Of a stretch of 64,000 bases of DNA, positions 1-64,000 are shown piece after piece. The notes beneath the pieces are model-generated. The model did not search any database, was not told where the DNA came from, and saw nothing but the letters and a program-made list of their open reading frames with translations. Numbering within the stretch: position 1 is the first letter of the stretch; each line of letters opens with the position of its first letter. Both the position numbers and the translations under genes were made by a program. Origin of the DNA: Thraustochytrium sp. TN22. Its lineage: Eukaryota > Sar > Bigyra > Thraustochytrida > Thraustochytriidae. The DNA lies in NCBI GenBank assembly GCA_013306675.1, contig JABLUY010000009.1:248001-312000 (forward strand). The letters run 5' to 3'.

Positions 1-448
1 GTCGCGGCGACCTGCATCGTGGGCTCGGACCGGTCGGGGAGGTGCGGCGGGTACATCATTGCATGATGACGATCATGTCCTGGTGGTTCATGTTGTCCGA
101 AGTACGTCGTGCGCTGCCAGTGTCCCGCACTGGCTTGCTCGCTCTTCAACAACGACAACGCGCTCGCTCGCACGTCGCTCGCAAGTCGTCCGCTCAGCCA
201 CAGCTCGAGTCGCACTCGACGCGACTCCACCCGGCCGGCTTGGGTGGTCAAGCTCGCGACCCCGTGACCGAGCACTGCACAGCGCGCGCGAGCCGCGCCC
301 CGAGGCCCCGCCGCGCCGCGCGCGGGCGCAGGCCAGGCTACGAGCACTGGCACTTGCGGTACTGCCTGCCCGCCTGCCTCGCCTCGCGCCGGCGCGTGCC
401 CCGCCGCCCGGCCGCGGGCAAAACGAGAAGGCCTCGGCGCGGCGGCGC

Positions 449-495
<47 letters not shown>

Positions 496-830
496 GCGCG
501 GCGCCCGCGCGGCGACCCGGCGCGCGCGGCCGAGCGCCGCCGCGCGAGGCGGGACCCGCATCGGCATCGCAGGCGCGGCCGCGCTCGCGCTCGCGCTCGC
601 GCTCGCGGAGAGGGAGCAGAGCAGCCGCGCGCGCGAGGGGCAGCGCGCGGAGGGCGCGCGGAAGGCGCGCGAGGGAGAGCGGAGCGAGGGAGCGCGCCGG
701 CACGCTCGGCGAGGCGCGGGCGCGGAGCGCAGCGCGGGCTTGCAGCGGGGCGCAGCGCAGCGCGAGGGGCCCGCGACGCACGCGGCGCGAGTGCACGAGG
801 ACAGGCCCGGCGCTGCGCGGGCAAGGAGGG
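1..830. other. GC-rich upstream region of the first LRR-NEL gene
   Basis: This stretch is very rich in GC, CG and GCG runs and includes a (GGC)n run at about 455-494. Long open frames exist on both strands here, but they translate into Arg/Ala-rich low complexity, as expected for such base composition. The frame of the downstream gene stays open back to position 42, but the first convincing ATG is at 831. I read the stretch as promoter and 5' UTR; no defined element was recognised. Confidence 0.5.
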
Positions 831-3719
831 ATGCTCGGGTGGAGCGGCGTGAGGCTGCGCGCGGCGCTGGCGAACGACGACGAGGCGTGGCGCGGGTCGT
901 GGCTGGGGGCCTCGTCGCGCGGCGGCGATGCGGCGCCGCGCGGACGGCCGGCGCTGGCCTATTTGGTCGACGCGCGGCGCATGCTCGACCCGTCGCGCGC
1001 GGCGGCCGGGGACAGGGAAGCGCCGACGTGGTGCTGCGGCTACGACAGGGCGGCGTGGTCGCCGTACCTGTGCGTGGAGGACGTGAGCGAGGAACCGATC
1101 AGCTTAGAGCTGGTGCCGGAGCTGTGCTACGACGTGGACGACCTGGAGCGATGCAAGCCGGAGACCGTCGTGGTGCGGCTCATGGAGGGCGTGCTCGGCA
1201 CGGCCACGTGCTTGCTGTGCCTGCCGTTCCTCGTCATCCGGCCCGTGTGCCAGGTCGACTTCTTCGACGATGAGGTGGACGACTTCGAGGTGCCGTGCGT
1301 GATCAGGTCGTGCGGTCAGACGGTCGTGTGCACAAGCTGCCCGGCACAGTGCACAGCGTGCATGGGCGCCCTCATAGGCGCCTGCGCGCTGGCGCCCCTG
1401 GCGTGTCTGACGCCGCTGGGGCTGGGCTTGATTCACAGCGCGAGGGGCTGCGCACGGTGCACATGCATGCGCTGCTTCCGTGTGCGGCAGCAGCTCAACG
1501 GCGAGGCGTCTCAGGTCCACCGCAAGCTGGCAAACCTACCTCCGCACTCCAAGGCGCGCGCCGTGCTGCGGCGCGCCATGCTGCGATGGGACGCGGAGAA
1601 CGAGGCCGTCAAGGTCAAGCAGCCGCGCGGCGGGCACATCAAGATGCTCCTGGAGCCGGGCTTGCCGCGCCTGCGCGTGCAGTCAGACCTCGTGCTGCTA
1701 GTCCCACAGCCGCCTCGGCCGTCGAGGGCCAAGCCCGACGCCAAGCGCGAGGAGGCGGACCCGGCGCTGGAAGGCGGCTTCATGGCCGAGCGGCATCTGG
1801 CCATCGCCCCCCTCGTCATGCCGGAGCGCGAGGAGGCCCGCGCCCGCCTCCGCGTGGGCAACGACGTGCGGGTGATGGGCAACGCGGCCATCGCCGAGGT
1901 CAAGGTGCTCTCTTTCGGCGCGCGCATCAGTTTCGAGGGCGACCTGCTGCTCAGCCTGAGCAACACGGACCCGTACGGACTGCCGAGCGACATGGAGGTG
2001 GGCGGCAAGCTGCAGGTATACCCAAACTCGGCGCTGCGGGAGTTGCCGGCAGACATGGACACGGTCGGCGGGCTCGTGCTGCGCGGCTGCGAGCTGCTCG
2101 ACTCGCTGCCGCCGCGCCTGCGCGTGGTGAACGGCGACGTGGAGCTCAAGGACTGCCCGCGGCTGCGCACGTTGCCGGAGGGCCTCACCGTGCGCGGTGA
2201 CTTGGTTGTGCGCAACTGCGCGGCGCTTCGGGCGCTGCCAGAAGGCCTCGAGGTAGACGGCAAGCTCATCGTCTCGGACTGCGCCGCGCTGACCAGCGTG
2301 CCGGCCTCGCTCCGGTGCTGGGGCACTGAGCTCAATCTGTCTGGGTGCACGGGGCTGACCGGCTTGCCCACGGAACCCTTCGAGCAGCCGCGCGCCTCGC
2401 CGCTCATGGTCAATATTAGCGGCACGGGCATCACGGGGGCCACCTTGGACCGGCTCCGGGAGGTGAACTGGGACAGCGTGCACGTCTTCGTGGGCGCCGG
2501 CGGGTCTGCGCCAGCCGGCAGGCACCAGGTGGTGGAGCTCAGCGATCTCTACAGCGTGGCCAAGGAGTTCAACGTGCAAGCCATGGACCTGGAAAAATAT
2601 GTGGACAAGGCCTACGTCTTCGGCGTGCTCCGCTTCCTGTCGATGCTGCTAAGCAGCAAGGAGTTCCGCGACGAGGACCTGCGCGCGGGCCTGCGCGATC
2701 GCGTCAAGGACGTTCTGCAGACGATCGTGGACGACGACGTGGCGCGCGAGGAGGTCATCATTCGCATGTTGGACGCCACGGACGCCTGCTCGGACAAGCC
2801 GATTTGGGCTCTTGGTCAAATGGAGCTCATCGCCTCAATCGCGCATGCGCGCGGCGACCGCGTCAAGCTGCGCAAGCTCGGGCGCAGCGTGATGCGCCTG
2901 GACATCGTGCACGACCACGTGGAGCAGTTCATTCATGCGCAGACCGGCCACGTCGACGACGTCTGCGTGTTTTTGGCCTTTGAGATTGCGCTGCGCGAGC
3001 CGCTCGATCTACCTGTCTCCTCCAAGGCCATGCTCTTTCCGAATCTCGTCCCCATCCCAGCGGACCTCATCGAAGACGCCAAGAAGCACGCGCTGGGCGT
3101 CAGCGAGAGCGCCTTTGAGGCCTGGCTCACCGAGTGGCCCGAGTGGCAGCGCCAAAACCGCTTCGACGCACTCGTCGACTACACGGAGCTGCCGCGCGCC
3201 GCCAAGTCGCTGGCGAGCTTCGGCCCGGTTCACCATTTCGACCTCGTGGGCGACCTGATCCGCGACCCTGTCCTCGTGCTGCCGGACATGGCCAACGTCT
3301 GGAGCTACAACGACTTCTCCGTGCACTGGATCCGCACCGGCGCTGACTTCAGCAATGTCCGGCTCCCGGTTGAGGAACTTGCGGACCGCGTGCACCGCCT
3401 GCAGGACTCCAAGCCCATGACCTTCGAGACGCCGCGCGGCGCAGCGCTCTCGCGCCGGCGCCTCTCGTCGCAGAGTGTGCACTCGACCGTCTCGGGCCGC
3501 CGCGCCACGCGCTTGAGCTCCATCGCTTCCACGCCTGGCCTCGACGGCGGGTCTTTCGCGTCCGGCTTCGCCAAGGCTGTGCAGCAGGCCCGGCTCTGGG
3601 CGCAGGCGCAGCCAGCCGCGACCGCTCCAGGCTCCGAGGACCTCCTCGCCGCGCCGGTGCCGGAGGAAGCATTCTCCAGGCATGACAGCGAGTCCGAGGA
3701 CGTCGAGGGTGACAGGTGA
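831..3719 (+). CDS. LRR-NEL-(U-box-like) putative E3 ubiquitin ligase, paralog 1
   Basis: The 962 aa product is a predicted membrane-anchored ubiquitin ligase. Residues about 113-141 and 177-203 are Cys-rich and hydrophobic (likely membrane segments). Residues about 370-514 are short LRRs of the form LPxxLxVxGdLxLxxCxxL. Residues about 587-779 match the bacterial NEL domain: catalytic-type motif ACSDKP with Cys653, then LGRSVMRLDIVHDHV, VDDVCVFLAFEIALRE and FEAWLTEWPEWQ, in the same order as IpaH9.8/SspH. Residues about 804-860 (RDPVLVLPD...WSY...DFSN) resemble a divergent U-box. The ATG at 831 is chosen because it gives the same length as the three paralogs and drops an Arg/Ala low-complexity leader. 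NEL enzymes are known from bacterial effectors, where the Cys forms a ubiquitin thioester; activity here is inferred. It is convergent with paralog 2, 121 bp apart. Confidence 0.8.
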   Translation: MLGWSGVRLRAALANDDEAWRGSWLGASSRGGDAAPRGRPALAYLVDARRMLDPSRAAAGDREAPTWCCGYDRAAWSPYLCVEDVSEEPISLELVPELCYDVDDLERCKPETVVVRLMEGVLGTATCLLCLPFLVIRPVCQVDFFDDEVDDFEVPCVIRSCGQTVVCTSCPAQCTACMGALIGACALAPLACLTPLGLGLIHSARGCARCTCMRCFRVRQQLNGEASQVHRKLANLPPHSKARAVLRRAMLRWDAENEAVKVKQPRGGHIKMLLEPGLPRLRVQSDLVLLVPQPPRPSRAKPDAKREEADPALEGGFMAERHLAIAPLVMPEREEARARLRVGNDVRVMGNAAIAEVKVLSFGARISFEGDLLLSLSNTDPYGLPSDMEVGGKLQVYPNSALRELPADMDTVGGLVLRGCELLDSLPPRLRVVNGDVELKDCPRLRTLPEGLTVRGDLVVRNCAALRALPEGLEVDGKLIVSDCAALTSVPASLRCWGTELNLSGCTGLTGLPTEPFEQPRASPLMVNISGTGITGATLDRLREVNWDSVHVFVGAGGSAPAGRHQVVELSDLYSVAKEFNVQAMDLEKYVDKAYVFGVLRFLSMLLSSKEFRDEDLRAGLRDRVKDVLQTIVDDDVAREEVIIRMLDATDACSDKPIWALGQMELIASIAHARGDRVKLRKLGRSVMRLDIVHDHVEQFIHAQTGHVDDVCVFLAFEIALREPLDLPVSSKAMLFPNLVPIPADLIEDAKKHALGVSESAFEAWLTEWPEWQRQNRFDALVDYTELPRAAKSLASFGPVHHFDLVGDLIRDPVLVLPDMANVWSYNDFSVHWIRTGADFSNVRLPVEELADRVHRLQDSKPMTFETPRGAALSRRRLSSQSVHSTVSGRRATRLSSIASTPGLDGGSFASGFAKAVQQARLWAQAQPAATAPGSEDLLAAPVPEEAFSRHDSESEDVEGDR

Positions 3720-3840
3720 GGGGATCCGTGTGCAGTGCAGTGCGAGACAGAGAGAAAGACGGAGAGAAAGTGGAAACGTGAGAGGAGAGAGTAGTAATAA
3801 GCATGTGTTCGTTGTTGTATCTGTTATGCTCAGGCGGGGG

Positions 3841-6777
3841 TCAGCGACGAAAGGCGCCCACTTGCGCTGGCGCCGCAACGCCGTACTTGGGCTCCACGCC
3901 ATTGTCGAAGAGGGTGGTCGGCGCACGGCCCAGCCGGCGGCTCAGCTGACGACTCAGACGCCGCACAGGCTGCGTCAGAGCCTCGCCTCGCGCCGTGCGG
4001 ACGGGAATGGCCCTCGCGCGCGGCTCTACGCTCGCCGTACGCGGAGGACCAGCTTCTACAGAAGTGCGCTCGAGCCGTCTCAAGTTGGCGCGAAAGTCAT
4101 CCACCGACATGGGCGAGTTCGCAAAGTCGAGACCGGTCGAGATCCAGCGCTCCCTCAGCTCTGCGTAGGACCACACCGTGCTACGCGAGGGGAGGAGGAG
4201 CACCGGGTCCGGGATCGGGTCGCCAAGGAGGGTCACGAGGTCGTCCTCGTCGAGACCGAGCGCCTCCAGAGGCTCGTCATACGCCGGCAGGTCCTGGTAC
4301 ACCGGGGCGGCCTCCAGGCGGTCCTGTCGCTGCCACTCAGGCCAGCCGGCGAGCCAGGCCTCGAACGCCTCGTCGGTAATGGCCAGCGCCTCCTCCTTGG
4401 CCGCGTTGAGTTCGGCCTCGGATACCTGCGCGACGCGGCCGAAGATCATGGCATGGGCCGAGACCGGGAGGTCGAGCGCCAGACGGAGTGCGAGTTCAAA
4501 GCGGAGGTAGACCGCCACGTCATCGACGCGACTGCGGCCTCGCGACGCGATGTGCTTCTCCACGTGCTCGTGGACCACGCCGAGGCGCATGACGCCGCGG
4601 CCGAGCTCGCGAAGCTTGGCACGGTCGCCGCGCGCCCGGGCCGTCCGGACGACGACCTCCATCTGGTTCAGCGCGAAGATTGGCTTGTCGTTGCACTGGT
4701 CGAGGCTGTCGAGCATGCGTAGCACACACTCGTCGCGCACCGAAGCGTCCGTGGAGATGACCTTGGCCAGGTCGCGCATGCGATGTAGCAGGCCGTCGCG
4801 CAGCGTCCGGTCCTGCATCTCGGCGCTAAAGAGAAGCATGCTAAAGAAGCGAATGACGCCCCTGACGTGCGCCGGGTCGACGACCGGCGTGATGTCCGCG
4901 ATGATGCTGGAGAGCTCGGAAGCGACGAACTCTGGGATACCCTGCTCGAAAACGCCGCCGCCGCCGCCGCCGTCAAAGTCGAACAGCAAACTGGACCGAG
5001 AGATGAGGCAGTTGACTGCCGCTTCTTGCAGGTTGGACACGTCATCCTCCGAAATGTTGGTGCCGGTCAAGTCAACGAGGAGTGGGCGGAGGCGCGGTTG
5101 TGTGAACGGCTCATGAGGCAGGGCCTCGAGCTCCCTGCAGTTCATGAAGGAGGCCTGGTGGCCGCGCACGCGAAGCGAGGCTGGCACAGTGCGCAGCGAA
5201 GTGCACGATATTGCATCCAGGTTGCCTCGGACCGAAAGGGCCTCCGGCAGCGCGCGCAGCGAGGTACAGCCGGACAAAACCAGGTCACCGTGGACCTTGA
5301 GCCCGCTCGGCAGCGTCTCGAGGCTGGTGCAGTCGGCGAGGACGAGGTGCCCCCTGACATGGGTGAGGGAGTCCGGAAGCGAACGCAGAGAGGAACACGC
5401 GCTCAAGTTCATGTGGCGCAGGTCCTCCCAGCGCGGAAGATGCGTGAGTGCATCGCAGTTGGCCAGGACGGCGATGCCGCCGTCCAGGCGCAGGTCTTCT
5501 GGCAGAGCGCGGGGACTGGGTTCCACGTCAATCAGGATCAGGCTCCCGACGCACATGCCGGAGCCCCAGCTCGTCGGCGCCTGCACACTCCTCAAGATGA
5601 GCGCCCGTTTCACGTGCAGATCGTCGGGCAGTTTGATTGAGGGCACATCGGACTCATCCATGTCGAACCTGGCGATGGCCATGGAGCCCTCGACCACAAG
5701 GCCGCGGCACAGGGCGTCAGGGACGCTGGTGGCTGTGGGAACCACGAGGAGGTCGCTGCCTACGAGCCGCAGTGGCGGGAGGTCCTCCGAAAGGTGCGTC
5801 AGCAGCGTGCGGAGGCTGCGCACCTTGACCTCGAGCGTGGCCTCAGACGACGAGTCGTCCCACTGGGCCCACACAAGCTGCGACTTGCGCAGCTCGGCGC
5901 GAAAGCCATCGCCTTGAACCCGTGCCAGTGCAGCACGCGTTGCTGTGCGCCGGAGTGAAGCATCGCACGGGGACGGACACTTCGGGCAGCTGCACACGTG
6001 CCGTCGTGTCCACGCCCCGCAGAGCACGGCGTGCTCCGCGCTTGACCTGGCCGCGGATTTGGACCAGGCCGCGTCGGCGTGGAAGCGCTCGCGAGAGCCC
6101 CGCACGCAATCGCGCAAGACACAGCACGACTCCCACCCGGCACGGCTCAGCTTGACGCCCGTGAGGCAGAGCGGCGCGGCAATGACATACGGCAGGGCCG
6201 CAGCGGCAGCTGCGAGCGCGAAGGGCACTTCAGCCAGGAGGCACACGCAGCCTTGCTTGCGAGGCATCTCCGAACACGGGGGAATGTAGGTGCCATTGTC
6301 GTCGTCACATCGGAGAATCACCGACCCGCACATTGCTGGAAGTGCAGGGAAGCAAGCGGTCAGCACGGCCAGCACTGAGCATGTCATGAGGAAGCCTCGC
6401 TCCACCTTGTCACCTCCGTACCCGTACGAAAGGTGCGCGAGGCAAGGACACACGCAAATGGCCACAGGTCCATACTTGTCCTCGACCTCCGCTTTGCAGC
6501 AGTACGGCCTAATCGCCTCCGGGAGCGGGTCCTTGGGCTCCGAGACCGTGTGGGTGAGCCAGTCAGCCAAACTCGGCGCCCTGCCAGAGTTCACGAGAGC
6601 GTGCAGGATGCCGAAGCCGGCCAGCTCGAGCATCAAGCCCTGTGGCGTTACGCTGTCCATCTCAGACTGGTCCATCGTCGAAGCGGTGTCCACGCCGGCC
6701 TCAGAGTCCACCTCGTTCATGTCGGCCACGGACGCAGTTCCCCCCCTGGAGCCATCGGAGGCGAACTCGCCGTCCAT
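3841..6777 (-). CDS. LRR-NEL-(U-box-like) putative E3 ubiquitin ligase, paralog 2
   Basis: The 978 aa product has an acidic N-terminus, Cys-rich hydrophobic segments at about 128-155 and 178-208, and an LRR block at about 410-560 with repeats such as LPSGLKVHGDLVLSGCTSL. The NEL-type domain (about 630-820) has motif QCNDKPIFALNQME with candidate catalytic Cys695, followed by LGRGVMRLGVVHEHV and VDDVAVYLRFELALR. A U-box-like segment lies at about 845-901 (PDPVLLLPSRSTVWSY...DFAN). The start is a true ATG; a second in-frame Met at residue 20 aligns with the first Met of paralog 3 and is a credible alternative start. The C-terminal two-thirds is nearly identical to paralog 3, so the two arose by recent duplication. 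Substrates are unknown. Confidence 0.82.
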   Translation of the reverse strand: MDGEFASDGSRGGTASVADMNEVDSEAGVDTASTMDQSEMDSVTPQGLMLELAGFGILHALVNSGRAPSLADWLTHTVSEPKDPLPEAIRPYCCKAEVEDKYGPVAICVCPCLAHLSYGYGGDKVERGFLMTCSVLAVLTACFPALPAMCGSVILRCDDDNGTYIPPCSEMPRKQGCVCLLAEVPFALAAAAAALPYVIAAPLCLTGVKLSRAGWESCCVLRDCVRGSRERFHADAAWSKSAARSSAEHAVLCGAWTRRHVCSCPKCPSPCDASLRRTATRAALARVQGDGFRAELRKSQLVWAQWDDSSSEATLEVKVRSLRTLLTHLSEDLPPLRLVGSDLLVVPTATSVPDALCRGLVVEGSMAIARFDMDESDVPSIKLPDDLHVKRALILRSVQAPTSWGSGMCVGSLILIDVEPSPRALPEDLRLDGGIAVLANCDALTHLPRWEDLRHMNLSACSSLRSLPDSLTHVRGHLVLADCTSLETLPSGLKVHGDLVLSGCTSLRALPEALSVRGNLDAISCTSLRTVPASLRVRGHQASFMNCRELEALPHEPFTQPRLRPLLVDLTGTNISEDDVSNLQEAAVNCLISRSSLLFDFDGGGGGGVFEQGIPEFVASELSSIIADITPVVDPAHVRGVIRFFSMLLFSAEMQDRTLRDGLLHRMRDLAKVISTDASVRDECVLRMLDSLDQCNDKPIFALNQMEVVVRTARARGDRAKLRELGRGVMRLGVVHEHVEKHIASRGRSRVDDVAVYLRFELALRLALDLPVSAHAMIFGRVAQVSEAELNAAKEEALAITDEAFEAWLAGWPEWQRQDRLEAAPVYQDLPAYDEPLEALGLDEDDLVTLLGDPIPDPVLLLPSRSTVWSYAELRERWISTGLDFANSPMSVDDFRANLRRLERTSVEAGPPRTASVEPRARAIPVRTARGEALTQPVRRLSRQLSRRLGRAPTTLFDNGVEPKYGVAAPAQVGAFRR

Positions 6778-7347
6778 GGCGCGAGTCGCGGGCTGCTGAT
6801 GCGCGGGGCGCTATACGCCCAGGCCGCCCCACGCCGCGCCCGCCCTCCTCCCCCACGCCGCCTCGCGCCGCCGGCCGTTCGCTCGCGCGCGCGCGCGCGC
6901 GCGCGCTGGAAAACGAAAGGCTTTGCGTGTTTGCGCGCGTGTTTGCTTGGCACCATGGTAATGGGAAGGGAAACTTGTAGCGAGACACGCGCGCGCACGT
7001 GCGCGCAGCCGAGCACGTGCAACACGTGCAGCAACGTGCAACACAGCGCGAGGGGGGGCGAGGGGCCGCGCCCCGAGAGGCTCTACGATCGCTCGCTTCC
7101 TCACTCAACGTTCCGTAAGATCATTTGTCAGATGTTAATAACCCAATCCCATCGCCCTAGACGGAGTTTAATCAGGATAGCCATATTATCCCTAGTAAAT
7201 CGGCTCTCCTGCTTGCGCTCGACTGACCTGTTGCTATCATGATTCTAATCATTTTTGGAACTTTCAACTACTGGGTTTGTATGGAAGCGTAAAGTGTTGG
7301 TCACTTCCGACTGGCCTGTGCGGATGCTGAGGCCAACTTGGGCTGCA
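6778..7347. other. Non-coding spacer between LRR-NEL paralog 2 and the transposon remnant
   Basis: The first half is GC-rich, with an alternating (GC)n run near 6886-6906, and would be the promoter side of the paralog 2 gene. From about 7105 to 7320 the base composition abruptly becomes AT-richer. That change probably marks the non-coding end of the mobile element that follows. No terminal inverted repeat or target duplication could be confirmed by eye, and no gene was recognised. Confidence 0.4.
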
Positions 7348-9023
7348 TCAAGGGCACGATGGACTCGTGCTGAGGCTGCTGCGAGAGGATCTTGAACTAT
7401 GGCTTGATGGGGTGTCGGTGTAGCTGGCTTGGGCTACGTGGTCGTTCCTGCTCTGCGCTGTAGGGGTACCGGACGAGGCACTGGCGCTGCTCGAATCGAC
7501 ATGATCGAGGCAAATGGGCGAAGGTGTTCCGTTGACGTTTGTCTTGCGCTTCTTGAAGCCTTCGTGAGGCTCGACGCGCACGCGCGTGTGCCACTTGGAA
7601 AAGCAGGTTGTGCGTTCATTCTTTCTCATGAACACGTGCAGAGGCACACCGCAGATGGTGCAACGACGGTGCGTTTGCTTGCCGCAGATGACGCAGAGCC
7701 GCTTGGCGGGAATCCTCTTGTTGTTGGCGTTGAAGGATGCCTTTCCCGCTGCCTCTGAGTCATGTTGCAGTGCGGCATCGAGGCGGATGTCGCGGGCTTG
7801 GCCGTGGTTGAAGAACTTCTGCAACTCGGGGGTTCGCTTGCGCTTACCGGCGGTCACGAGGTCCCTCGCCGCTTCCCTGGTGAGCCCAGTGGGCTTGGGC
7901 ATGCTTGGCTGCATGTTGAACTCCACCTGCGCCGTATCGAGCTGCCTGCTCCTGTAGACGTGACGGACCATGTCGACAGTGAGGCGGAACGAGACAGTGC
8001 TGAGCGCTTCAGAGCGGTTCACCTTGTCGCGGAGGGCCTTTAGCCCGTCGCTGTCTTCGAGGTTGCTCTTCCTCGCAGCCTGTAAGTAGCGGTAGACCAC
8101 GATGGCGTTGACAACGAGCTGCTTGTACGTGCGCAACGCGATGTTCTGGTCGCAGCTCAGATTCATGCACTGCGTGTTGGTGATCTGCTCCACGTACTGT
8201 GTGCTTCCGTCGACGCCGCCCTTTGCGACGTTGTATAGCTCCTGCGGTAAGCACTTGATGACATGCACGGGCCGCATGGGCCCCTTCAGAGCGACAAGCT
8301 TGCGCATGGCGCGCCACAGCCGGAAGTGCGAGCTCAGCACCGCCCCCTCCTCCTCGCCGAAGATGGCAGGTGGCTTGGGCGGCGCACCCGCTGTCGATGC
8401 TCTGGTGCGCCCATGTCGTGAGCTTGTCCGCCCACGGTTTCAGAGCGCGCTCCATGGCGAGCCGGGCGTCCGGAGGCACTTCAACGAGGCAGGCGTACAA
8501 ACACGAACTCGTGCTGGCAGCAACGTAGAGCACGTGATCGATTTGGAGGACCACAGCTTGGTGCAAGACTTGCGCGCGGTGCTCGGCAGGTATGGCCTTC
8601 CACCAAGTCTCGTCCCCCACGTGTTCATCTGGGTGCTCACGATACGTGCGTCTACCGCGCCTCCAGGCGCGACGCGCGTCTTGATCTCGACGCTGCATAG
8701 TACTGACGATGCGTCGCACTCCGAGCCTGGAAGCCGGACGCGAGCGACTCCATCCGGCGAGACTGCGAGCCCCGGAACGGTCTTGTGCTGAATGAGGCCG
8801 ACCTCGAACATGCACTCGCACCACGCGTCGGTTCGACGACCAACGCAAGTATGTCTTCGAAGTCTTGCTGCGCAGCGGCCTCAGCACGAGCATCCTCGTC
8901 GCCAAGCTCCTCTCCTTCTTCGTCTTCGTCCCCTGTGTCCCGCTTGTCCAGGGGCACGAACTCGCTGTCGCTGTCGCTGTCGCTGTCGTCCTCCACGCGG
9001 TGGTTAGGCCTCGCCGATGCCAT
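7348..9023 (-). mobile_element. Decayed DNA transposon remnant with piggyBac-like transposase tail and YqaJ-like nuclease segment
   Basis: Three coding segments lie in order on the minus strand. An acidic N-terminal piece begins near 9023 (DDSDSDSDSEFVPLD). A middle piece has motif GLAVSPDGV followed by VEIKTR, as in YqaJ/lambda-exonuclease-type PD-(D/E)XK nucleases. The last piece (7348-8340) has YNVAKGGVDGSTQYVEQI and RTYKQLVVNAIVVYRYL, like the end of a piggyBac-type DDE domain, then a zinc finger CVICGK...CTICGVPLH...CF..WH typical of piggyBac-derived proteins. The reading frame changes more than once, so the copy is either broken or interrupted by introns I could not place. Flanking DNA is AT-richer than its neighbours. 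Family assignment is tentative because nuclease and transposase features appear together. Confidence 0.5.
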
Positions 9024-9249
9024 GATGTCGCAGTGCGGGCCCGACTCCACGTCCAAGCGCTGCGGCAGGGGCGTGCGAGCTGAGAGCAGGCACAAGGCAC
9101 CCGCCAGGGCCGCCTGCAGCCGCGCGCCGCAGCGCCTGCGGCTCCAGCGCGCTCCGCGACGAAGTCGCGCGCGAGCTCCCCCCAAAGCCGCTCTGGGCGA
9201 ACTGCCGAGCTCATCTCATCCTAACCACCACGCCTTCGGCCAAAATGAA

Positions 9250-9532
9250 TAGGGGGCAGGAGCCTTGGGTCGCTTCGAGTGGGCCTCTTCAAGCTCGGCC
9301 CCATCGCTGCGTTTTTGATCGAATGCGGAACTAACTTCGCCAGACTCTAGGCCACTTTTTTGGAGCAAATCGGGAGTAAAGTACCCTCTTAATACGCTTT
9401 AGTGCCCCCTGTGCCGGGCGTCACCGAGGGACCCCCGCGTGGTAGGCGGATACGAGTAAGCATAGAGGTGTGATTGGGATAAAGTTAGCAAGGCTCGGAC
9501 GATTCACTTCACCTCACTGCACAGTAGGCTAG
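9250..9532. other. Non-coding spacer, AT-richer, probable other end of the transposon
   Basis: This is a lower-GC stretch than the surrounding genes, with no convincing reading frame. It lies between the upstream end of the transposon coding remnant and the 3' end of LRR-NEL paralog 3. A mirror-like AT-richer stretch occurs on the other side of the remnant (about 7105-7320). I could not match the two as terminal inverted repeats by eye. Confidence 0.35.
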
Positions 9533-12400
9533 TCAACGACGAAAGGCGCCCACTTGCGCTGGCGCTGCAACGACGTACTTGGGCTCCACGCCATTGTCGA
9601 AGAGAGTGGTCGGCGCACGACCAAGCCGGCGGCTCAGCTGACGACTCAGACGCCGCACAGGCTGCGCCAGAGCCTCGCCTCGCGCCGTGCGAACCGGAAT
9701 GGCCCCCGCGCGCGGCTCTACGCTCGCCGTACGCGGAGGACCAGCTTCTACAGAAGTGCGCTCGAGCCGTCTCAAGTTGGCGCGAAAGTCATCCACCGAC
9801 ATGGGCGAGTTCGCAAAGTCGAGGCCGGTCGAGATCCAGCGCTCCTTCAGCTCTGCGTAGGACCACACCGTGCTACGCGAGGGGAGGAGGAGCACCGGGT
9901 CCGGGATCGGGTCGCCAAGGAGGGTCACGAGGTCGTCCTCGTCGAGACCGAGCGCCTCCAGAGGCTCGTCATACGCCGGCAGGTCCTGGTACTCCGGGGC
10001 GGCCTCCAGGCGGTCCTGTCGCTGCCACTCGGGCCAGCCGGCGAGCCAGGCCTCGAACGCCTCGTCGGTAATGGCCAGCGCCTCCTCCTTGGCCGCGTTG
10101 AGCTCGGCCTCGGATACCTGCGCGACGCCGCCGAAGATCATGGCGTGGGCCGAGACCGGGAGGTCGAGCGCCAGACGGAGTGCGAGCTCGAAGCGGAGGT
10201 AGACCGCCACGTCGTCGACGCGACGCCGGCCTCGTGACGCGATGTGCTTCTCCACGTGCTCATGGACCACGCCGAGGCGCATGACGCCGCGGCCGAGCTC
10301 GCGAAGCTTGGCACGGTCGCCGCGCGCCCGGGCCGTCCGGACGACGACCTCCATCTGGTTCAGCGCGAAGATTGGCTTGTCGTTGCACCGGTCGAGGCTG
10401 TCGAGCATGCGAAGGACGCACTCGTCGCGCACCGAAGCATCCGTGGAGATGACCTTGGCCAGGTCGCGCATGCGATGTAGCAGGCCGTCGCGCAGCGTCC
10501 GGTCCTGCATCTCGGCGCTAAAGAGAAGCATGCTGAAGAAGCGAATGACGCCCCTGACGTGCGCCGGGTCGACGACCGGCGTGATGTCCGCGATGATGCT
10601 GGAGAGCTCGGAAGCGACGAACTCTGGGATGTCTTGCTCGAAAGTGCCGCCGTCGTGGCCGTCGCCGCCAAAGTCGAAATCCAGCCCCCCACCAATCATC
10701 AAGCAGGCGACCGCGACCTCTCGCAAGTGGGCCATGTCATCCTCCGAAATGTTGGATCCCGTCAAGGGAACCGTGAGCGGGCGGAGGCGCGGTTGCGTGA
10801 ACGGCTCGTCTGGCAAGGCCTCGAGCTCCCTGCAATACATGAAGGAGGCCAGTCGGCCGCGCACGCGAAGCGATGCAGGCACAGTGCGCAGCGCAGTGCA
10901 GTAGTTTGCATCCAGGTTGCCTCGGACCGAAAGGGCCTCCGGCAGCGCGCGCAGCGAGGTGCAGCCGGACAAGACCAGGTCACCGTGGACCTTGAGCCCG
11001 CTCGGCAGCGTCTCGAGGCTTGTGCAGTCGGTGAGGATGAGGTGCCCCCGGACACGGGTGAGGGAGTCCGGAAGCGAACGCAGCGAGGAGCATCCGTTCA
11101 ATTCCATGTGACGCAGGTCCTCCCAGCGTGGCAGATGCGTGAGGGCATCGCAGTTAGGCAGCATGACCATGCCGCCGTCCAGGCGCAGATCCTCGGGCAG
11201 AGCGCGAGGGCCCGGGTCCACGCCTTGGAAGATGAGACTCCCAACGCGAATGCCGGAGCCCCAGCGCGTCGGCGCACGCGCACCCCTGAAAATGAGCGCC
11301 TTTTTCACGTGCAGGTTATCGGGCAGCTCCACATCTGGCTCGTCCATGTCGAAATTGGCGATGGCCATGGAGCCCTCGACCACAAGCCCACGGCACAGGG
11401 CGTCGGGGACGCTGGTGGCTGTGGGAACCACGAGGAGGTCGCCGCCGACGAGACGCAGTGGTGGAAGACGTTCTGGCAATTGCGTAAGCAGCGTGCGGAG
11501 GCCTCGCACCTTGACCTCGAGCGTGGCCTCGGATGACGAGTCATCCCACTGCGCCCAAACAAGCTGTGACTTGCGCAGCTCGGCGCGAAAGCCATCGCCC
11601 GGGACTCGCGCCAGCGCAGCACGTGTCGCCGTGCGCCGGCGTGTAGCCTCGCACGGGGACGGACACGCCGGGAAGCAGCACACGTGCCGTCGTGTCCACG
11701 CCGCGCAGAGCACGGCGTGCTCCGCGCTCGACCTGGCCGCGCTTTTAGACCAGGCCACGTCGGCGTGAAAGCGCTCGCGAGAGCCCCACACGCAATCGCG
11801 CAAGACACAGCACGACTCGCCCCCGGCACGGCTCAGCTTGACGCCCATGAGGCATAACGGCGCGGCAATGGCATACGGCAGGGCCACAGCGGCAGCTGCG
11901 AGCGCGAAGGGCGCTTCAGCGAGGAGGCACACGCAGCCTTGCTTGCGGGGCTTTTGCGAACACGGGAGAATGTAGGTGTCCTTGTGGTCGTCACATCGTA
12001 GTATCACCGACCCGCACAGCACTGGAAGTATAGGAAAGCATGTGCTCAAAATCATGAGGCTCGAGCAGGTCAGCACGCAGCACCGCTCCGGCCCGTCGCC
12101 CTCGTGCATCTCCGACAAATTACCCAGGCAGGGGCACACACAAATGGCTGCATGGCCAAAAAACGTATCCAAGTCTTGTCTGCAGCAGTACGGCCTGATC
12201 GCTTCCGGCAGCGGGTCCTTGGGTTCCGACACAGCGTAAGCTAGCCACTGCACGAAGTCCGGCGACTTGCCAAGGTGCGTGAGCGCGAAAGTAATACCAT
12301 ATCCGGCCATCTCGACCATCAGGTACTTGGACGAGCGTCTGTCCATCTCCGGCATCATCGACGCGGTGTCCACGTCGGCCTCCAAGTCGGCCTCGTCCAT
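9533..12400 (-). CDS. LRR-NEL-(U-box-like) putative E3 ubiquitin ligase, paralog 3
   Basis: The 955 aa product is the close duplicate of paralog 2. The longer open frame begins at a TTG; the first ATG after an in-frame upstream TAG is at 12400 and gives MDEADLEADVDTAS, matching the second Met of paralog 2. It has the same layout: Cys-rich hydrophobic segments, LRRs at about 388-537, an NEL-type domain at about 606-797 with motif RCNDKPIFALNQME (Cys672), and a U-box-like segment at about 822-878 (PDPVLLLPSRSTVWSY). The N-terminal third differs more from paralog 2 than the rest. The family role (ubiquitin transfer through the Cys) is inferred from bacterial NEL enzymes. Confidence 0.82.
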   Translation of the reverse strand: MDEADLEADVDTASMMPEMDRRSSKYLMVEMAGYGITFALTHLGKSPDFVQWLAYAVSEPKDPLPEAIRPYCCRQDLDTFFGHAAICVCPCLGNLSEMHEGDGPERCCVLTCSSLMILSTCFPILPVLCGSVILRCDDHKDTYILPCSQKPRKQGCVCLLAEAPFALAAAAVALPYAIAAPLCLMGVKLSRAGGESCCVLRDCVWGSRERFHADVAWSKSAARSSAEHAVLCAAWTRRHVCCFPACPSPCEATRRRTATRAALARVPGDGFRAELRKSQLVWAQWDDSSSEATLEVKVRGLRTLLTQLPERLPPLRLVGGDLLVVPTATSVPDALCRGLVVEGSMAIANFDMDEPDVELPDNLHVKKALIFRGARAPTRWGSGIRVGSLIFQGVDPGPRALPEDLRLDGGMVMLPNCDALTHLPRWEDLRHMELNGCSSLRSLPDSLTRVRGHLILTDCTSLETLPSGLKVHGDLVLSGCTSLRALPEALSVRGNLDANYCTALRTVPASLRVRGRLASFMYCRELEALPDEPFTQPRLRPLTVPLTGSNISEDDMAHLREVAVACLMIGGGLDFDFGGDGHDGGTFEQDIPEFVASELSSIIADITPVVDPAHVRGVIRFFSMLLFSAEMQDRTLRDGLLHRMRDLAKVISTDASVRDECVLRMLDSLDRCNDKPIFALNQMEVVVRTARARGDRAKLRELGRGVMRLGVVHEHVEKHIASRGRRRVDDVAVYLRFELALRLALDLPVSAHAMIFGGVAQVSEAELNAAKEEALAITDEAFEAWLAGWPEWQRQDRLEAAPEYQDLPAYDEPLEALGLDEDDLVTLLGDPIPDPVLLLPSRSTVWSYAELKERWISTGLDFANSPMSVDDFRANLRRLERTSVEAGPPRTASVEPRAGAIPVRTARGEALAQPVRRLSRQLSRRLGRAPTTLFDNGVEPKYVVAAPAQVGAFRR

Positions 12401-13021
12401 CTTGGCCAAGGACGCGATCTCCGACGCGTGAGGCTCGGCGAGCTAGCCGAGGCGTCAGCCAGCCTTCGCAGCGCCCGGCCCTCGCGCCGCCGGCCGCCCG
12501 CGCCGCCCTTGCGCCCGGCGCGCGCAGGCAAACCTGATGTGTGTCTACTTGCTTCGTGGTCATCACGGTGAGAGGCGAGCGAGCGAGCGAGCGACTCGGA
12601 ACGAGCGAGCGAGTGGTACGTAGGAGATGACTATTGACGTTGCACATCCGTCGCGTAAACATTTGCGGGGCACGGCGACGCAGGCGCGGAGATGTGACGC
12701 CGCAGCGGATCACGCAGCATGTATGTATACTATTGGCAAGGAATTGGACGACTGATGTTGCTGACGTCCGCAGAGTCTGTGAGTTTGTCGACGGCGGCTC
12801 AACCATCACCGGTGCCGACGTTCAAGTTGTCGATGCTACGCGCAAGGTAGTTTGCGGCACCGTCACTGCAACGCGACGCCTCCTGCAGGCCGGCGAGGAA
12901 ATGCTTCACCATCGCTTTGCTTTTACGGAGGAACACATCTGATGGAAACCTCTCGTTCGGCCATCAGGGTCCATCAGAGCGCCGCGGCTCAGCGGCGGCA
13001 TCTTTAAAATCACATAAGATC
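12401..13021. other. Intergenic region with GAGC tetranucleotide runs and a doubtful short frame
   Basis: GAGC/GCGA repeats lie near 12573-12615. An open frame on the plus strand ends at 12942 and contains VCEFVDGGSTITGADVQVVD, which reads like real protein rather than low complexity, but the frame starts at TTG and I recognise no family. It may be a small exon or a relic. The rest shows no defined element. Confidence 0.3.
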
Positions 13022-15757
13022 TTATTCGTCGAGGCTGAGAAGAGAAGGCGAGGTAGGGTGATCCGCAGGATTGGTGGGCGGGACGTGAGAGATAATGCGC
13101 TTGTCGTTGACCCACATGGGGCCAATGGTCCAGGGCTGACGGACGGTCTCGCGGGACTCAAAGGCGGCGCGGCTAACGAAGACGTCGCCGCGCTTGAAGT
13201 AAATGCGCGTGACCCGCGAGAAGTCAGAGTGGCGCACGCGGAACATAAAACCGTTGCCGATGGCATAGGCCTGCTTGGCGATGGCGATGGGCTTGTCGAC
13301 GCTCATGAGCGGGTCCATCAAGTCAAAAGGGTACTCCTTGCCGTCGAGCACGTGCTCAAAGACGCCGTCGGAGAGCAGCTTGCGCTTGAGGCGCAAGAAG
13401 ACGATGTTTCCAGAGACTCTAATGGAGAACTCGGACTCCATGACCTCGAGCATGCGGCGGCGCACGGATCCAAAGTTCAGCGAGCTGGCGCGCAGGTTGG
13501 AGATGACGCTGCGGGACTCCTGAATGCCGATGAATGTGCCTTCAATATCGAGCGTGCCGTTCGGGTCAAGGCCGTCGAAGGCGTTGGGAATGTTCGTGTC
13601 ATGCTGCAAATAGCGCTCCAGGTCCTCGAGCGGCATCTGTACGCGGCGGCACGAGTACGGCACGCAGCGCGGCGAGCCGGTCATCAAGGTGCCACAGCTC
13701 TCGTCGCTGGCAATGGGAGAGCCGGGCGCAACGCGCACGCGCTTCTTGTTGGCGTCAGCAGCCGCAGCGGCCGCCTTTTGCTGCTGCAGTTGCTGCAGCT
13801 TGTGCAGGATGTCCGGGTGCAGGCGGTTGGGGCGGCGGCCCAGGCGGTGCGCCTCGTCGCTGCAAGAGTCGACCAGCGTGAGGAAGACACGGCGCATGCG
13901 TGATTCGGCGTCCCCCTGCGGACGCGGCGGGCCGTCCTCGGCCGCATCCAAGGAGTCTGCAGCGCGGCGCTTGTCCCCGGAGGACGAGTCCGGGGACGCG
14001 GAGGCGGCCTCAATGTCGGAGCGCGGCTCGGACTCGGCCAAGGACGCGGCCGCGACGTAGAGTTCTTCGACCTCGCTAAGGGTTGACCCACGCGATCTGA
14101 GAAAATCCGCCAGGTAGTCCTGCATGGCCGCGTTGAAGCGAGCGAAACCCTGGTCGATGCTCATGCCGCGGTCCCGGTTGTAGGCAATCTCGCGACAAAC
14201 TGAGTTGATGTGCTCCGTGAAGTCGTCCTCGGCGAGCACGTGCTGCGCGAGGCTGCGCAGGATGCTTTGCAAGTGGCGGCGCTGCGCCGCGCGCCGCGCG
14301 CTGCCGGTACTCGCGTCGTGCTCATCGTCGCCGTCCTCGTCCTCGTCCTCACCTTCGCTGCACGATGAGCTCGCCGCCGCGGCCGCGGCGGCGGCGGCGG
14401 TGGCGGCCCCAGAAGAGGACGAGGAGCTCGCTTCGCCCTCCTCTTGAGCATCGTCGAAGAGCTTGGAGCGCTGCGGGCCCTGGAGCAGGACAGCCATGTG
14501 GTAGAGGAGGGTGGCGGGCGTGCGTGCCACCGCGGCCTCGCGCTGCGAGCTCCTGCGGCGGCGGCAAAAGATGGCAAAGGACGGCGTCTTGAAGATGCCC
14601 ACGCAGCGCAGCTGCTGGTTCGCCTCGGGGCGGAACACGTAGGCGCAGAAGTTGTGCTGCAGGTGCCGCGTGTACTTGGTAGCGGTCCACATATAGGTCC
14701 AGCCCTGGTGCTCGAGGCTGTTGAACTCAAAGACCAGCTTGAAGGAACCATCCTCCACCGGCACCACGGAGCGTTCCAGGCTCGGGTACCAAGGCGCCAA
14801 TGGGCGCCCGCGCCGCCGTTCCTGTTCCTGAATGACTGATTGCTGCACAATACTGCCGACCTCGATGTCCTTGAAGGTGCCGTCCACCGTGTCGAAACGC
14901 CCGTACGCCACGAACCGGGGCGCCGTTCGAAGCGCAAAATTCGGCTTGAACACCGCGTGCAGAGTGATGGCCTGCCCACAGAACATCCGAGGCTGGTGCC
15001 GCGGCTCGTCGTCAGGCCCAGGCCCCGCCGTGCAGCAAGGGAAACACCGGAGGTTCTTCTGGCCCTGAGTTTTGTTGTTCCTCTGGTACGTCTTCCGGAA
15101 GCGCTCCTCGTCGTACGACCCATACAGCGTGCCGTCGTCTTCCGCCCACGCCTTGTTTCGCGATTGCGCGTGCGTCTTGAAATGCATGGCCGGCGGCGCA
15201 TGCTCCTGCTGCTGGCCGGAATACGGCTGCTGCGACTGCGACTGCAACTGCGACTGCGCCGGCGCATCATGATATACAAAGAGCTGCTCCTCGTGATTGG
15301 GTACCTGGATCACCTGCGCCGGTGACAGCAGCGCGCCAGACGGCGCGTGCTGCTGAGCAGGTTCGCTTGGCGGGTACGGCGCTTGGTCCTCGAAGTACTG
15401 TCTGGGCGGGTTCGACGACGCCATGGAGAAATGCGGCTGCTGCTGTTGATGTTGCTGATGTTGCTGATGCTGCTGATGCTGCTGATGCTGCTGATGCTGC
15501 TGATGCTGATGATGATGATGATGCGTCACACCGGTGGCGTGGTTCGCGGCGTCCAAGTTCGCATCGAGATTGCCGGTGTCCCAGATCTCTGCCAGCGTCA
15601 CATCGCAGGCGTCCAGGCTCAGCAGCTCCAGCACCGTTCTATCCACGGAGCCGGGCGGCGGGGCCGTCGAAGGCACCTCGGCGTGCTGGTCCTTCCACGC
15701 GACATCCTCGCCCTCCCAGGCGGCGAGGCCGTCCTCGTCGTCCCAGAGCACGCTCAT
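13022..15757 (-). CDS. Hypothetical Gln/His-rich protein with two folded blocks, possibly nuclear
   Basis: The 911 aa product starts at ATG (MSVLWDDEDGLAAWEGED). It has an acidic N-terminus, a His5 run followed by repeated HQQ (coded at about 15440-15525), and a Gln/Ser-rich stretch. A first structured block (about 240-380) contains FCGQAITLHAVFKPNF and FEFNSLEHQGWTYMW. Long Ser/Glu/Asp/Ala low complexity follows, then a second block near the C-terminus with IPNAFDGLDPNGTLDIEGTF and IRVSGNIVFLRLKRKLLSD. This design (disordered Gln/acidic segments around compact domains) is common in transcription regulators, but I could not assign either block to a family, so no function is claimed. It sits inside the LRR-NEL cluster and is divergent from paralog 4. 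Confidence 0.75.
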   Translation of the reverse strand: MSVLWDDEDGLAAWEGEDVAWKDQHAEVPSTAPPPGSVDRTVLELLSLDACDVTLAEIWDTGNLDANLDAANHATGVTHHHHHQHQQHQQHQQHQQHQQHQQHQQQQPHFSMASSNPPRQYFEDQAPYPPSEPAQQHAPSGALLSPAQVIQVPNHEEQLFVYHDAPAQSQLQSQSQQPYSGQQQEHAPPAMHFKTHAQSRNKAWAEDDGTLYGSYDEERFRKTYQRNNKTQGQKNLRCFPCCTAGPGPDDEPRHQPRMFCGQAITLHAVFKPNFALRTAPRFVAYGRFDTVDGTFKDIEVGSIVQQSVIQEQERRRGRPLAPWYPSLERSVVPVEDGSFKLVFEFNSLEHQGWTYMWTATKYTRHLQHNFCAYVFRPEANQQLRCVGIFKTPSFAIFCRRRRSSQREAAVARTPATLLYHMAVLLQGPQRSKLFDDAQEEGEASSSSSSGAATAAAAAAAAASSSCSEGEDEDEDGDDEHDASTGSARRAAQRRHLQSILRSLAQHVLAEDDFTEHINSVCREIAYNRDRGMSIDQGFARFNAAMQDYLADFLRSRGSTLSEVEELYVAAASLAESEPRSDIEAASASPDSSSGDKRRAADSLDAAEDGPPRPQGDAESRMRRVFLTLVDSCSDEAHRLGRRPNRLHPDILHKLQQLQQQKAAAAAADANKKRVRVAPGSPIASDESCGTLMTGSPRCVPYSCRRVQMPLEDLERYLQHDTNIPNAFDGLDPNGTLDIEGTFIGIQESRSVISNLRASSLNFGSVRRRMLEVMESEFSIRVSGNIVFLRLKRKLLSDGVFEHVLDGKEYPFDLMDPLMSVDKPIAIAKQAYAIGNGFMFRVRHSDFSRVTRIYFKRGDVFVSRAAFESRETVRQPWTIGPMWVNDKRIISHVPPTNPADHPTSPSLLSLDE
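15440..15525 (-). repeat. Trinucleotide-type repeat coding His/Gln in the hypothetical gene
   Basis: A run of GCTGAT and GTTGAT units, ending in repeated GAT, codes for HHHHH and then repeated HQQ on the minus strand. Repeats of this kind commonly vary in length between alleles. Confidence 0.8.
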
Positions 15758-17028
15758 GGCTTCCCGGCCTGATTCTGCGCTCGACCAGGCGTACGTACAG
15801 GCCCGCGCGGGCGAGCAGCCAGCCTCCCTCCGTCGCGCCTCGCGTCGAGGAAGGTCGCCTGCCAGAGGCGGAGACGGAGCTCAAGACACGAAGCAAAAGA
15901 AAGCGCTGAGCGACTCCGAGGCCGGGCGGCGAGTGCGGATGGCGCGCCTGTCCCGCCGATCCTTGCCGCGCGGCCAGGCCGCCGCCGCCGGGGGGCCGCG
16001 CCGCCGCCGCGCGCGGCGGGAGGGCACGGGGGCCGCGCCGCGCCGCGCCGCGCCGCGCCGCGTCGAGCCGCGCCGCGCCGCGCAGCAGCCGCGCGGGCAC
16101 GACAGATGCGCGTTTGCCCTCGAGGGACGCAGGCACGCACATGTGATCAGACGGCGAGCAGCGGTCCAAATGCCGGCGGGGCGGCGGGTAACTAGGCGCG
16201 GCGGCGCGCGCAAGGGCAGAGTTCGACTTGCGGCGGCGCGGCAAAGGGCACGACGCGGCCGCGCAAGTCGGGGCGGCGCGGGGCGGCGCGCGCCGAGGCG
16301 AGCGCGGCGGCGGCGCTCAGGGCGCAGTCCGCCAGGTCCGCCAGGCCCGCGACGGCGGCGGCGGGCGGCGCCGCAGCCCGGCAGGGCGGGCAGAGCCGAG
16401 CCGAGCCGCGGGCGGCGGCATGCGCTGGCGGCCGCGGCGGCGCCCGGCGTGCGCGAAGCCGGCGAAGCTGGTCGGAGGAGACGGGACGCGACGAGGAGGC
16501 GAGGCGAAGGCGGCGCGCGCGGCGATCGTCGTGGCGGACGTGATGGACGTCTCGTTCTCGCAGAGGACGCGCGCGTGAGCGGGCGCCGTCAGAGCGATCG
16601 ACATCGTGGTGGAGAGGAATTTGCTGGTCGCCGTCGTGGATGCACGGGCATGCACGGGGAAGGTGGGACGCCGCGGGACAGAGCTCCGAGCCGGGCGCCG
16701 AGCAACGTCGAAGCTGGCGCTGGCGGCACGGCGCGGCGCGGCGCCGCGGGCGAGGACGAGCGGCCGCGCAGGCCCGAGACGCAGGCCGCGGCGAGGCGGG
16801 GCGCCAAGCGCGCCAAGAGCTTGACGCGAGCTCGAATTCGAATTCGAACTTGAGCTGACTCGGACTCGGAGCGACCCCCAGAATAGGGCGGCCGGCCAGG
16901 AGGAATAGACCGCGGCCGCGCGCGCGTGCGGAAACAGGTGCAGGTACTACGCGCAAGCCTTGCCTTGCCAAGCAAAACATAGCTCGCCCGGCCGGGCGGT
17001 CGGCGCGGCGGCGCGGCGCGCGGCGAGG
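15758..17028. other. Long GC-rich divergent promoter region
   Basis: This 1.27 kb stretch separates two divergent genes. It is dominated by GCC/GCG repeats (for example GCCGC runs at about 16035-16080). Many open frames exist on both strands, but all give Arg/Ala/Gly/Pro low complexity and overlap each other antisense, so none is accepted. It presumably holds both promoters; I recognise no motif. Confidence 0.5.
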
Positions 17029-19878
17029 ATGCAGGCGGCGGCGGTGCCGGCGCCGGTGGCGGCGGCCGTGGAGGCGAGCTGGATCCGGCGCGACTCGCGG
17101 CTGGAGCAGGCCGTGGTGCGCGCGCTGCTGCACGCGCGGCAGCTCGCGGACGACGCGGACGCAGACGCGGCGGCGGCCGCGGCGGCGACGGCGGCGGCGG
17201 CGACGCGCGGGACGCTGGGCGGAAAGCTGAGAGCCCTGGCGTGCGTGGTGAAGCAGGGGCGACGCGGCGTGGACAGGCTGGCTGCGCGCGCGCTGCGGCA
17301 AGTGCCAGCGGACTCGCTGCTGGCGCGCAGCCTGGCTGCGACGGAGGTGAGGGTGCAGTGGGACCACGACGCGCAGGCGCTGCGCGTGTCGCTGCCGCCG
17401 TCCGAGGTGCTGGTGGTGGACATCCCGCAGCATTTCCCGCGCATTGTGGTCTTCGGCAATGTGCTCGTCGTGGCGCGCGCCGCGCAGGGGCAGAGCGGGA
17501 GGCTGCCGGACCAGCTCACCGTGCGCGGGAACCTGGTCATCATGAGCGAGCTGGACGCTGACGGGGACTTTCTGGACCCCGTGCGCCTGGACCTGCCGGC
17601 GAGCCTCGCTGTGGGCGGCAGCTTCATGGTGCTCAACGCCGATGTGCGGCGGTGGAGCGCCGACCTGCGCGTGGGCGGGGAGTTTGCTGTGCGCGAGGCC
17701 GCCTCATGCCTCGAGGCGCTGCCGGAGATCACCGAGCTCGGCGGCGCGCTCGACTGCCGCGGCTGCCGCTTGCTGCGTGCGCTGCCGCCCGCGCTCGAGG
17801 TCTCGCACTCCCTGCTGCTCGAGGGCTGCACGTCGCTGCGCAATTTGCCGCACACGCTGGCGCGCGTCAAGGGCGACCTCGTGCTCAAGGACTGCACGCA
17901 GCTCGAGAGCCTGCCAGATTGGATCATCGTGCACGGCAATCTTGACCTGCGTGGCTGCACGGCGCTGAAAGCGCTGCCCAGCCTGCTCACTGTGCATGGC
18001 GATGTCTGGCTGCAGGGCGCTGTCAGGCTGGAGCGCGTGCCGGTCACGCTCGACGTGCGCGGGAGCACGCTCGACCTGCGCGGTTGCCGGGCGCTGCGTC
18101 GACTGCCGCTCGCTCCCTTTGAGAAGTCGCGCACGCGCCACCTGCTCGTCGACGCGCGAGGCACCTCGCTCTCCGCCGAGGAGCGCGACGTGCTCGGCAC
18201 CGTCGAGAGCGCCGGCGTGCGCTTTCGCTTTGACCCGGAAGAACCTGACGGGAGCAGGTCTGCTACCGCCGCCGTGGACTCCGAAGAGCACCTCGATGGG
18301 GATGCAGATGAGGACCTCGAGGAGGACCTGGACGAGGATGCAGAGGAGAGCCTGGACGAGGACCTCGAGGAGGATGACGACGACGACGACGACGACGACT
18401 TCGAGGAGGATCTGGACGAAGACGCAGAGGAGAGCCTGAACCAGGACCTGGACCTGGACCTCGAGGAGGACGTCGAAGGAGAGGATGCAGAGGGGAGCCT
18501 GAACCAGGACCTGGACCTGGACCTGGACCTAGACCCCGAGGACGGCCTTGAAAAGGGAGATCCTGATGAGGGCCTGGACGAAGACCTTGACGAAGACCGG
18601 GATGAAGATCAGAACAAGGACCAGGACCAAGACCAAGACCAGGACCATGACGAAGCCAAAGAGGAGGTAGATGCGAGCAACGACGACTGGGAGCACGAGG
18701 AACTGCTGCGCGAGACGGACGCGCGCCGGGCGCGTCCAGCGGCGCGCCGCGGCACGGAGACAAGCGGATTCCGTGCGGCACTTCTCGCAGGCGACCCGGG
18801 CGAGGACGAGGAACACCATGATGCCGAATCCGGCTCCTCCTCAAGTGCCGTGGCAAGCAGTCAGCCAAAACCACGCCGCAAGACGCAAGTGCTGCTGGAG
18901 GTTGCCAACCTTGATGCGGTGGCCTCCGTAGCAGACGCGCTGGCGCTCTTCGACGCCGAGGATATTGACCTCGAGCGTCATCTGGATCCCGCCTACACGC
19001 GCGAGGTGATCGAGTTTCTCAAGCTCTTAGCCTCCAGCCTCGAATGCCGCGTGCCCGCCTTGCGCGTGCTACTCTTTGAGCGCCTACGCGACGTGCTCGA
19101 GGTCGCTGCACAGGACGCCATCGCGCGCGAGGAAATCGTGCTCCGTATGGCCGACGCCGTCGACACCTGCGTCGACAAGCCCATTTGGGCGCTCGGCCAG
19201 ATGCAGCTGATCGCAGCGCTCGCCCACGCACGCGGCGACCGCGCCCAGCTGCGCGAGCTTGGCCGTGGCGTGATGCGCCTCGGCATTGTGCACAAGCATG
19301 CCGCTCGCATTATTGCCGACGCGGACTCTCTCGACGTTGACGACGTGTGTGTCTACCTCAAACTGGAGCTCGAGCTGCGGGACGACCTCGCGCTCCCTGT
19401 CTCGCCGCGCGCCATGGAGTGGGAGCAGTACGTTCAGATCGAACCTGAGGACGTGGAAGGTGCGCGCGCCGAAGCGCTTGCCGCCACAGACGCCGACCTC
19501 GATCGCTGGCTCGCCTCTTGGCCGCCCTGGCAGGAGCTCCTGCGCTCTGAGGCCCTCCCGGTCTACGCATCGCTGCGTCCGCCACCCGCGGACGTCTCCG
19601 TGCCGCCCGACGCTGCCAGCGCCACCACGCTGCTCGGTGAACCGGTCCACGACCCCGTGCTGGTTCTCCCGGACATCGCCAATGTTTGGTCCTACGCGGA
19701 GTTCACCGCACACTGGGTCAGGACCGGCCTGGACTTTGCAAACAACACGCTTGCCGTGCAGGATTTTGCCAACCACGTGCGCCGTCTCGCCAAGGTCTCC
19801 TTGCGCGCCTCCATCTCGCGCAGGCTCTCGGCGCGCCGCCGGAGCGACCTTGGCGATGGTCGTGGTGACAGTGTATGA
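17029..19878 (+). CDS. LRR-NEL-(U-box-like) putative E3 ubiquitin ligase, paralog 4, with long acidic linker
   Basis: The 949 aa product starts at the first ATG (17029); the longer open frame begins at TTG. Unlike its three paralogs it lacks clear N-terminal membrane segments and looks soluble. LRRs occupy about 151-361 (for example LPHTLARVKGDLVLKDCTQL). A very acidic Asp/Glu linker of DLDEDxEE units spans about 418-551. The NEL-type domain (about 645-834) has TCVDKPIWALGQMQ with candidate catalytic Cys714, then LGRGVMRLGIVHKHA, VDDVCVYLKLELELR and LDRWLASWPPWQ. The U-box-like segment (about 868-921) reads HDPVLVLPDIANVWSY...DFAN. It is probably an E3 ligase acting in the cytosol or nucleus; that location is inference. 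Confidence 0.8.
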   Translation: MQAAAVPAPVAAAVEASWIRRDSRLEQAVVRALLHARQLADDADADAAAAAAATAAAATRGTLGGKLRALACVVKQGRRGVDRLAARALRQVPADSLLARSLAATEVRVQWDHDAQALRVSLPPSEVLVVDIPQHFPRIVVFGNVLVVARAAQGQSGRLPDQLTVRGNLVIMSELDADGDFLDPVRLDLPASLAVGGSFMVLNADVRRWSADLRVGGEFAVREAASCLEALPEITELGGALDCRGCRLLRALPPALEVSHSLLLEGCTSLRNLPHTLARVKGDLVLKDCTQLESLPDWIIVHGNLDLRGCTALKALPSLLTVHGDVWLQGAVRLERVPVTLDVRGSTLDLRGCRALRRLPLAPFEKSRTRHLLVDARGTSLSAEERDVLGTVESAGVRFRFDPEEPDGSRSATAAVDSEEHLDGDADEDLEEDLDEDAEESLDEDLEEDDDDDDDDDFEEDLDEDAEESLNQDLDLDLEEDVEGEDAEGSLNQDLDLDLDLDPEDGLEKGDPDEGLDEDLDEDRDEDQNKDQDQDQDQDHDEAKEEVDASNDDWEHEELLRETDARRARPAARRGTETSGFRAALLAGDPGEDEEHHDAESGSSSSAVASSQPKPRRKTQVLLEVANLDAVASVADALALFDAEDIDLERHLDPAYTREVIEFLKLLASSLECRVPALRVLLFERLRDVLEVAAQDAIAREEIVLRMADAVDTCVDKPIWALGQMQLIAALAHARGDRAQLRELGRGVMRLGIVHKHAARIIADADSLDVDDVCVYLKLELELRDDLALPVSPRAMEWEQYVQIEPEDVEGARAEALAATDADLDRWLASWPPWQELLRSEALPVYASLRPPPADVSVPPDAASATTLLGEPVHDPVLVLPDIANVWSYAEFTAHWVRTGLDFANNTLAVQDFANHVRRLAKVSLRASISRRLSARRRSDLGDGRGDSV

Positions 19879-20264
19879 TGTACATGTTCGATGTATGGAA
19901 TGGATCATGGTTCTTTGGGGGAGGAGGTGCAAGGCGATGATGGCTGGCGGAACGCCCTTGCGCGCACCGAGAGTTCATGCACATGAGACCACCACGGTAG
20001 TCAGGAGGAGGACGAGAAAGGAGAACATGCGCAGTGTCTTGCAGTGGCAGGGGAAAGAGATCCTTGAGAAAGAAAGGATGCCAGCATTGCGCAAGACATC
20101 GACGACATGCGAAATGCTCTCGCGCAAGCCTCCCGAGAAGCCGCTGTCTGGCCAATCTTCCTACCAGAGGATGGCTTCCGAGTCGCGTTCCGCAAAGGTC
20201 GTCCAAGTTCTTATTCAAACGAACTCCAAGTGCGCGAGATGAGTCTTGGTTGCTTATTGGGTGC
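19879..20264. other. Convergent intergenic spacer
   Basis: This 386 bp stretch separates the 3' ends of LRR-NEL paralog 4 and the LRR receptor-like gene. No coding, RNA or repeat signal was recognised. Confidence 0.4.
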
Positions 20265-22704
20265 TCACAGTTCAATCGCAGCGATCTTGGCGTTTTCCCC
20301 GTCGCCGTTCGCTCGGCGGCGCTTGACGGTACGCCACGCCACATATCCAGCGATACCGAGAACGGCGAGAGAAGACGAGACGGCCGCTGCGACGATGGTG
20401 ACGACCGGATTCTCAGACTTAGTCGTGCTCTCCGACGGCGGGACGACGAGTATAATGCTAGTCGTAATGTTGTCGGTCGCGAAAATCCTCTGAGGGGTGC
20501 CAGGCTCAGCGCCACATGCTTCGTCGAAAGGCTCCAGGAAGACCAGCTCCACGTCAACCACGACAACGTTGTCGGAGAGCCACTTGGTCTCATTCGTGAC
20601 GCAGCTCCAGAGGTGGAAATCAAAGACCTCCGAATACACGGGGTCGATCCACATGACGTAAGAATCGGAATCGCCAAGGTGAACCATGTAGAACATGCGG
20701 TTACCCTCGATCAGCTCGGTGAAGTTGTTGTCTCCAATGCATGCATCACCCACGCGAAGTGCATATTTGGACGGTATCATGCAGTCATCAGGCGTGTAAG
20801 AATGCCGATCCAGAGGAATTTGGAGAGTTAGGGTGTCGTTGGAGAGAGCGATCTTGTCGAAGACGAAGTTGTAGCCGTCCTCGATTTCATCGATCGTAAT
20901 AATCGGCTCGGCGTATGGTTCGAGAGAAAGGCTCACGGCGCGATATACCTCTCCCTGAAAGATGCCACTCTGCTCGAGAAAGATGATGATCGTGACGTTG
21001 CTGAGGGAGACGGCTTCCAGCTCGGCGGCATCTTCAAACACGCCATCCCAGCGAAGGATGCAATTCTGGGGGTTCGAGGGGTTCTCGGCCAGGCTCACCA
21101 CGTACCTGGGATCATAGTACGGCACAGCGCCCTCAGGCGTCGGCTGGAGGAGGAGGGCCTTGGACGTAGTACAATCCGGCACCTTCTCGTAGTCTGTACC
21201 GTCGTGTACATGGAGCACATAGTTGCTCAGCAGGCTGCCGTTCGGGATCTTCGCGTAGACGGAGGTAGCCCGGCCATTGAAAAGTACCTCATGCTCTCCA
21301 TACGTAATCGGGACGCTCTCGTCACGTACCCTCACTTTGATGGTATTGGACCATTCCCCGATCGGGATTTGGTAGGGATTCAGACACGCCTTTGCGCTGC
21401 AGAACCGCCTGCTGAAGAGAACATCGAAGGTACATTTGTCCATGTACGCTTCTTTCGGTTGGAGACTCCACTTTCCGTTGGCGGGAAACTCGGTCACGCC
21501 GCAGAGGTAGTAGATGTCCCAATCAAGATAATCGAGAGGCAGATCAGGATCGGTGGTGAAGCTGGCCACCGCGTTCTCCATTCTCGTGAATAGGTTTTGC
21601 CCAATGTTGCTGCCGATAAGCGCTTATTAGCCTTCTGAGCTGTTCTTGGTCCGCATGCGCGACAACCTACAGATTTAAGAGCCCTGAGGGAAGATCAAGA
21701 TGCGAGAGTTGGTTGCGATATACGTCGAGATCCGTCAGGCTGGACAGGCCCGCGATGGACGCCGGTAGCTCGGTGAGCCCGCAGGAGCGGATTTCGCTGC
21801 GCCATGGTTTGCGCGTCAGTCCAACTTGAGATCCTCCTGCAGCTTTGCTCGAAATTGCTCGAGGCGTGTACCTACAGAGTACGGAGGTGCTGATTGTATC
21901 GAATGGAGTTGAGCTCCCGTGGCGGAAGCGACTCGATATTGTTGAGGACGCTATGAGCAGTGGTCAGCACACGCTGCGCAGGTGATGTTGATGACCGAGC
22001 CGGGACACTAAACTTACAGTGAGGTCAGCGAGGTCAGGTCGTAAAGCGCCGCCAGAGACGTGAAGGGGTTGCTGCTCGCGTCGCTGCATGGTGGCGCACG
22101 CAAGGTGTGTGTGTTAGTCGTGTGCTGGAGGAGTGGTCGCCCATGGGGCGGCGCGCTTGATCTGCGAGAGTGCGACCGCGCAAGCAGACCTCCATGCGCG
22201 CGGTGCCCCATACGCAGCTGAGAACTGCGGCGTCGGGACCTCGGGCGCGTGGCAGGCACTTTCGGCCTAAACTCTAACTTAGGGCCAGACTTACAGATAG
22301 GTGACGTCCGCCAGGGTGGCCATGTCCGGAAGGCTCGTGAGCTTGTTATCCACCAAATCCAGGTGCTCGAGGTCGACGAGACTCTCAAGACTACTCGGCA
22401 GCTTCAGGAGACCAGCGCTCCTGATCGTGAGAGAGGCCAGCGTCGAGAGCGTCGGGAGGACGTCCACTACGTCGGCCCCGTCTGCCTCGCCCGCGTAGTC
22501 GACCAGGCTCAGCGTCTGAAGCATCGAGATGCCACTCAGGCTCGCGAGGGCGTCATCATCAAAGCCGTCGCTGCACTCAACTTCGGTCGAGTTCGACGGG
22601 AAGGGCGGGCTGCACTCCACGCCGTCGCAGCTACAGGCGGCGTGCACCGCGCTCAGCACAGCGGCGGCGGCCAGCACCGCGAGTTGAACCGCACCACGCG
22701 ACAT
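20265..22704 (-). CDS. Five-exon type I membrane LRR receptor-like protein
   Basis: I join exons 22295-22704, 22018-22083, 21876-21950, 21671-21796 and 20265-21609 on the minus strand, giving 673 aa. All four introns have GT..AG borders (donors GTAAGT, GTAAGT, GTAGGT, GTAGGT) and all fall in phase 2 inside a Leu codon, the classic pattern of one LRR per exon. The protein begins with a signal peptide (MSRGAVQLAVLAAAAVLSAV) and a short Cys-rich cap. LRRs follow, including SSLESLVDLEHLDLVDNKL, and the small exons add repeat pieces such as NNIESLPPRELNSIRYNQ and LTELPASIAGLSSLTDLDV. The last exon encodes a large extracellular region with several N-glycosylation sites, a C-terminal membrane helix (VTIVAAAVSSSLAVLGIAGY) and a short basic tail. 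It has no kinase domain. It is likely a cell-surface recognition or adhesion protein. Confidence 0.75.
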
Positions 22705-24811
22705 GGACTCGACCTAGCGGGCCAGCCACGAGGCCGATACGGGGCGGGTCTGACTACTTTCACTGTCAGGGAGCGAGCAGCCGCAGCGCCGATTACCGCT
22801 TTGCTGGTGGCGCTAGCTAGCTAGCTAGCGGCCAGCGGTGGCGCGCGCCCGTTCTGCGCATGCAGCCTGCAGTGTGCCGGAGGGCGATAGTCACGGGCGC
22901 TCCACTTGGGTAGCCCACACGCGTGCACTCTCCGAGTCAGACTCTCCCTCTGCCACCATGATGACCACTGCAGCGCTTGTGTGTCTGGCTTTTTTTGTCC
23001 CTCACTCCGAGTCCGAGTCAGCCTGACATGTGGAGTGTGCCGCCCCCGGCCCGCAAAACGTGGCGGCAAGTTGTGCAGTTGCTGCTGCCCGCGCTGCAGC
23101 CTGGCCGCCCTGGCGCACCGAGGCGTCAGAGCCGCCGCCGCCCCGCTCTTGAGGCCTCTTGAGCATAATCAGAGCATCCCTCCCTCATACCTCACTGTCA
23201 AGGCCCACTTCAGTTGCGTAGCCTTCAACTTGGTAGAATCGGAGTCATGATCCCTCGCTCGCGCGCGTGTCAGCGCCCCCGGCGGGCCGCCGGCGGCGTC
23301 CTGCGCCACTGCGACAAGGCAGACTGCCGCCGGCTCGTGAGGTGACTGCAAGGCTGGCCCACCGGAGCGCCGGCGGTGCACATGTCACGGTCACGGGCTC
23401 ACGGTGTCGATCCGATTCGCAGGTTGCAGGTTGACTTGGACGACCTCAGCGCGACCTGGCGCCGACTGCCGCTTGCTGCGTAGCTACAACTTAGCACTGA
23501 GGGTACCATGCGACTCAAGCCGCAAGCGCATGAGCTCGATGACCGCTAGCAGGCCTTTCCAAAAGCCGACTCGGAAGCGGAGGAGCGGACTTGGTGGACT
23601 TGCAGTGGAAAATTGATGCGCGCGTCGCCAACCCAGCCCAACTGTACAATCAGAGAGGAGGTACACTACCAGGGTGCCGAGAGAAGCGGTGGTGGTACCA
23701 CTCACACGCGCGGAGTTGCTCGTTGCGCAAGTCCCAGAGCTCCTGTAGATTTACCAGGGCCGCGAAGAAGTGGTGCACGCCTCTCCGGGCCGAGCCGAGC
23801 CGCCGGTCAGGGCAGGCCCAGCTCCGGCCGTGCAGTGGCAGTGCGTCGACGAGACGGAAATGTTTCAAGTAGGAATCAGTGAGCCCTCAACAGGAGCCCT
23901 CAAGGGTTAGTTCGCGATCTCGAGCAGCACCCGGCCTTCTTCTTTGAAGCGCCATTGCGAATTCAAGGTCAGACTCGGGCAGCGACTTGCAAGCAGTTAG
24001 ATTTCGTATGCAAGCTGCCTCGTGCGTCGACACAGAACGGACGCTGATCGTGCGCGCCCGTGAATGATGAGGAGCAACGTTCAATCCCTCCCCCCCAATG
24101 CCAAGAAACAACAAGTCGGCTCACGCTGAGCGGGAGGCAGTAGCAGTCTTTGTCGTCCAACGTCTTTTCTGGCCGCGACGCAATGGCGATTCGCGCTTGG
24201 TAGAGTCAGACTTTTGCCTGTCTGTGGTTGAATCGTGATCACCAGCATCACCGTTCACCAGCATCACCATCTGAGCGTGAGTCATGGCCCTGCGTATTCT
24301 GCGCGAGCGACTCCGGACTTGAACATTGAGTCGCCCATGCTTACAGTTAGTGACACTGACTTGACGTCGGAGTCCGCCTTGGGCGATCGTCACAGAGGGC
24401 CATGATTGATGGCGCACGGTTTGGCGCAGATGAGGGAAATGCGCGAGTCGCCTTCGCTCTCCTCTCCGCGCTCCGCGTCACTGGCCATCCGCTCGGCCCA
24501 AGGTTTGATCTTGCCTGCCGATGCAAGCGGCTGTTGCTGTGCTCGTCGCTGAGCTCGTCACTTTGCTCGCCGCGGTGTTCTTGGCGTAGTGCTCGTCGCT
24601 GCCGCTGTGCTCGTCGCCGACCGTGCGCTCGCTCGACGCCGCCGCCGCCGTTGTTCTTTGTCTCGAGAAGAGCAAACCAAGTCCGCGGCCTTTCGCGCGC
24701 GGGCGGCGGCGGGCGGCGCGGGCGGCGGGCACGGCGGGCGGTGCGGCGGCGGCGGGCGCGGCTCGGGCAGCGGCGGCAGGGGCGGCGGCGGTCGTGGTGG
24801 CGGCAGCGAGG
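22705..24811. other. 2.1 kb region without a recognised gene
   Basis: Only short, overlapping open frames without family resemblance were seen. A (GCTA)n run lies at about 22809-22830, just upstream of the LRR receptor-like gene. The right end, from about 24600, is the GC-rich (GGC-type) promoter and 5' UTR side of LSM1. A non-coding RNA or an intron-rich small gene cannot be excluded. Confidence 0.4.
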
Positions 24812-25343
24812 ATGAGCCAGCTCATGGAGGGCTGTCATCTGCCCGGCGCCTCGTCGCTCATCGAGGAGCTGGACCGGCGCGTCATGGTGGTGCTGCGCGA
24901 CGGCAGGCACCTCGTGGGCCTGCTGAGCTCCATTGACCAGTACTGTGAGTCTTTCTTGGCACGTACGTGGCGGGGCGGGGCGGGGCGGCGCTGACTGACG
25001 ATCCGCTTGGGGGGTCAGCCAATATCGTGCTGGAGGACGCGTGCGATTACGCCTTTGCGGGTCTCAAGGTCTTCAAGGAGCCGCGCGAAGGCGTCATCAT
25101 CGTCCGGTCCGACAACATCGTCCTTGTGGGCCAGGTGGTAAGTGCGGGTGGCGGCCGGGCTTTTGCAGCTCTTGCTGACCGCTTGCTGACCTACTGCAGG
25201 ACGAGGAGAAGGAGAAGGAGTCTGCGCTCGAGGAGGTGGACAAGCCTTCTTTCGAGAAGGAGCTGGATCAGATCTTGGAGAAGGACAAGGAGCATGTCCC
25301 TCTCAGCGACCCCGAGGTTTGGAACTTTACGGACCCCTATTGA
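24812..25343 (+). CDS. LSM1: U6 snRNA-associated Sm-like protein LSm1
   Basis: I join exons 24812-24944, 25019-25137 and 25200-25343, giving 131 aa. LSm1 is the defining subunit of the cytoplasmic LSm1-7 ring, which binds deadenylated mRNA 3' ends and promotes decapping with Pat1. The product reads LPGASSLIEELDRRVMVVL, then RDGRHLVGLLSSIDQYSNIV (Sm1 motif), and PREGVIIVRSDNIVLVGQV (Sm2 motif), followed by the acidic Lys/Glu C-terminal extension typical of LSm1. Donors are GTGAGT and GTAAGT; acceptors end in CAG. The length matches the family (about 130 aa). Confidence is high. Confidence 0.93.
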
Positions 25344-25365
25344 ATGCCGACCGATGCGCCGCCGC

Positions 25366-25541
25366 GTCCTCGCGGCCGTGACCTCAACAGAGAAAACAGC
25401 CTCAATTACTTTGCATCTACCTTTGCCTCTCCTCTGGGTGCACTCAATTTCAAAGCCATTGAGCGCCTGGCCGTGTCCTCGCGGGTGAACAGAGAAAGCA
25501 GCCTACATCCATTACTTTGCATCGTACCCTTGCCTCTCTTT
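25366..25541. repeat. Diverged direct repeat in the LSM1 3' flank
   Basis: A block of about 68 bp at 25366-25433 (GTCCTCGCGG...AACAGAGAAA...ATTACTTTGCAT...TTGCCTCTC) recurs at 25475-25541 with substitutions and small gaps. The two copies lie in the space shared by the 3' ends of LSM1 and the convergent phospho-lyase gene. Confidence 0.7.
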
Positions 25542-25578
25542 TCAAACCCCAACCTCTCCCCCTTCATCTGCTGCTTGT

Positions 25579-27123
25579 TCAAGTGGGCGTGTGCTGGATG
25601 GACTCCACGTCGACGCCATGGAGCGCCTCAAGGGCGGAGGACAGGGCAGCGATAAAGACGTCGACGTCGGCACGAGAAAAGACGAGGGGCGGCTTCATGA
25701 CCATGACATTGCTGAACTTGCCGTCGCAGCTCGTGAGGATGTGGTGCTGGCGCAGCAAGTGCGTCACGATGAAGGAAAGCTCCCGGGTTGCCGGCGCCTT
25801 GGATTGGCGGTCGCGCACGAACTCGATGCCCACAAAGAGCCCGCTGCCACGCACGTCACCAATGAGGCGGCCCTCCGGCCGGTCCATGAGCTTGTGCAGC
25901 TCGTCGCGCAGGTAAGCGCCTACAGTGGCGGCATGCGCCGAGAGGTCGTCCCGACGGATGATCTCGAGCACGGCCAGGCCCGCGGCGCAAGCGACCGGGT
26001 TGCCGCCAAAGGTGTTAAAGTACTCCATGCCATTGGCAAAGGAGGCCGCCACGGCGTCCGAGCATACGACGGCCGCGAGCGGGAAGCCGTTGCCAAAGGG
26101 CTTTGCGATGGTGACAATGTCCGGGTCCACGTCCTGCTGCTGGAAGCCCCAAAAGTACTCGCCGCCGAAACGGCCCAGCCCCACTTGCACCTCATCGGCC
26201 ACGCACAGGCCGCCCTGCGCGCGCACGACGCTGTAAACCTCCTTGAGGTAGCCGCGCGGGGGCAAGATCACGCCAGCCACCGACATGCCGGACTCGACGA
26301 AGAAGGCGGCAGGCCGCCGTCCCTGGGCCTCGATCTGCCGCAGCGCCAGCGCGACGTGGGCGGCCATGCGCGAGGCGAAGGCGTCTTCCGCCTCGCCCTC
26401 GCGCCGCTCGCGGTAGCTGTCCGGGCACGGGACGACGTGCGTGTGCGGCGGGCAGCCGCGGCCGCCCTTGCCGAGGAACTTGTACGGCGAGATATCCAGG
26501 ACCGCCTCGGTGTGGCCGTGGTAGGCGCGCTCCACGACCACCACGTCGCGAGCGCGCGTGTGCGTGCGCGCGAGCCGCAGCGCCAGGTCGTTCGCCTCGC
26601 TGCCCGAGTTCACAAAGAAGACGCGCTTCAGCCGACTGCCGCTCGGCATGCTGTGCACCAGCTCCTGCGCCAGCAGCACCGGCAGGGGGTGCAGGTACCT
26701 CGTGTTGGAGTTCGTGCGCTCCAGCTGCCGCGCCACGGCGTCCACCACCTCTGCCCGCTGCCACCCCACGCACGCCGGGTTGTTACGCGTGTCCAGGTAC
26801 CGCACGCCGGCCTCGTCGAACAGGTGCTGGCCCTCGCCGCGCACGATCATGAGCGGCTCTGAGTTCTCGTACGAGATGCTCTGCGCCGCGCAGAAGGCCT
26901 CCTTGCGCCCGCGCCAGACCGCCGCCTTGTCCAGGTCCGCGGCCTTGCGCTCGAACTCCAGCAGCTCGCCGCGCCGCGCCGGCCGCTGCGCCCGCTTCGC
27001 GAGGAGCAGCAGCACCACGGCGGCGGCGGCGGCGCACCCGCCCGCCACCGCCGCGCCCGCCGCCGCCACCGCCGCCGGCGTCATCGTCGTCGTCGTCGTC
27101 GGCGGCGCGCCTTCGCGCCCCAT
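25579..27123 (-). CDS. Class-III aminotransferase-fold PLP enzyme, ethanolamine-phosphate phospho-lyase/AGXT2-like
   Basis: The 514 aa product starts at ATG 27123. PLP enzymes of this subgroup include ethanolamine-phosphate phospho-lyase and 5-phosphohydroxy-L-lysine phospho-lyase, with alanine-glyoxylate aminotransferase 2 as a close relative. Visible landmarks are YLDTRNNPACVGW near the entry, FFVNSGSEANDLALRLAR (cofactor phosphate loop), YHGHTEAVLDISPYK, the Asp of VADEVQVGLGR, and the PLP lysine Lys341 in TIAKPFGNGFPLAAV. The N-terminus carries a hydrophobic Ala/Val/Leu stretch (about 14-42) that looks like a membrane or mitochondrial anchor not usual for the cytosolic animal enzymes. The CVGW and HGHTEAVLDISPYK motifs favour a phospho-lyase over a transaminase, but the substrate is not certain. 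It is divergent from PEX12 with 336 bp between starts. Confidence 0.85.
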   Translation of the reverse strand: MGREGAPPTTTTTMTPAAVAAAGAAVAGGCAAAAAVVLLLLAKRAQRPARRGELLEFERKAADLDKAAVWRGRKEAFCAAQSISYENSEPLMIVRGEGQHLFDEAGVRYLDTRNNPACVGWQRAEVVDAVARQLERTNSNTRYLHPLPVLLAQELVHSMPSGSRLKRVFFVNSGSEANDLALRLARTHTRARDVVVVERAYHGHTEAVLDISPYKFLGKGGRGCPPHTHVVPCPDSYRERREGEAEDAFASRMAAHVALALRQIEAQGRRPAAFFVESGMSVAGVILPPRGYLKEVYSVVRAQGGLCVADEVQVGLGRFGGEYFWGFQQQDVDPDIVTIAKPFGNGFPLAAVVCSDAVAASFANGMEYFNTFGGNPVACAAGLAVLEIIRRDDLSAHAATVGAYLRDELHKLMDRPEGRLIGDVRGSGLFVGIEFVRDRQSKAPATRELSFIVTHLLRQHHILTSCDGKFSNVMVMKPPLVFSRADVDVFIAALSSALEALHGVDVESIQHTPT

Positions 27124-27459
27124 GGTGGCCGGGTTCGCGCTCTACGGGGCGCATGCCAAGCGCAGCATCCCCGCCCGTCACGAGGCGCTCGCCACGGCGG
27201 CGGCGCGGGCGTGCGGCGCGGTGCGGGCCGGGCCGGGCCGGGCTTGAGCGCGCTGCGGCGCGCCCCACCCGGGCCGGCGCCGGGCCTGGTTCTGCGAGAT
27301 GGCAAGATGGCGCGCCGTGCGGGAATCCATGCCTTCCGGCGCCACCTGCTTGCAGGCAGACCTGCAAGCGCGGCGGGGCCGCGGCGGGCGCGGCGGCGAG
27401 CGGGGGGCGGCGGCGGGCCGGCCAGCCAGCCAGCGCGTCGCCTGCTCCCGGTCGGCACC
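27124..27459. promoter_or_regulatory. Shared divergent promoter region, phospho-lyase and PEX12
   Basis: This is 336 bp of GC-rich DNA between two divergent start codons. It must contain both 5' UTRs and promoters unless distal elements are used. No TATA-like element was seen. Confidence 0.5.
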
Positions 27460-28675
27460 ATGTTTCTCTCCAACCTGCTCGACACGCCGACGCCCACCAT
27501 CTTCGAGCTGTCCATGGCGACGGGGCTCACGACGGCGCTCAGAGTACGTGTCCTGTGCCGCTGCCTCGCAGGCCGACGGGCTTGCTTGGCGCCGTGGAAA
27601 GAAGACTGACGTGAGAGCGTGCCCGCGCGCGTAGCCCGCCTTTGACTATCTGCTCGTGACGCTCGGCGAGCGCTACGAGACGGTCTTCAAGCTGTGCGCG
27701 TGGAAGGATGAGCTGTACTTTGCGCTGCTCGGCGTTGTGGAGCGCCACTACCTGGCGACCTACGATGCCTGCTTCTCGGAGAACTTCTACGCGCTGAAGC
27801 GGATGCGTCACAAGGAGGGCAGCACCGGCGACGACCTCGTCCCGCTGCAGCCGCGGCATAAGCTCGTCTCGCTCGTGCTCGCCACGCTCTTTCCCTACCT
27901 GCGGCACAAGCTCGTACAGGCGCACGAGGTGCTCACGATTGAGGCGCAGCGAGAGGAGCAGGAGGAGGCCGCCGCCGCAGCGCGCGCCAGCCGTGCGCAG
28001 CCGCCGCAGCAGCAGCCCTCGGACAATGCCCTCGTTCCGGTGTCGGGCCCCGGGGCGGCGGTACCGGCAGGTCGTACGTCGGCCACGCACCGGCGCCTGC
28101 GCGCGATCTTCTTGCAGCTGCTGCCCGTGGGCCTGGCAGGCTACGAGTTCTGGGGCCTCTACCTCAAGGTGCTCTTCATGTTCAAGCGTACCGAGCACTT
28201 CTCCCCGCCGCACTGGCTGCAGGGCATCGTCATGGCGCGGGTGACCGGCGACGACATGCGAGCGCAGCGGCTGGCCGAGGAACTCCGCGACTCCACGCGT
28301 GGCCTGGTGGGCAGGCTGGCGTCCAAGGCCATCTCGCTTCTGCGCACGGCACTCGTTGCCTCGGCCCTCATCTTCAAGTTGCTTGAGTGGTACTACTCGC
28401 CCGAAAACCAGAGCCAGCGTGAGAGCGCCAAGGGGCTGCAGGTCGTGCCGCCGCCGCCCATGCCGCCCAAGCCGGCGCCGCACGGCATTGCTCTCCCGCG
28501 CGACCCGCGCCAGTGTCCGCTTTGCCACGAACCGCGCGTCAACCCGGCCATTGCCTCCAGCGGCCTGGCCTACTGTTTCATATGTATCCACCGCCACGTG
28601 CTCGAGCACGGTGCCTGCCCGGTCACCGCCACGCCCTGCCAGGTCTCGCAGATTCGGCGCATCTTCGAGTCCTGA
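27460..28675 (+). CDS. PEX12: Peroxisome biogenesis factor 12 (peroxin-12)
   Basis: Exons 27460-27543 and 27635-28675 join in phase 0 to give 374 aa. PEX12 is one of the three RING peroxins (with PEX2 and PEX10) in the peroxisomal membrane that ubiquitinate the import receptor PEX5 for recycling. Exon 1 gives MFLSNLLDTPTPTIFELSMA; exon 2 continues PAFDYLLVTL, then KDELYFALLGVVERHYL and SFSENFYGL-like CFSENFYALKRMR, all diagnostic of the PEX12 N-terminal region. The C-terminal incomplete RING reads CPLCHEPRVNPAIASSG, FICIHRHV and ACPVTATPCQ, keeping only part of the zinc ligands, as in known PEX12. A Gln/Ala-rich insert lies at about 130-165. The donor is GTACGT and the acceptor CGTAG. Confidence 0.92.
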
Positions 28676-29061
28676 TTTCCAAGAGGTACGTCCACGCGCG
28701 AAGGGGGTGAGAGAGTTGAGGTCGAGGATCGGAGGATGAGAGACAGGGAGAAGAAGACGAAGAAGAGCCCGCCGCGACCTGGGACCCGGCTGGCGGATCC
28801 GCCATGCCAGCCGGATGGCCGTGGCCTGCGATCGCAGACCAGGGGCGAGAGCATGGCACGACGCGACGCTCGCTTCATACGAGGAGTCGCGCGCGCCTGG
28901 ACCCGTCAGGTTTCCTTTTGCTTGAGTTGATACCGCAAAGTTGAGAAGTGTAGGGTCCGCACAGCCAACAGTGCGTACTAACGCGTCGTCGCACGTCAAA
29001 GCAGGCAGCAAGCAGTGACTACAGCAAGGGTGGTGTCTTAGCTAAACGTTTTCACCTTACT
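28676..29061. other. Convergent spacer between PEX12 and the surface-protein gene
   Basis: This is 386 bp with no recognised gene or repeat. It contains both 3' UTRs. Confidence 0.4.
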
Positions 29062-31932
29062 TTAGGTTTTGGTCTTCGTCTTCTTCTTCTTCTTCTTCGT
29101 TACTGCCGTTGCTTTCGCGTCGACCGCCGTCCCAGGCTTCTTCTGGTTCTTCTTCCTGGGTCCCGAGTCGGCGCTCTTGGGGCTGCGCGGACCCTCCCCC
29201 GCCCCATGCTGCTTCTGGCCAACCGGACTCCCGGAGCTGTTTCGCGTCTTCTTGGTGCCCCTTTTCGTCTTCACCTTGCGCTTGCCGGGCGACGCGGGAG
29301 AAGCAGGCGTAAGCGCCGAGAGCTCTTCGGACGCGACACCAGGCGTCATCGTCTCGAGTTGGTCTGATTTTGCGGGCATGATGTCTTCCAGCTCTTCGTT
29401 TGCATGGGATGACTCGGCCTCCGTGGCCTCCAGCTCGGCGGCGCGCGCCGGCATGGCCTCATCGCCCACCACAAACTCGTCCGAGTGCACCGAGGTGATC
29501 TCCACGTCACTGTGCTGCCGCTCAAACGTGGTCTGGACAACGAGCTGAGGTCGAAGGCTGTCTGGGACTTGCGACCAGAGACTCGGCAATGAGAGCGGAG
29601 GCGGCGAACGCGCCGGGGACGAAGCTTCCATGCGCAGGAAATCGCGCGAGGGCGCCCTCGGGAGGTCCTCAAGATTGTGCAGGCCAACCATGCCAGGCAG
29701 CTGCAGGCCGCGAGGCACCGGGCTCGAGGGATCGCCGTCGTCGTCCAGCTCTTGGTTGCTCTTCTTGGCATGCTCTGTCTCGACATCCTCAGCCGGCCCG
29801 CCCAACACGGAAGACGCGGCGTGCCCTCCGCCGTGATGACTCAGAGGCATGATTCGCGAGCTCGAAGCCCGAGCCGACTCGACGCGGCCATCCACATCCG
29901 CGTCCAGCAGCTTCTTGACGCCTGCGGCCACGCTGGCGTCCGCCACCTTGGAGGGACTCGACCCTTGGCGAGACAGACGCCGGCGGCCCACAATCGCCAT
30001 CACCGAGAGACCGACACAGCCGCCCGCCATGGCGCCCAAAACGCCCGGCGACGTCAGGAAAGAATCCTCCTCGTCGGCTGCCCCGGGCGACGCCGTCGGC
30101 GTGCTCCCTGTTGTCGAGGTCAGGTCCGCACACGTTGCCCCCGTGTAGCCGTCCGCGCACAGACACGAGGCCGCCAGGCCTGAGCGCACGCAGGTGCCGC
30201 CGTTGAGACAGACGAGCGTCAGGCATGGACTCGCCTGCGCCGAGGAGGTCCGCGCTTGCAATTCGACGCCCGTGAGGCTGGCGAACCTCGTGCGAAGGCC
30301 GCCCACGGCCTCCTCGAAGCCGGCGGCGACCGCGGCCAGGTCAAAGTCCTCACTCGTAGCATCCGCAAAGACTTGTAGAGAGAAGGTTGCGGACGTCGTG
30401 GTCTCGTCCACCTCGATCGCGATGGTGTCGTCCGTGGCCCGCGCGTCCCGGTCTGGCGAGCTAAAGTAGGTCTGTTCCAGCACGCGCACCCAGCGCACGC
30501 GCGAGGCCGCCGCGAGCAGAAGACGGCGAGACGACGCAGCCTCGAGGGCCTCCACGTCGCAATAGGTGAAGCTCTGCCGTGAGCACAAGGCCGAAGTGAC
30601 GACTTCAAGTTGGTCGGCGGCGTCGGCGTCGGCGTCCGGCACCGCCTCCGTGCTGTTTGTGCTGGCGTCGAAGATGTCAACCGAGTTCTCCAGCAGCGCG
30701 CGCACCTTGATTTGGGAACCAAGCGTCACGAAGTACTCGCTGGAATCGAGAGAGTCCTGGAACGAGCGGACCGCCAGCGTCGAGTTGAGCGCGCTGCTGG
30801 ACGAGAGAATGTACTGCAGCGTCGCATCGTCGTCACTGGTATCCAGGAGGTCCAGCGCCGAGTCCAGCGCCATCGTTGGTACCGGCGTCGTTGGCCGTTG
30901 TGTCGGTGCCGCCGTCGTGGGCGCCGCCGTCGTCGGCGTCATGCTCGGAGCTGCCGTCGTGGGCGCCATGGTGGGTGTCGCGGTTGTGGGAACCATGGTC
31001 GGCGTCTTGGTCGGCGCCTCTGTGGGTTCTCGGGTTGGCGCATCCGTCGGCCCCGGGCTTGGCGCCAGCGTTGGGGCGTCCGTGGGCCGCGCCGTTGTTG
31101 GATCTCGGGTAGGGCTTGACGTGGGCTCCATGGTCGGGTCTGCGGTCGGCAGCCGCGTCGGGGCATCTGTCGGCTGTGGCGTCGTCGGGAACAGCGTTGG
31201 GCTTGCCGTGGGCTCCGCAGTCGGCCACGCGGTCGGTGCTTCCGTCGGCAACCGTGTTGGCCCGTGCGTCGGCGGGACCGTCGGCCTCTGCGTCGGCGCA
31301 AAGGTCGGCTCTAGCGTTGGCCTCTCCGTGGGCGCGTCGGTAGGCATGTGCGTCGGGGCCCTGGTCGGGTTCCGCGTGGGAAAGTGCGTCGGCGCCTCGG
31401 TTGGCAGGTCGGTGGGTTGCGCGGTCGGCAAGCGTGTGGGCGCTGGCGTCGGCCTCAGCGTCGGAGGACGCACAATACATTCGATCTCGTGGCTGTCCCA
31501 GATGCAGTCCAGGTACTTGCTGCAGTCCCAGTAGTTGCTGATGGAGCTGCACGACCCTACGAGCTCGGAATTAAAGGTGGGCGCCGGCGTTGGCAAGCGC
31601 GTTGGGTACATGAAGTTGGCGATCTCCTGGCAGTATCCATTTACGACTTCGCAGTTCACGTAGCTCTCGCAATACGACAGCCCGATCTTCTCGCAGCTCC
31701 TGCTCACCGCCGCCGCCCTCGCTTGGCCCGCCTGCTGCGCCAGCACGCCCAGCACGATGGCAAGCGCGGCCGCGGCCTTGACTTCTCCTGCGCGTTGCCG
31801 CTGCCGCTGTCGCCGCCGCCGCCGCTGCTGCATCTGCTCCTGCATCTGCATCTGCATTTGCATCTGCACCTGCTGCTGCTGCTGCTGCTGCTGCCGCCGC
31901 CGCCCTGGCGGTCGCGCCAGGTGCGCCTGCAT
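29062..31932 (-). CDS. Pro/Thr-rich type I membrane surface protein with EGF-like domain
   Basis: The 956 aa product uses the ATG at 31932; the longer frame begins at GTG. The N-terminus has Gln and Gln-Met runs and a basic stretch before a hydrophobic signal/anchor (AAALAIVLGVLAQQAGQARA). A small Cys-rich module (LSYCESYVNCEVVNGYCQ) and a short second one follow, then about 200 residues of PTxxPT repeats (TPAPTRLPTAQPT and similar), a likely O-glycosylated stalk. Next come an unassigned region, one EGF-like domain (CLNGGTCVRSG...CLCADGYTGATC), a membrane helix (GVLGAMAGGCVGLSVMAIV) and a long Ser-rich cytoplasmic tail ending in Lys/Thr. The layout suggests a cell-wall or adhesion protein; the partner is unknown. 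PTxxPT stalks of this kind are common in stramenopile surface proteins. Confidence 0.78.
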   Translation of the reverse strand: MQAHLARPPGRRRQQQQQQQQVQMQMQMQMQEQMQQRRRRRQRQRQRAGEVKAAAALAIVLGVLAQQAGQARAAAVSRSCEKIGLSYCESYVNCEVVNGYCQEIANFMYPTRLPTPAPTFNSELVGSCSSISNYWDCSKYLDCIWDSHEIECIVRPPTLRPTPAPTRLPTAQPTDLPTEAPTHFPTRNPTRAPTHMPTDAPTERPTLEPTFAPTQRPTVPPTHGPTRLPTEAPTAWPTAEPTASPTLFPTTPQPTDAPTRLPTADPTMEPTSSPTRDPTTARPTDAPTLAPSPGPTDAPTREPTEAPTKTPTMVPTTATPTMAPTTAAPSMTPTTAAPTTAAPTQRPTTPVPTMALDSALDLLDTSDDDATLQYILSSSSALNSTLAVRSFQDSLDSSEYFVTLGSQIKVRALLENSVDIFDASTNSTEAVPDADADAADQLEVVTSALCSRQSFTYCDVEALEAASSRRLLLAAASRVRWVRVLEQTYFSSPDRDARATDDTIAIEVDETTTSATFSLQVFADATSEDFDLAAVAAGFEEAVGGLRTRFASLTGVELQARTSSAQASPCLTLVCLNGGTCVRSGLAASCLCADGYTGATCADLTSTTGSTPTASPGAADEEDSFLTSPGVLGAMAGGCVGLSVMAIVGRRRLSRQGSSPSKVADASVAAGVKKLLDADVDGRVESARASSSRIMPLSHHGGGHAASSVLGGPAEDVETEHAKKSNQELDDDGDPSSPVPRGLQLPGMVGLHNLEDLPRAPSRDFLRMEASSPARSPPPLSLPSLWSQVPDSLRPQLVVQTTFERQHSDVEITSVHSDEFVVGDEAMPARAAELEATEAESSHANEELEDIMPAKSDQLETMTPGVASEELSALTPASPASPGKRKVKTKRGTKKTRNSSGSPVGQKQHGAGEGPRSPKSADSGPRKKNQKKPGTAVDAKATAVTKKKKKKTKTKT
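30885..31480 (-). repeat. Degenerate PTxxPT-coding repeat array
   Basis: About 600 bp of imperfect 12-base units code for PTxx/PTxAPT motifs within the surface-protein gene. Units have diverged strongly at the two variable codons while Pro-Thr is retained, which suggests selection on the protein rather than a recent DNA expansion. Confidence 0.8.
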
Positions 31933-32339
31933 CGTCGCGCCGGCGCCGGCGCAGCGCAGGGCTCTGCGTCGCGCCGCGCCGCGCCGGCGACGCGGCCGCG
32001 TGAACTCAATCGTCCGCGCGCGCACTTGAAGTCGGAACTTTGCTGCCTGCCTGGCACCACAGCAAGTAGACTCGAAAACTTGAAAAAAGAAGAGAAAAAA
32101 GAAAGAGAGCCACACTGGCAGTCTGTGACTGCAGTGGCACGCGCCGGGCCATCATGATGGACGGATGACCGCGCACCCCAGTGTGCGAGTTGACCGGATC
32201 ATTGCAGTGGTTCCTCCCTGTCAGGCTCGATGCGGCTCGATCGATCGATCACCGGCGCTTCGGCGCGCTCGCTCGCGCGCCTTGGGCCGCGGAGAGACTC
32301 CGAGGCGGCCGGCGCTGCGCCGCGCTGCGCCGCGCCGCG
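31933..32339. other. Divergent promoter spacer
   Basis: This 407 bp stretch lies between the start codons of the surface-protein gene and the two-TM coiled-coil gene. Open frames with GTG starts reach into it from both sides but show no conserved content. No element was recognised. Confidence 0.4.
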
Positions 32340-34316
32340 ATGCGCCGCGGTTCGAGCTCGCGGGATGCGACCGAGGGCCATCCGCCTCCGCTGCAGCATG
32401 CTCGCGAGAAGCGCATGTCGCGCGCCGTGGTGCCCAGGGAGTACACGGAGGCGGTGCTGCTCGACCTGGGCGGCCTGCAGGACCCGGGTGCCGAAGTGAT
32501 CGCTAGGGACGCTGCGGCCAAGGTGAAGCGGGCCGCCAAGGCCGCCAAGGCCAACAAGAAGACCCATGAGAGTCCAGCAGCCACCGCCTCCGCCGACACG
32601 CAGCGGGATCCGCAGCAAGGGCCCAAGCAGGAACGACCAAAGGGAGAGGAAGAGCAGCCAGCACCGACGGCTGCGGTCCTGCGGACCATGAAGAAGCGGT
32701 ACGAGGAGCTGAACTTTGAGGTCTCGCTCATGCCGCAGGCCGTGGACTTGCTCGTGGAAGAGCGCAAGCTCGTGACCAGGTCGCCGCGCGCCGTCTTGCC
32801 AGACATGCTCTTGGGTGAGCGTGACTACGAGGATTGGGCGCTGACGCGGCCGGCAGTGCAGCAGCCGGCGTCCTATGCGCGCTTCACCGTCGTGGAGCGT
32901 GGCGCCAAGGAGATGGAAGACGAGGTGGAGCACCGTCGCCGAGCGCAGACTTTCTGGCAACGACTCAAGAAGCGGCCTGTGGCGCCCGCTGACCCGGTGC
33001 GCATGGTGCGCCTCCCGGACGGCGCGCGGCCCTTCCGGCAAAGCTCCTCGCGCCTCCTGTATCCAAAGCGCCGCTTCGCGGACCTCGACCTGGAGATGCT
33101 ACGCCCCGTGCTCGAGGTGGGATACGCGGTGCGACCCGACACGCTCACCGCAATTGTCCGCGAGCGTCTCTCCCCGCTATGCGTCGCGCATCTGCCCAAG
33201 CTTTGGAAGCTTGCGCGCCTGCGCGCCGCCTGCGTCCTGGCACTGGCGCTCACGCCCGCCGCGCTGTATTTGGTCTTTGGCTGGACGCCCGCCAGCGTCG
33301 TGGGCGGCTCCTTGATGGACTGGGCCTTCTTGGCCGGCCTTATCGCCGTGAGTCTTGCGCCTCTGCGCTGGCATCGGCGCCGGCGCGCGCGCTACATTGA
33401 GGACTGCTGGAAAGCCTTCAACTCGGCTCTCGAGGCGGAGTTGTTGCAAGTGAACGAGGAGCTGGCGGCGCTGGAGGGGGGGCAGCCGCCGGGCCGCGTT
33501 CGTTTCAAGCCCATCTACGTGTGGCTGGGTCTCGACCCGTACACGTCGAATCGCATGGCGCATGTGGTCGAGGCGCTGCAGCAGGCGAGTCAGTTCAATA
33601 AAGCCAAAGCCACCCTGGACGAGCTGGAGGCCGTTATTGCAGGCATGAAGCAGAAGCGCCAAGAGGCCGAATTGGAGCATGGCATGAAGGCTGGCGCCGA
33701 TGTCATCGACACCTTCACCAAGGAGAAGAAGCTGGAGAAGGAGGCGCGCAAGCAGCGCAAGGCCGTGGCCGACATCGCCAACAACCGTCTGGCCCTCGCA
33801 CAGCGCATGAAGATGCCAGCCGGCTCCTACCGCGTCGTGCACCGCATCACAGTCGACGTCGAGATGCCAGGCGTGCAACCGCCGCCCCTGCGGCCCACAG
33901 GATTGCTCTCGATTGCAGGCGAGGACGAGGGCGACGCCGCCGAGGCCGCCCAGGGCCCGGCCGACCTTCGCGAGGCCTGCGTGCGCTGCCGGCAAATCAC
34001 CCAGTACGCGCGCAAGGTTGGCCTCGAGAGTATTGCGCGCAGCCTCTGCACCAGCGCTCGCGAGGATGCTCTCGCCTTTGACGAGTACCGCGCGCGCAAG
34101 TTCCTCAAGCTGGACCCGGAAGCCGACTTGAACAAGCTCTTTGGCGAGCCAGAGAACCGCAGCAGCCAAAACGCCGATGGGAAGGCCGAGGGCCACGGTG
34201 ACGCCCTGAAGCAGGGCAAGGACCAGAACGACACCAAGAGCAAGGCCAAGGCTCCTGCTGAAGACGCTGAGCCGAAGCCTACGGACCGCTGCAGCTGCTG
34301 CGGCGGGCCACGTTGA
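32340..34316 (+). CDS. Hypothetical two-TM protein with coiled coil and Cys-rich tail
   Basis: The 658 aa product is counted from the first ATG (32340); an ATG at 32415 (MSRAVVPREYTEAVLLDLGG) is an equally good start, and the longer open frame begins at GTG. After an Ala/Lys-rich region the protein has two adjacent hydrophobic helices (AACVLALALTPAALYLVFGW and WAFLAGLIAVSLAPL), so both ends are probably on the same side of the membrane. A predicted coiled coil follows (ATLDELEAVIAGMKQKRQEA and EKKLEKEARKQRKA), then an acidic, Lys-rich low-complexity tail ending in CSCCGGPR. No family was recognised. Confidence 0.72.
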   Translation: MRRGSSSRDATEGHPPPLQHAREKRMSRAVVPREYTEAVLLDLGGLQDPGAEVIARDAAAKVKRAAKAAKANKKTHESPAATASADTQRDPQQGPKQERPKGEEEQPAPTAAVLRTMKKRYEELNFEVSLMPQAVDLLVEERKLVTRSPRAVLPDMLLGERDYEDWALTRPAVQQPASYARFTVVERGAKEMEDEVEHRRRAQTFWQRLKKRPVAPADPVRMVRLPDGARPFRQSSSRLLYPKRRFADLDLEMLRPVLEVGYAVRPDTLTAIVRERLSPLCVAHLPKLWKLARLRAACVLALALTPAALYLVFGWTPASVVGGSLMDWAFLAGLIAVSLAPLRWHRRRRARYIEDCWKAFNSALEAELLQVNEELAALEGGQPPGRVRFKPIYVWLGLDPYTSNRMAHVVEALQQASQFNKAKATLDELEAVIAGMKQKRQEAELEHGMKAGADVIDTFTKEKKLEKEARKQRKAVADIANNRLALAQRMKMPAGSYRVVHRITVDVEMPGVQPPPLRPTGLLSIAGEDEGDAAEAAQGPADLREACVRCRQITQYARKVGLESIARSLCTSAREDALAFDEYRARKFLKLDPEADLNKLFGEPENRSSQNADGKAEGHGDALKQGKDQNDTKSKAKAPAEDAEPKPTDRCSCCGGPR

Positions 34317-34395
34317 GATGAATGAAGTGAACATAAACGGACCACTGTAGTAGCTTTTGCGGTGGGCCACGTTGAGATGAATGAAATGAACATAA
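34300..34395. repeat. Direct repeat spanning the stop codon, 59-bp period
   Basis: The 37-bp block at 34300-34336 (GCGGCGGGCCACGTTGAGAT onward) is repeated at 34359-34395 with two substitutions. The first copy includes the last codons and TGA stop of the two-TM gene; the second lies in its 3' flank. It looks like a recent tandem duplication. Confidence 0.85.
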
Positions 34396-34645
34396 GTCAT
34401 CTCGGCGAGACGGCGACGCGTGGCCGTGCGCAACGCAGCTGATCTTAGCTCGAGTTCGCCTCCTAGAGGCCTACTTGCTCGCGACGATGAAGGATGAAGA
34501 GCAGCCTGAGCTCGGCTCAGCTCGCAGTAGCTTGCGTCGTGCAAGTTGCCGCGCTTGGGACCACCCGCTCCCCGGACGAGCAAAGCTCGACCTTCACACG
34601 ACGCAGCGCGGCGCGACGCGACTCGGACGCGACGCGACGCGCACG

Positions 34646-35842
34646 ATGCGCGCGCAGCAGGACGTGGCCCTGCCCGTGGTGGTGGGCCTGTGCGCGACGG
34701 CGGCGCTGACGGGCGCGGCGGTGGCGTCGCTGGCCACGGCGAGGGTGCTGCGGCGGCAGGCGACGGCCGCCGCCGGCACCGCGCGGCAGCAGGCGGCTGC
34801 GCGGCTGCCGGCGGCGCGGGGCGAGGCGGCGGGCGCGGAGACGGCCGTGGCAAGCCGGACGGCGCCGGCGACGCCGTCTTCAGAAGGCGACAAGGCCGGG
34901 AAGAAGAAGCGGGCGGCGCAGCAGGGCCACCAGCAGCGGCTGTGGTCCGAGTTCTTGGACGACGGCCTGCGCACGAGGTACATCGGGTACGCGCGGTCTG
35001 TGTACTCGGCGCGCAACTACACACCGAACCAGCCGACGCGCGTGCCGTCGAGCCGCGCGATGCTGGACCTGTCCCGGTGCGACAAGGGGTGCCTGGAGGA
35101 CCTGGACGCCTTCAGCCACGCGTGGCTGGTCTTTGTGTTCCACGACAACGAGTCGACGGATTTCGTCAAGGCCAAGATTCTGCCGCCGCGCAAGCCAGAC
35201 CGACGCAAGGTGGGCGTTTTCAGCTGCCGCAGCCCGAACCGGCCGAACCCGATTGGGCTCTCCATCGTGCGCATTGAGCGCGTGGACCCGGACAATCGCA
35301 AGCTGCTGGTGAGCGGCGTGGACATTTTGGAGGGCACGCCAATCCTGGACATTAAGCCGTACATCCCTGTGCACGACCAGCCGGTCGGCGAGGTTCGCGT
35401 GCCGGCGTGGATTGAAGCGTCCTCGGCGCTCGAGCCGGATTTTCACACCGTCGAGGTGGACCCCTCGGTGCTGGAGAAGCTGCGCCGGCTGTCGCGCCGG
35501 GTCCGCCGCGGCGGCCTGTACGAGAGTCCCGAGGGCGTCGTGCAGGTGCTGCGCGAGATCCTCTGCTGGGACGGCCGCAAGCGTCACGTGCGCCAGGAGC
35601 ACGAGCGCCAGGGCCACGGCGAGTGGCTCTTCGCCATGCTCGGCATGGACTTTAGCCTCTCGTACCCGTCGCCCGGCGTCGTCCGCTGCACGGACGTGCA
35701 CCCCTATGGTGCCGTCCACATGGTCGACGGTCGCATCCAGCGCAACGAGGCGTTTTACGAGGACGAGGACGCGGAGAGTCGCAAGAGCTCTCTGGTTGGT
35801 GCTGGTGCTGCTGGTGCTGCTGGTTCCGGCCCGAAGCAGTGA
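34646..35842 (+). CDS. TRMO: tRNA (adenine-37-N6)-methyltransferase, TsaA/TRMO family, with N-terminal anchor
   Basis: The 398 aa product is counted from ATG 34646; an upstream in-frame ATG at 34487 would add 53 Ser/Arg-rich residues. TRMO enzymes methylate N6 of t6A at position 37 of certain tRNAs using S-adenosylmethionine bound in a beta-barrel fold. Diagnostic motifs are YIGYARSVYSARNYTPNQPT (family entry), LDAFSHAWLVFVFHDN, GVFSCRSPNRPNPIGLSIV (about residue 193) and GVDILEGTPILDIKPYIP. The N-terminus MRAQQDVALPVVVGLCATAA continues into a hydrophobic helix, suggesting a membrane or organelle-targeted form, which is not typical. C-terminal to the TsaA domain there is an extra domain with WDGRKRHVRQ and an Ala/Gly tail. 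Family assignment is confident; location is inferred. Confidence 0.88.
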   Translation: MRAQQDVALPVVVGLCATAALTGAAVASLATARVLRRQATAAAGTARQQAAARLPAARGEAAGAETAVASRTAPATPSSEGDKAGKKKRAAQQGHQQRLWSEFLDDGLRTRYIGYARSVYSARNYTPNQPTRVPSSRAMLDLSRCDKGCLEDLDAFSHAWLVFVFHDNESTDFVKAKILPPRKPDRRKVGVFSCRSPNRPNPIGLSIVRIERVDPDNRKLLVSGVDILEGTPILDIKPYIPVHDQPVGEVRVPAWIEASSALEPDFHTVEVDPSVLEKLRRLSRRVRRGGLYESPEGVVQVLREILCWDGRKRHVRQEHERQGHGEWLFAMLGMDFSLSYPSPGVVRCTDVHPYGAVHMVDGRIQRNEAFYEDEDAESRKSSLVGAGAAGAAGSGPKQ

Positions 35843-36352
35843 GCAGCGGGAGGGTCATGCACGAGGACCGCGAGCCAAACGCGGCCGGCGGTGACTGCCA
35901 GCGCTCAATCCAGCGCTCAATCCCGCAAAGGATAGACTGAGAAGCTCGGCGGACGGAGGCTGGCTGGCTGCAAGCAAGCAAGCAAGCCTGCATGCGTGCA
36001 AAAGTAAGCCAAGCGAACAGGCGAAGGACCGAGTCCGCCAGCGAGCCTCACGAGTTCGCGGCTTGGTCCGGGATGCGCATGACTGTGCGAGGCGTCGTGG
36101 CCTTTTCGCTGCCGAGGGAGTTCGAGGCCTGCCTGTTTCTGTTCCAGAAGTTGACACCGCAGTGCATTGAATGCAGAGGGCAACCTGAACTCCGCGTCAT
36201 GCCAGGTTGCAAGTTGTAAAGACGGACTGGGAATGTCAAATTGAAGCCGGCGACGTGTCAAGCAGCACCAGAAACGAAATCAAGGAGCGCGGCGACAGCG
36301 CGGCGCGGCGACAAGCGAGAGGAGAGCAGAGGCGAGCAGCGGGCGCGGCAGG
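35843..36352. other. Spacer between TRMO and the dienoyl-CoA reductase gene
   Basis: 510 bp with no recognised gene. It contains a short CAAG(CAAG)n run near 35973-35988 and presumably the promoter of the downstream reductase. Confidence 0.4.
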
Positions 36353-37225
36353 ATGGCGAGCTCGGACTTCCGCCCGGACCTCTTGGCCGGCAAGGTGGTG
36401 CTCATCACGGGCGGCGGGTCGGGCATCGGGCTGGGCATCGCGCGCGCGTGCGGCCTGCACGGCGCCAAGGTGGTGATTGGCGGGCGCAATGAGGAGAAGC
36501 TCCGCGAGGCGTGCGCGAAGCTGCAGAGCGAGGGCGTAAAGGAGGTGGCCGCCTTCCCGGTCGACGTGCGCGACCCGGAGCGGTGCAAGGCCATGGTGCA
36601 GCAGGCCGCGGAGCGCTTCGGCGGCGTGGACGTTCTGGTCAACAACGCGGCCGGCAACTTCTCGACGACGATCGAGAAGCTCTCGCCAAACGGCTTCAAC
36701 ACCATCATGCAGATCGACCTCATGGGCGTCTTCAACATGAGCCAGGCCGCGCTGCCTTTCCTTAAGAAGACTGGCAAGGGGCTCATCGTGAACATCAGCG
36801 CGACCCTCTACTACAAGGCCTTCCCGTTCCAGATGGCCGCGTCGAGCGCCAAGTCGGCTATCGACGTGCTCACGCAAAACCTGGGCGTCGAGTGGGGCAC
36901 GGACTACGGCATCCGCGCCGTCTCGGTGGCGCCCGGCCCGATCGAGGGCACCGTGGGCGGCCCCGGCGGCCGCGTCTTTGGCAGCATGCTCAGCGCCGAT
37001 GGCAATGGCGACGTGCGCGCCGTTGTTCCGATCGGCCGCTTTGGCACGGTCGACGACATCGCCAACACCGTGCTCTTCCTCAGCAGCAACGCCGGTTCGT
37101 ACATTAATGCCACCACCATTGTCGTGGACGGCGGCCAGTGGCACGACGCCAGCGGGGCGTACCTCGCGGCCAAGCGCGCCGTCTCGGCAGCCTCGGACAA
37201 GGAGCGCCGTCCTGCCAAGCTTTAA
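36353..37225 (+). CDS. DECR2: Peroxisomal 2,4-dienoyl-CoA reductase (DECR2-type SDR)
   Basis: The 290 aa product is a short-chain dehydrogenase/reductase that uses NADPH to reduce 2,4-dienoyl-CoA esters during beta-oxidation of polyunsaturated fatty acids. The Rossmann motif is VVLITGGGSGIGLGIARA; then VLVNNAAGNF, NISATLYYKAFPFQM, SSAKSAIDVLTQNLGVEWG and VAPGPIEGT, which match DECR2 rather than generic SDRs (no Tyr in the usual YxxxK position; the SAK lysine is kept). The C-terminus is AKL, an accepted PTS1 peroxisomal signal, identical to the ending of mammalian DECR2. Single exon, good ATG context. With PEX12 about 8 kb away this indicates a functional peroxisome. Confidence 0.92.
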   Translation: MASSDFRPDLLAGKVVLITGGGSGIGLGIARACGLHGAKVVIGGRNEEKLREACAKLQSEGVKEVAAFPVDVRDPERCKAMVQQAAERFGGVDVLVNNAAGNFSTTIEKLSPNGFNTIMQIDLMGVFNMSQAALPFLKKTGKGLIVNISATLYYKAFPFQMAASSAKSAIDVLTQNLGVEWGTDYGIRAVSVAPGPIEGTVGGPGGRVFGSMLSADGNGDVRAVVPIGRFGTVDDIANTVLFLSSNAGSYINATTIVVDGGQWHDASGAYLAAKRAVSAASDKERRPAKL

Positions 37226-37624
37226 GATGGCGCTCCGCGACGGAGACGTTATTCCTTTTTGGTTCAATTCACGATGCACTGCAGTGAGCGCTGTTCTAAA
37301 AGCTCTGATTACACACGCTGACTTGAACGTTGAGGTCATTCGGACCCGACATGACTCGAAACGCAACCTTCTTTTTCGAGAGCTTCCTTCGCTGTCTGCG
37401 CAAGGAACACGCGCCGCCCCACATGGCACGGGTACCTTTGTCAAAGACAACATCACTCGAAAACGCCAACATTCTTATGAAAGCTTCCTCGCGTCTCGCC
37501 CTACACCTCTTGCCCACCGCATGGCCAATGCGCAGTGTATCCGCTGTGGGCCCGTCTCCACGACGAGCCGCGCGCGCGGATGCCAGTGCTTGCTTTTTTA
37601 CAGTGCGTCTGCACGCAGCGGCCG
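37226..37624. other. Convergent spacer
   Basis: 399 bp between the 3' ends of DECR2 and the Lys-rich orphan gene. The base composition is lower in GC than the flanking genes. No feature was recognised. Confidence 0.4.
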
Positions 37625-38467
37625 CTACGACGCGCTGGCCTTTGGCCTCGCGGTCAGCATCGCCTCTACAATCTTGCGCTCGAAGGGCGGCGGGATGGTA
37701 CGCGAGGTGCGTCGAAGCGCGTCCAGGTCTGCCAGCGTGATGCGCACCTTTTCTCTCCCCTTGCCCTTGGGAGGCGGCGGCGGCGGCGGCGGCATGGACC
37801 CTGCTGCTGGTGAAGTCGAGGCCGAGACCGGGCCATCTGCGGCATCATCCATGGCCACATCGCCGTCGCCGTCAGCGGATCGTTGGCGCTCGCGCTGACG
37901 CTCGCGCTCGCGCTCGCGCGCGGCATGCTGGTTCTGCCGATGGCGCGCGATCGCCGCCACCTCGGGCAGCACGGTGCAAAGGAACTCCTGGAAGCTGCGA
38001 GCCAGGTACTCGACTTGGTCATCCGCTGCCGCGCCTTGCGGGAGGACGACGGGCGGCGTGAGCTGCGAGCCCGCGCGCGCCAGCGCGTCGCGTGTGAGGC
38101 CGCGCTCCACGATGTGCGTGTTGGGCCAGTAGGCGAGCTCCTTCTCCGCGGCCGACATGGACGCTGTGCTAGTGTGGATGACCATGCGCTGCTCCTCCTC
38201 CTCGAGGTTGACCTCCGTCCCGTGCAGCACATCGTTTTCCGTCTCCTCCACGACGCCGCGCGTGCCGATCTCGAGCGCCTGCAGCTCCGGGTCTTCGCGC
38301 AGCCGCTGCAAGATGGCCTGCTCCGAGTTGTTTGACTTCTTGGGCTTGCTGGGCTTGGGCTTGCGCGACCCGCTCGATTTCTTCTTCTTGGAGCCGCCCG
38401 CCTTCTTGGCGCCCGCCGCGCTGCTTGCCGGCGACCGTGGCGTCGGCGGCTTGGCCGCGCCCGCCAT
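37625..38467 (-). CDS. Hypothetical Lys/Ser-rich nuclear-type protein
   Basis: The 280 aa product starts at ATG 38467; the longer frame starts at TTG. The N-terminus is a Lys/Ser-rich basic stretch (KKKKSSGSRKPKPSKPKK) that would act as a nuclear localisation signal. The middle contains AILQRLREDPELQALEI and EVNLEEEEQRMVIHTSTA. A helix-rich segment (YLARSFQEFLCTVLPEVAAI) leads into an Arg/Glu-rich helix, a Pro8 run and a C-terminal helix pair (VRITLADLDALRRTSRTIPP). This arrangement is reminiscent of small chromatin-complex subunits, but I recognise no family. Confidence 0.65.
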   Translation of the reverse strand: MAGAAKPPTPRSPASSAAGAKKAGGSKKKKSSGSRKPKPSKPKKSNNSEQAILQRLREDPELQALEIGTRGVVEETENDVLHGTEVNLEEEEQRMVIHTSTASMSAAEKELAYWPNTHIVERGLTRDALARAGSQLTPPVVLPQGAAADDQVEYLARSFQEFLCTVLPEVAAIARHRQNQHAARERERERQRERQRSADGDGDVAMDDAADGPVSASTSPAAGSMPPPPPPPPKGKGREKVRITLADLDALRRTSRTIPPPFERKIVEAMLTARPKASAS

Positions 38468-39286
38468 TTGGCCTGCCTCGCCCCGGCCCGTCCCGCCCAG
38501 CCGGCGGTCGCGGCGCTGCCGCTCGCACGCGCAGGCCCGGGCCGCGCCGCCCCGCGCTGCCGCCGCGCGCCGCCGCCGCCGCCCCGCGCCGCGCTGCCGC
38601 AAGCGAGCGCGCGCGCGCGCGAGAGTTGGCCGTCGAGACGGATAGAAAGGAGTTTGGCCTCCAGCGGCTGCCGGTCGTCTTCTAGGCCTACGGCGTCGAG
38701 AGCGCCGTAGAGCTCAAGAGCGCCGTAGAGCCCAAGAGCGCCGTAGAGCTCAAGAGCGCCGTAGAGCTCAAGAGCGCCGTAGAGCTCAAGAGCGCCGTAG
38801 AGCTCAAGAGCGCCGTAGAGCTCAAGAGCGCCGTAGAGCTCAAGAGCGCCGTAGAGCTCAAGAGCGCCGTAGAGCTCAAGAGCGCCGTGTCTCACTGTCA
38901 GCGCGCCGGCGCCGAGTCTCAAAGCGCGTTCGAGTTGAGGCCTGACAGTGAAGCGGGCCGAGAAGGGAGTGCTAAACGAAACGTGGAGACCATGCAAACC
39001 GCGCGGCATGTCGAGCGTCCATGCGCACGCCAAGCGCACCCATTTGGCTCTCGAAGGCGCGCCGCTCTCGGACAAGACTTGACAAGATGAGAACGACGAC
39101 GCGATGTGCTTCACCGTTATGCGTGCATGCATTGCATGCAATGCCAGAAATGAGGCAGTGGCGATGGCAGGTCCATCTGGGTCAGGGAAGGCATGCCTCC
39201 GCACGCACGCAGCAAGGGCGATGCAAGGCGCAAGAGCTGTCAGAGCGCGGGAATATGGGTTGAAGTAGCAACAGACACCAATAGAA
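38468..39286. other. Spacer with minisatellite between Lys-rich gene and eL42 gene
   Basis: 819 bp. The left part is a GC-rich promoter-like stretch for the minus-strand orphan gene; the middle is the 18-bp minisatellite listed separately; the right part (38890-39286) shows no gene and holds the 3' flank of the ribosomal protein gene. Confidence 0.5.
38701..38888. repeat. 18-bp minisatellite, about 10.4 copies
   Basis: Ten full head-to-tail copies of AGCGCCGTAGAGCTCAAG run from 38701 to 38880, followed by eight bases of an eleventh. Only the second copy carries a change (CTC to CCC); all others are identical. The near-perfect identity indicates very recent expansion or active homogenisation. 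An 18-base period keeps reading frames open on both strands, so the open frames here are not evidence of a gene. Confidence 0.95.
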
Positions 39287-39996
39287 TTAGTACTGGTGGC
39301 CAGCAGCCTCCTTCTTCTGGCCCAGCTCGAAGGACTTGCAGCGCTTGATGGGGATCTGGCACTTGGTCTTGCACTCCTTGCACTCGAGACGGAGGGTCAC
39401 CTTCTTGGTGGTCTTCGCCTTCTTGTGGAAGACGGGCTTGGTCTGGCCACCGTAGCCCTTCTGCTTACGGTCGTACCGCCGCTTGCCTGTTTCGCGTGTG
39501 AGACGTCAGTCGCCAAGTTCCTCGGATCGGATCTGCCAGAGGCTCAAGCCGCAATGCGACCGCGCGGCCATCATGGCCGCACATGGCGGGCGAGCTCCTG
39601 CACCAGGCTTGCCGAGCACGCAAGCAAGCAAGGAAACGTACCCTGGGCGAAGTTCGAGGCCTTGCCGGCCTTGTACTGCGTCACCTTGTGGACAGTGTGC
39701 TTGCGGCACTCCTTGCCCTTGCAAAAGGTCCGGCGCTCCTTGGGGACGTTCACCTGCGCATCCACACCTCTCCGTCAGCCGTCCATCCTCCCCGTCGCCG
39801 TCCTCCTCCTCGTCCTCGCCGTCGGCGCCGCGCTCCCTCGCGGCGCGCGGCCCTCCATTTCAAACCGGCGCGGTCGTCCCGCATCCCGCCCTGCAGCCGC
39901 AGCAGCCTCAGCCGCAGCGGCCGGCGCTGCGCTGCGCTGCGGCGCGCAGCGCAGCGCGCGCGGGCGCGGCGCGCAGGCCGCGGCGCGACGTACCAT
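39287..39996 (-). CDS. RPL36A: 60S ribosomal protein eL42 (L36a/L44)
   Basis: I join exon 39994-39996 (the ATG alone), exon 39642-39753 and exon 39287-39486, giving about 104 aa. The protein reads [59 protein letters not shown] and [17 protein letters not shown]. These are the conserved eL42 blocks with the zinc-binding Cys pairs; the protein sits near the E site of the large subunit. Intron 1 begins immediately after the start codon (ATG|GTACGT), a position common in ribosomal protein genes; intron 2 (39487-39641) splits a Gly codon. It is divergent from the eL31 gene. Confidence 0.95.
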
Positions 39997-40540
39997 GGTG
40001 GCGAGCGGGCGTGGCTCGAAGCGCGACTAGCCAATGCCCGGCGCTCCTCCTCCTCCTCCTCCTCCCCTCCTGCCCCGGCGCCGCCCGCCCCTCATTCGCG
40101 CGCTTGGGCCGCTTCCGGCCGCCTTACGCGCGCGCTTAGGCCGCGGGGTTAGGGTAGCGGCGCCGGCGCGCGCCGGCGGCCGCTTCGCCGCCAGGCGCGC
40201 GGTAAGGCGGCGGGGCGGCGCCGCGGGTGGCGGCCAGCCAAAGGGCGCGCAAGAGGAGGAGGGAGCGCGGGGCGGCGGCGGCGGCGGAGCGCGGCGCGGC
40301 GGCAGAGCCCTCGGACGCGCTCCAGGCGAGAGGTACGTGGCGGCGCGGGCGGGCGGGCGAGGGCGGCGGCGGCGGCGGCTGGCCAGCGGGCCGGCCGGCC
40401 GGCTGGCCGGCTGGCGGCGCGGCGGCGCGGCGGGCGGCGGGCGCGTTTGAAAATTTGAAAAGGACTGGCGCATGGCGCGCGCGGCGGAGGAGCGGGAGAC
40501 TGACGGGGGCAGCGCGCAGAAGCACAGCTTGTCAGGCAGA
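39997..40540. promoter_or_regulatory. Divergent promoter of the eL42/eL31 ribosomal protein pair
   Basis: 544 bp between the two start codons, extremely GC-rich with GGC/GCC runs. It must carry both 5' UTRs and core promoters. A shared bidirectional arrangement would allow matched expression of two large-subunit proteins. A 5' UTR intron cannot be excluded (GTACGT-like donor near 40334). Confidence 0.55.
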
Positions 40541-40870
40541 ATGGGCAAGACGGAGGAGCCGCTCGAGCTGGTGACGACCATTAACCTGCGCAAGCGGACA
40601 TATGGCATCCAGCAGAAGCGCCGCGCGGCGCGCGCCATGAGCGAGATCAAGAAGTTTGCGCAGAAGACCATGGGCACCAAGGAGGTCATCCTCGCGCCGA
40701 CCCTGAACCAGAAGGTCTGGAGCCGGGGCATCCGCAAGATCCCGGTGCGCGTGCGCGTGCGCATGTCGCGCCGCCGCAACGAGGACGAGGACGCCAAGGA
40801 GAAGATGATCACGATGGTGGACGTCGTCGAGACCACCGGCTTCAACGGCCTGCTGACGGAGAAGGTGTAA
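40541..40870 (+). CDS. RPL31: 60S ribosomal protein eL31
   Basis: 109 aa, uninterrupted. eL31 lies at the rim of the polypeptide exit tunnel. The conserved family blocks are visible: INLRKRTYGIQQKRRAARAM, SEIKKFAQKTMGTKEVILAP, TLNQKVWSRGIRKIPVRVRV and RMSRRRNEDEDAKEK. The ATG at 40541 gives the usual N-terminus; an in-frame ATG at 40472 would add 23 residues not typical of the family. Confidence 0.95.
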   Translation: MGKTEEPLELVTTINLRKRTYGIQQKRRAARAMSEIKKFAQKTMGTKEVILAPTLNQKVWSRGIRKIPVRVRVRMSRRRNEDEDAKEKMITMVDVVETTGFNGLLTEKV

Positions 40871-41366
40871 ATCCTCGCAAGATGCATGTGCTGATTGACG
40901 TTATTACTCCGCCTTTGTGTGTCCTTGGGACACCGCGACTTTTGCTTGCTGCTATGCCGCCGCGCTTTCACGAAATCGCTGAGTGATGGTGGCTTTGCTT
41001 GCCGCCTCACCTCAACGAAATCGTTGAGTGATGGTGGTTTTGCTTGGGGTTGCATTTTGCTTGGTGATTCGTGGAGCAACGGCTGACTTGCTTGAGCGAT
41101 GGTCTTGGCGATGTCCGGACCATGTCCGGTCTTGTTGACGATGAGTTGACCATCGACGATGGTCGTGGCAGACGTCCGAACGATTGTCAAGACAACATCT
41201 ACCAGTCTTGCCGACGTGCAGCTTCAGTACGCTGCTGATAGAGATTGGAATTGCTGAGCACGGGTCGCTGCTCATCCACGTTCAAATGCTTGCAAAACCG
41301 ATGATCGATCCGGTTATTCCGTTACTTGCTTTGCTTTGCTTTTCTTTGCTTTGATCGGCCTCCATG
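40871..41366. other. Convergent spacer with a short direct repeat
   Basis: 496 bp between the 3' ends of the eL31 and J-domain genes, AT-richer than the genes. A 32-bp block (ACGAAATCGCTGAGTGATGG onward) at 40970-41001 is repeated at 41015-41046 with two substitutions (period 45 bp). TTTGCTT-type pyrimidine runs lie near 41328-41352. Confidence 0.6.
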
Positions 41367-43352
41367 TCAGGGCAAGGACGTGGAAGACATGTCCGAAAAG
41401 GCCGAGGCGAAGGAGGACGCGCGATTCTTTGCCGTCGCCGCGCTCGCTCCCGTTTGGTCCTCAGGAGAAAAGCACTGGCGGCGCGCGGAACTCGCAAAGA
41501 GCCCCGAGCGGCGCGCCGTGGCGGCCGCACGAGCGGCAGCGTAGCCGGCAGTGCGCGCCGGGCCATCCGCGTCGCGCATGCGACCCTCGAGGCGGTTGTA
41601 GGCGGCAGAGAACGCGCAAAAGGCCTCGTTCGCGGTGGGCAGCTTGTTCTTGTCCGGGTGGAACATGAGCGCAAGCTTCTTGAAGCGCCGGCGCACCTCG
41701 TTGTCCGAGGCGCCGGCCGCGAGCCCGAGGCAGGCCCGAGGGTCCGTGGCGCTCACGTCCGGGACGAGCGCGTCGCTGTCCAGGGGTAGCAGCGCGTCGT
41801 CCCAGCCGCGCGCGCGCAGCCAGTCGCGTCGGCTGTCCACCGTACCCAAGGCCTCGGCGCGGCGCAGCTCCTCTTTGCGGCGCCGCTCCACCTCGATCTC
41901 GCGCGCCATGCGCACCTCCGCCTCGCGGAAGAGTCGCTCTTGCTCCTCGGCGGCGTGCCGCTGCCACTCCTGCTCCAGCTGCGAGTTGTACGTCTTGATG
42001 CTCGCCAGCCAGCGCCGGTAATTCTCGCGGCTGCGCGACTTGCTGTGCGCGTCCTGTGGGTCCGCGCCCGCAGGCAAGGGCGACGGCCCCAGGGCGGCCG
42101 AGAGCGGCGTGTCGCCTGCCTCGCCCATGCCGCAGCCGGAGCCGCCGCTCCCGTGCCGCGGGGAGAACATGACGGACTCGCTGCCCACAGATCGCGCCGG
42201 CGACAGGCACGGCGCGCCGCCCTCTGTGGCCGATGAGGCTTCCGAGGACTCTTTGGACAGCCGCAGCGGCGCGCGCCGCGGCTTGGGCTTGGGCCGGACC
42301 CGGGCGCGCTTGTTGGGCCCGAACTGCAGCGGCGCGGCGCTCTTGCGCTTCGCCTCCTCCTGCCGCTGCCGCGCCTCCTGCGCAGCCCTCAGCCGCGCCT
42401 CGCGGCTCGCAGCGCGGCGCGCGGCCAGCTCCTCCGCCGTCAGGGCGGCCAGCCACGTCGTGCCACTCGGCAGCGTCACCTCCTCCGCCGCCGCGGCGTT
42501 CTCCTGGCCGCTGGAAGCCGAGGTCGTGCTCGCGCCCGACGACGTCGTGCTCGGCACACTCGTTGACGCCGACAGCGCGCACACCTCGTGCGCCGACTCC
42601 TCGTCCGTGTTGGTGTCCGTGTGCGCGTCCACGTCGCTCGTCTCCGAGCCGGACCGCGTGTCGCGGGGCGTGCCCGAGGCCATGGACGAGCTCGATAAGC
42701 TGGCCAACGCCGGAGGCGTGCAAGAGGACGACGCCGGAGGCGCACCTTTTGGCAGCTCCCAGTCGGCGCCGGGGTCTTTGTGATTTTCGTTGTGGCTCCT
42801 GCTCGTCTGGATGCCATCAATACAGTCGACGGTGGGGGTGGGCGGCGCCCCGGCGCTCGCAGGCGCGGCCGGCGCATCGATTCTGCCTGGCGCAACGATG
42901 CTCGCAGGCGCATCGCCGCCCCCCTCTCCCGTCACACTGGCCATGGCCAGTGGTGATGTGGTAGTGGTGCCTGTCGTGGTGGTCCTGGGCGCGGGAATCC
43001 GCGCTGGCAGGGACTCAATACGTTGGCGACCCTGGACGTCGCTCTCGTCAACGGCGTCCGCGTCGCACTTCTTTGGCGAGTGCGGCATCGCAACCTCGCT
43101 TGTCGTGCTCCTCGTGTTCATGGCGCGGTCCCTAGCAGGGAGCTCGGCACCCATACTCGTAAACCGTGCTGCGCGTGCAAAGAAATCGCCGGCGGGACCA
43201 TGCCTCCGGTCCTTGGTCCTCGATTTGCGCCGTGCCTTTGCTCTTGCTTTCGCTCTCCTGCGCAAGCTGCCGCGGCCGCGTCTGCCGCGAGCTTGCAGTC
43301 GACCGCCCTCTTGCCAGCCGCCGGTCTCCTGATCATGCTTTTGGTCCTGCAT
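41367..43352 (-). CDS. J-domain (DnaJ-like) protein with long disordered N-terminus
   Basis: The 661 aa product is counted from ATG 43352; ATG 43157 is an alternative that removes an Arg-rich leader. The J domain is near the C-terminus: DPRACLGLAAGASDNEVRRR, then the HPD motif (residues 565-567, LALMFHPDKNK) and ANEAFCAFSAAYNRLEGRMR. J domains recruit Hsp70 and stimulate its ATPase through HPD. Upstream there is a long Ser/Thr/Ala-rich disordered region and a coiled coil (about 320-520) containing EELAARRAASREARLRAAQE and EVRMAREIEVERRRKEELRR. There is no Gly/Phe region or zinc finger, so it is a class C J-protein with a special client. The client is unknown. Confidence 0.85.
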   Translation of the reverse strand: MQDQKHDQETGGWQEGGRLQARGRRGRGSLRRRAKARAKARRKSRTKDRRHGPAGDFFARAARFTSMGAELPARDRAMNTRSTTSEVAMPHSPKKCDADAVDESDVQGRQRIESLPARIPAPRTTTTGTTTTSPLAMASVTGEGGGDAPASIVAPGRIDAPAAPASAGAPPTPTVDCIDGIQTSRSHNENHKDPGADWELPKGAPPASSSCTPPALASLSSSSMASGTPRDTRSGSETSDVDAHTDTNTDEESAHEVCALSASTSVPSTTSSGASTTSASSGQENAAAAEEVTLPSGTTWLAALTAEELAARRAASREARLRAAQEARQRQEEAKRKSAAPLQFGPNKRARVRPKPKPRRAPLRLSKESSEASSATEGGAPCLSPARSVGSESVMFSPRHGSGGSGCGMGEAGDTPLSAALGPSPLPAGADPQDAHSKSRSRENYRRWLASIKTYNSQLEQEWQRHAAEEQERLFREAEVRMAREIEVERRRKEELRRAEALGTVDSRRDWLRARGWDDALLPLDSDALVPDVSATDPRACLGLAAGASDNEVRRRFKKLALMFHPDKNKLPTANEAFCAFSAAYNRLEGRMRDADGPARTAGYAAARAAATARRSGLFASSARRQCFSPEDQTGASAATAKNRASSFASAFSDMSSTSLP

Positions 43353-45239
43353 GGGAGCTAAGTGATATCGCGCTCCCACGCCTCGCTCTCGCTGCGCTCC
43401 TGCTCCTGCTTGCTCCTCCTCCGATGTCTGCCTTTTTCGACTCCTCGCTTGCGTCTTTGCTCGCTTAGTGGCTTGCTTGCTTGCTTGCTTGCTTGTATGG
43501 CTCTGTGTTTCGCGGTGATCTGGGGCTCGCTTAGTTCACTCTTCGTAACGCTGTTGCTCCTTGTGATCTTGTTCTTCGGCTTTGCGTGCTGATCGTGTAC
43601 ATGACGGACTGCAGGGACTGGGCGCCCATCCCGGGCGTGGGGAGCGGACTTCAGAACAACCGGCCAGGAAAAACCACCCAATGACACGAAGTCTCCTTGG
43701 GAAGGCCAGCCACGGCGACGGCCAGGTGGACGGGCTGACGGCGCTGGCACAGCTAGCTAGCTAGCCGACTTAGCGCGCGCGAGGTAGTTAGGAGAGGCGA
43801 CGACCACGGCGTCCAGGCCTTTCCTGACGGCAAGAGCAACACGGCGCGCCCTGAGAAGCGTTGCAACGGGGCGCAGACAATCGCACGAGGCGCTCGCACC
43901 GCAGCGAGCAGCACTTGCGCGCGCGCGCGCGCGCTACGCAGCAGCAGCAGCGGCAGCGGCGGCGGAGGCGGTGGTGGCGACGGAGTCGCGGCGCAATGCA
44001 GACAGGCACAGGCGGACGCTCAGGCGACGCGGCTCGCTCGCGCGGCGACGCTCTCGCGCTTTGCGCGACGGTGCGACGACTCGGCGCGCCCGGCGGCTCC
44101 GGCTCCTCCGGCTGGCGGTGGCGCGCACGCACGCACGCACGCACGCGCGCTCGCGGGGCGGAGCGGGCGGAGCGGGGTCTGGACTCCGTGAGTCGGCGCC
44201 ACACGCGACGCAAGGCGCCGTCACTATGCCACCCGGACTACGCCCGTGGGTGCTTTTCGCCGCGGCGTCGACGTAACTTTGTCAACTCCTGCAGGTGTGC
44301 GGGACCCGCGGGTGAAGAAGCTTGAACGAGCAAAAGGCGGCGAACTCGCAGTGGCCGCCAGTGGCCTTGTGCTCATTGATAAGCATCGACCACGAGACGC
44401 CTGGAGCGCGACGAGAGGATGCGCGCAGGGGCTCGCTCTGATGACGAAGACATGGGCTGAAGTGGCATTCACGCGCCTCGTTCACGCGCCTCGTTCACGC
44501 GCCTCGATCACGCGCCTCGACGCGGACTTGTTGAGTTCCCAAGCGGCAATTTCGTGGCGATTCTTGCGTCACGTCCTGGCTGCAAGTTGGGGCCAGGCCC
44601 GAGTCGAACATGAACGCGTGGTACGCCGTACGTCATGATGCAGTGGACGGTGGCGGCTCTTCAAGTTCGCCTCTCGCGCAAGGTAACCAAGCCTTGATCA
44701 GGCTGCAAAGCTCGCGAGCCATTCTGGCGCTGCGATGCAGGCTCGAGGACGCAAGCAACGACGACTGCGGCCTGGCACTGCGCTCGCAGCCCGCACGGCG
44801 CCTCGCGACGCGCCGCCCTCGAGCCATCGCTTGACCTTGCGAGGCGCACCAACGGCAGCAGCCTCGCGTCTTGGCGCGGCATCGACCCTGAATCGACTTT
44901 GAACGCGATGCGCGCTTCGCCTCGGCCTCGGAGGCCACTGCCGGGCGCGGATGCCGGCGCGCGGCAGAGCGCGAAGAGGCGGCGGCGCGGCGCGGCGCGG
45001 CGCGGGCGGCACGGGCGCAGAAGACGCGGACCGAGAGCGCGGCGCGCGAGCGGCAGCAGCGGCCGCCTCGGAGCGGCGGCTGAGCGAAGCGGAGCGCCCG
45101 AGCGAGGCCAGGCGGAGCAAAGAAGGAAAGGGACGGGCGCAGCTGCGCGCTCCGGCGCGGCGCGCGCACAAGCGCGAGAGCGCGAGAGCGCGCCCGGCGG
45201 GCGCGCGTAGATGCGGAGGCTAGCGGCGCGGGCGCAGCC
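43353..45239. other. 1.9 kb region without a recognised gene
   Basis: Contains several simple repeats: GCTT runs near 43473-43493, GCTA near 43750-43765, GC alternation near 43918-43932, CGCA near 44126-44148. Open frames overlap on opposite strands and are mostly low complexity. The right end is the GC-rich upstream region of the Gln-rich LRR gene. No RNA gene was recognised. Confidence 0.4.
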
Positions 45240-45524
45240 ATGAACTTCGGCGCAGGGGACGCCGGCGGCCAGCAGCAGCTTTGGCAGCAGTTGCAGCAAC
45301 ACCAGCAGCCGCAGCAGCCGCAGCCGCAGCAGCAGCAGCAGCAGTATTTCATGCCGCAATTCTTCGTGCAACAGCAGCAGCAGCCGCAGTTGCAATTTCA
45401 ACCGCAACCGCAGCAGCAGCAACAACAACAACAAGCACAACCCCAATTTGTCCAACATTCAAACGCCGGGCAGGAAGGCATGATTCTCATGCAAGTCGGC
45501 CCAGGAGGCCAGCTGTTTGCGGTT

Positions 45525-45557
<33 letters not shown>

Positions 45558-47477
45558 CAGCAGCATGTGATGTTCAACAGTACCCCGTCCTGGCAGCCGC
45601 AAACGCAGCAGATTATGTGGATGGCCCTTCCTGATGGTAGCATGATGCCCGTGGCAGCAGGCGGCTTGAACGCATCGCAAGGGCAACCACAGCAAGTTCA
45701 GATCCTGCAGCACCAACATGGCCAGCAGCAGCAGCACCAACAGCAACAGCAGCAGCAGCAGCAGCCGCAACAACAACAACAACAACAACAACAACAACCG
45801 GGCCTGCACGAGATGGTGCCTCAGGCTGGCGCACAGGATCCAAGCGCGACCAAGGGGCTGGGGCGCATGCAGTCTGCCGAGGCGCCCGTGGATGCGCAAT
45901 CGTCCTCGTCTTCGTCCTCGTCCAGCTCGGTGCCGGTCTCCGGGAACTCCTCTTCGCGCGAGTCTCAAATCGGCGAGTCCCCACCACGACTGGCCACCGC
46001 GAGGCTGGGCTCACACGACACAAATATCTGGCAGCAAGCCTCCAATCAGCAACCAGCTCACCAACAGGCATCGGGTCAGCTGCCGTCCAACCAACAGCAG
46101 CAACAGCAGCAGCAGCAGCAGCAGTTCCTGCAGTTCCTGCAGCTGCAACAGCAGCAGCAACAACCGCAGGTCGCACCAAACCTAGGACCCTTCATGGCGC
46201 CGCAACAGCAGGCCGTGCAGCAGCTGGCGATGGGCGCCCAGGGTGCGAGCAACCACAAGCGGCGGCGCACGAGCGCGCCGCAGGTGAAAAGCTTGCGCGT
46301 GCTCATCCCGAGCCGACGCGTGCTCCGACGCGTCGTGGACTTTGTCGGTCCGTACCATTGCCGGGAACTGCGCGACGCCATCACCATCGCCAAAATGGTG
46401 CCCGGCATCGAGGTGTCCGGGCACGTCCTCGTGCTGGACGCGGAGGTGCTTCGCAAGATGCGCTTTGGCGGCATTGGGCTGCGGCGCGGCAGCAGCTTCG
46501 CCAACATCTTCCGCTTGCTCAACCGGACGCGGCTGCGCAAACTGGACCTGGACGACACGCAGTCGATCGGCGCGGCGGCGCTGGCCGCGCTGCCGGAGCG
46601 AGAGCGCACCGGGTCCACGATCGGCAGCCAAGGCCTGAGCAACCTTTGGACGGCGCTCAAGTCTGCCTCGTGCCCGCTGCAGGAGCTCAACCTGGCCGGC
46701 ACAGACGCGGGCGCTCAGCAGAGCTACCGCGCGATCGGCGCGGCGCTCAAGCTCAACACCTCGTTGCGCTCGCTGAACCTGGACGACACCTCGGATGAGG
46801 ACACCACCGTGCGCGACTGCGAGGCGCTCGGCGAGGCGCTGCAGATCAACGCCACCCTGCAGACGCTCTCGCTGGGCGGCAACCGCATCGGGTCGGCCGG
46901 CTGCCGCGCACTGGCCAACGGCCTGCACTTCAACAGCGGGCTCGTCTCACTCAGCCTCGAGGCCAACGGCATCTGCGCCGAGGGCTGCGAGGCGCTCGCG
47001 GCCATGCTGCGCATCAACACCACGCTGCGCAAGCTCAACCTTGCGCGCAACACTGAGATGGGCTCCTCCGGCTTCCGCGCGCTCGCCAGCGCGCTGCGCC
47101 ACAACGAGACGCTCCAGGAGCTCGACCTTGAGGGCACCGACGCGAATGCCTCTGGTGCGTCCGGCGTGCGCGCCATCAGCGACGCGCTCCGCCTCAATCG
47201 CACGCTCTTCGTGCTCGTACTTACCGGCAACGAGCTCGGGACGCACGCCGCCGCCGCGCTCGCCAAGATGCTGCGCGCAAACTCCACGCTCACCACGCTC
47301 GCCCTCTCCAACAACCGATTCGGGGTCAAGGCGCTCAAGACGCTCGCGGCCGGCCTGCTCGAGAATGCCACGCTGCTGCGTCTCGAGCTCCTCGGCAACC
47401 CGCTCACGCCCGACTGCCTGCGCGAGCTTGAGGCACTCTGCGCCGCGCGCTCCAACCTCACCGTCAACGCTGCCTGA
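45240..47477 (+). CDS. Gln-rich nuclear-type protein with ribonuclease-inhibitor-like LRRs
   Basis: 745 aa from a clear ATG. The first ~330 residues are dominated by poly-Gln (CAG/CAA mixed) with islands such as SAEAPVDAQSSSSSSSSSSV. A basic nuclear localisation signal (NHKRRRTS) follows. A short conserved stretch (VLIPSRRVLRRVVDFVGPYH) precedes about eight LRRs of the RI type with LxxLxLxxNxIxxxGxxAL spacing, for example LQTLSLGGNRIGSAGCRALA and LVSLSLEANGICAEGCEALA. RI-like LRRs are protein-interaction scaffolds; with the Gln-rich arm this suggests a transcription-associated or granule-forming adaptor. These LRRs are of a different class from those in the LRR-NEL genes. Confidence 0.82.
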
Positions 47478-48065
47478 AAGAAGTTGCCATCCGAGCTGTC
47501 TTGGCGTCGCACCGAGCTCCTGACTTGCGTGCATCCGCGGCCGTTCGAGTTCATTAATTTTGATTAAAATTGAAAACGTCGTCTTGCGTCGCTCTGCGCC
47601 GACCATGCTCATTTCGCTGGCTCTCGCTGAATGTATGTCCCCGATGTCCACGCGCGCCACGCGCGCCATGGCCACGCGCGCCCACGCGCTCGCCCACGCC
47701 CGTCCTCGCCTGTCCCCGCCTGTCCCCGCGGACCGGGTGGTTCTCCGTGCACACCCGACACGAGCGGCCTTTCTCGCTCGCCCTTGCGCGCGCCCAGCTC
47801 GGGCAGCCGAGGAGAGATGGGCGTGCCGCGACTGCACCGCGGCCGCCTGCACCGCAACAAGCGCCCCCTCCCGGTCGCGGCCGGCCGCGCGCGCGCGCCT
47901 GAGGCTGCTCTCGGAGGCCGGCCAAACACGATCGGAGCACGTCCAGGATCGCTCTCCATTCAATCCTTCAACTCCCGCTCTCCAAAGCGCGAGCGCGGCG
48001 CGGCCTGCGCGCGAACGCGCCGACCGCGGCGCCGCGCGGCGGAGCGCGGCGGAGCGCAGTGCAAC
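47478..48065. other. Intergenic region upstream of the TPR-like gene
   Basis: 588 bp. An open frame runs through it into the next gene, but it is Arg/Pro/Ser low complexity and overlaps equally long antisense frames. I treat it as 3' flank, promoter and 5' UTR. Confidence 0.4.
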
Positions 48066-48788
48066 ATGGCGTCGTGCTTCCCGTTCCTGCGCGCGCGGCG
48101 CGAGAGCGGCATTGAAGGCGCGACGGCGGCGGGCACCGCGGCGGCACGCGCGGCGCCCGCGGCGCGCGCGGCGCCCGCCGAGGTGGACGGCGGCCTGCTG
48201 CGCGACGCCACGCCGGCGGCAGGCGGGCGCGAGGCCAGGCCGCTGGCGCTGGCGCTGGCCACGCTGGGCGCGCCGGGCCTGCCCGGGTCGCGCAGCAGCG
48301 CGCCGCGGTCCGTACAGTCCACGAGCAGCGCGCCCAAGGCCGCCGCGCTCGCCGTGGCGGCGCTGCCGCCCGTGGCGCTGGTGGCCGCCAAGGGAGCCAA
48401 GGCCGACGCCGCCGTGCTCGAGCTTGAGGCCCGCGTCGACAACCTGCTGACCATGGGCGGCCGGCCCGCGGACGTGGCCAAGGCCTTCGCCGACCTCGGC
48501 GACGCCCAGCTGCAGCGCGGCGACCATGCGCACGCCGTGCAGAGCTACGCTTACTGCCTCTCGTACTCGTCCGCGCGCAGCCAGGCCGCCGCCTACCTTG
48601 GGCTGGCGCGCGCGCGCCTCGGCGTCGCGTCCAAGTTGTCCAAGGCCAAGCGCGCCAAGCCGCGCAGCGAGGCCCTCGCCGCAGCCGAGGCCGCGCTTGC
48701 CCTCGCCAAGCGCTACCACAGCGGCACTCCGACGGAGGCGGATGCTCGTCTGCTGCTCGACAGCGTGCAAGCGCTCCCCGTCAAGTAG
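48066..48788 (+). CDS. Small Ala-rich protein with one TPR-like helical pair
   Basis: 240 aa from ATG 48066, preferred over the upstream frame because the N-terminus MASCFPFLRARRESG looks genuine (a Cys near the end could be lipidated). A long Ala-rich region is followed by a TPR-like hairpin: VAKAFADLGDAQLQRGDHAH then AVQSYAYCLSYSSARSQAAA and YLGLARARLG. A Lys-rich helix and another TPR-like helix (EALAAAEAALALAKRYHSG) complete the protein. It is too short for a specific family assignment; probably an adaptor. Confidence 0.6.
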   Translation: MASCFPFLRARRESGIEGATAAGTAAARAAPAARAAPAEVDGGLLRDATPAAGGREARPLALALATLGAPGLPGSRSSAPRSVQSTSSAPKAAALAVAALPPVALVAAKGAKADAAVLELEARVDNLLTMGGRPADVAKAFADLGDAQLQRGDHAHAVQSYAYCLSYSSARSQAAAYLGLARARLGVASKLSKAKRAKPRSEALAAAEAALALAKRYHSGTPTEADARLLLDSVQALPVK

Positions 48789-49238
48789 CCATGTGAGACC
48801 CGGTGTGGTGCCTGATCGTGCGCGTCTCCTCTGTTGAGCGAGCGAGCGAGCGAGCGAGAAAAGCGAGTGGAGAGAAGAGAGTACAAGACATGTCTCGCGC
48901 GAGCCCACGTTCGCGCGTCATCACGAGGTTCACGAGCACGAGCAAGCGCCTTTGGATGGCGCGGTCGTCCTATGACCATCATGAGCTCTATTTTACGATC
49001 TACAAAAGGCACCCTTGGGTTCTTCTTGCCGATGCCGTCGCTTCCGAGTCTAGCTAGGTAGGCCTCGCAGTCAGGCCAGCCAACAAGCCCAACAGCATCG
49101 CCAGCTGTGCGCCCAGAGCCGCAGAGCCGCAGAGCGCAAGCCGAAGTTCCCGGGCGGTTCCAAGAGCGTGCGTCCCCGTCCCTGCGAAGCAAAATCTCAA
49201 ACTCTGATCAACCTTCGCGTCCGCGCGGCGGCACTGCC
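48789..49238. other. Spacer with GAGC repeat before the first ankyrin gene
   Basis: 450 bp. A (GAGC)n run lies at about 48837-48857. The open frame of the ankyrin gene continues upstream to a GTG at 49107 but without ankyrin content. No other feature was recognised. Confidence 0.4.
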
Positions 49239-51752
49239 ATGCATGGAGCAACGTCCAGTATAGGCTCCGGGCGCGCGGTGGCGAGCGGCTTGGCCGCGCG
49301 AGGTGCCGCGGGGCGACAGTTGCTGCAGTTGATGCTTCAACTCGTCAAAGCGAGGGGCGTTGACGTGCGCAACCTGAGCAACAACCTGCAAGTCGCCAAA
49401 TCCCTCATCGCTGTCAATGACAAGGTTCAACTTGAGGCGCGAGATGCAGAGGGGCGCACGGCGCTCATGTACGCGTGCGAGCTGCAGCAGGAGGACCTCG
49501 CGCTTCGACTCATCGCGCGCGGCGTGCGCCTCGACAAGCAGGCCTTTGATGGGACCACCGCCCTCATGCTAGCCTGCCGCTTCGGGAACGCGGGCGTGGT
49601 GCGCAAGATGCTGGCCCGAGGCGTCGATCCGAGCGTTCAGAGCGCAAGTGGCGAAACCGCGCTCATCGCCGCATGCAGGGCGCGCGACAAGGTCATCGTG
49701 GAGCTACTGCTGGCACACCCGGGAACTCGCATCAACGCGCAGGCCGCAAGAGCTGACACAGCGCTCATCGCTGCGTGCAGAGCCCCCAAAGGCACGGAAG
49801 GGCTGGTGGAGCTTTTGCTGCAGCATCGGACCACCAAAATCAACGCCAGGGGCATGGGTGGCGACACAGCGCTGACCGCCGCCTGTGAGTCCTGCAACGA
49901 GGCGCTCGCGACTCTTCTTCTGGACCGCGACAACCTGGACATCAACGAACGCAACGACCGTGGCGAGTCCGCGCTCTTGCTCGCCTGCAAGAACCGATTG
50001 GAAGTTATCGCGTGCAGGCTTGTGCGTCGAGGCGCGGACCTGGGTTCGCGCGCCGACCCGTCGTCGACCTGGCACTGGACAGACATTGTCTCGAGACAAG
50101 CAGACAAGACCGCGCCCGTCCTGGCGTGCCAACACGGCCTGACGCGCGCCGTCAAGGCAATGGTCGAGCGCGGCGCAGGCTTGGAGCTCATGGCCTTCGA
50201 CGGACGGACCGCCCTGATGCTAGCCTGCAGCGGCGGCCATATCGCGACGATGGAAGTCCTGCTGGCGCATGGTGCCGCCGAGACGATCGACGAGGTAAGC
50301 GCCGACCGTCGCACCGCCTTGCTGCTGGCTTTAGAGTCAGGCGACCTCGAGGCGGTACGCCTGCTGCTCTCCTGGCACGCATCCCTCGAGGTGCAAGGGC
50401 CCGACGGACGAACCGCGATCATGTGCGCCATCGCAAAGGAGCGCAGCAGCAGGTCGGCGTGCTCGCTCGTGGACGTTCTCGTCGAGGCCGGCGCCAACCT
50501 CGACGCGCGGGATTTCGCTGGACAGACCGCTCTCGCGTACGCCATCGCGGCCGGCCAGATCGCGACGGCGCGACTGCTCATGAAGCACGGCGCCGACCCC
50601 GATGTCCAGGATGCCCTGGGCCGCACCATGCTATTCCGTGCAGTGAGCGAGGGCAAGGCGGAGCTGGCGCAGCTCCTGCTCGAGCACGGTGCACGCCCCG
50701 AGGTCCAGGCCTTCAACCGGCGCACCGCCATCCTCGAGGGCCTCGCGCGCGCCAAGGCCACCCACCACGCGGAGACCGATCAGTGCCTGAAGCTTCTCAT
50801 CGCAACCGGGGCCGGTCTCGACATCCAGGACTACAAGGGCATGTCGCCGCTCATGCACGCCGTGGAAAACCAAATGAACGAGATTGCAGGCTGCCTCGTC
50901 AAGCACGGCGCCGACCTCGACCTGCAGGAGAAAGAGCGCTCCTTCTCTGCGCTCATGCTCGCCGCGGAGCGCCCCGACAGGGGCCGGTGCCAAGAGGGCG
51001 CCCACTCCACCCTCGTCGGACGACTTCTTCGCGCCGGCGCCCGCATTGAGCTTCGCGACAGCAGCGGCCGCACAGCGCTGCTTATCGCCCTCGAAGCATC
51101 GAGGAACGCCCGTAGCTCCGTTGCTCGCCTCCTTTTAGATGGCGGAGCCGATCCTCATGCCAAAGACCAGAACGGCAGGACGGCCCTGATGTACGCGTGT
51201 CTCGCGCAGCAGCGCGAGCTGGTTGCACGCCTCCTCGACGCTGGCGTCGACCTCAACGCGGAGACGACGCAGGGCGCCACCGCGCTCGTCTTGGCCTGCA
51301 CGTACAGCCCCAGCGGCGAGCTTGCAAAACTCCTCATCGAGACAGGCGCAAAGCTGGACGTTCAAGACGACCGTGGCTCGACGGCGCTGATGCTGGCCAT
51401 CACCCGCAACCTCGGCGCTGTCTCGAAACTGCTCGTGGATCGGGGCGCTGAGCTCGCGCTGCGGGACGTGCAAGGGAGGAGCGCGCTCTGCCGCGCCCTC
51501 GAGATTCCGCGGCCTGCGCTTGCGCTCATGCTGCTCAAGCGCGGCGCGCACCTGGACCTCGCCGTGCCTGCGGACAAGGCTGCCGTTGCCCGGCTGCTTG
51601 AGCGCATCAAGAACGCCACAGCCAAGGACCTCATTGCACGCGGCCTGGACCGCAACACTTCTCTGGAGCTTGACCTACAGGCCGCGCTGGCCCACGAAGT
51701 TCACCCGGCCCCAAACCAAAAGACCAAGCGACGGCAGGGCCCAAAGTACTGA
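49239..51752 (+). CDS. Ankyrin-repeat protein A
   Basis: 837 aa from ATG 49239 (the longer frame begins at GTG 49107). After a short Ala/Gly-rich leader, nearly the whole protein is made of about 20 ankyrin repeats, each with the DxxGRTALMxAC...G...VxxLLxxGA core, such as RDAEGRTALMYACELQQEDL and DFAGQTALAYAIAAGQIATA. There is no signal peptide, membrane helix, kinase or SOCS/F-box motif; the C-terminus is short and basic (QKTKRRQGPKY). Ankyrin arrays bind other proteins; no partner can be inferred. It is tandem with, and similar in repeat style to, ankyrin protein B. Confidence 0.88.
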   Translation: MHGATSSIGSGRAVASGLAARGAAGRQLLQLMLQLVKARGVDVRNLSNNLQVAKSLIAVNDKVQLEARDAEGRTALMYACELQQEDLALRLIARGVRLDKQAFDGTTALMLACRFGNAGVVRKMLARGVDPSVQSASGETALIAACRARDKVIVELLLAHPGTRINAQAARADTALIAACRAPKGTEGLVELLLQHRTTKINARGMGGDTALTAACESCNEALATLLLDRDNLDINERNDRGESALLLACKNRLEVIACRLVRRGADLGSRADPSSTWHWTDIVSRQADKTAPVLACQHGLTRAVKAMVERGAGLELMAFDGRTALMLACSGGHIATMEVLLAHGAAETIDEVSADRRTALLLALESGDLEAVRLLLSWHASLEVQGPDGRTAIMCAIAKERSSRSACSLVDVLVEAGANLDARDFAGQTALAYAIAAGQIATARLLMKHGADPDVQDALGRTMLFRAVSEGKAELAQLLLEHGARPEVQAFNRRTAILEGLARAKATHHAETDQCLKLLIATGAGLDIQDYKGMSPLMHAVENQMNEIAGCLVKHGADLDLQEKERSFSALMLAAERPDRGRCQEGAHSTLVGRLLRAGARIELRDSSGRTALLIALEASRNARSSVARLLLDGGADPHAKDQNGRTALMYACLAQQRELVARLLDAGVDLNAETTQGATALVLACTYSPSGELAKLLIETGAKLDVQDDRGSTALMLAITRNLGAVSKLLVDRGAELALRDVQGRSALCRALEIPRPALALMLLKRGAHLDLAVPADKAAVARLLERIKNATAKDLIARGLDRNTSLELDLQAALAHEVHPAPNQKTKRRQGPKY

Positions 51753-52171
51753 AACTTTGAAAGGCGAGCGACCTCGCTTGACGCCCAGCGAGCAGCCAAC
51801 GCCCAGCCCACGATTATCGTCGGGCTGCTCTCCTCTGGAATGTTCTTGGCTGATTTGATCGGCATGCGTCTGGTCGACTCCACAAAAGACTTGGCTGGAG
51901 CAAGAGGCCCGGTTCTTTCTTTTTCAATCTTCAAGACTTCTTCGAGCAAGGAGAACTGCCTGGTTGCAATGATGGACTGGCGGGAAATGCTCGGGACCAA
52001 CCTTGTGCTTCCTCGACGGTCGCGACTGCGGAGCGCTTGCAAGGACCTAACCACCGCGCGCAGGGCTGCGCGCGTGGCGGCGCGGCGCGGCGCGGCGCGG
52101 CGCGGCGCGGCGCGTGGGCGGCGGCGGCGCGTGGCGGCGCGAAGGCGGCTCACGACTCCGTGCCTGGCGCC
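51753..52171. other. Spacer between the two ankyrin genes
   Basis: 419 bp with no separate gene. The right end has CGCGG repeats (about 52075-52135), probably the promoter and 5' UTR of ankyrin gene B. Confidence 0.4.
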
Positions 52172-52219
52172 ATGTCGGACCCCTCGCCTTGGTGCAGAGA
52201 CGAGCAAGAAGAAGGCGCC

Positions 52220-52474
52220 GAGGAGGAGGAGGAGGAGGAGGAGGAGGAGGAGGAGGAGGAGGAGGAGGAGGAGGAGGAGGAGGAGGAGGAGGAGGAGGAG
52301 GAGGAGTAGGACGAGGAGGAGGAGGAGGAGGAGGAGGAGGAGGAGGAGGAGGAGGAGGAGGAGGAGGAGGAGGAGGAGGAGGAGGAGGAGGAGGAGGAGG
52401 AGGAGGAGGAGGAGTNNNNNNNNGAGGAGGAGGAGGAGGAGGAGGAGGAGGAGGAGGAGGAGGAGGAGGAGGAG
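52220..52474 (+). repeat. (GAG)n poly-glutamate tract with an assembly gap
   Basis: About 85 codons, nearly all GAG, in frame with ankyrin gene B. An ATG at 52172 in good context (MSDPSPWCRDEQEEGAEEE) starts this frame, and downstream it reads EDSNSEQSDDSDEDDEYMDE straight into the ankyrin protein. Within the run there is one TAG codon (52307-52309) followed by GAC, and a gap of eight Ns (52416-52423) whose length keeps the frame. The repeat is too pure to be assembled with confidence. Confidence 0.9.
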
Positions 52475-52522
52475 GACTCCAATTCCGAGCAGAGCGACGA
52501 CTCAGATGAAGATGACGAATAC

Positions 52523-55500
52523 ATGGACGAGTGTGAGCGCGATGAGCGCCAATGGATGAAGCAAGCCATCTCCGAGGCGGTGGAAGACAACGACGTTGTC
52601 TGGCACTCCATCGTGAGGTGTGACGTGACGTCGCTGAGGTACATCGCGTACGAGAATCATGATCTCCTCAACTTCCGTATCTGCGATCCGACTGCGAGGA
52701 TGAAGAGCAAGGAGCGACTGCCCAAGGACTGCTTTCTCTCCTCTTACCAAGAGGCCAGGGCGCACGTGCTGTCGGGACAACGCATCAAGTCGCCTCTGCA
52801 TTGGGCACTGGACAATCTGGAGGCCGGGAAAGGCTCGCGCGACGCTTGTACAAAGCTCGTGCTCTGGCTCATCAAGAAAAAGGCGAGCGCCCTGGCTGTT
52901 GACTGGAACGGCGTGTCGTGCCTGGAGCGCGCGTGCACGTACGCCGACCTGGAGATCGCCAGGGCCATGGCGACGCGGGCGTTCGGGAGCGAGCGCGATA
53001 GATCTTCCAAGCATGCGGGAAGAGTCCTCTGTTACGTTAGCCGCATCGGCTCCGTAGAGGCTGTCCGCATGCTGCTCGACATCCAGCTCGACGTCAACGC
53101 ATTGAGCCCGTGCGGCACCGCCGCACTGTGGGCAGCCTGCAAGGCCGGCCAAATGGAGGTCGTCAAAGTCTTGCTCGGAGCCGGCGCTCGCGTGGGTTCT
53201 TGCAATATGGGCGACTCGCACGAGCTGCTCGAGATCGCCAACAGGCTCCATGACGGCGCCGTTCGCCTCGCGGTGATTTGCAGGTTGCTCGAGAGCGGCG
53301 CGCTGGCGCCCCCTTGCGCTTTCGTTCGCGCGGCCCAGCGAGGCGACCTTCACATGGTGCGCGTCCTCATCGAACGCGGCACGCCGGTGGACGCCCGCGA
53401 CGCTGATGGCGAGACGGCTCTTCAGGGAGCCTGCAGGCACGGCCATGTGGGCGTCGCGCAGCTGCTCTTGCGTCACGGAGCGGCGCCTGACCTGCGCGAC
53501 GAGCAAGGCCGCACGCCGCTCATGCTCGCCTGCGCGACAGCGGACGTGGAGCGCCTGGACCTCGTGGTGCTCTTGCTTAGCATGGGGGCTTCCGTCAAGG
53601 CCTCTGCGCGTGACGGCACGACGGTGCTCATGACGGCCTGTCGGCAGGGCCTGATGAGCGTGGCCCAGAAACTGGTCAGCAAGGGCGCAGACGTCGCTCA
53701 GCGCAGCAGCAGCAGAGAGAGCGCTCTGCTCTATGCCTGCAGAGGCGGCCACGAGGACCTGGCGTGCTACCTCCTTGATCAAGGCGCCAAGGTGGACGAC
53801 ATGAGCGACAGCGGCGAGACGGCCATCGTCCTGGCGTGCGCGGCGCGTATGGAGCGCGTGGTCTGCAGGCTGGTGGACGGCGGCGCGCTGCCGTCCACCG
53901 GGCGCATTGCGCCGGTCACCCTGGGAACGGCGCCGCAGTCCGGCGCTGACAACAGCGTGGGCCTCGAGGGGCTGTCGGCCTTCAGTGTGGCGGCCCGCCT
54001 TGGCCTGGCCGGCGCGCTGCGCAAGATGCTGGAGCGTCGCGGCAAGCCCAAGTGCACCGATGCCGCCGGCCGCACCCTCCTCATGTGGGCCTGCGCGCAA
54101 GGCCATGTCGAGGCGGCCAAGGTGCTGCTCGACCACGACGTGGATGTCCAGGCGCACGCGAGCCACGGCGAGACCGCGCTCATGCTCGCTGCAAGTACCG
54201 GGAGCAAGTCGCTTGTGGAGCTGCTGCTCGAGCGAGGCGCCGTCGTGGGTGTCTGGGACCGCGAGGGCCGCAGCGCGCTCGGCTACTGCGTGCAGGGCGT
54301 GGCGCAGCCGGCGACGCAGGACCGCCTCGACGCCATCTTGGCTCTCGTGCAGCACGCAGTTGCCACGAGCGCCGGAGTCGCTGAGCAGTTCGGATTCCGC
54401 GTCGAAGAGCTTCAAGACGCCGTCCTGCTCGCAGCCGCCGGCGGCAAAGGCCAGCTCCTGGCGCTGCTCAAGTGCCTCGGGGCACCCATGGATGTGCGCG
54501 ACGCGCACGGCAAGACGCCTCTCATGCTCGCGGCCGAGGGAGGCCACGAAGTGGCCGCAGGCGTACTGGCACGACATCGCGCGGATCTCGACGCGCAGAA
54601 CTCGCAAGACGCGGCCAGGTCCGCGCTCTTGTACGCCGTCCGCGGCCGGTCCGAGAAGATCGCCGGCTTTCTCTGGAGGGCCGGCGCCGATCCGGACTTG
54701 CGAGACAGCAATGGGGAGACGGCCCTTTTCTGTGCGTGCGCCTCCGGCCAGCGCGCCATCGTGGAGCTGCTGGTGAGCACGGCGAAGCCACCGGCGCAGC
54801 GCGCGAACCTTGAGTGCCGTGATCAACACGGCAGGACACCCCTGCTCGTTGCGTTGGGCCACGCGCACGTCGGAATCGCGCTCCTTCTGATCGAGAGCGG
54901 CGCGGACCCAGACGCCAAGGACACGGAGGGCCAGACGCCGCTCATGCTTGCGATCGAGCTCGAGGACACCCGCCCCGCACGTGCCCTCCTCGAGCGAAGC
55001 ACCAACCTCGACGTGCAAAATGCGCGAGGCACGACCGCGCTTATGCTTGCCTGTTCCAAGGGCGGTGTTGACCGAGACATCGTACGCAAGCTCCTGAGCC
55101 AGGTCTCCAAAGTGAATCTCGCTGATGCCCAGGGCCAAACCGCTCTAATGTGTGCGGTCCGGCGTCTCGACAGTGAGTTGGCGGAGATGCTGCTAGACAA
55201 GGGCGCGCGGGTGGACGCGCAGGACCGGGGCGGATCGACCGTCTTGATGATTGTGGTCCGGGAGACCGTCGCCAAGGATGCGCCTCTTGGCGAGGCGATG
55301 ACCTCCTTTCTTCTGGGTCGCAAGGCCAACCCAAACATTCGGGATAACAAGGGCAACTCTCCTCTCATGGTCGCCGCAGAGGCAGGCCTGCTTGCCATCG
55401 CGCGGCGCCTGGTCGAATGCGGGGCCGATCTGAACTTTCAGAATGACGAACACCACAGCGCCGTCCGCATGGCCATCGCATCGAAAGGCGACTCTGGCCT

Positions 55501-56854
55501 GCGCATCTTGCAGCTTCTCATAAGAGGTGGCGCAAACCTAAACGCGCGAGACGCCAAGGGCCGTTCGGCGCTCATGCAGGCAATCAGCCGGAAGCGGGCT
55601 GATGTGGCGTACCTGCTCCTCGACAAGGTGGCGCTGGACGTCCAGGACATCAAGGGTGACACGGCCCTCCACTTGGCGCTTTGCACGAGTGATGCAGGCA
55701 ACGAGCTCTCGGATCTCGCGCAGGTTCTTATCCGGAGCCAGGCCAACGTCAACCTCCCCAACTTTAAGGGCTGGACCCCGCTCATGCTCGCCGTGGCCCG
55801 CAATGACCTCGCCACCGCACGCCTTCTTCTCCAGCGCGGCGCCGCTGTTGACGGTCAAAACTGCGACGGGGAGTCTGTGCTCCACATCCTCTTCAAGAAG
55901 GCGACGCCGACCGCTGAGATGGCGCATCTCCTGCTCGGCGCCGACTCGGCCGAGCCCGACGCCGTGGACGGGGATGGACGCACCCCGCTCTCGTACGCGG
56001 TGCGGGTGGCCCTTCGCGAGGCCCCCACGCTGGACCCTGATGTGGAGCCCGACAGCGAGTTCCCTCTTTTGGAGGCCCTCCTCCGGCACGGTGCCCGCCT
56101 TGATGCTCAAGACAGGAGCGGCCGCTGCGCGCTCATGGCCGCCGCAGCGTACGGCGACGACGGCACGCTAGTCCTGCGGTACCTGATCCGCAAGGGCGCA
56201 AACCTCGACCTCCAAGATCACAGCGGCAAGACGGCGCTGCTCCAGGCACTTTCCCCGTCGTTTATGGCAAGCACTGATCTATACGGAAACGTCACCAACT
56301 ACGGGGAAGTCGTCACTTGCCTGATCCGCTCTGGAGCTAAGCTCAACGTGCAAGACATGGGAGGCAACACCGCCCTCATGCACGCCGCGCAAGCCGGCCA
56401 AAAGGCCACTGTGCGAGATCTCCTGGCCCGCGGCTCTAAGCCAAGCCTGCGCAACGCCAAGGACTCCTGCGCTCTCTCCCTGGCTCTCCGCGGCAAGCAC
56501 TGGGGTGTCGCCCTGCTCCTGCTCAATGCCGGCGCAGCGCTCCACGGGCCTGCCTCCCGTCGCACTCTGCTCGACCTCGCCCTGCGCGATCTCCAGCCAA
56601 CCGCCAACTCCCTCAGCCCCTCCCACGCTCAGGTCTTACAAACCCTCTTCGACCGTGGGGTCGAGAAGCCTGCCTCCAAGCAGCTCCCCTTCCGTCTCCT
56701 CCAGAAAATTGACCTCGAGGCCAAGCGAGCGCGCCTTGCCAGGGACAAGCTCAAGCGAAAGGCCGCGAAAAAAGATGAAGACGGGCGCGACGCAGATGGC
56801 GAGGGCACAGGTGATGCTGCCAAGAGGCCCCGCGCCAGTCAAGCTCAAGGTTGA
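52523..56854 (+). CDS. Ankyrin-repeat protein B, very large; probable acidic N-terminal extension upstream
   Basis: 1443 aa from ATG 52523. The true protein probably starts at ATG 52172 and includes the poly-Glu tract, which would make it about 1560 aa; this is blocked only by one TAG inside the repeat. After an acidic N-terminus and a unique region, about 30 ankyrin repeats follow (for example DADGETALQGACRHGHVGVA and DEQGRTPLMLACATADVERL). The C-terminus is Lys/Arg-rich (RDKLKRKAAKKDEDGRDADG, then KRPRASQ), compatible with nuclear localisation. No enzymatic domain was seen. It is a tandem relative of ankyrin protein A. Confidence 0.88.
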   Translation: MDECERDERQWMKQAISEAVEDNDVVWHSIVRCDVTSLRYIAYENHDLLNFRICDPTARMKSKERLPKDCFLSSYQEARAHVLSGQRIKSPLHWALDNLEAGKGSRDACTKLVLWLIKKKASALAVDWNGVSCLERACTYADLEIARAMATRAFGSERDRSSKHAGRVLCYVSRIGSVEAVRMLLDIQLDVNALSPCGTAALWAACKAGQMEVVKVLLGAGARVGSCNMGDSHELLEIANRLHDGAVRLAVICRLLESGALAPPCAFVRAAQRGDLHMVRVLIERGTPVDARDADGETALQGACRHGHVGVAQLLLRHGAAPDLRDEQGRTPLMLACATADVERLDLVVLLLSMGASVKASARDGTTVLMTACRQGLMSVAQKLVSKGADVAQRSSSRESALLYACRGGHEDLACYLLDQGAKVDDMSDSGETAIVLACAARMERVVCRLVDGGALPSTGRIAPVTLGTAPQSGADNSVGLEGLSAFSVAARLGLAGALRKMLERRGKPKCTDAAGRTLLMWACAQGHVEAAKVLLDHDVDVQAHASHGETALMLAASTGSKSLVELLLERGAVVGVWDREGRSALGYCVQGVAQPATQDRLDAILALVQHAVATSAGVAEQFGFRVEELQDAVLLAAAGGKGQLLALLKCLGAPMDVRDAHGKTPLMLAAEGGHEVAAGVLARHRADLDAQNSQDAARSALLYAVRGRSEKIAGFLWRAGADPDLRDSNGETALFCACASGQRAIVELLVSTAKPPAQRANLECRDQHGRTPLLVALGHAHVGIALLLIESGADPDAKDTEGQTPLMLAIELEDTRPARALLERSTNLDVQNARGTTALMLACSKGGVDRDIVRKLLSQVSKVNLADAQGQTALMCAVRRLDSELAEMLLDKGARVDAQDRGGSTVLMIVVRETVAKDAPLGEAMTSFLLGRKANPNIRDNKGNSPLMVAAEAGLLAIARRLVECGADLNFQNDEHHSAVRMAIASKGDSGLRILQLLIRGGANLNARDAKGRSALMQAISRKRADVAYLLLDKVALDVQDIKGDTALHLALCTSDAGNELSDLAQVLIRSQANVNLPNFKGWTPLMLAVARNDLATARLLLQRGAAVDGQNCDGESVLHILFKKATPTAEMAHLLLGADSAEPDAVDGDGRTPLSYAVRVALREAPTLDPDVEPDSEFPLLEALLRHGARLDAQDRSGRCALMAAAAYGDDGTLVLRYLIRKGANLDLQDHSGKTALLQALSPSFMASTDLYGNVTNYGEVVTCLIRSGAKLNVQDMGGNTALMHAAQAGQKATVRDLLARGSKPSLRNAKDSCALSLALRGKHWGVALLLLNAGAALHGPASRRTLLDLALRDLQPTANSLSPSHAQVLQTLFDRGVEKPASKQLPFRLLQKIDLEAKRARLARDKLKRKAAKKDEDGRDADGEGTGDAAKRPRASQAQG

Positions 56855-57027
56855 CGACCGGACAGTGAGCGAGAAATCCGGATGCCGGAGTCAGGGACAG
56901 GCACAAGCTCAGGCACACCAGCTCAAGCGTAAGCTCGGGCACAAGCCCAGGCACAAGCTCAGGAACCAGCTCGGGCACAAGCTCGGGCGCAGGCACGGCT
57001 GTCACTGCCAAGCGCGGCGGTCAACTT

Positions 57028-57375
57028 ATGGAGGATGCGGCAACGTGCCTTGCCCGCGCTTCTGTTGACGCAGTACAAGCCGATGGCACAGCAGCGCTCA
57101 TGGGGGCAGCACGGCGCGGTGCTACGGACGTTATTCGACTGCTCGTCGATGGAGGCGCCAAGGTCGACCTCTGTGACCGCCAGGGCTATACAGCGCTCAT
57201 GCACGCGGCTCGCCAGGGGATGCACTGGGCCATAGCGTTCGTTCTGGTCCAGAAGGGGGCACGCACGTGCAGAAGTTCTGGCCTCTTTGCAAAGTGCAAA
57301 GCGCAAGACGTCGTGGGAGCCAAGAAAACTTGTCTTCCACAACCACACACAGATGAACACATGCTATTTTGTTGA
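57028..57375 (+). CDS. Small ankyrin-repeat ORF, possible fragment
   Basis: 115 aa with about two ankyrin repeats (ADGTAALMGAARRGATDVIR and DRQGYTALMHAARQGMHWAI), then an unrelated tail. The frame is open upstream through a GTSS-type repeat (56940-57000) that follows the end of ankyrin gene B but is in another frame. It may be an independent small gene, a 3' exon of gene B, or a relic of a third ankyrin gene. Its stop lies five bases from the end of the convergent papain-fold gene. Confidence 0.4.
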   Translation: MEDAATCLARASVDAVQADGTAALMGAARRGATDVIRLLVDGGAKVDLCDRQGYTALMHAARQGMHWAIAFVLVQKGARTCRSSGLFAKCKAQDVVGAKKTCLPQPHTDEHMLFC

Positions 57376-57380
57376 CTGTC

Positions 57381-58686
57381 CTAAAGCTTGGACTTGACCT
57401 TTGAGCCGGAGGCCGCCCTTCGCGTCTCAATCTCCTGCCATGCTTCAAGCAGGGCGCGACGCAGCAGAGCGAGTTGCAGGGCTCGCCAGAGGACGCGCAA
57501 AATGGTGCGGATACGGCGCAGCGCAAACAGGATGCCAAACAGGTAGAGCACAGTGGGCAGGGCTGGGAAGTCACGCGTGAGCTGCACACAGCGATCGCGC
57601 AGGCTGTCCAGGTCAATGATGCGCTGGAGCATCACGTAGGCTTGGGCTGCCAGCTGCTGGAGCGCCCGGCGGTCCTCCTCGCTGACGAGAAAGGCCACGA
57701 GCGCTTGGAGCACCTCGAGCAGCCTGCCGGCAGAGCCGAAGCGGCGCAGGCTGGAGAAGAGCAGCGCGCCCGCAGCGCGGCGCGAGGCGGCGTCCGGGGC
57801 GTCGTCGTCTTCGCTGGTGTCGCGCAGCACGCACACAAAGTCGGTGTGAAGCCCGTCGGCCCAGGCCGCGACGCGCGTGCGGTCCGCGTCGTCGTTCACC
57901 TCGAGGCATTGGACCTCGGCCAGGAGCTCGGGGCGGCGGCGCAGCAGCACGAGAAAGTCCTCCAAGGACCCGCTGGCGGCGTCGGCGACGTCGAAATCGA
58001 GGGAGGCACGCAGGTCCCCGACGGCGTCTGCAAAGGGCTGCGCGCTTCGCACGAGCGTGTGTCTGCAAGGGTTGCAATGTGCCTGCCAGGTCAGTCATGT
58101 CATGAGAGAGCGGTCGACTCGGCTTGGGCCAAGCAAGGGACAAACAAGTCTTGATCACTCACAGGATTGCATGGGTGCAGATGCGGCCGTGCGGGTGCTG
58201 CGAGGGCGCCGCGGGGCGCAGCGCCGGGAGCGCGGGCAGCGCCTCGCGCAGCGCAAGGCCGGCAATGGCACGCAGCAGCAGCGGGAGCGCGTAGGGCTGG
58301 TCGACCAGCCCCTCGAGCGCCACCAGCCAAGCGTCGCGGTCGGCCTCGTCGAGGCGCGGCCGGAGCACGCGCGGCTTGCGCGAGGTCCTGAGCACGGTGT
58401 CGAGCGCCAGCGTCCTGATGACGGGCGGGCTCACGTGCAGCGCACGGCGGCCGTCCAGCACGACCACGACGTGGTCATACGCCTGGCCCGTGATCCAGCG
58501 GCCGAGCGCGTACGCGGCGCCCGAGGTGGCGAGCAGCACCAGGTCGCCCGGCTCCGGGTCGCCCGGCTCGCGCCGCGCCTTGGTGGCCGCCGCTGCGGGC
58601 GCCGCCGACGCGGGCGCCAGCGACAGGCTGGCCGGCGCCAGCAGCCGCGCCAGCGCGCGCGCCAGCGCCAGCGCCGCGCCCTCCAT
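57381..58686 (-). CDS. Papain-fold YiiX/NlpC-P60-like protein with C-terminal hydrophobic region
   Basis: Exons 58163-58686 and 57381-58062 join on the minus strand (donor GTGAGT, acceptor TTGCAG) to give 401 aa. Exon 1 has the start of a circularly permuted papain-like fold: DPEPGDLVLLATSG, then YDHVVVVLDGRRALHVSPPV, with His72 as the candidate catalytic His, and Cys170 in GRICTHAI at the position of the usual CSE/CT motif. Such proteins cleave or transfer amide/ester-linked acyl groups (the bacterial YiiX/YaeF and animal LRAT-related groups). Exon 2 adds a helical region and a hydrophobic C-terminus (LPTVLYLFGILFALRR). Fold and catalytic pair are inferred from short motifs. Confidence 0.6.
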
Positions 58687-58828
58687 GCGATGCGATGCGA
58701 TGCGATGCGCGCGCAGCGCGCGCGAGGCCGGCCACGGCGATTTGGGCGCGCGCGAGGCGCGGCAATTCGAAAAGCAAAAGCAAATTCAAAAAACCTTCGA
58801 AAGGAGTCAAGTCCATCTTCAAACGCGC

Positions 58829-58869
<41 letters not shown>

Positions 58870-58914
58870 GCGCGCGGGCGGCGGCGGCGGCGCGCGGCGC
58901 GCGGTTGCGGCAGG

Positions 58915-61900
58915 ATGACGGACTATGAGCAGTTCCGCGCGGACCTGGACGACCTGGCGCGGCACAACTTCGGCGGCCTGGGGCGGCCGGCCAAGCAGGA
59001 GAAGGTGCTGCTGGGCATCTGCGCGATGAAGAAGAAGGCGGAGTCCAAGGCGATGCGGGAGATTTTGGGCAAGCTAGACAGGCTGGGGTTCAAGGCGGTG
59101 ATCTTCCCGCAAAAGGTGATCCTGGAGGAGCCTGTGGAGGCGTGGCCGCGGTGCCACTGCCTCGTGGCCTTCTTCTCGGACGGGTTCCCGCTGGACAAGG
59201 CGGTGGCGTACGCGGAGCTGCGCAAGCCGTTTTTGGTGAACGAGATCCGGCCGCAGTTTTTGCTCAAGGACCGGCGGCACGTGATGAACCTGCTGGAGAT
59301 GCACGGCGTGCCGACGCCGCCGCACGTGGTCATGAACCGGTCGGCGAACTCGCCGTCCGGCTACCCGGTGGCCATCAACAAGGAGGAGGACATGGAGGAG
59401 TTTGAGGACTACATTGTGGTGGGCGGCGTGCGCATGGACAAGCCCTTCGTGGAGAAGCCCGTGGACGGCGACGACCACAACATCATCATCTACTACCCGC
59501 GGTCGGCCGGCGGCGGGAGCTGCCGGCTGTTCCGTAAGGTGGACGACCGCAGTAGCGAGTTTTTCCCGGACGAGAACCGCGTGCGGCGCAGCGGGAGCTA
59601 CATCTACGAGTCCTTCATTCGCACCGAGGGCTCTGACGTCAAGGTGTACACGGTGACGTCCATCTATGCGCACTCGGAGGCGCGCAAGTCGCCAACGATC
59701 GATGGCATGGTGAACCGCAACGATGACGGCTTTGAGGTGCGGTACCCGGTGCTGCTGAACGCGATCGAGAAGGAGATCGCGAAGCGCATCGTGGAGGCGA
59801 CGGGCCAGCGCATCTGCGGGTTCGACGTGCTGCGCTCGGACTCGGCCTCGTACGTGTGCGACGTCAACGGCTGGAGCTTTGTCAAGAACAACCAAAAGTA
59901 CTACGATGACTTCGCGCTCATTCTGAGCGACGTCATGCGGCACGCCATGGGCTATACCTCGGCGCCGCGCTTCATCCAGTCCATGGGCTCGTCCACGCAG
60001 TCGGAGATTGACGATGATACGGACGACACGGACACGGATGGCGGCTCCCTGTCGGCCAGCTCGCAGCGCGCGCCCTCGCTCTCGCCGCGGGGTGGATCCT
60101 CGCTCGCGCCGCGCGAGGCGCGCGCGGCTTTTCGCGCGCAGGGTTCGGAAGAGGGTGGAAGGAGCGCGGTGGCGACCAACGCTGGTGCTGCTGGTGCTTC
60201 TGCTGCGGCTGCGGCGGGGACTGCTGGAGCGGCAGGCTCGACTGGCGCTGTCGGCAGTGCGGACGCCGCGCCCAAGGCAGACGCCCCGCATGAGGAGCTG
60301 CGCTGTGTGATCGCCGTCGTGCGACACGGCGACCGCACGCCGAAGCAAAAGCTCAAGCTCAAGACGTCGCACCCCGAGATGCTGGCGCTCTTCGACAAGT
60401 ACGGGTCGGGCAAGCCGCGCGAGGAGCTCAAGCTCAAGTCGGCGAAGCAGCTGGGTGACGTGCTGACGTTGCTGGGTATGCGCGTGGAGGAGGTCCAGCG
60501 CGCGCGCGCGGCGCGCGGCGATGCCGAGGACAGCGACGGCGAGGAGCAGGACCAGCTGGACGGCCTGCTGCAAGCGCGGTCCGTGCTGGAGATGCACGGC
60601 ACCTTCAAGGGCATCAACCGCAAGGTGCAGCTCAAGCCAATCGAGTGGGACGACGAGACCGGCAAGGTGACGGCGGCGCAATTCATCCTCAAGTGGGGCG
60701 GCGTGCTGACCTTTCCCGGGCGACGGCAGGCCGAGGAGATGGGCATGTCCTTCCGCCAGAAGCTGTACCCGTTTGACGGTCTGCTGCGCCTGCACTCCAC
60801 GTATCGGCACGACCTCAAGGTGTACAGCTCGAACGAGGGCCGCGTGCAGGTGACGGCAGCGGCCTTTGCCAAGGGCCTTCTTAGCTTCACCGGCCACCTT
60901 ACGCCGATCCTGACCAGCCTGGTGCGCAAGTCGCCCGATGTGGACAGCCTGCTGGACGACGCCTCGCATGCCAAGGAGCCCATCGAGCGCGTCAAGCAGC
61001 GTCTGCACGAGGCGCTCCTGGACCGCGCGCCGGACGCACGCGACCTGCGGAGCCGCGTGGCGCCCACGGGCGCGTCCTCGCTGCTGGATTCCTTTGAGCA
61101 GATCGACTTCGACCCGCGCGCCGCCATGGGCCAGCTCTACACCCACATCGTCGGCCTTGTCAAGCAACTGCGCCTCCTGGTCAAGACGCACCGCGAGCGT
61201 TTCGGCATCAACCTCGGCACGGCCGGCGTCGCCAACACGGGCAAGCTCCTCGAGGAGCGCACGCAAGGCGCCGACCCGGCCGGCATGGGCGGCAACATCA
61301 AGATCGCCAAGCGCCGGTCCACGGGCGGTGCCAGCAGCTCGCTGAGCAGCTCGCTGAGCAGCAGCAACAGCGCCAGCAACAGCGCCGGCGCCGCTGGTGA
61401 AAGCGCGACGCCGCCGCCTCCAGGAGAGGCAGCGGCATCGGCTGTGCCCCCCAAGGAGGAGGACACCACGGTGCGGCCTGGGAGCAGCGGGAGCACCGGG
61501 CCCCAGGGCAACAGCGTGGCGGCGTCCATCAATCGGTCCGACGTGAGCCACTCCATGCAGTCGATCGTGTCGGCGGAGAACGGCACGGCGCTGCTCATGG
61601 CGCTGCACCGCTGGTCCAAGCTGGAGAAGGACTTTTACGTGCGCAAGAAGGACAAGTTCGACCTGTCCAAGATCCCGGACATCGCCGACAGCGTCAAGTT
61701 CGACCTCCTGCACAATCCGCAGCTGCAGCAGCTCAAGCCGGCGCACCTGAACAAGATCTTCAAGCTCTCGCTCTCGCTCGCCGACATTATCGTGCCGCAG
61801 GAGTACGGCATGACGCCGCAGGAGAAGACCAGCATCGGCGGCCGCATCGCCAAGAACCTCATCGAGAAGATCCGCGCCGACTTTACCAACACGGTCTCCT

Positions 61901-63069
61901 ATTGCATCAATGGGCCGACCGACTCCAATAGCCAGGCTGTGCTGCCCATGGCGCCCTCGGGGCGCATCGCCACGGGCCGCCTGCGCAAGTCCAACGACCA
62001 AGGCAGCACCGCCGGCAGCCCCACCAGCGTCGGCCCGGCCTCGCCGCAGAGCGGCGGCACCCTCTCTGGCCTGCTGCACGACCCGCAGCTCGCGTCGCTC
62101 CCGCCCATGCCACCCATTCCCGGCAGCAGCGGCGCCAACAGCAGCAAGGCGTCCGCCTCGGCCACGTCCGCCTCGACCGCGTCCACCTCGGCGCCCTCTG
62201 GCGCCTCGGGCGCGGCGGACTCGAGCCGGCCCGAGACGCCGCCCGAAACCGCCCCGGACTCGGACTCCGTGGAGGGCAGCAGCGTGGCGAGCGAGGAGGT
62301 CTTCCACCGGCTCGACCCGACGCACGCGCGGTCCATGGGCATCAAGTCCGGCGACCGCATGGTGCGCACGCGCCTCTACTTTACCAGCGAGTCCCACCTG
62401 CACTCTCTCCTCAACGTGCTGCGCTACACGACCCCGGAGTCGCTCGGCCTCGACCCGGGTGACGAGCTCGAGCTGCCGCAGCTCACCGATGAAGCGCGCA
62501 GGCAGCTCGAGGCCATTCCCGAGCTCAACTATCTCACCCACATCGTCTTCCGCCTCTTTGAGGTCTCGTACCGCACCGGCGGCCGCGCGCGCAGCTTCCG
62601 CCGGCGCCGCAGCGAGGCCAAGTCCACCGACTCGCAGGCGGCCGCCGAGGGACACTACCCGCGCCGCTTCCGCGTCTCCGTCGCGGTCTCCCCCGGCGTC
62701 GAGATCTTCTTTCGAGAGGATGGCACGCTGCAGCAGGGCTACACCTTTAGCCCGGACGAGAACATCCCGATCGATGTGCAGGACGGGTCCAAGTACGGCT
62801 CCGAGGCCGACATTCAGCTGCTGCCCTGCTCCAAGCTGGTCCCGCTCTGGAACAACATCGAGTACACCAAGCTCAACAACCTCTTCACGTGCGCCATTGA
62901 CAGCGTCAACAAGGAGCTGCGCGCGCAGAGCAAGGAGCGTCTCGGGTCCAAGGACCTCGAGAACGAAGAGGAGGACGATGCAGCGCGCGCCGTGCTCTCC
63001 GTCAGCCCGCGGCTCGACCTCCCTGACGCTGCGCCCACCCTCGTCTCGGCGCAGCAACTCGACGAATGA
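58915..63069 (+). CDS. PPIP5K: Diphosphoinositol pentakisphosphate kinase (VIP1/PPIP5K)
   Basis: 1384 aa in one exon, from ATG 58915; the open frame continues upstream into GC-rich 5' sequence that is not homologous. PPIP5K makes 1-InsP7 and InsP8 from InsP6 and 5-InsP7. Residues about 8-335 form the ATP-grasp kinase domain: KVLLGICAMKKKAESKAM, AYAELRKPFLVNEIRPQFLL, KPFVEKPVDGDDHNIIIYYP, GSYIYESFIRTEGSDVKVYT and CGFDVLRSDSASYVCDVNGW. After an Ala/Ser-rich linker comes the histidine acid phosphatase domain with VVRHGDRTPKQKLKLK (Arg470-Pro476) and, near 1209, YLTHIVFRLFEVSYR. A Ser/Gly-rich insert (about 810-880) interrupts the phosphatase domain. Size and domain order match the animal, fungal and plant enzymes. 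Confidence 0.95.
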   Translation: MTDYEQFRADLDDLARHNFGGLGRPAKQEKVLLGICAMKKKAESKAMREILGKLDRLGFKAVIFPQKVILEEPVEAWPRCHCLVAFFSDGFPLDKAVAYAELRKPFLVNEIRPQFLLKDRRHVMNLLEMHGVPTPPHVVMNRSANSPSGYPVAINKEEDMEEFEDYIVVGGVRMDKPFVEKPVDGDDHNIIIYYPRSAGGGSCRLFRKVDDRSSEFFPDENRVRRSGSYIYESFIRTEGSDVKVYTVTSIYAHSEARKSPTIDGMVNRNDDGFEVRYPVLLNAIEKEIAKRIVEATGQRICGFDVLRSDSASYVCDVNGWSFVKNNQKYYDDFALILSDVMRHAMGYTSAPRFIQSMGSSTQSEIDDDTDDTDTDGGSLSASSQRAPSLSPRGGSSLAPREARAAFRAQGSEEGGRSAVATNAGAAGASAAAAAGTAGAAGSTGAVGSADAAPKADAPHEELRCVIAVVRHGDRTPKQKLKLKTSHPEMLALFDKYGSGKPREELKLKSAKQLGDVLTLLGMRVEEVQRARAARGDAEDSDGEEQDQLDGLLQARSVLEMHGTFKGINRKVQLKPIEWDDETGKVTAAQFILKWGGVLTFPGRRQAEEMGMSFRQKLYPFDGLLRLHSTYRHDLKVYSSNEGRVQVTAAAFAKGLLSFTGHLTPILTSLVRKSPDVDSLLDDASHAKEPIERVKQRLHEALLDRAPDARDLRSRVAPTGASSLLDSFEQIDFDPRAAMGQLYTHIVGLVKQLRLLVKTHRERFGINLGTAGVANTGKLLEERTQGADPAGMGGNIKIAKRRSTGGASSSLSSSLSSSNSASNSAGAAGESATPPPPGEAAASAVPPKEEDTTVRPGSSGSTGPQGNSVAASINRSDVSHSMQSIVSAENGTALLMALHRWSKLEKDFYVRKKDKFDLSKIPDIADSVKFDLLHNPQLQQLKPAHLNKIFKLSLSLADIIVPQEYGMTPQEKTSIGGRIAKNLIEKIRADFTNTVSYCINGPTDSNSQAVLPMAPSGRIATGRLRKSNDQGSTAGSPTSVGPASPQSGGTLSGLLHDPQLASLPPMPPIPGSSGANSSKASASATSASTASTSAPSGASGAADSSRPETPPETAPDSDSVEGSSVASEEVFHRLDPTHARSMGIKSGDRMVRTRLYFTSESHLHSLLNVLRYTTPESLGLDPGDELELPQLTDEARRQLEAIPELNYLTHIVFRLFEVSYRTGGRARSFRRRRSEAKSTDSQAAAEGHYPRRFRVSVAVSPGVEIFFREDGTLQQGYTFSPDENIPIDVQDGSKYGSEADIQLLPCSKLVPLWNNIEYTKLNNLFTCAIDSVNKELRAQSKERLGSKDLENEEEDDAARAVLSVSPRLDLPDAAPTLVSAQQLDE

Positions 63070-63183
63070 GGCCTCAACACGGTCAAACAACGAAAGAAAT
63101 ACGATGCATGGTGGATGTCTGGTTCTGTTTGCAGGGTCGAGGGTGAGGTCCTTTAGAAGGTGGCGTACCGGCTAAACCCTAGC

Positions 63184-63892
63184 TCAGTCCTTCTCCTCGC
63201 CGCCCTCCTTCTGCGCGATGAAAATGTAATGCACGTTGGTGGCATCCTTGGCGTCCGGCTGCGCGGCCGTCATGACCGTGGGCTTGGCCACGGACGAGAC
63301 CGACACGCGCCACGGGTACTCCTCGTTCTCGAGATAGCCCATGCGGTTGTCCGGCACGCCGTACGAGACCATGAAGAAGATGCCGTTCGGCTTGAGCACG
63401 CGCACGCACTCGCTCAGCATCTTGGCCACGTTGCCCGTCGAGCCCTCGCCACACAGGATCGAGTCCATCGTGCCCTTGTCAATGATGCAGTCAAAGGTCT
63501 CGTCGCTAAAGTCCAAGTGGCACGCGTTCATGACCTGCCACGTCAGCGTCGACTTGTCCTTGTGGCGCTCCTTCATCTGGTCCACTACCACCTTGGAGAT
63601 GTCAATGTTCGCGATCGACGTGAACCCATCCTCGTACATATCCTCGGTCATTCCTGTGCGTGCCAAGGTGTCGCGAATGCAGCACAGCGAAGCGCAGGGC
63701 GGGAGAAAGCGCGTGCGTCAGTCTTATGGGTCCCAGCCCCAACCCCAAGGGAGCGGAGAGTTACACGTACGCGAGTTGCCACAGCCGAGGTTCAGGATGT
63801 TGTCGCTCTCCTTCACGCCGGCGCCCCGCAGCTTGTCCTTGAGCCCTGAGTACCTCTGGTACCAGTCGAACGCCTCCGGGTCCTTGGTGTAC
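63184..63892 (-). CDS. Class I SAM methyltransferase, EEF1AKMT4/METTL13-like, 5' part outside the window
   Basis: Exons 63771-63892 and 63184-63653 are joined in frame on the minus strand (donor GTACGT, acceptor CACAG). The upstream exon ends with the SAM-binding motif ILNLGCGNS, and the next continues RMTEDMYEDGFTSIANIDIS, then CHLDFSDETFDCIIDKGTMD and ECVRVLKPNGIFFMVSYG. These are the motifs of the eukaryotic EEF1AKMT4/METTL13-type lysine methyltransferases; the start YTKDPEAFDWYQRYSGL matches the conserved (E)YDW entry. At least one more upstream exon (an AG acceptor precedes 63892) must lie beyond the right edge. The substrate (eEF1A or another protein) is not decided by the sequence. Confidence 0.82.
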
Positions 63893-64000
63893 CTGTTCGC
63901 GCGTCGCCACCGTCAGCCGCTCGCGCTCCCGCCGCCTCCCCCGCGCCGCTTCGTGCGCGACACGGCGCCGGCCGCAGCGAGCTTCGCTCGCGCCATCTCT

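Follow-up and report, generated by a model that had tools for sequence, protein, structure and literature searches.

A thraustochytrid-like protist carries about 25 nuclear genes of its own for putative ubiquitin ligases of the NEL type, a class described mainly as bacterial and injected into hosts. We propose, with a probability of roughly 0.6, that these genes form a home-grown family of Cys-dependent E3 ligases, in which a C-terminal U-box-like module would dock E2~Ub, the NEL Cys would catalyse transfer, and a leucine-rich repeat (LRR), ARM or SPRY part would bind the target. Four of the genes lie in the window, the whole stretch of 64,000 nucleotides analysed here, which belongs to a contig of 313,588 bases in a host genome of 37.9 Mb and 453 contigs.

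All four are intact, uninterrupted single frames with one stop each, at the terminus, and the initial annotation was right to call them long and intact and to place them in a genome of eukaryotic type. Gene 1 (831..3719, + strand) encodes a 962-aa LRR-NEL-U-box-like protein with hydrophobic, Cys-rich N-terminal segments (1167..1439, +; hydropathy windows up to 1.94) that may anchor it in a membrane, followed by leucine-rich repeats in LxxLPxxL units of ~21 residues (2028..2375, +, read from the sequence), a NEL catalytic domain (2625..3152, +), in which the codon of the catalytic-type Cys653 (CSDKP), identified by alignment to bacterial NELs, occupies 2787..2789 (+), and a U-box-like module (3240..3404, +). 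Its LRR region has no Pfam LRR match and is matched weakly by the XopL and SspH2 LRR profiles. Gene 2 (3841..6777, - strand, 978 aa) encodes a further LRR-NEL-U-box-like protein (NEL domain 4327..4869, Cys695 codon 4693..4695, module 4069..4230, all -), and gene 3 (9533..12400, - strand, 955 aa from the ATG) is its tandem paralogue (NEL domain 10019..10561, Cys672 codon 10385..10387, module 9761..9922, all -). Gene 4 (17029..19878, + strand, 949 aa from the ATG) has an acidic insert between the LRR and NEL parts (NEL domain 18997..19551, Cys714 codon 19168..19170, module 19627..19788, all +). The NEL domains were located by Pfam and the modules by profile comparison; the four Cys codons were re-read, and their numbering fits the gene starts. 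An N-terminal LRR domain of substrate type is present in all four proteins; hydropathy reveals hydrophobic N-terminal segments in genes 1–3 and none in gene 4. Between genes 2 and 3, a frame on the - strand (7351-8340) ends in a Cys/His-rich stretch (CVICGK...CTICG...CFSKWH) reminiscent of piggyBac-type transposases; the only Pfam match of the frame is a weak one to zf-RING_16 (E 0.29).

Profile searches confirmed the NEL domain that had been called in all four LRR proteins. Pfam NEL (PF14496) matched each of them at E 5e-23 to 5e-28 (4.9e-28, 5.1e-23, 1.7e-23 and 2.2e-24 for genes 1–4), with 98.5, 82, 83.6 and 86.5 bits and a cut-off of 24 bits. The NCBIfam SlrP, IpaH and SspH2 models matched the same region below their cut-off (best E 5e-13), and phmmer searches of the PDB returned SspH1, SlrP and IpaH chains. 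In the phmmer alignments, the Cys of ACSDKP in gene 1 lies in the aligned active site, opposite the CED-motif Cys of SspH1, SlrP and IpaH2.5, and the CxD Asp and the VDE/VDD motif are likewise aligned with these proteins. The Cys, the CxD Asp and the VDD/VDE Asp are invariant in an alignment of three bacterial and four protist rows, the last of them, 60 residues past the Cys, being Asp397 of IpaH9.8 by counting on the IpaH2.5 row.

The same motifs run through the family. CxD, whose importance is described in passages of PMC9320238, is present in 25/25 NEL matches of the genome, and the VDD Asp is invariant in all 21 aligned own members, an alignment made without C158_8175, C335_13683, C335_5938 and C335_9812. 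As a profile, these 21 of the 25 members matched 12 PDB chains, all of them NEL effectors (E 4.7e-27 to 2.7e-23). LxxLPxx motifs occur in 23 of the 25, being absent from the ARM-bearing C348 and from C335_13683, which is cut by a contig end. Separately, the stretch around WxxW in the NEL profile weakly matches an IpaH N-terminal helix (PDB 5kh1, 9g09, 9jwg and 9g08, residues ~31-74, i-Evalue 4.2 to 230), possibly by chance.

Compared by hhalign (52 protist-type rows, 47 after filtering, and 80 bacterial rows), protist and bacterial NELs align with Prob 99.4 over 272 columns, which include the LRR cap before the NEL domain; the alignment stops just past WxxW and leaves bacterial C-terminal columns 296-359 unmatched by the protist profile. 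Passages of PMC12506513 place the E2-Ub-binding thumb of NELs at the C-terminus, as two long antiparallel helices (SspH1 residues 623-697, with C492 as the catalytic residue), and the unmatched columns correspond to it. According to passages of PMC12506513 and PMC9320238, the bacterial enzymes depend on the thumb for holding E2~Ub and on a Cys for accepting ubiquitin. Between the protist tail with its module and the bacterial thumb, hhalign found no match (Prob 0.17); a thumb that was kept but has diverged is unsupported, the alignment ending before it. Judged by profile, the two-helix thumb appears to be absent, with the U-box-like module in its place. Because the thumb is unmatched, the window proteins and the genome matches are assigned to the NEL E3 family through their catalytic domain and not through a complete bacterial architecture.

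In the tails of the genome's own members, P[VI] with an aromatic residue about one helix further on (P[VI]...W) recurs in 25/25, L.G..P[VI] in 24/25 and W..xG.D in 24/25, or 22/25 when the following Asn is included. Aligned with eight U-boxes that this genome encodes, among them PRP19, 50 module cores reached a score of 29.4 (Prob 83.5), against 18.2 for the best of 600 column shuffles (300 on each side) and 8.3 for a reversed U-box. A run with six U-boxes gave 27.2 (Prob 73.7) against 12.6 for the best of 60 shuffles, and a longer, 105-residue piece gave a lower Prob of 66.8. The 50 cores were drawn from 52, excluding C44_48164 and P0028, the one paralogue pair in which the module is degenerate. 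Searched against the PDB, 21 cores matched seven chains at E<=10, of which three were U-boxes (PRP19 1n87 and 2bay, E4B 2kr4), at a weak E of 0.3-0.5, and the other four were unrelated.

Three results lead us to call the module U-box-like, a name based on sequence profiles, and not to file it as a U-box. Pfam U-box (PF04564) matched none of the 21 module cores at E<=10, nor any of 21 longer C-terminal pieces. In leave-one-out comparisons, the module scored 23.2 to 31.2 (Prob 45.5-87.5), below each of the eight true U-boxes, which scored 33.99 to 89.7 (Prob 92-99). Finally, the module gave no signal against ten RINGs (of 12 loci; Prob 0.03), whereas true U-boxes reached 92.6 against the same RINGs; the reading as a RING-like tail was set aside for this lack of signal. 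The usual loop-2 Pro of U-boxes gives way in the module to F, L or other residues, so that E2 binding of the ordinary kind becomes less likely; a conserved hydrophobic residue two before the module Gly occupies what we take to be the position of the CHIP loop-1 Ile.

Given the loss of the thumb and the presence there of a module of the eukaryotic E2-docking type, docking has, on the simplest reading, passed to the U-box-like part. E2~Ub of the protist itself would be recruited by the module and its ubiquitin accepted as a thioester by the NEL Cys, before transfer to whichever protein the LRR, ARM or SPRY part has bound; that part would make the choice of target, and E2 docking and thioester catalysis would be split over two domains in an RBR-like manner. 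The genome encodes polyubiquitin genes (30 ubiquitin-family matches), 28 E2-type and 79 RING matches, and seven canonical U-boxes, none of which is at a NEL locus.

It is possible, though we consider it unlikely, that the NEL domain acts as in bacteria, with E2 bound by the NEL core or by the region before it, and that the module is a targeting or scaffold piece. A module with no Pfam match, no RING similarity and no usual loop-2 Pro would suit such a role, as would its degeneration in one paralogue pair; nevertheless, the module is kept across the family (P[VI]...W in 25/25 and L.G..P[VI] in 24/25 own members), its U-box profile signal exceeds 600/600 shuffles, and the known E2-binding thumb is absent. 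That the family is catalytically dead, a set of pseudo-ligases whose fold acts purely as a scaffold, seems improbable: although the protist proteins read DKP from the CxD Asp onwards where the aligned bacterial chains have DRV or similar, and their activity is putative, the retention of CxD in 25/25 members and of the VDD Asp in 21/21, together with a NEL dN/dS of 0.14-0.39, argues against it.

The genome holds 25 NEL matches over 17 contigs, all above the cut-off and none with an internal stop, with four on the window's contig, three on C158 and four on C335. The window also encodes a PPIP5K-type kinase, DnaJ and EGF proteins and two large ankyrin proteins, and third-position GC in the NEL genes (0.795-0.894) lies within the range of ten neighbours (0.702-0.907). 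Two adjoining frames at 49107-56854 (+) are built almost entirely from ankyrin repeats. An origin by bacterial contamination, or by transfer from bacteria in the very recent past, would be in line with reviews and papers that describe the domain type as bacterial, but is extremely improbable. Against it stand the PPIP5K-type kinase, EGF, DnaJ and ankyrin genes on the same contig, the similar third-position GC (0.79-0.91 in the four NEL genes and most of the ten neighbours, with one neighbour at 0.70), the spread of 25 copies over 17 contigs, the Hondaea orthologues, the SPRY, SAM and ARM fusions, and the outcome of a scan with two short peptide patterns, which found no close relative among 84,980 species of bacteria and archaea. 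Contamination itself is refuted by these findings.

The part before the NEL domain is a substrate-binding array, mostly LRR, with ARM in one member and SPRY or SAM added in three. For 16 of the 21 own members that lie elsewhere in the genome, Pfam searches of the N-terminal part placed SPRY in C139 (L024) and C20 (L028), SAM in C288 (L030) and ARM in C348 (L027), fusions that were read from long open frames (3511 aa in C288) with provisional starts for some; NB-ARC had no match among the window proteins and the N-terminal parts scanned.

With region borders set by hand, dN/dS was 0.14-0.39 in the NEL domain and 0.31-0.89 in the LRR part, and was lower in NEL in 7/7 paralogue pairs, which are not independent of one another. 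Synonymous divergence changes sharply along some pairs: dS is 0.83 in the LRR part and 0.033 in the NEL domain of C158_8175 and C158_11418, and falls from 0.43 through 0.30 and 0.11 to 0.014 from N-terminus to module in window genes 2 and 3, whereas C335_5938 and C335_9812 show the opposite trend, with 0.025 at the N-terminus and 0.289 in the module. Such jumps point to probable gene conversion or exchange between tandem copies. More weakly, the divergence of the recognition halves beside a catalytic half that is conserved, and the arrangement of copies in tandem, lead us to infer recognition of changing targets, as in a repertoire for intracellular defence or quality control.

At least 27 usable protein relatives were collected: five from Hondaea fermentalgiana, one labelled Durusdinium trenchii, two NCBI entries with no organism shown, three from transcriptome collections and 16 from metagenomes. 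Among the searches behind them, a profile search of proteins with a candidate limit listed at least two hits, so that eukaryotes are covered too thinly to show how far the family extends, and the named relatives among the matches listed are mostly thraustochytrids (Hondaea, Thraustochytrium). The three transcriptome-derived homologues (P0026-P0028), one of them from Thraustochytrium sp. LLF1b, show that relatives are expressed. Extra domains were found in P0013 (SPRY) and in P0007, P0021 and P0022 (ARM). Some records call for caution in themselves: P0007, which bears the Durusdinium trenchii label, sits on an 11 kb contig and may be contamination or a fused gene model; P0020 joins a PRP6-type protein, 53-63% identical to that of this genome in its PRP6 part, to LRR-NEL, with contamination or fused gene models again possible; and in P0002, a Hondaea record called tubulin, a NEL protein runs into a tubulin-like tail, probably through the fusion of two gene models.

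In an unrooted tree of 67 NEL domains, a single branch with 100/100 support separates 52 protist-type rows from 15 bacterial rows. The bacterial rows form a narrow set, 14 rhizobial and Sodalis, taken from 12 of 80 bacterial loci and three plasmid loci. The tree and tail sets exclude P0015 (a fragment) and P0029 (a piece of this genome's own), and the bacterial set excludes L124, whose record name and sequence do not fit; L124 is titled Mycobacterium sp. KBS0706 and carries a NopM-like gene 50% identical to a rhizobial query, so that its title or assembly may be wrong. Own members pair with Hondaea proteins with strong support in three places (C170/P0014, C120/P0010+P0011 and C348/P0022+P0023), and this pairing, together with the fully supported separation from the bacterial rows, indicates that the family is old. 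The same two short peptide patterns picked out 57 stretches in viral contigs and 17 in genome contigs, with no relatives among either.

Since the tree is unrooted and its bacterial set narrow, it carries no information on the direction of transfer; the one-branch split and the lack of a close bacterial relative in the pattern scan fit an old transfer in either direction. Where the initial annotation had suggested a domesticated, expanded family, possibly acquired from bacteria, the expansion stands, with 25 matches, and acquisition from bacteria is one of the two directions that would fit. A doubtful and rather speculative extension would make NEL a eukaryotic E3 class, with U-box-like docking and NEL catalysis, that was kept and diversified in thraustochytrids; bacterial effectors would then descend from captured copies in which the U-box was lost and the helical thumb acquired. 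If true, this would explain an effector family with no known eukaryotic counterpart.

The NEL domain call for the Hondaea proteins is already in databases, under misleading names, and a literature search whose coverage lay outside most subscription journals found no description of NEL genes in thraustochytrids. The U-box-like module that replaces the thumb, the exchange of LRR for ARM, the SPRY and SAM additions and the age of the family go beyond the initial annotation. An old, expanded protist family gives a way into the question of how the effector class originated. Its apparent natural exchange of the part that docks E2 opens the transfer mechanism of NELs, which is little understood, to testing, and the diversity of the family points to a ubiquitin-based recognition repertoire in marine protists used in biotechnology.

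Among known systems, the closest in catalytic domain are IpaH, SspH1/2, SlrP and NopM (PF14496), which share with the protist proteins the LRR, the LRR-NEL linker and a NEL core with the CxD Cys, the VDD/VDE Asp and WxxW. Unlike these type III secreted bacterial NELs, the protist genes are eukaryotic, sitting in a eukaryotic contig and genome, and their products show no match to the two-helix thumb and have a U-box-like module and N-termini with ARM, SPRY, SAM or membrane segments. Passages of PMC7145615 make a comparable claim for other eukaryotes, green algae, in whose NLR genes a domain of NB-LRR proteins is said to resemble the bacterial-type NEL; that domain (ODAL) is of LRR type, and the passages describe no catalytic motif in it.

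The module resembles the U-box E3s (PRP19, UFD2/E4B, CHIP) in its DPV motif and hairpin-helix pattern, with PRP19 and E4B among the seven PDB chains, and differs from them in lying below Pfam detection, in its shorter second half, in the absent loop-2 Pro and in its fusion to a Cys-dependent domain. In RBR ligases, docking of the E2 and catalysis by a Cys fall to separate domains, and the division proposed here would be similar by analogy only, the protist proteins having no RING-like zinc domains and a catalytic domain that is unrelated. TRIM-SPRY ligases and plant-type LRR resistance proteins join a recognition array to a ligase or signalling part. The protist proteins differ from both in that their catalytic domain is NEL and that NB-ARC was not matched in the proteins scanned, and are like them in forming an expanded, divergent family, in which the NCBI names of Hondaea members include 'disease resistance protein'.
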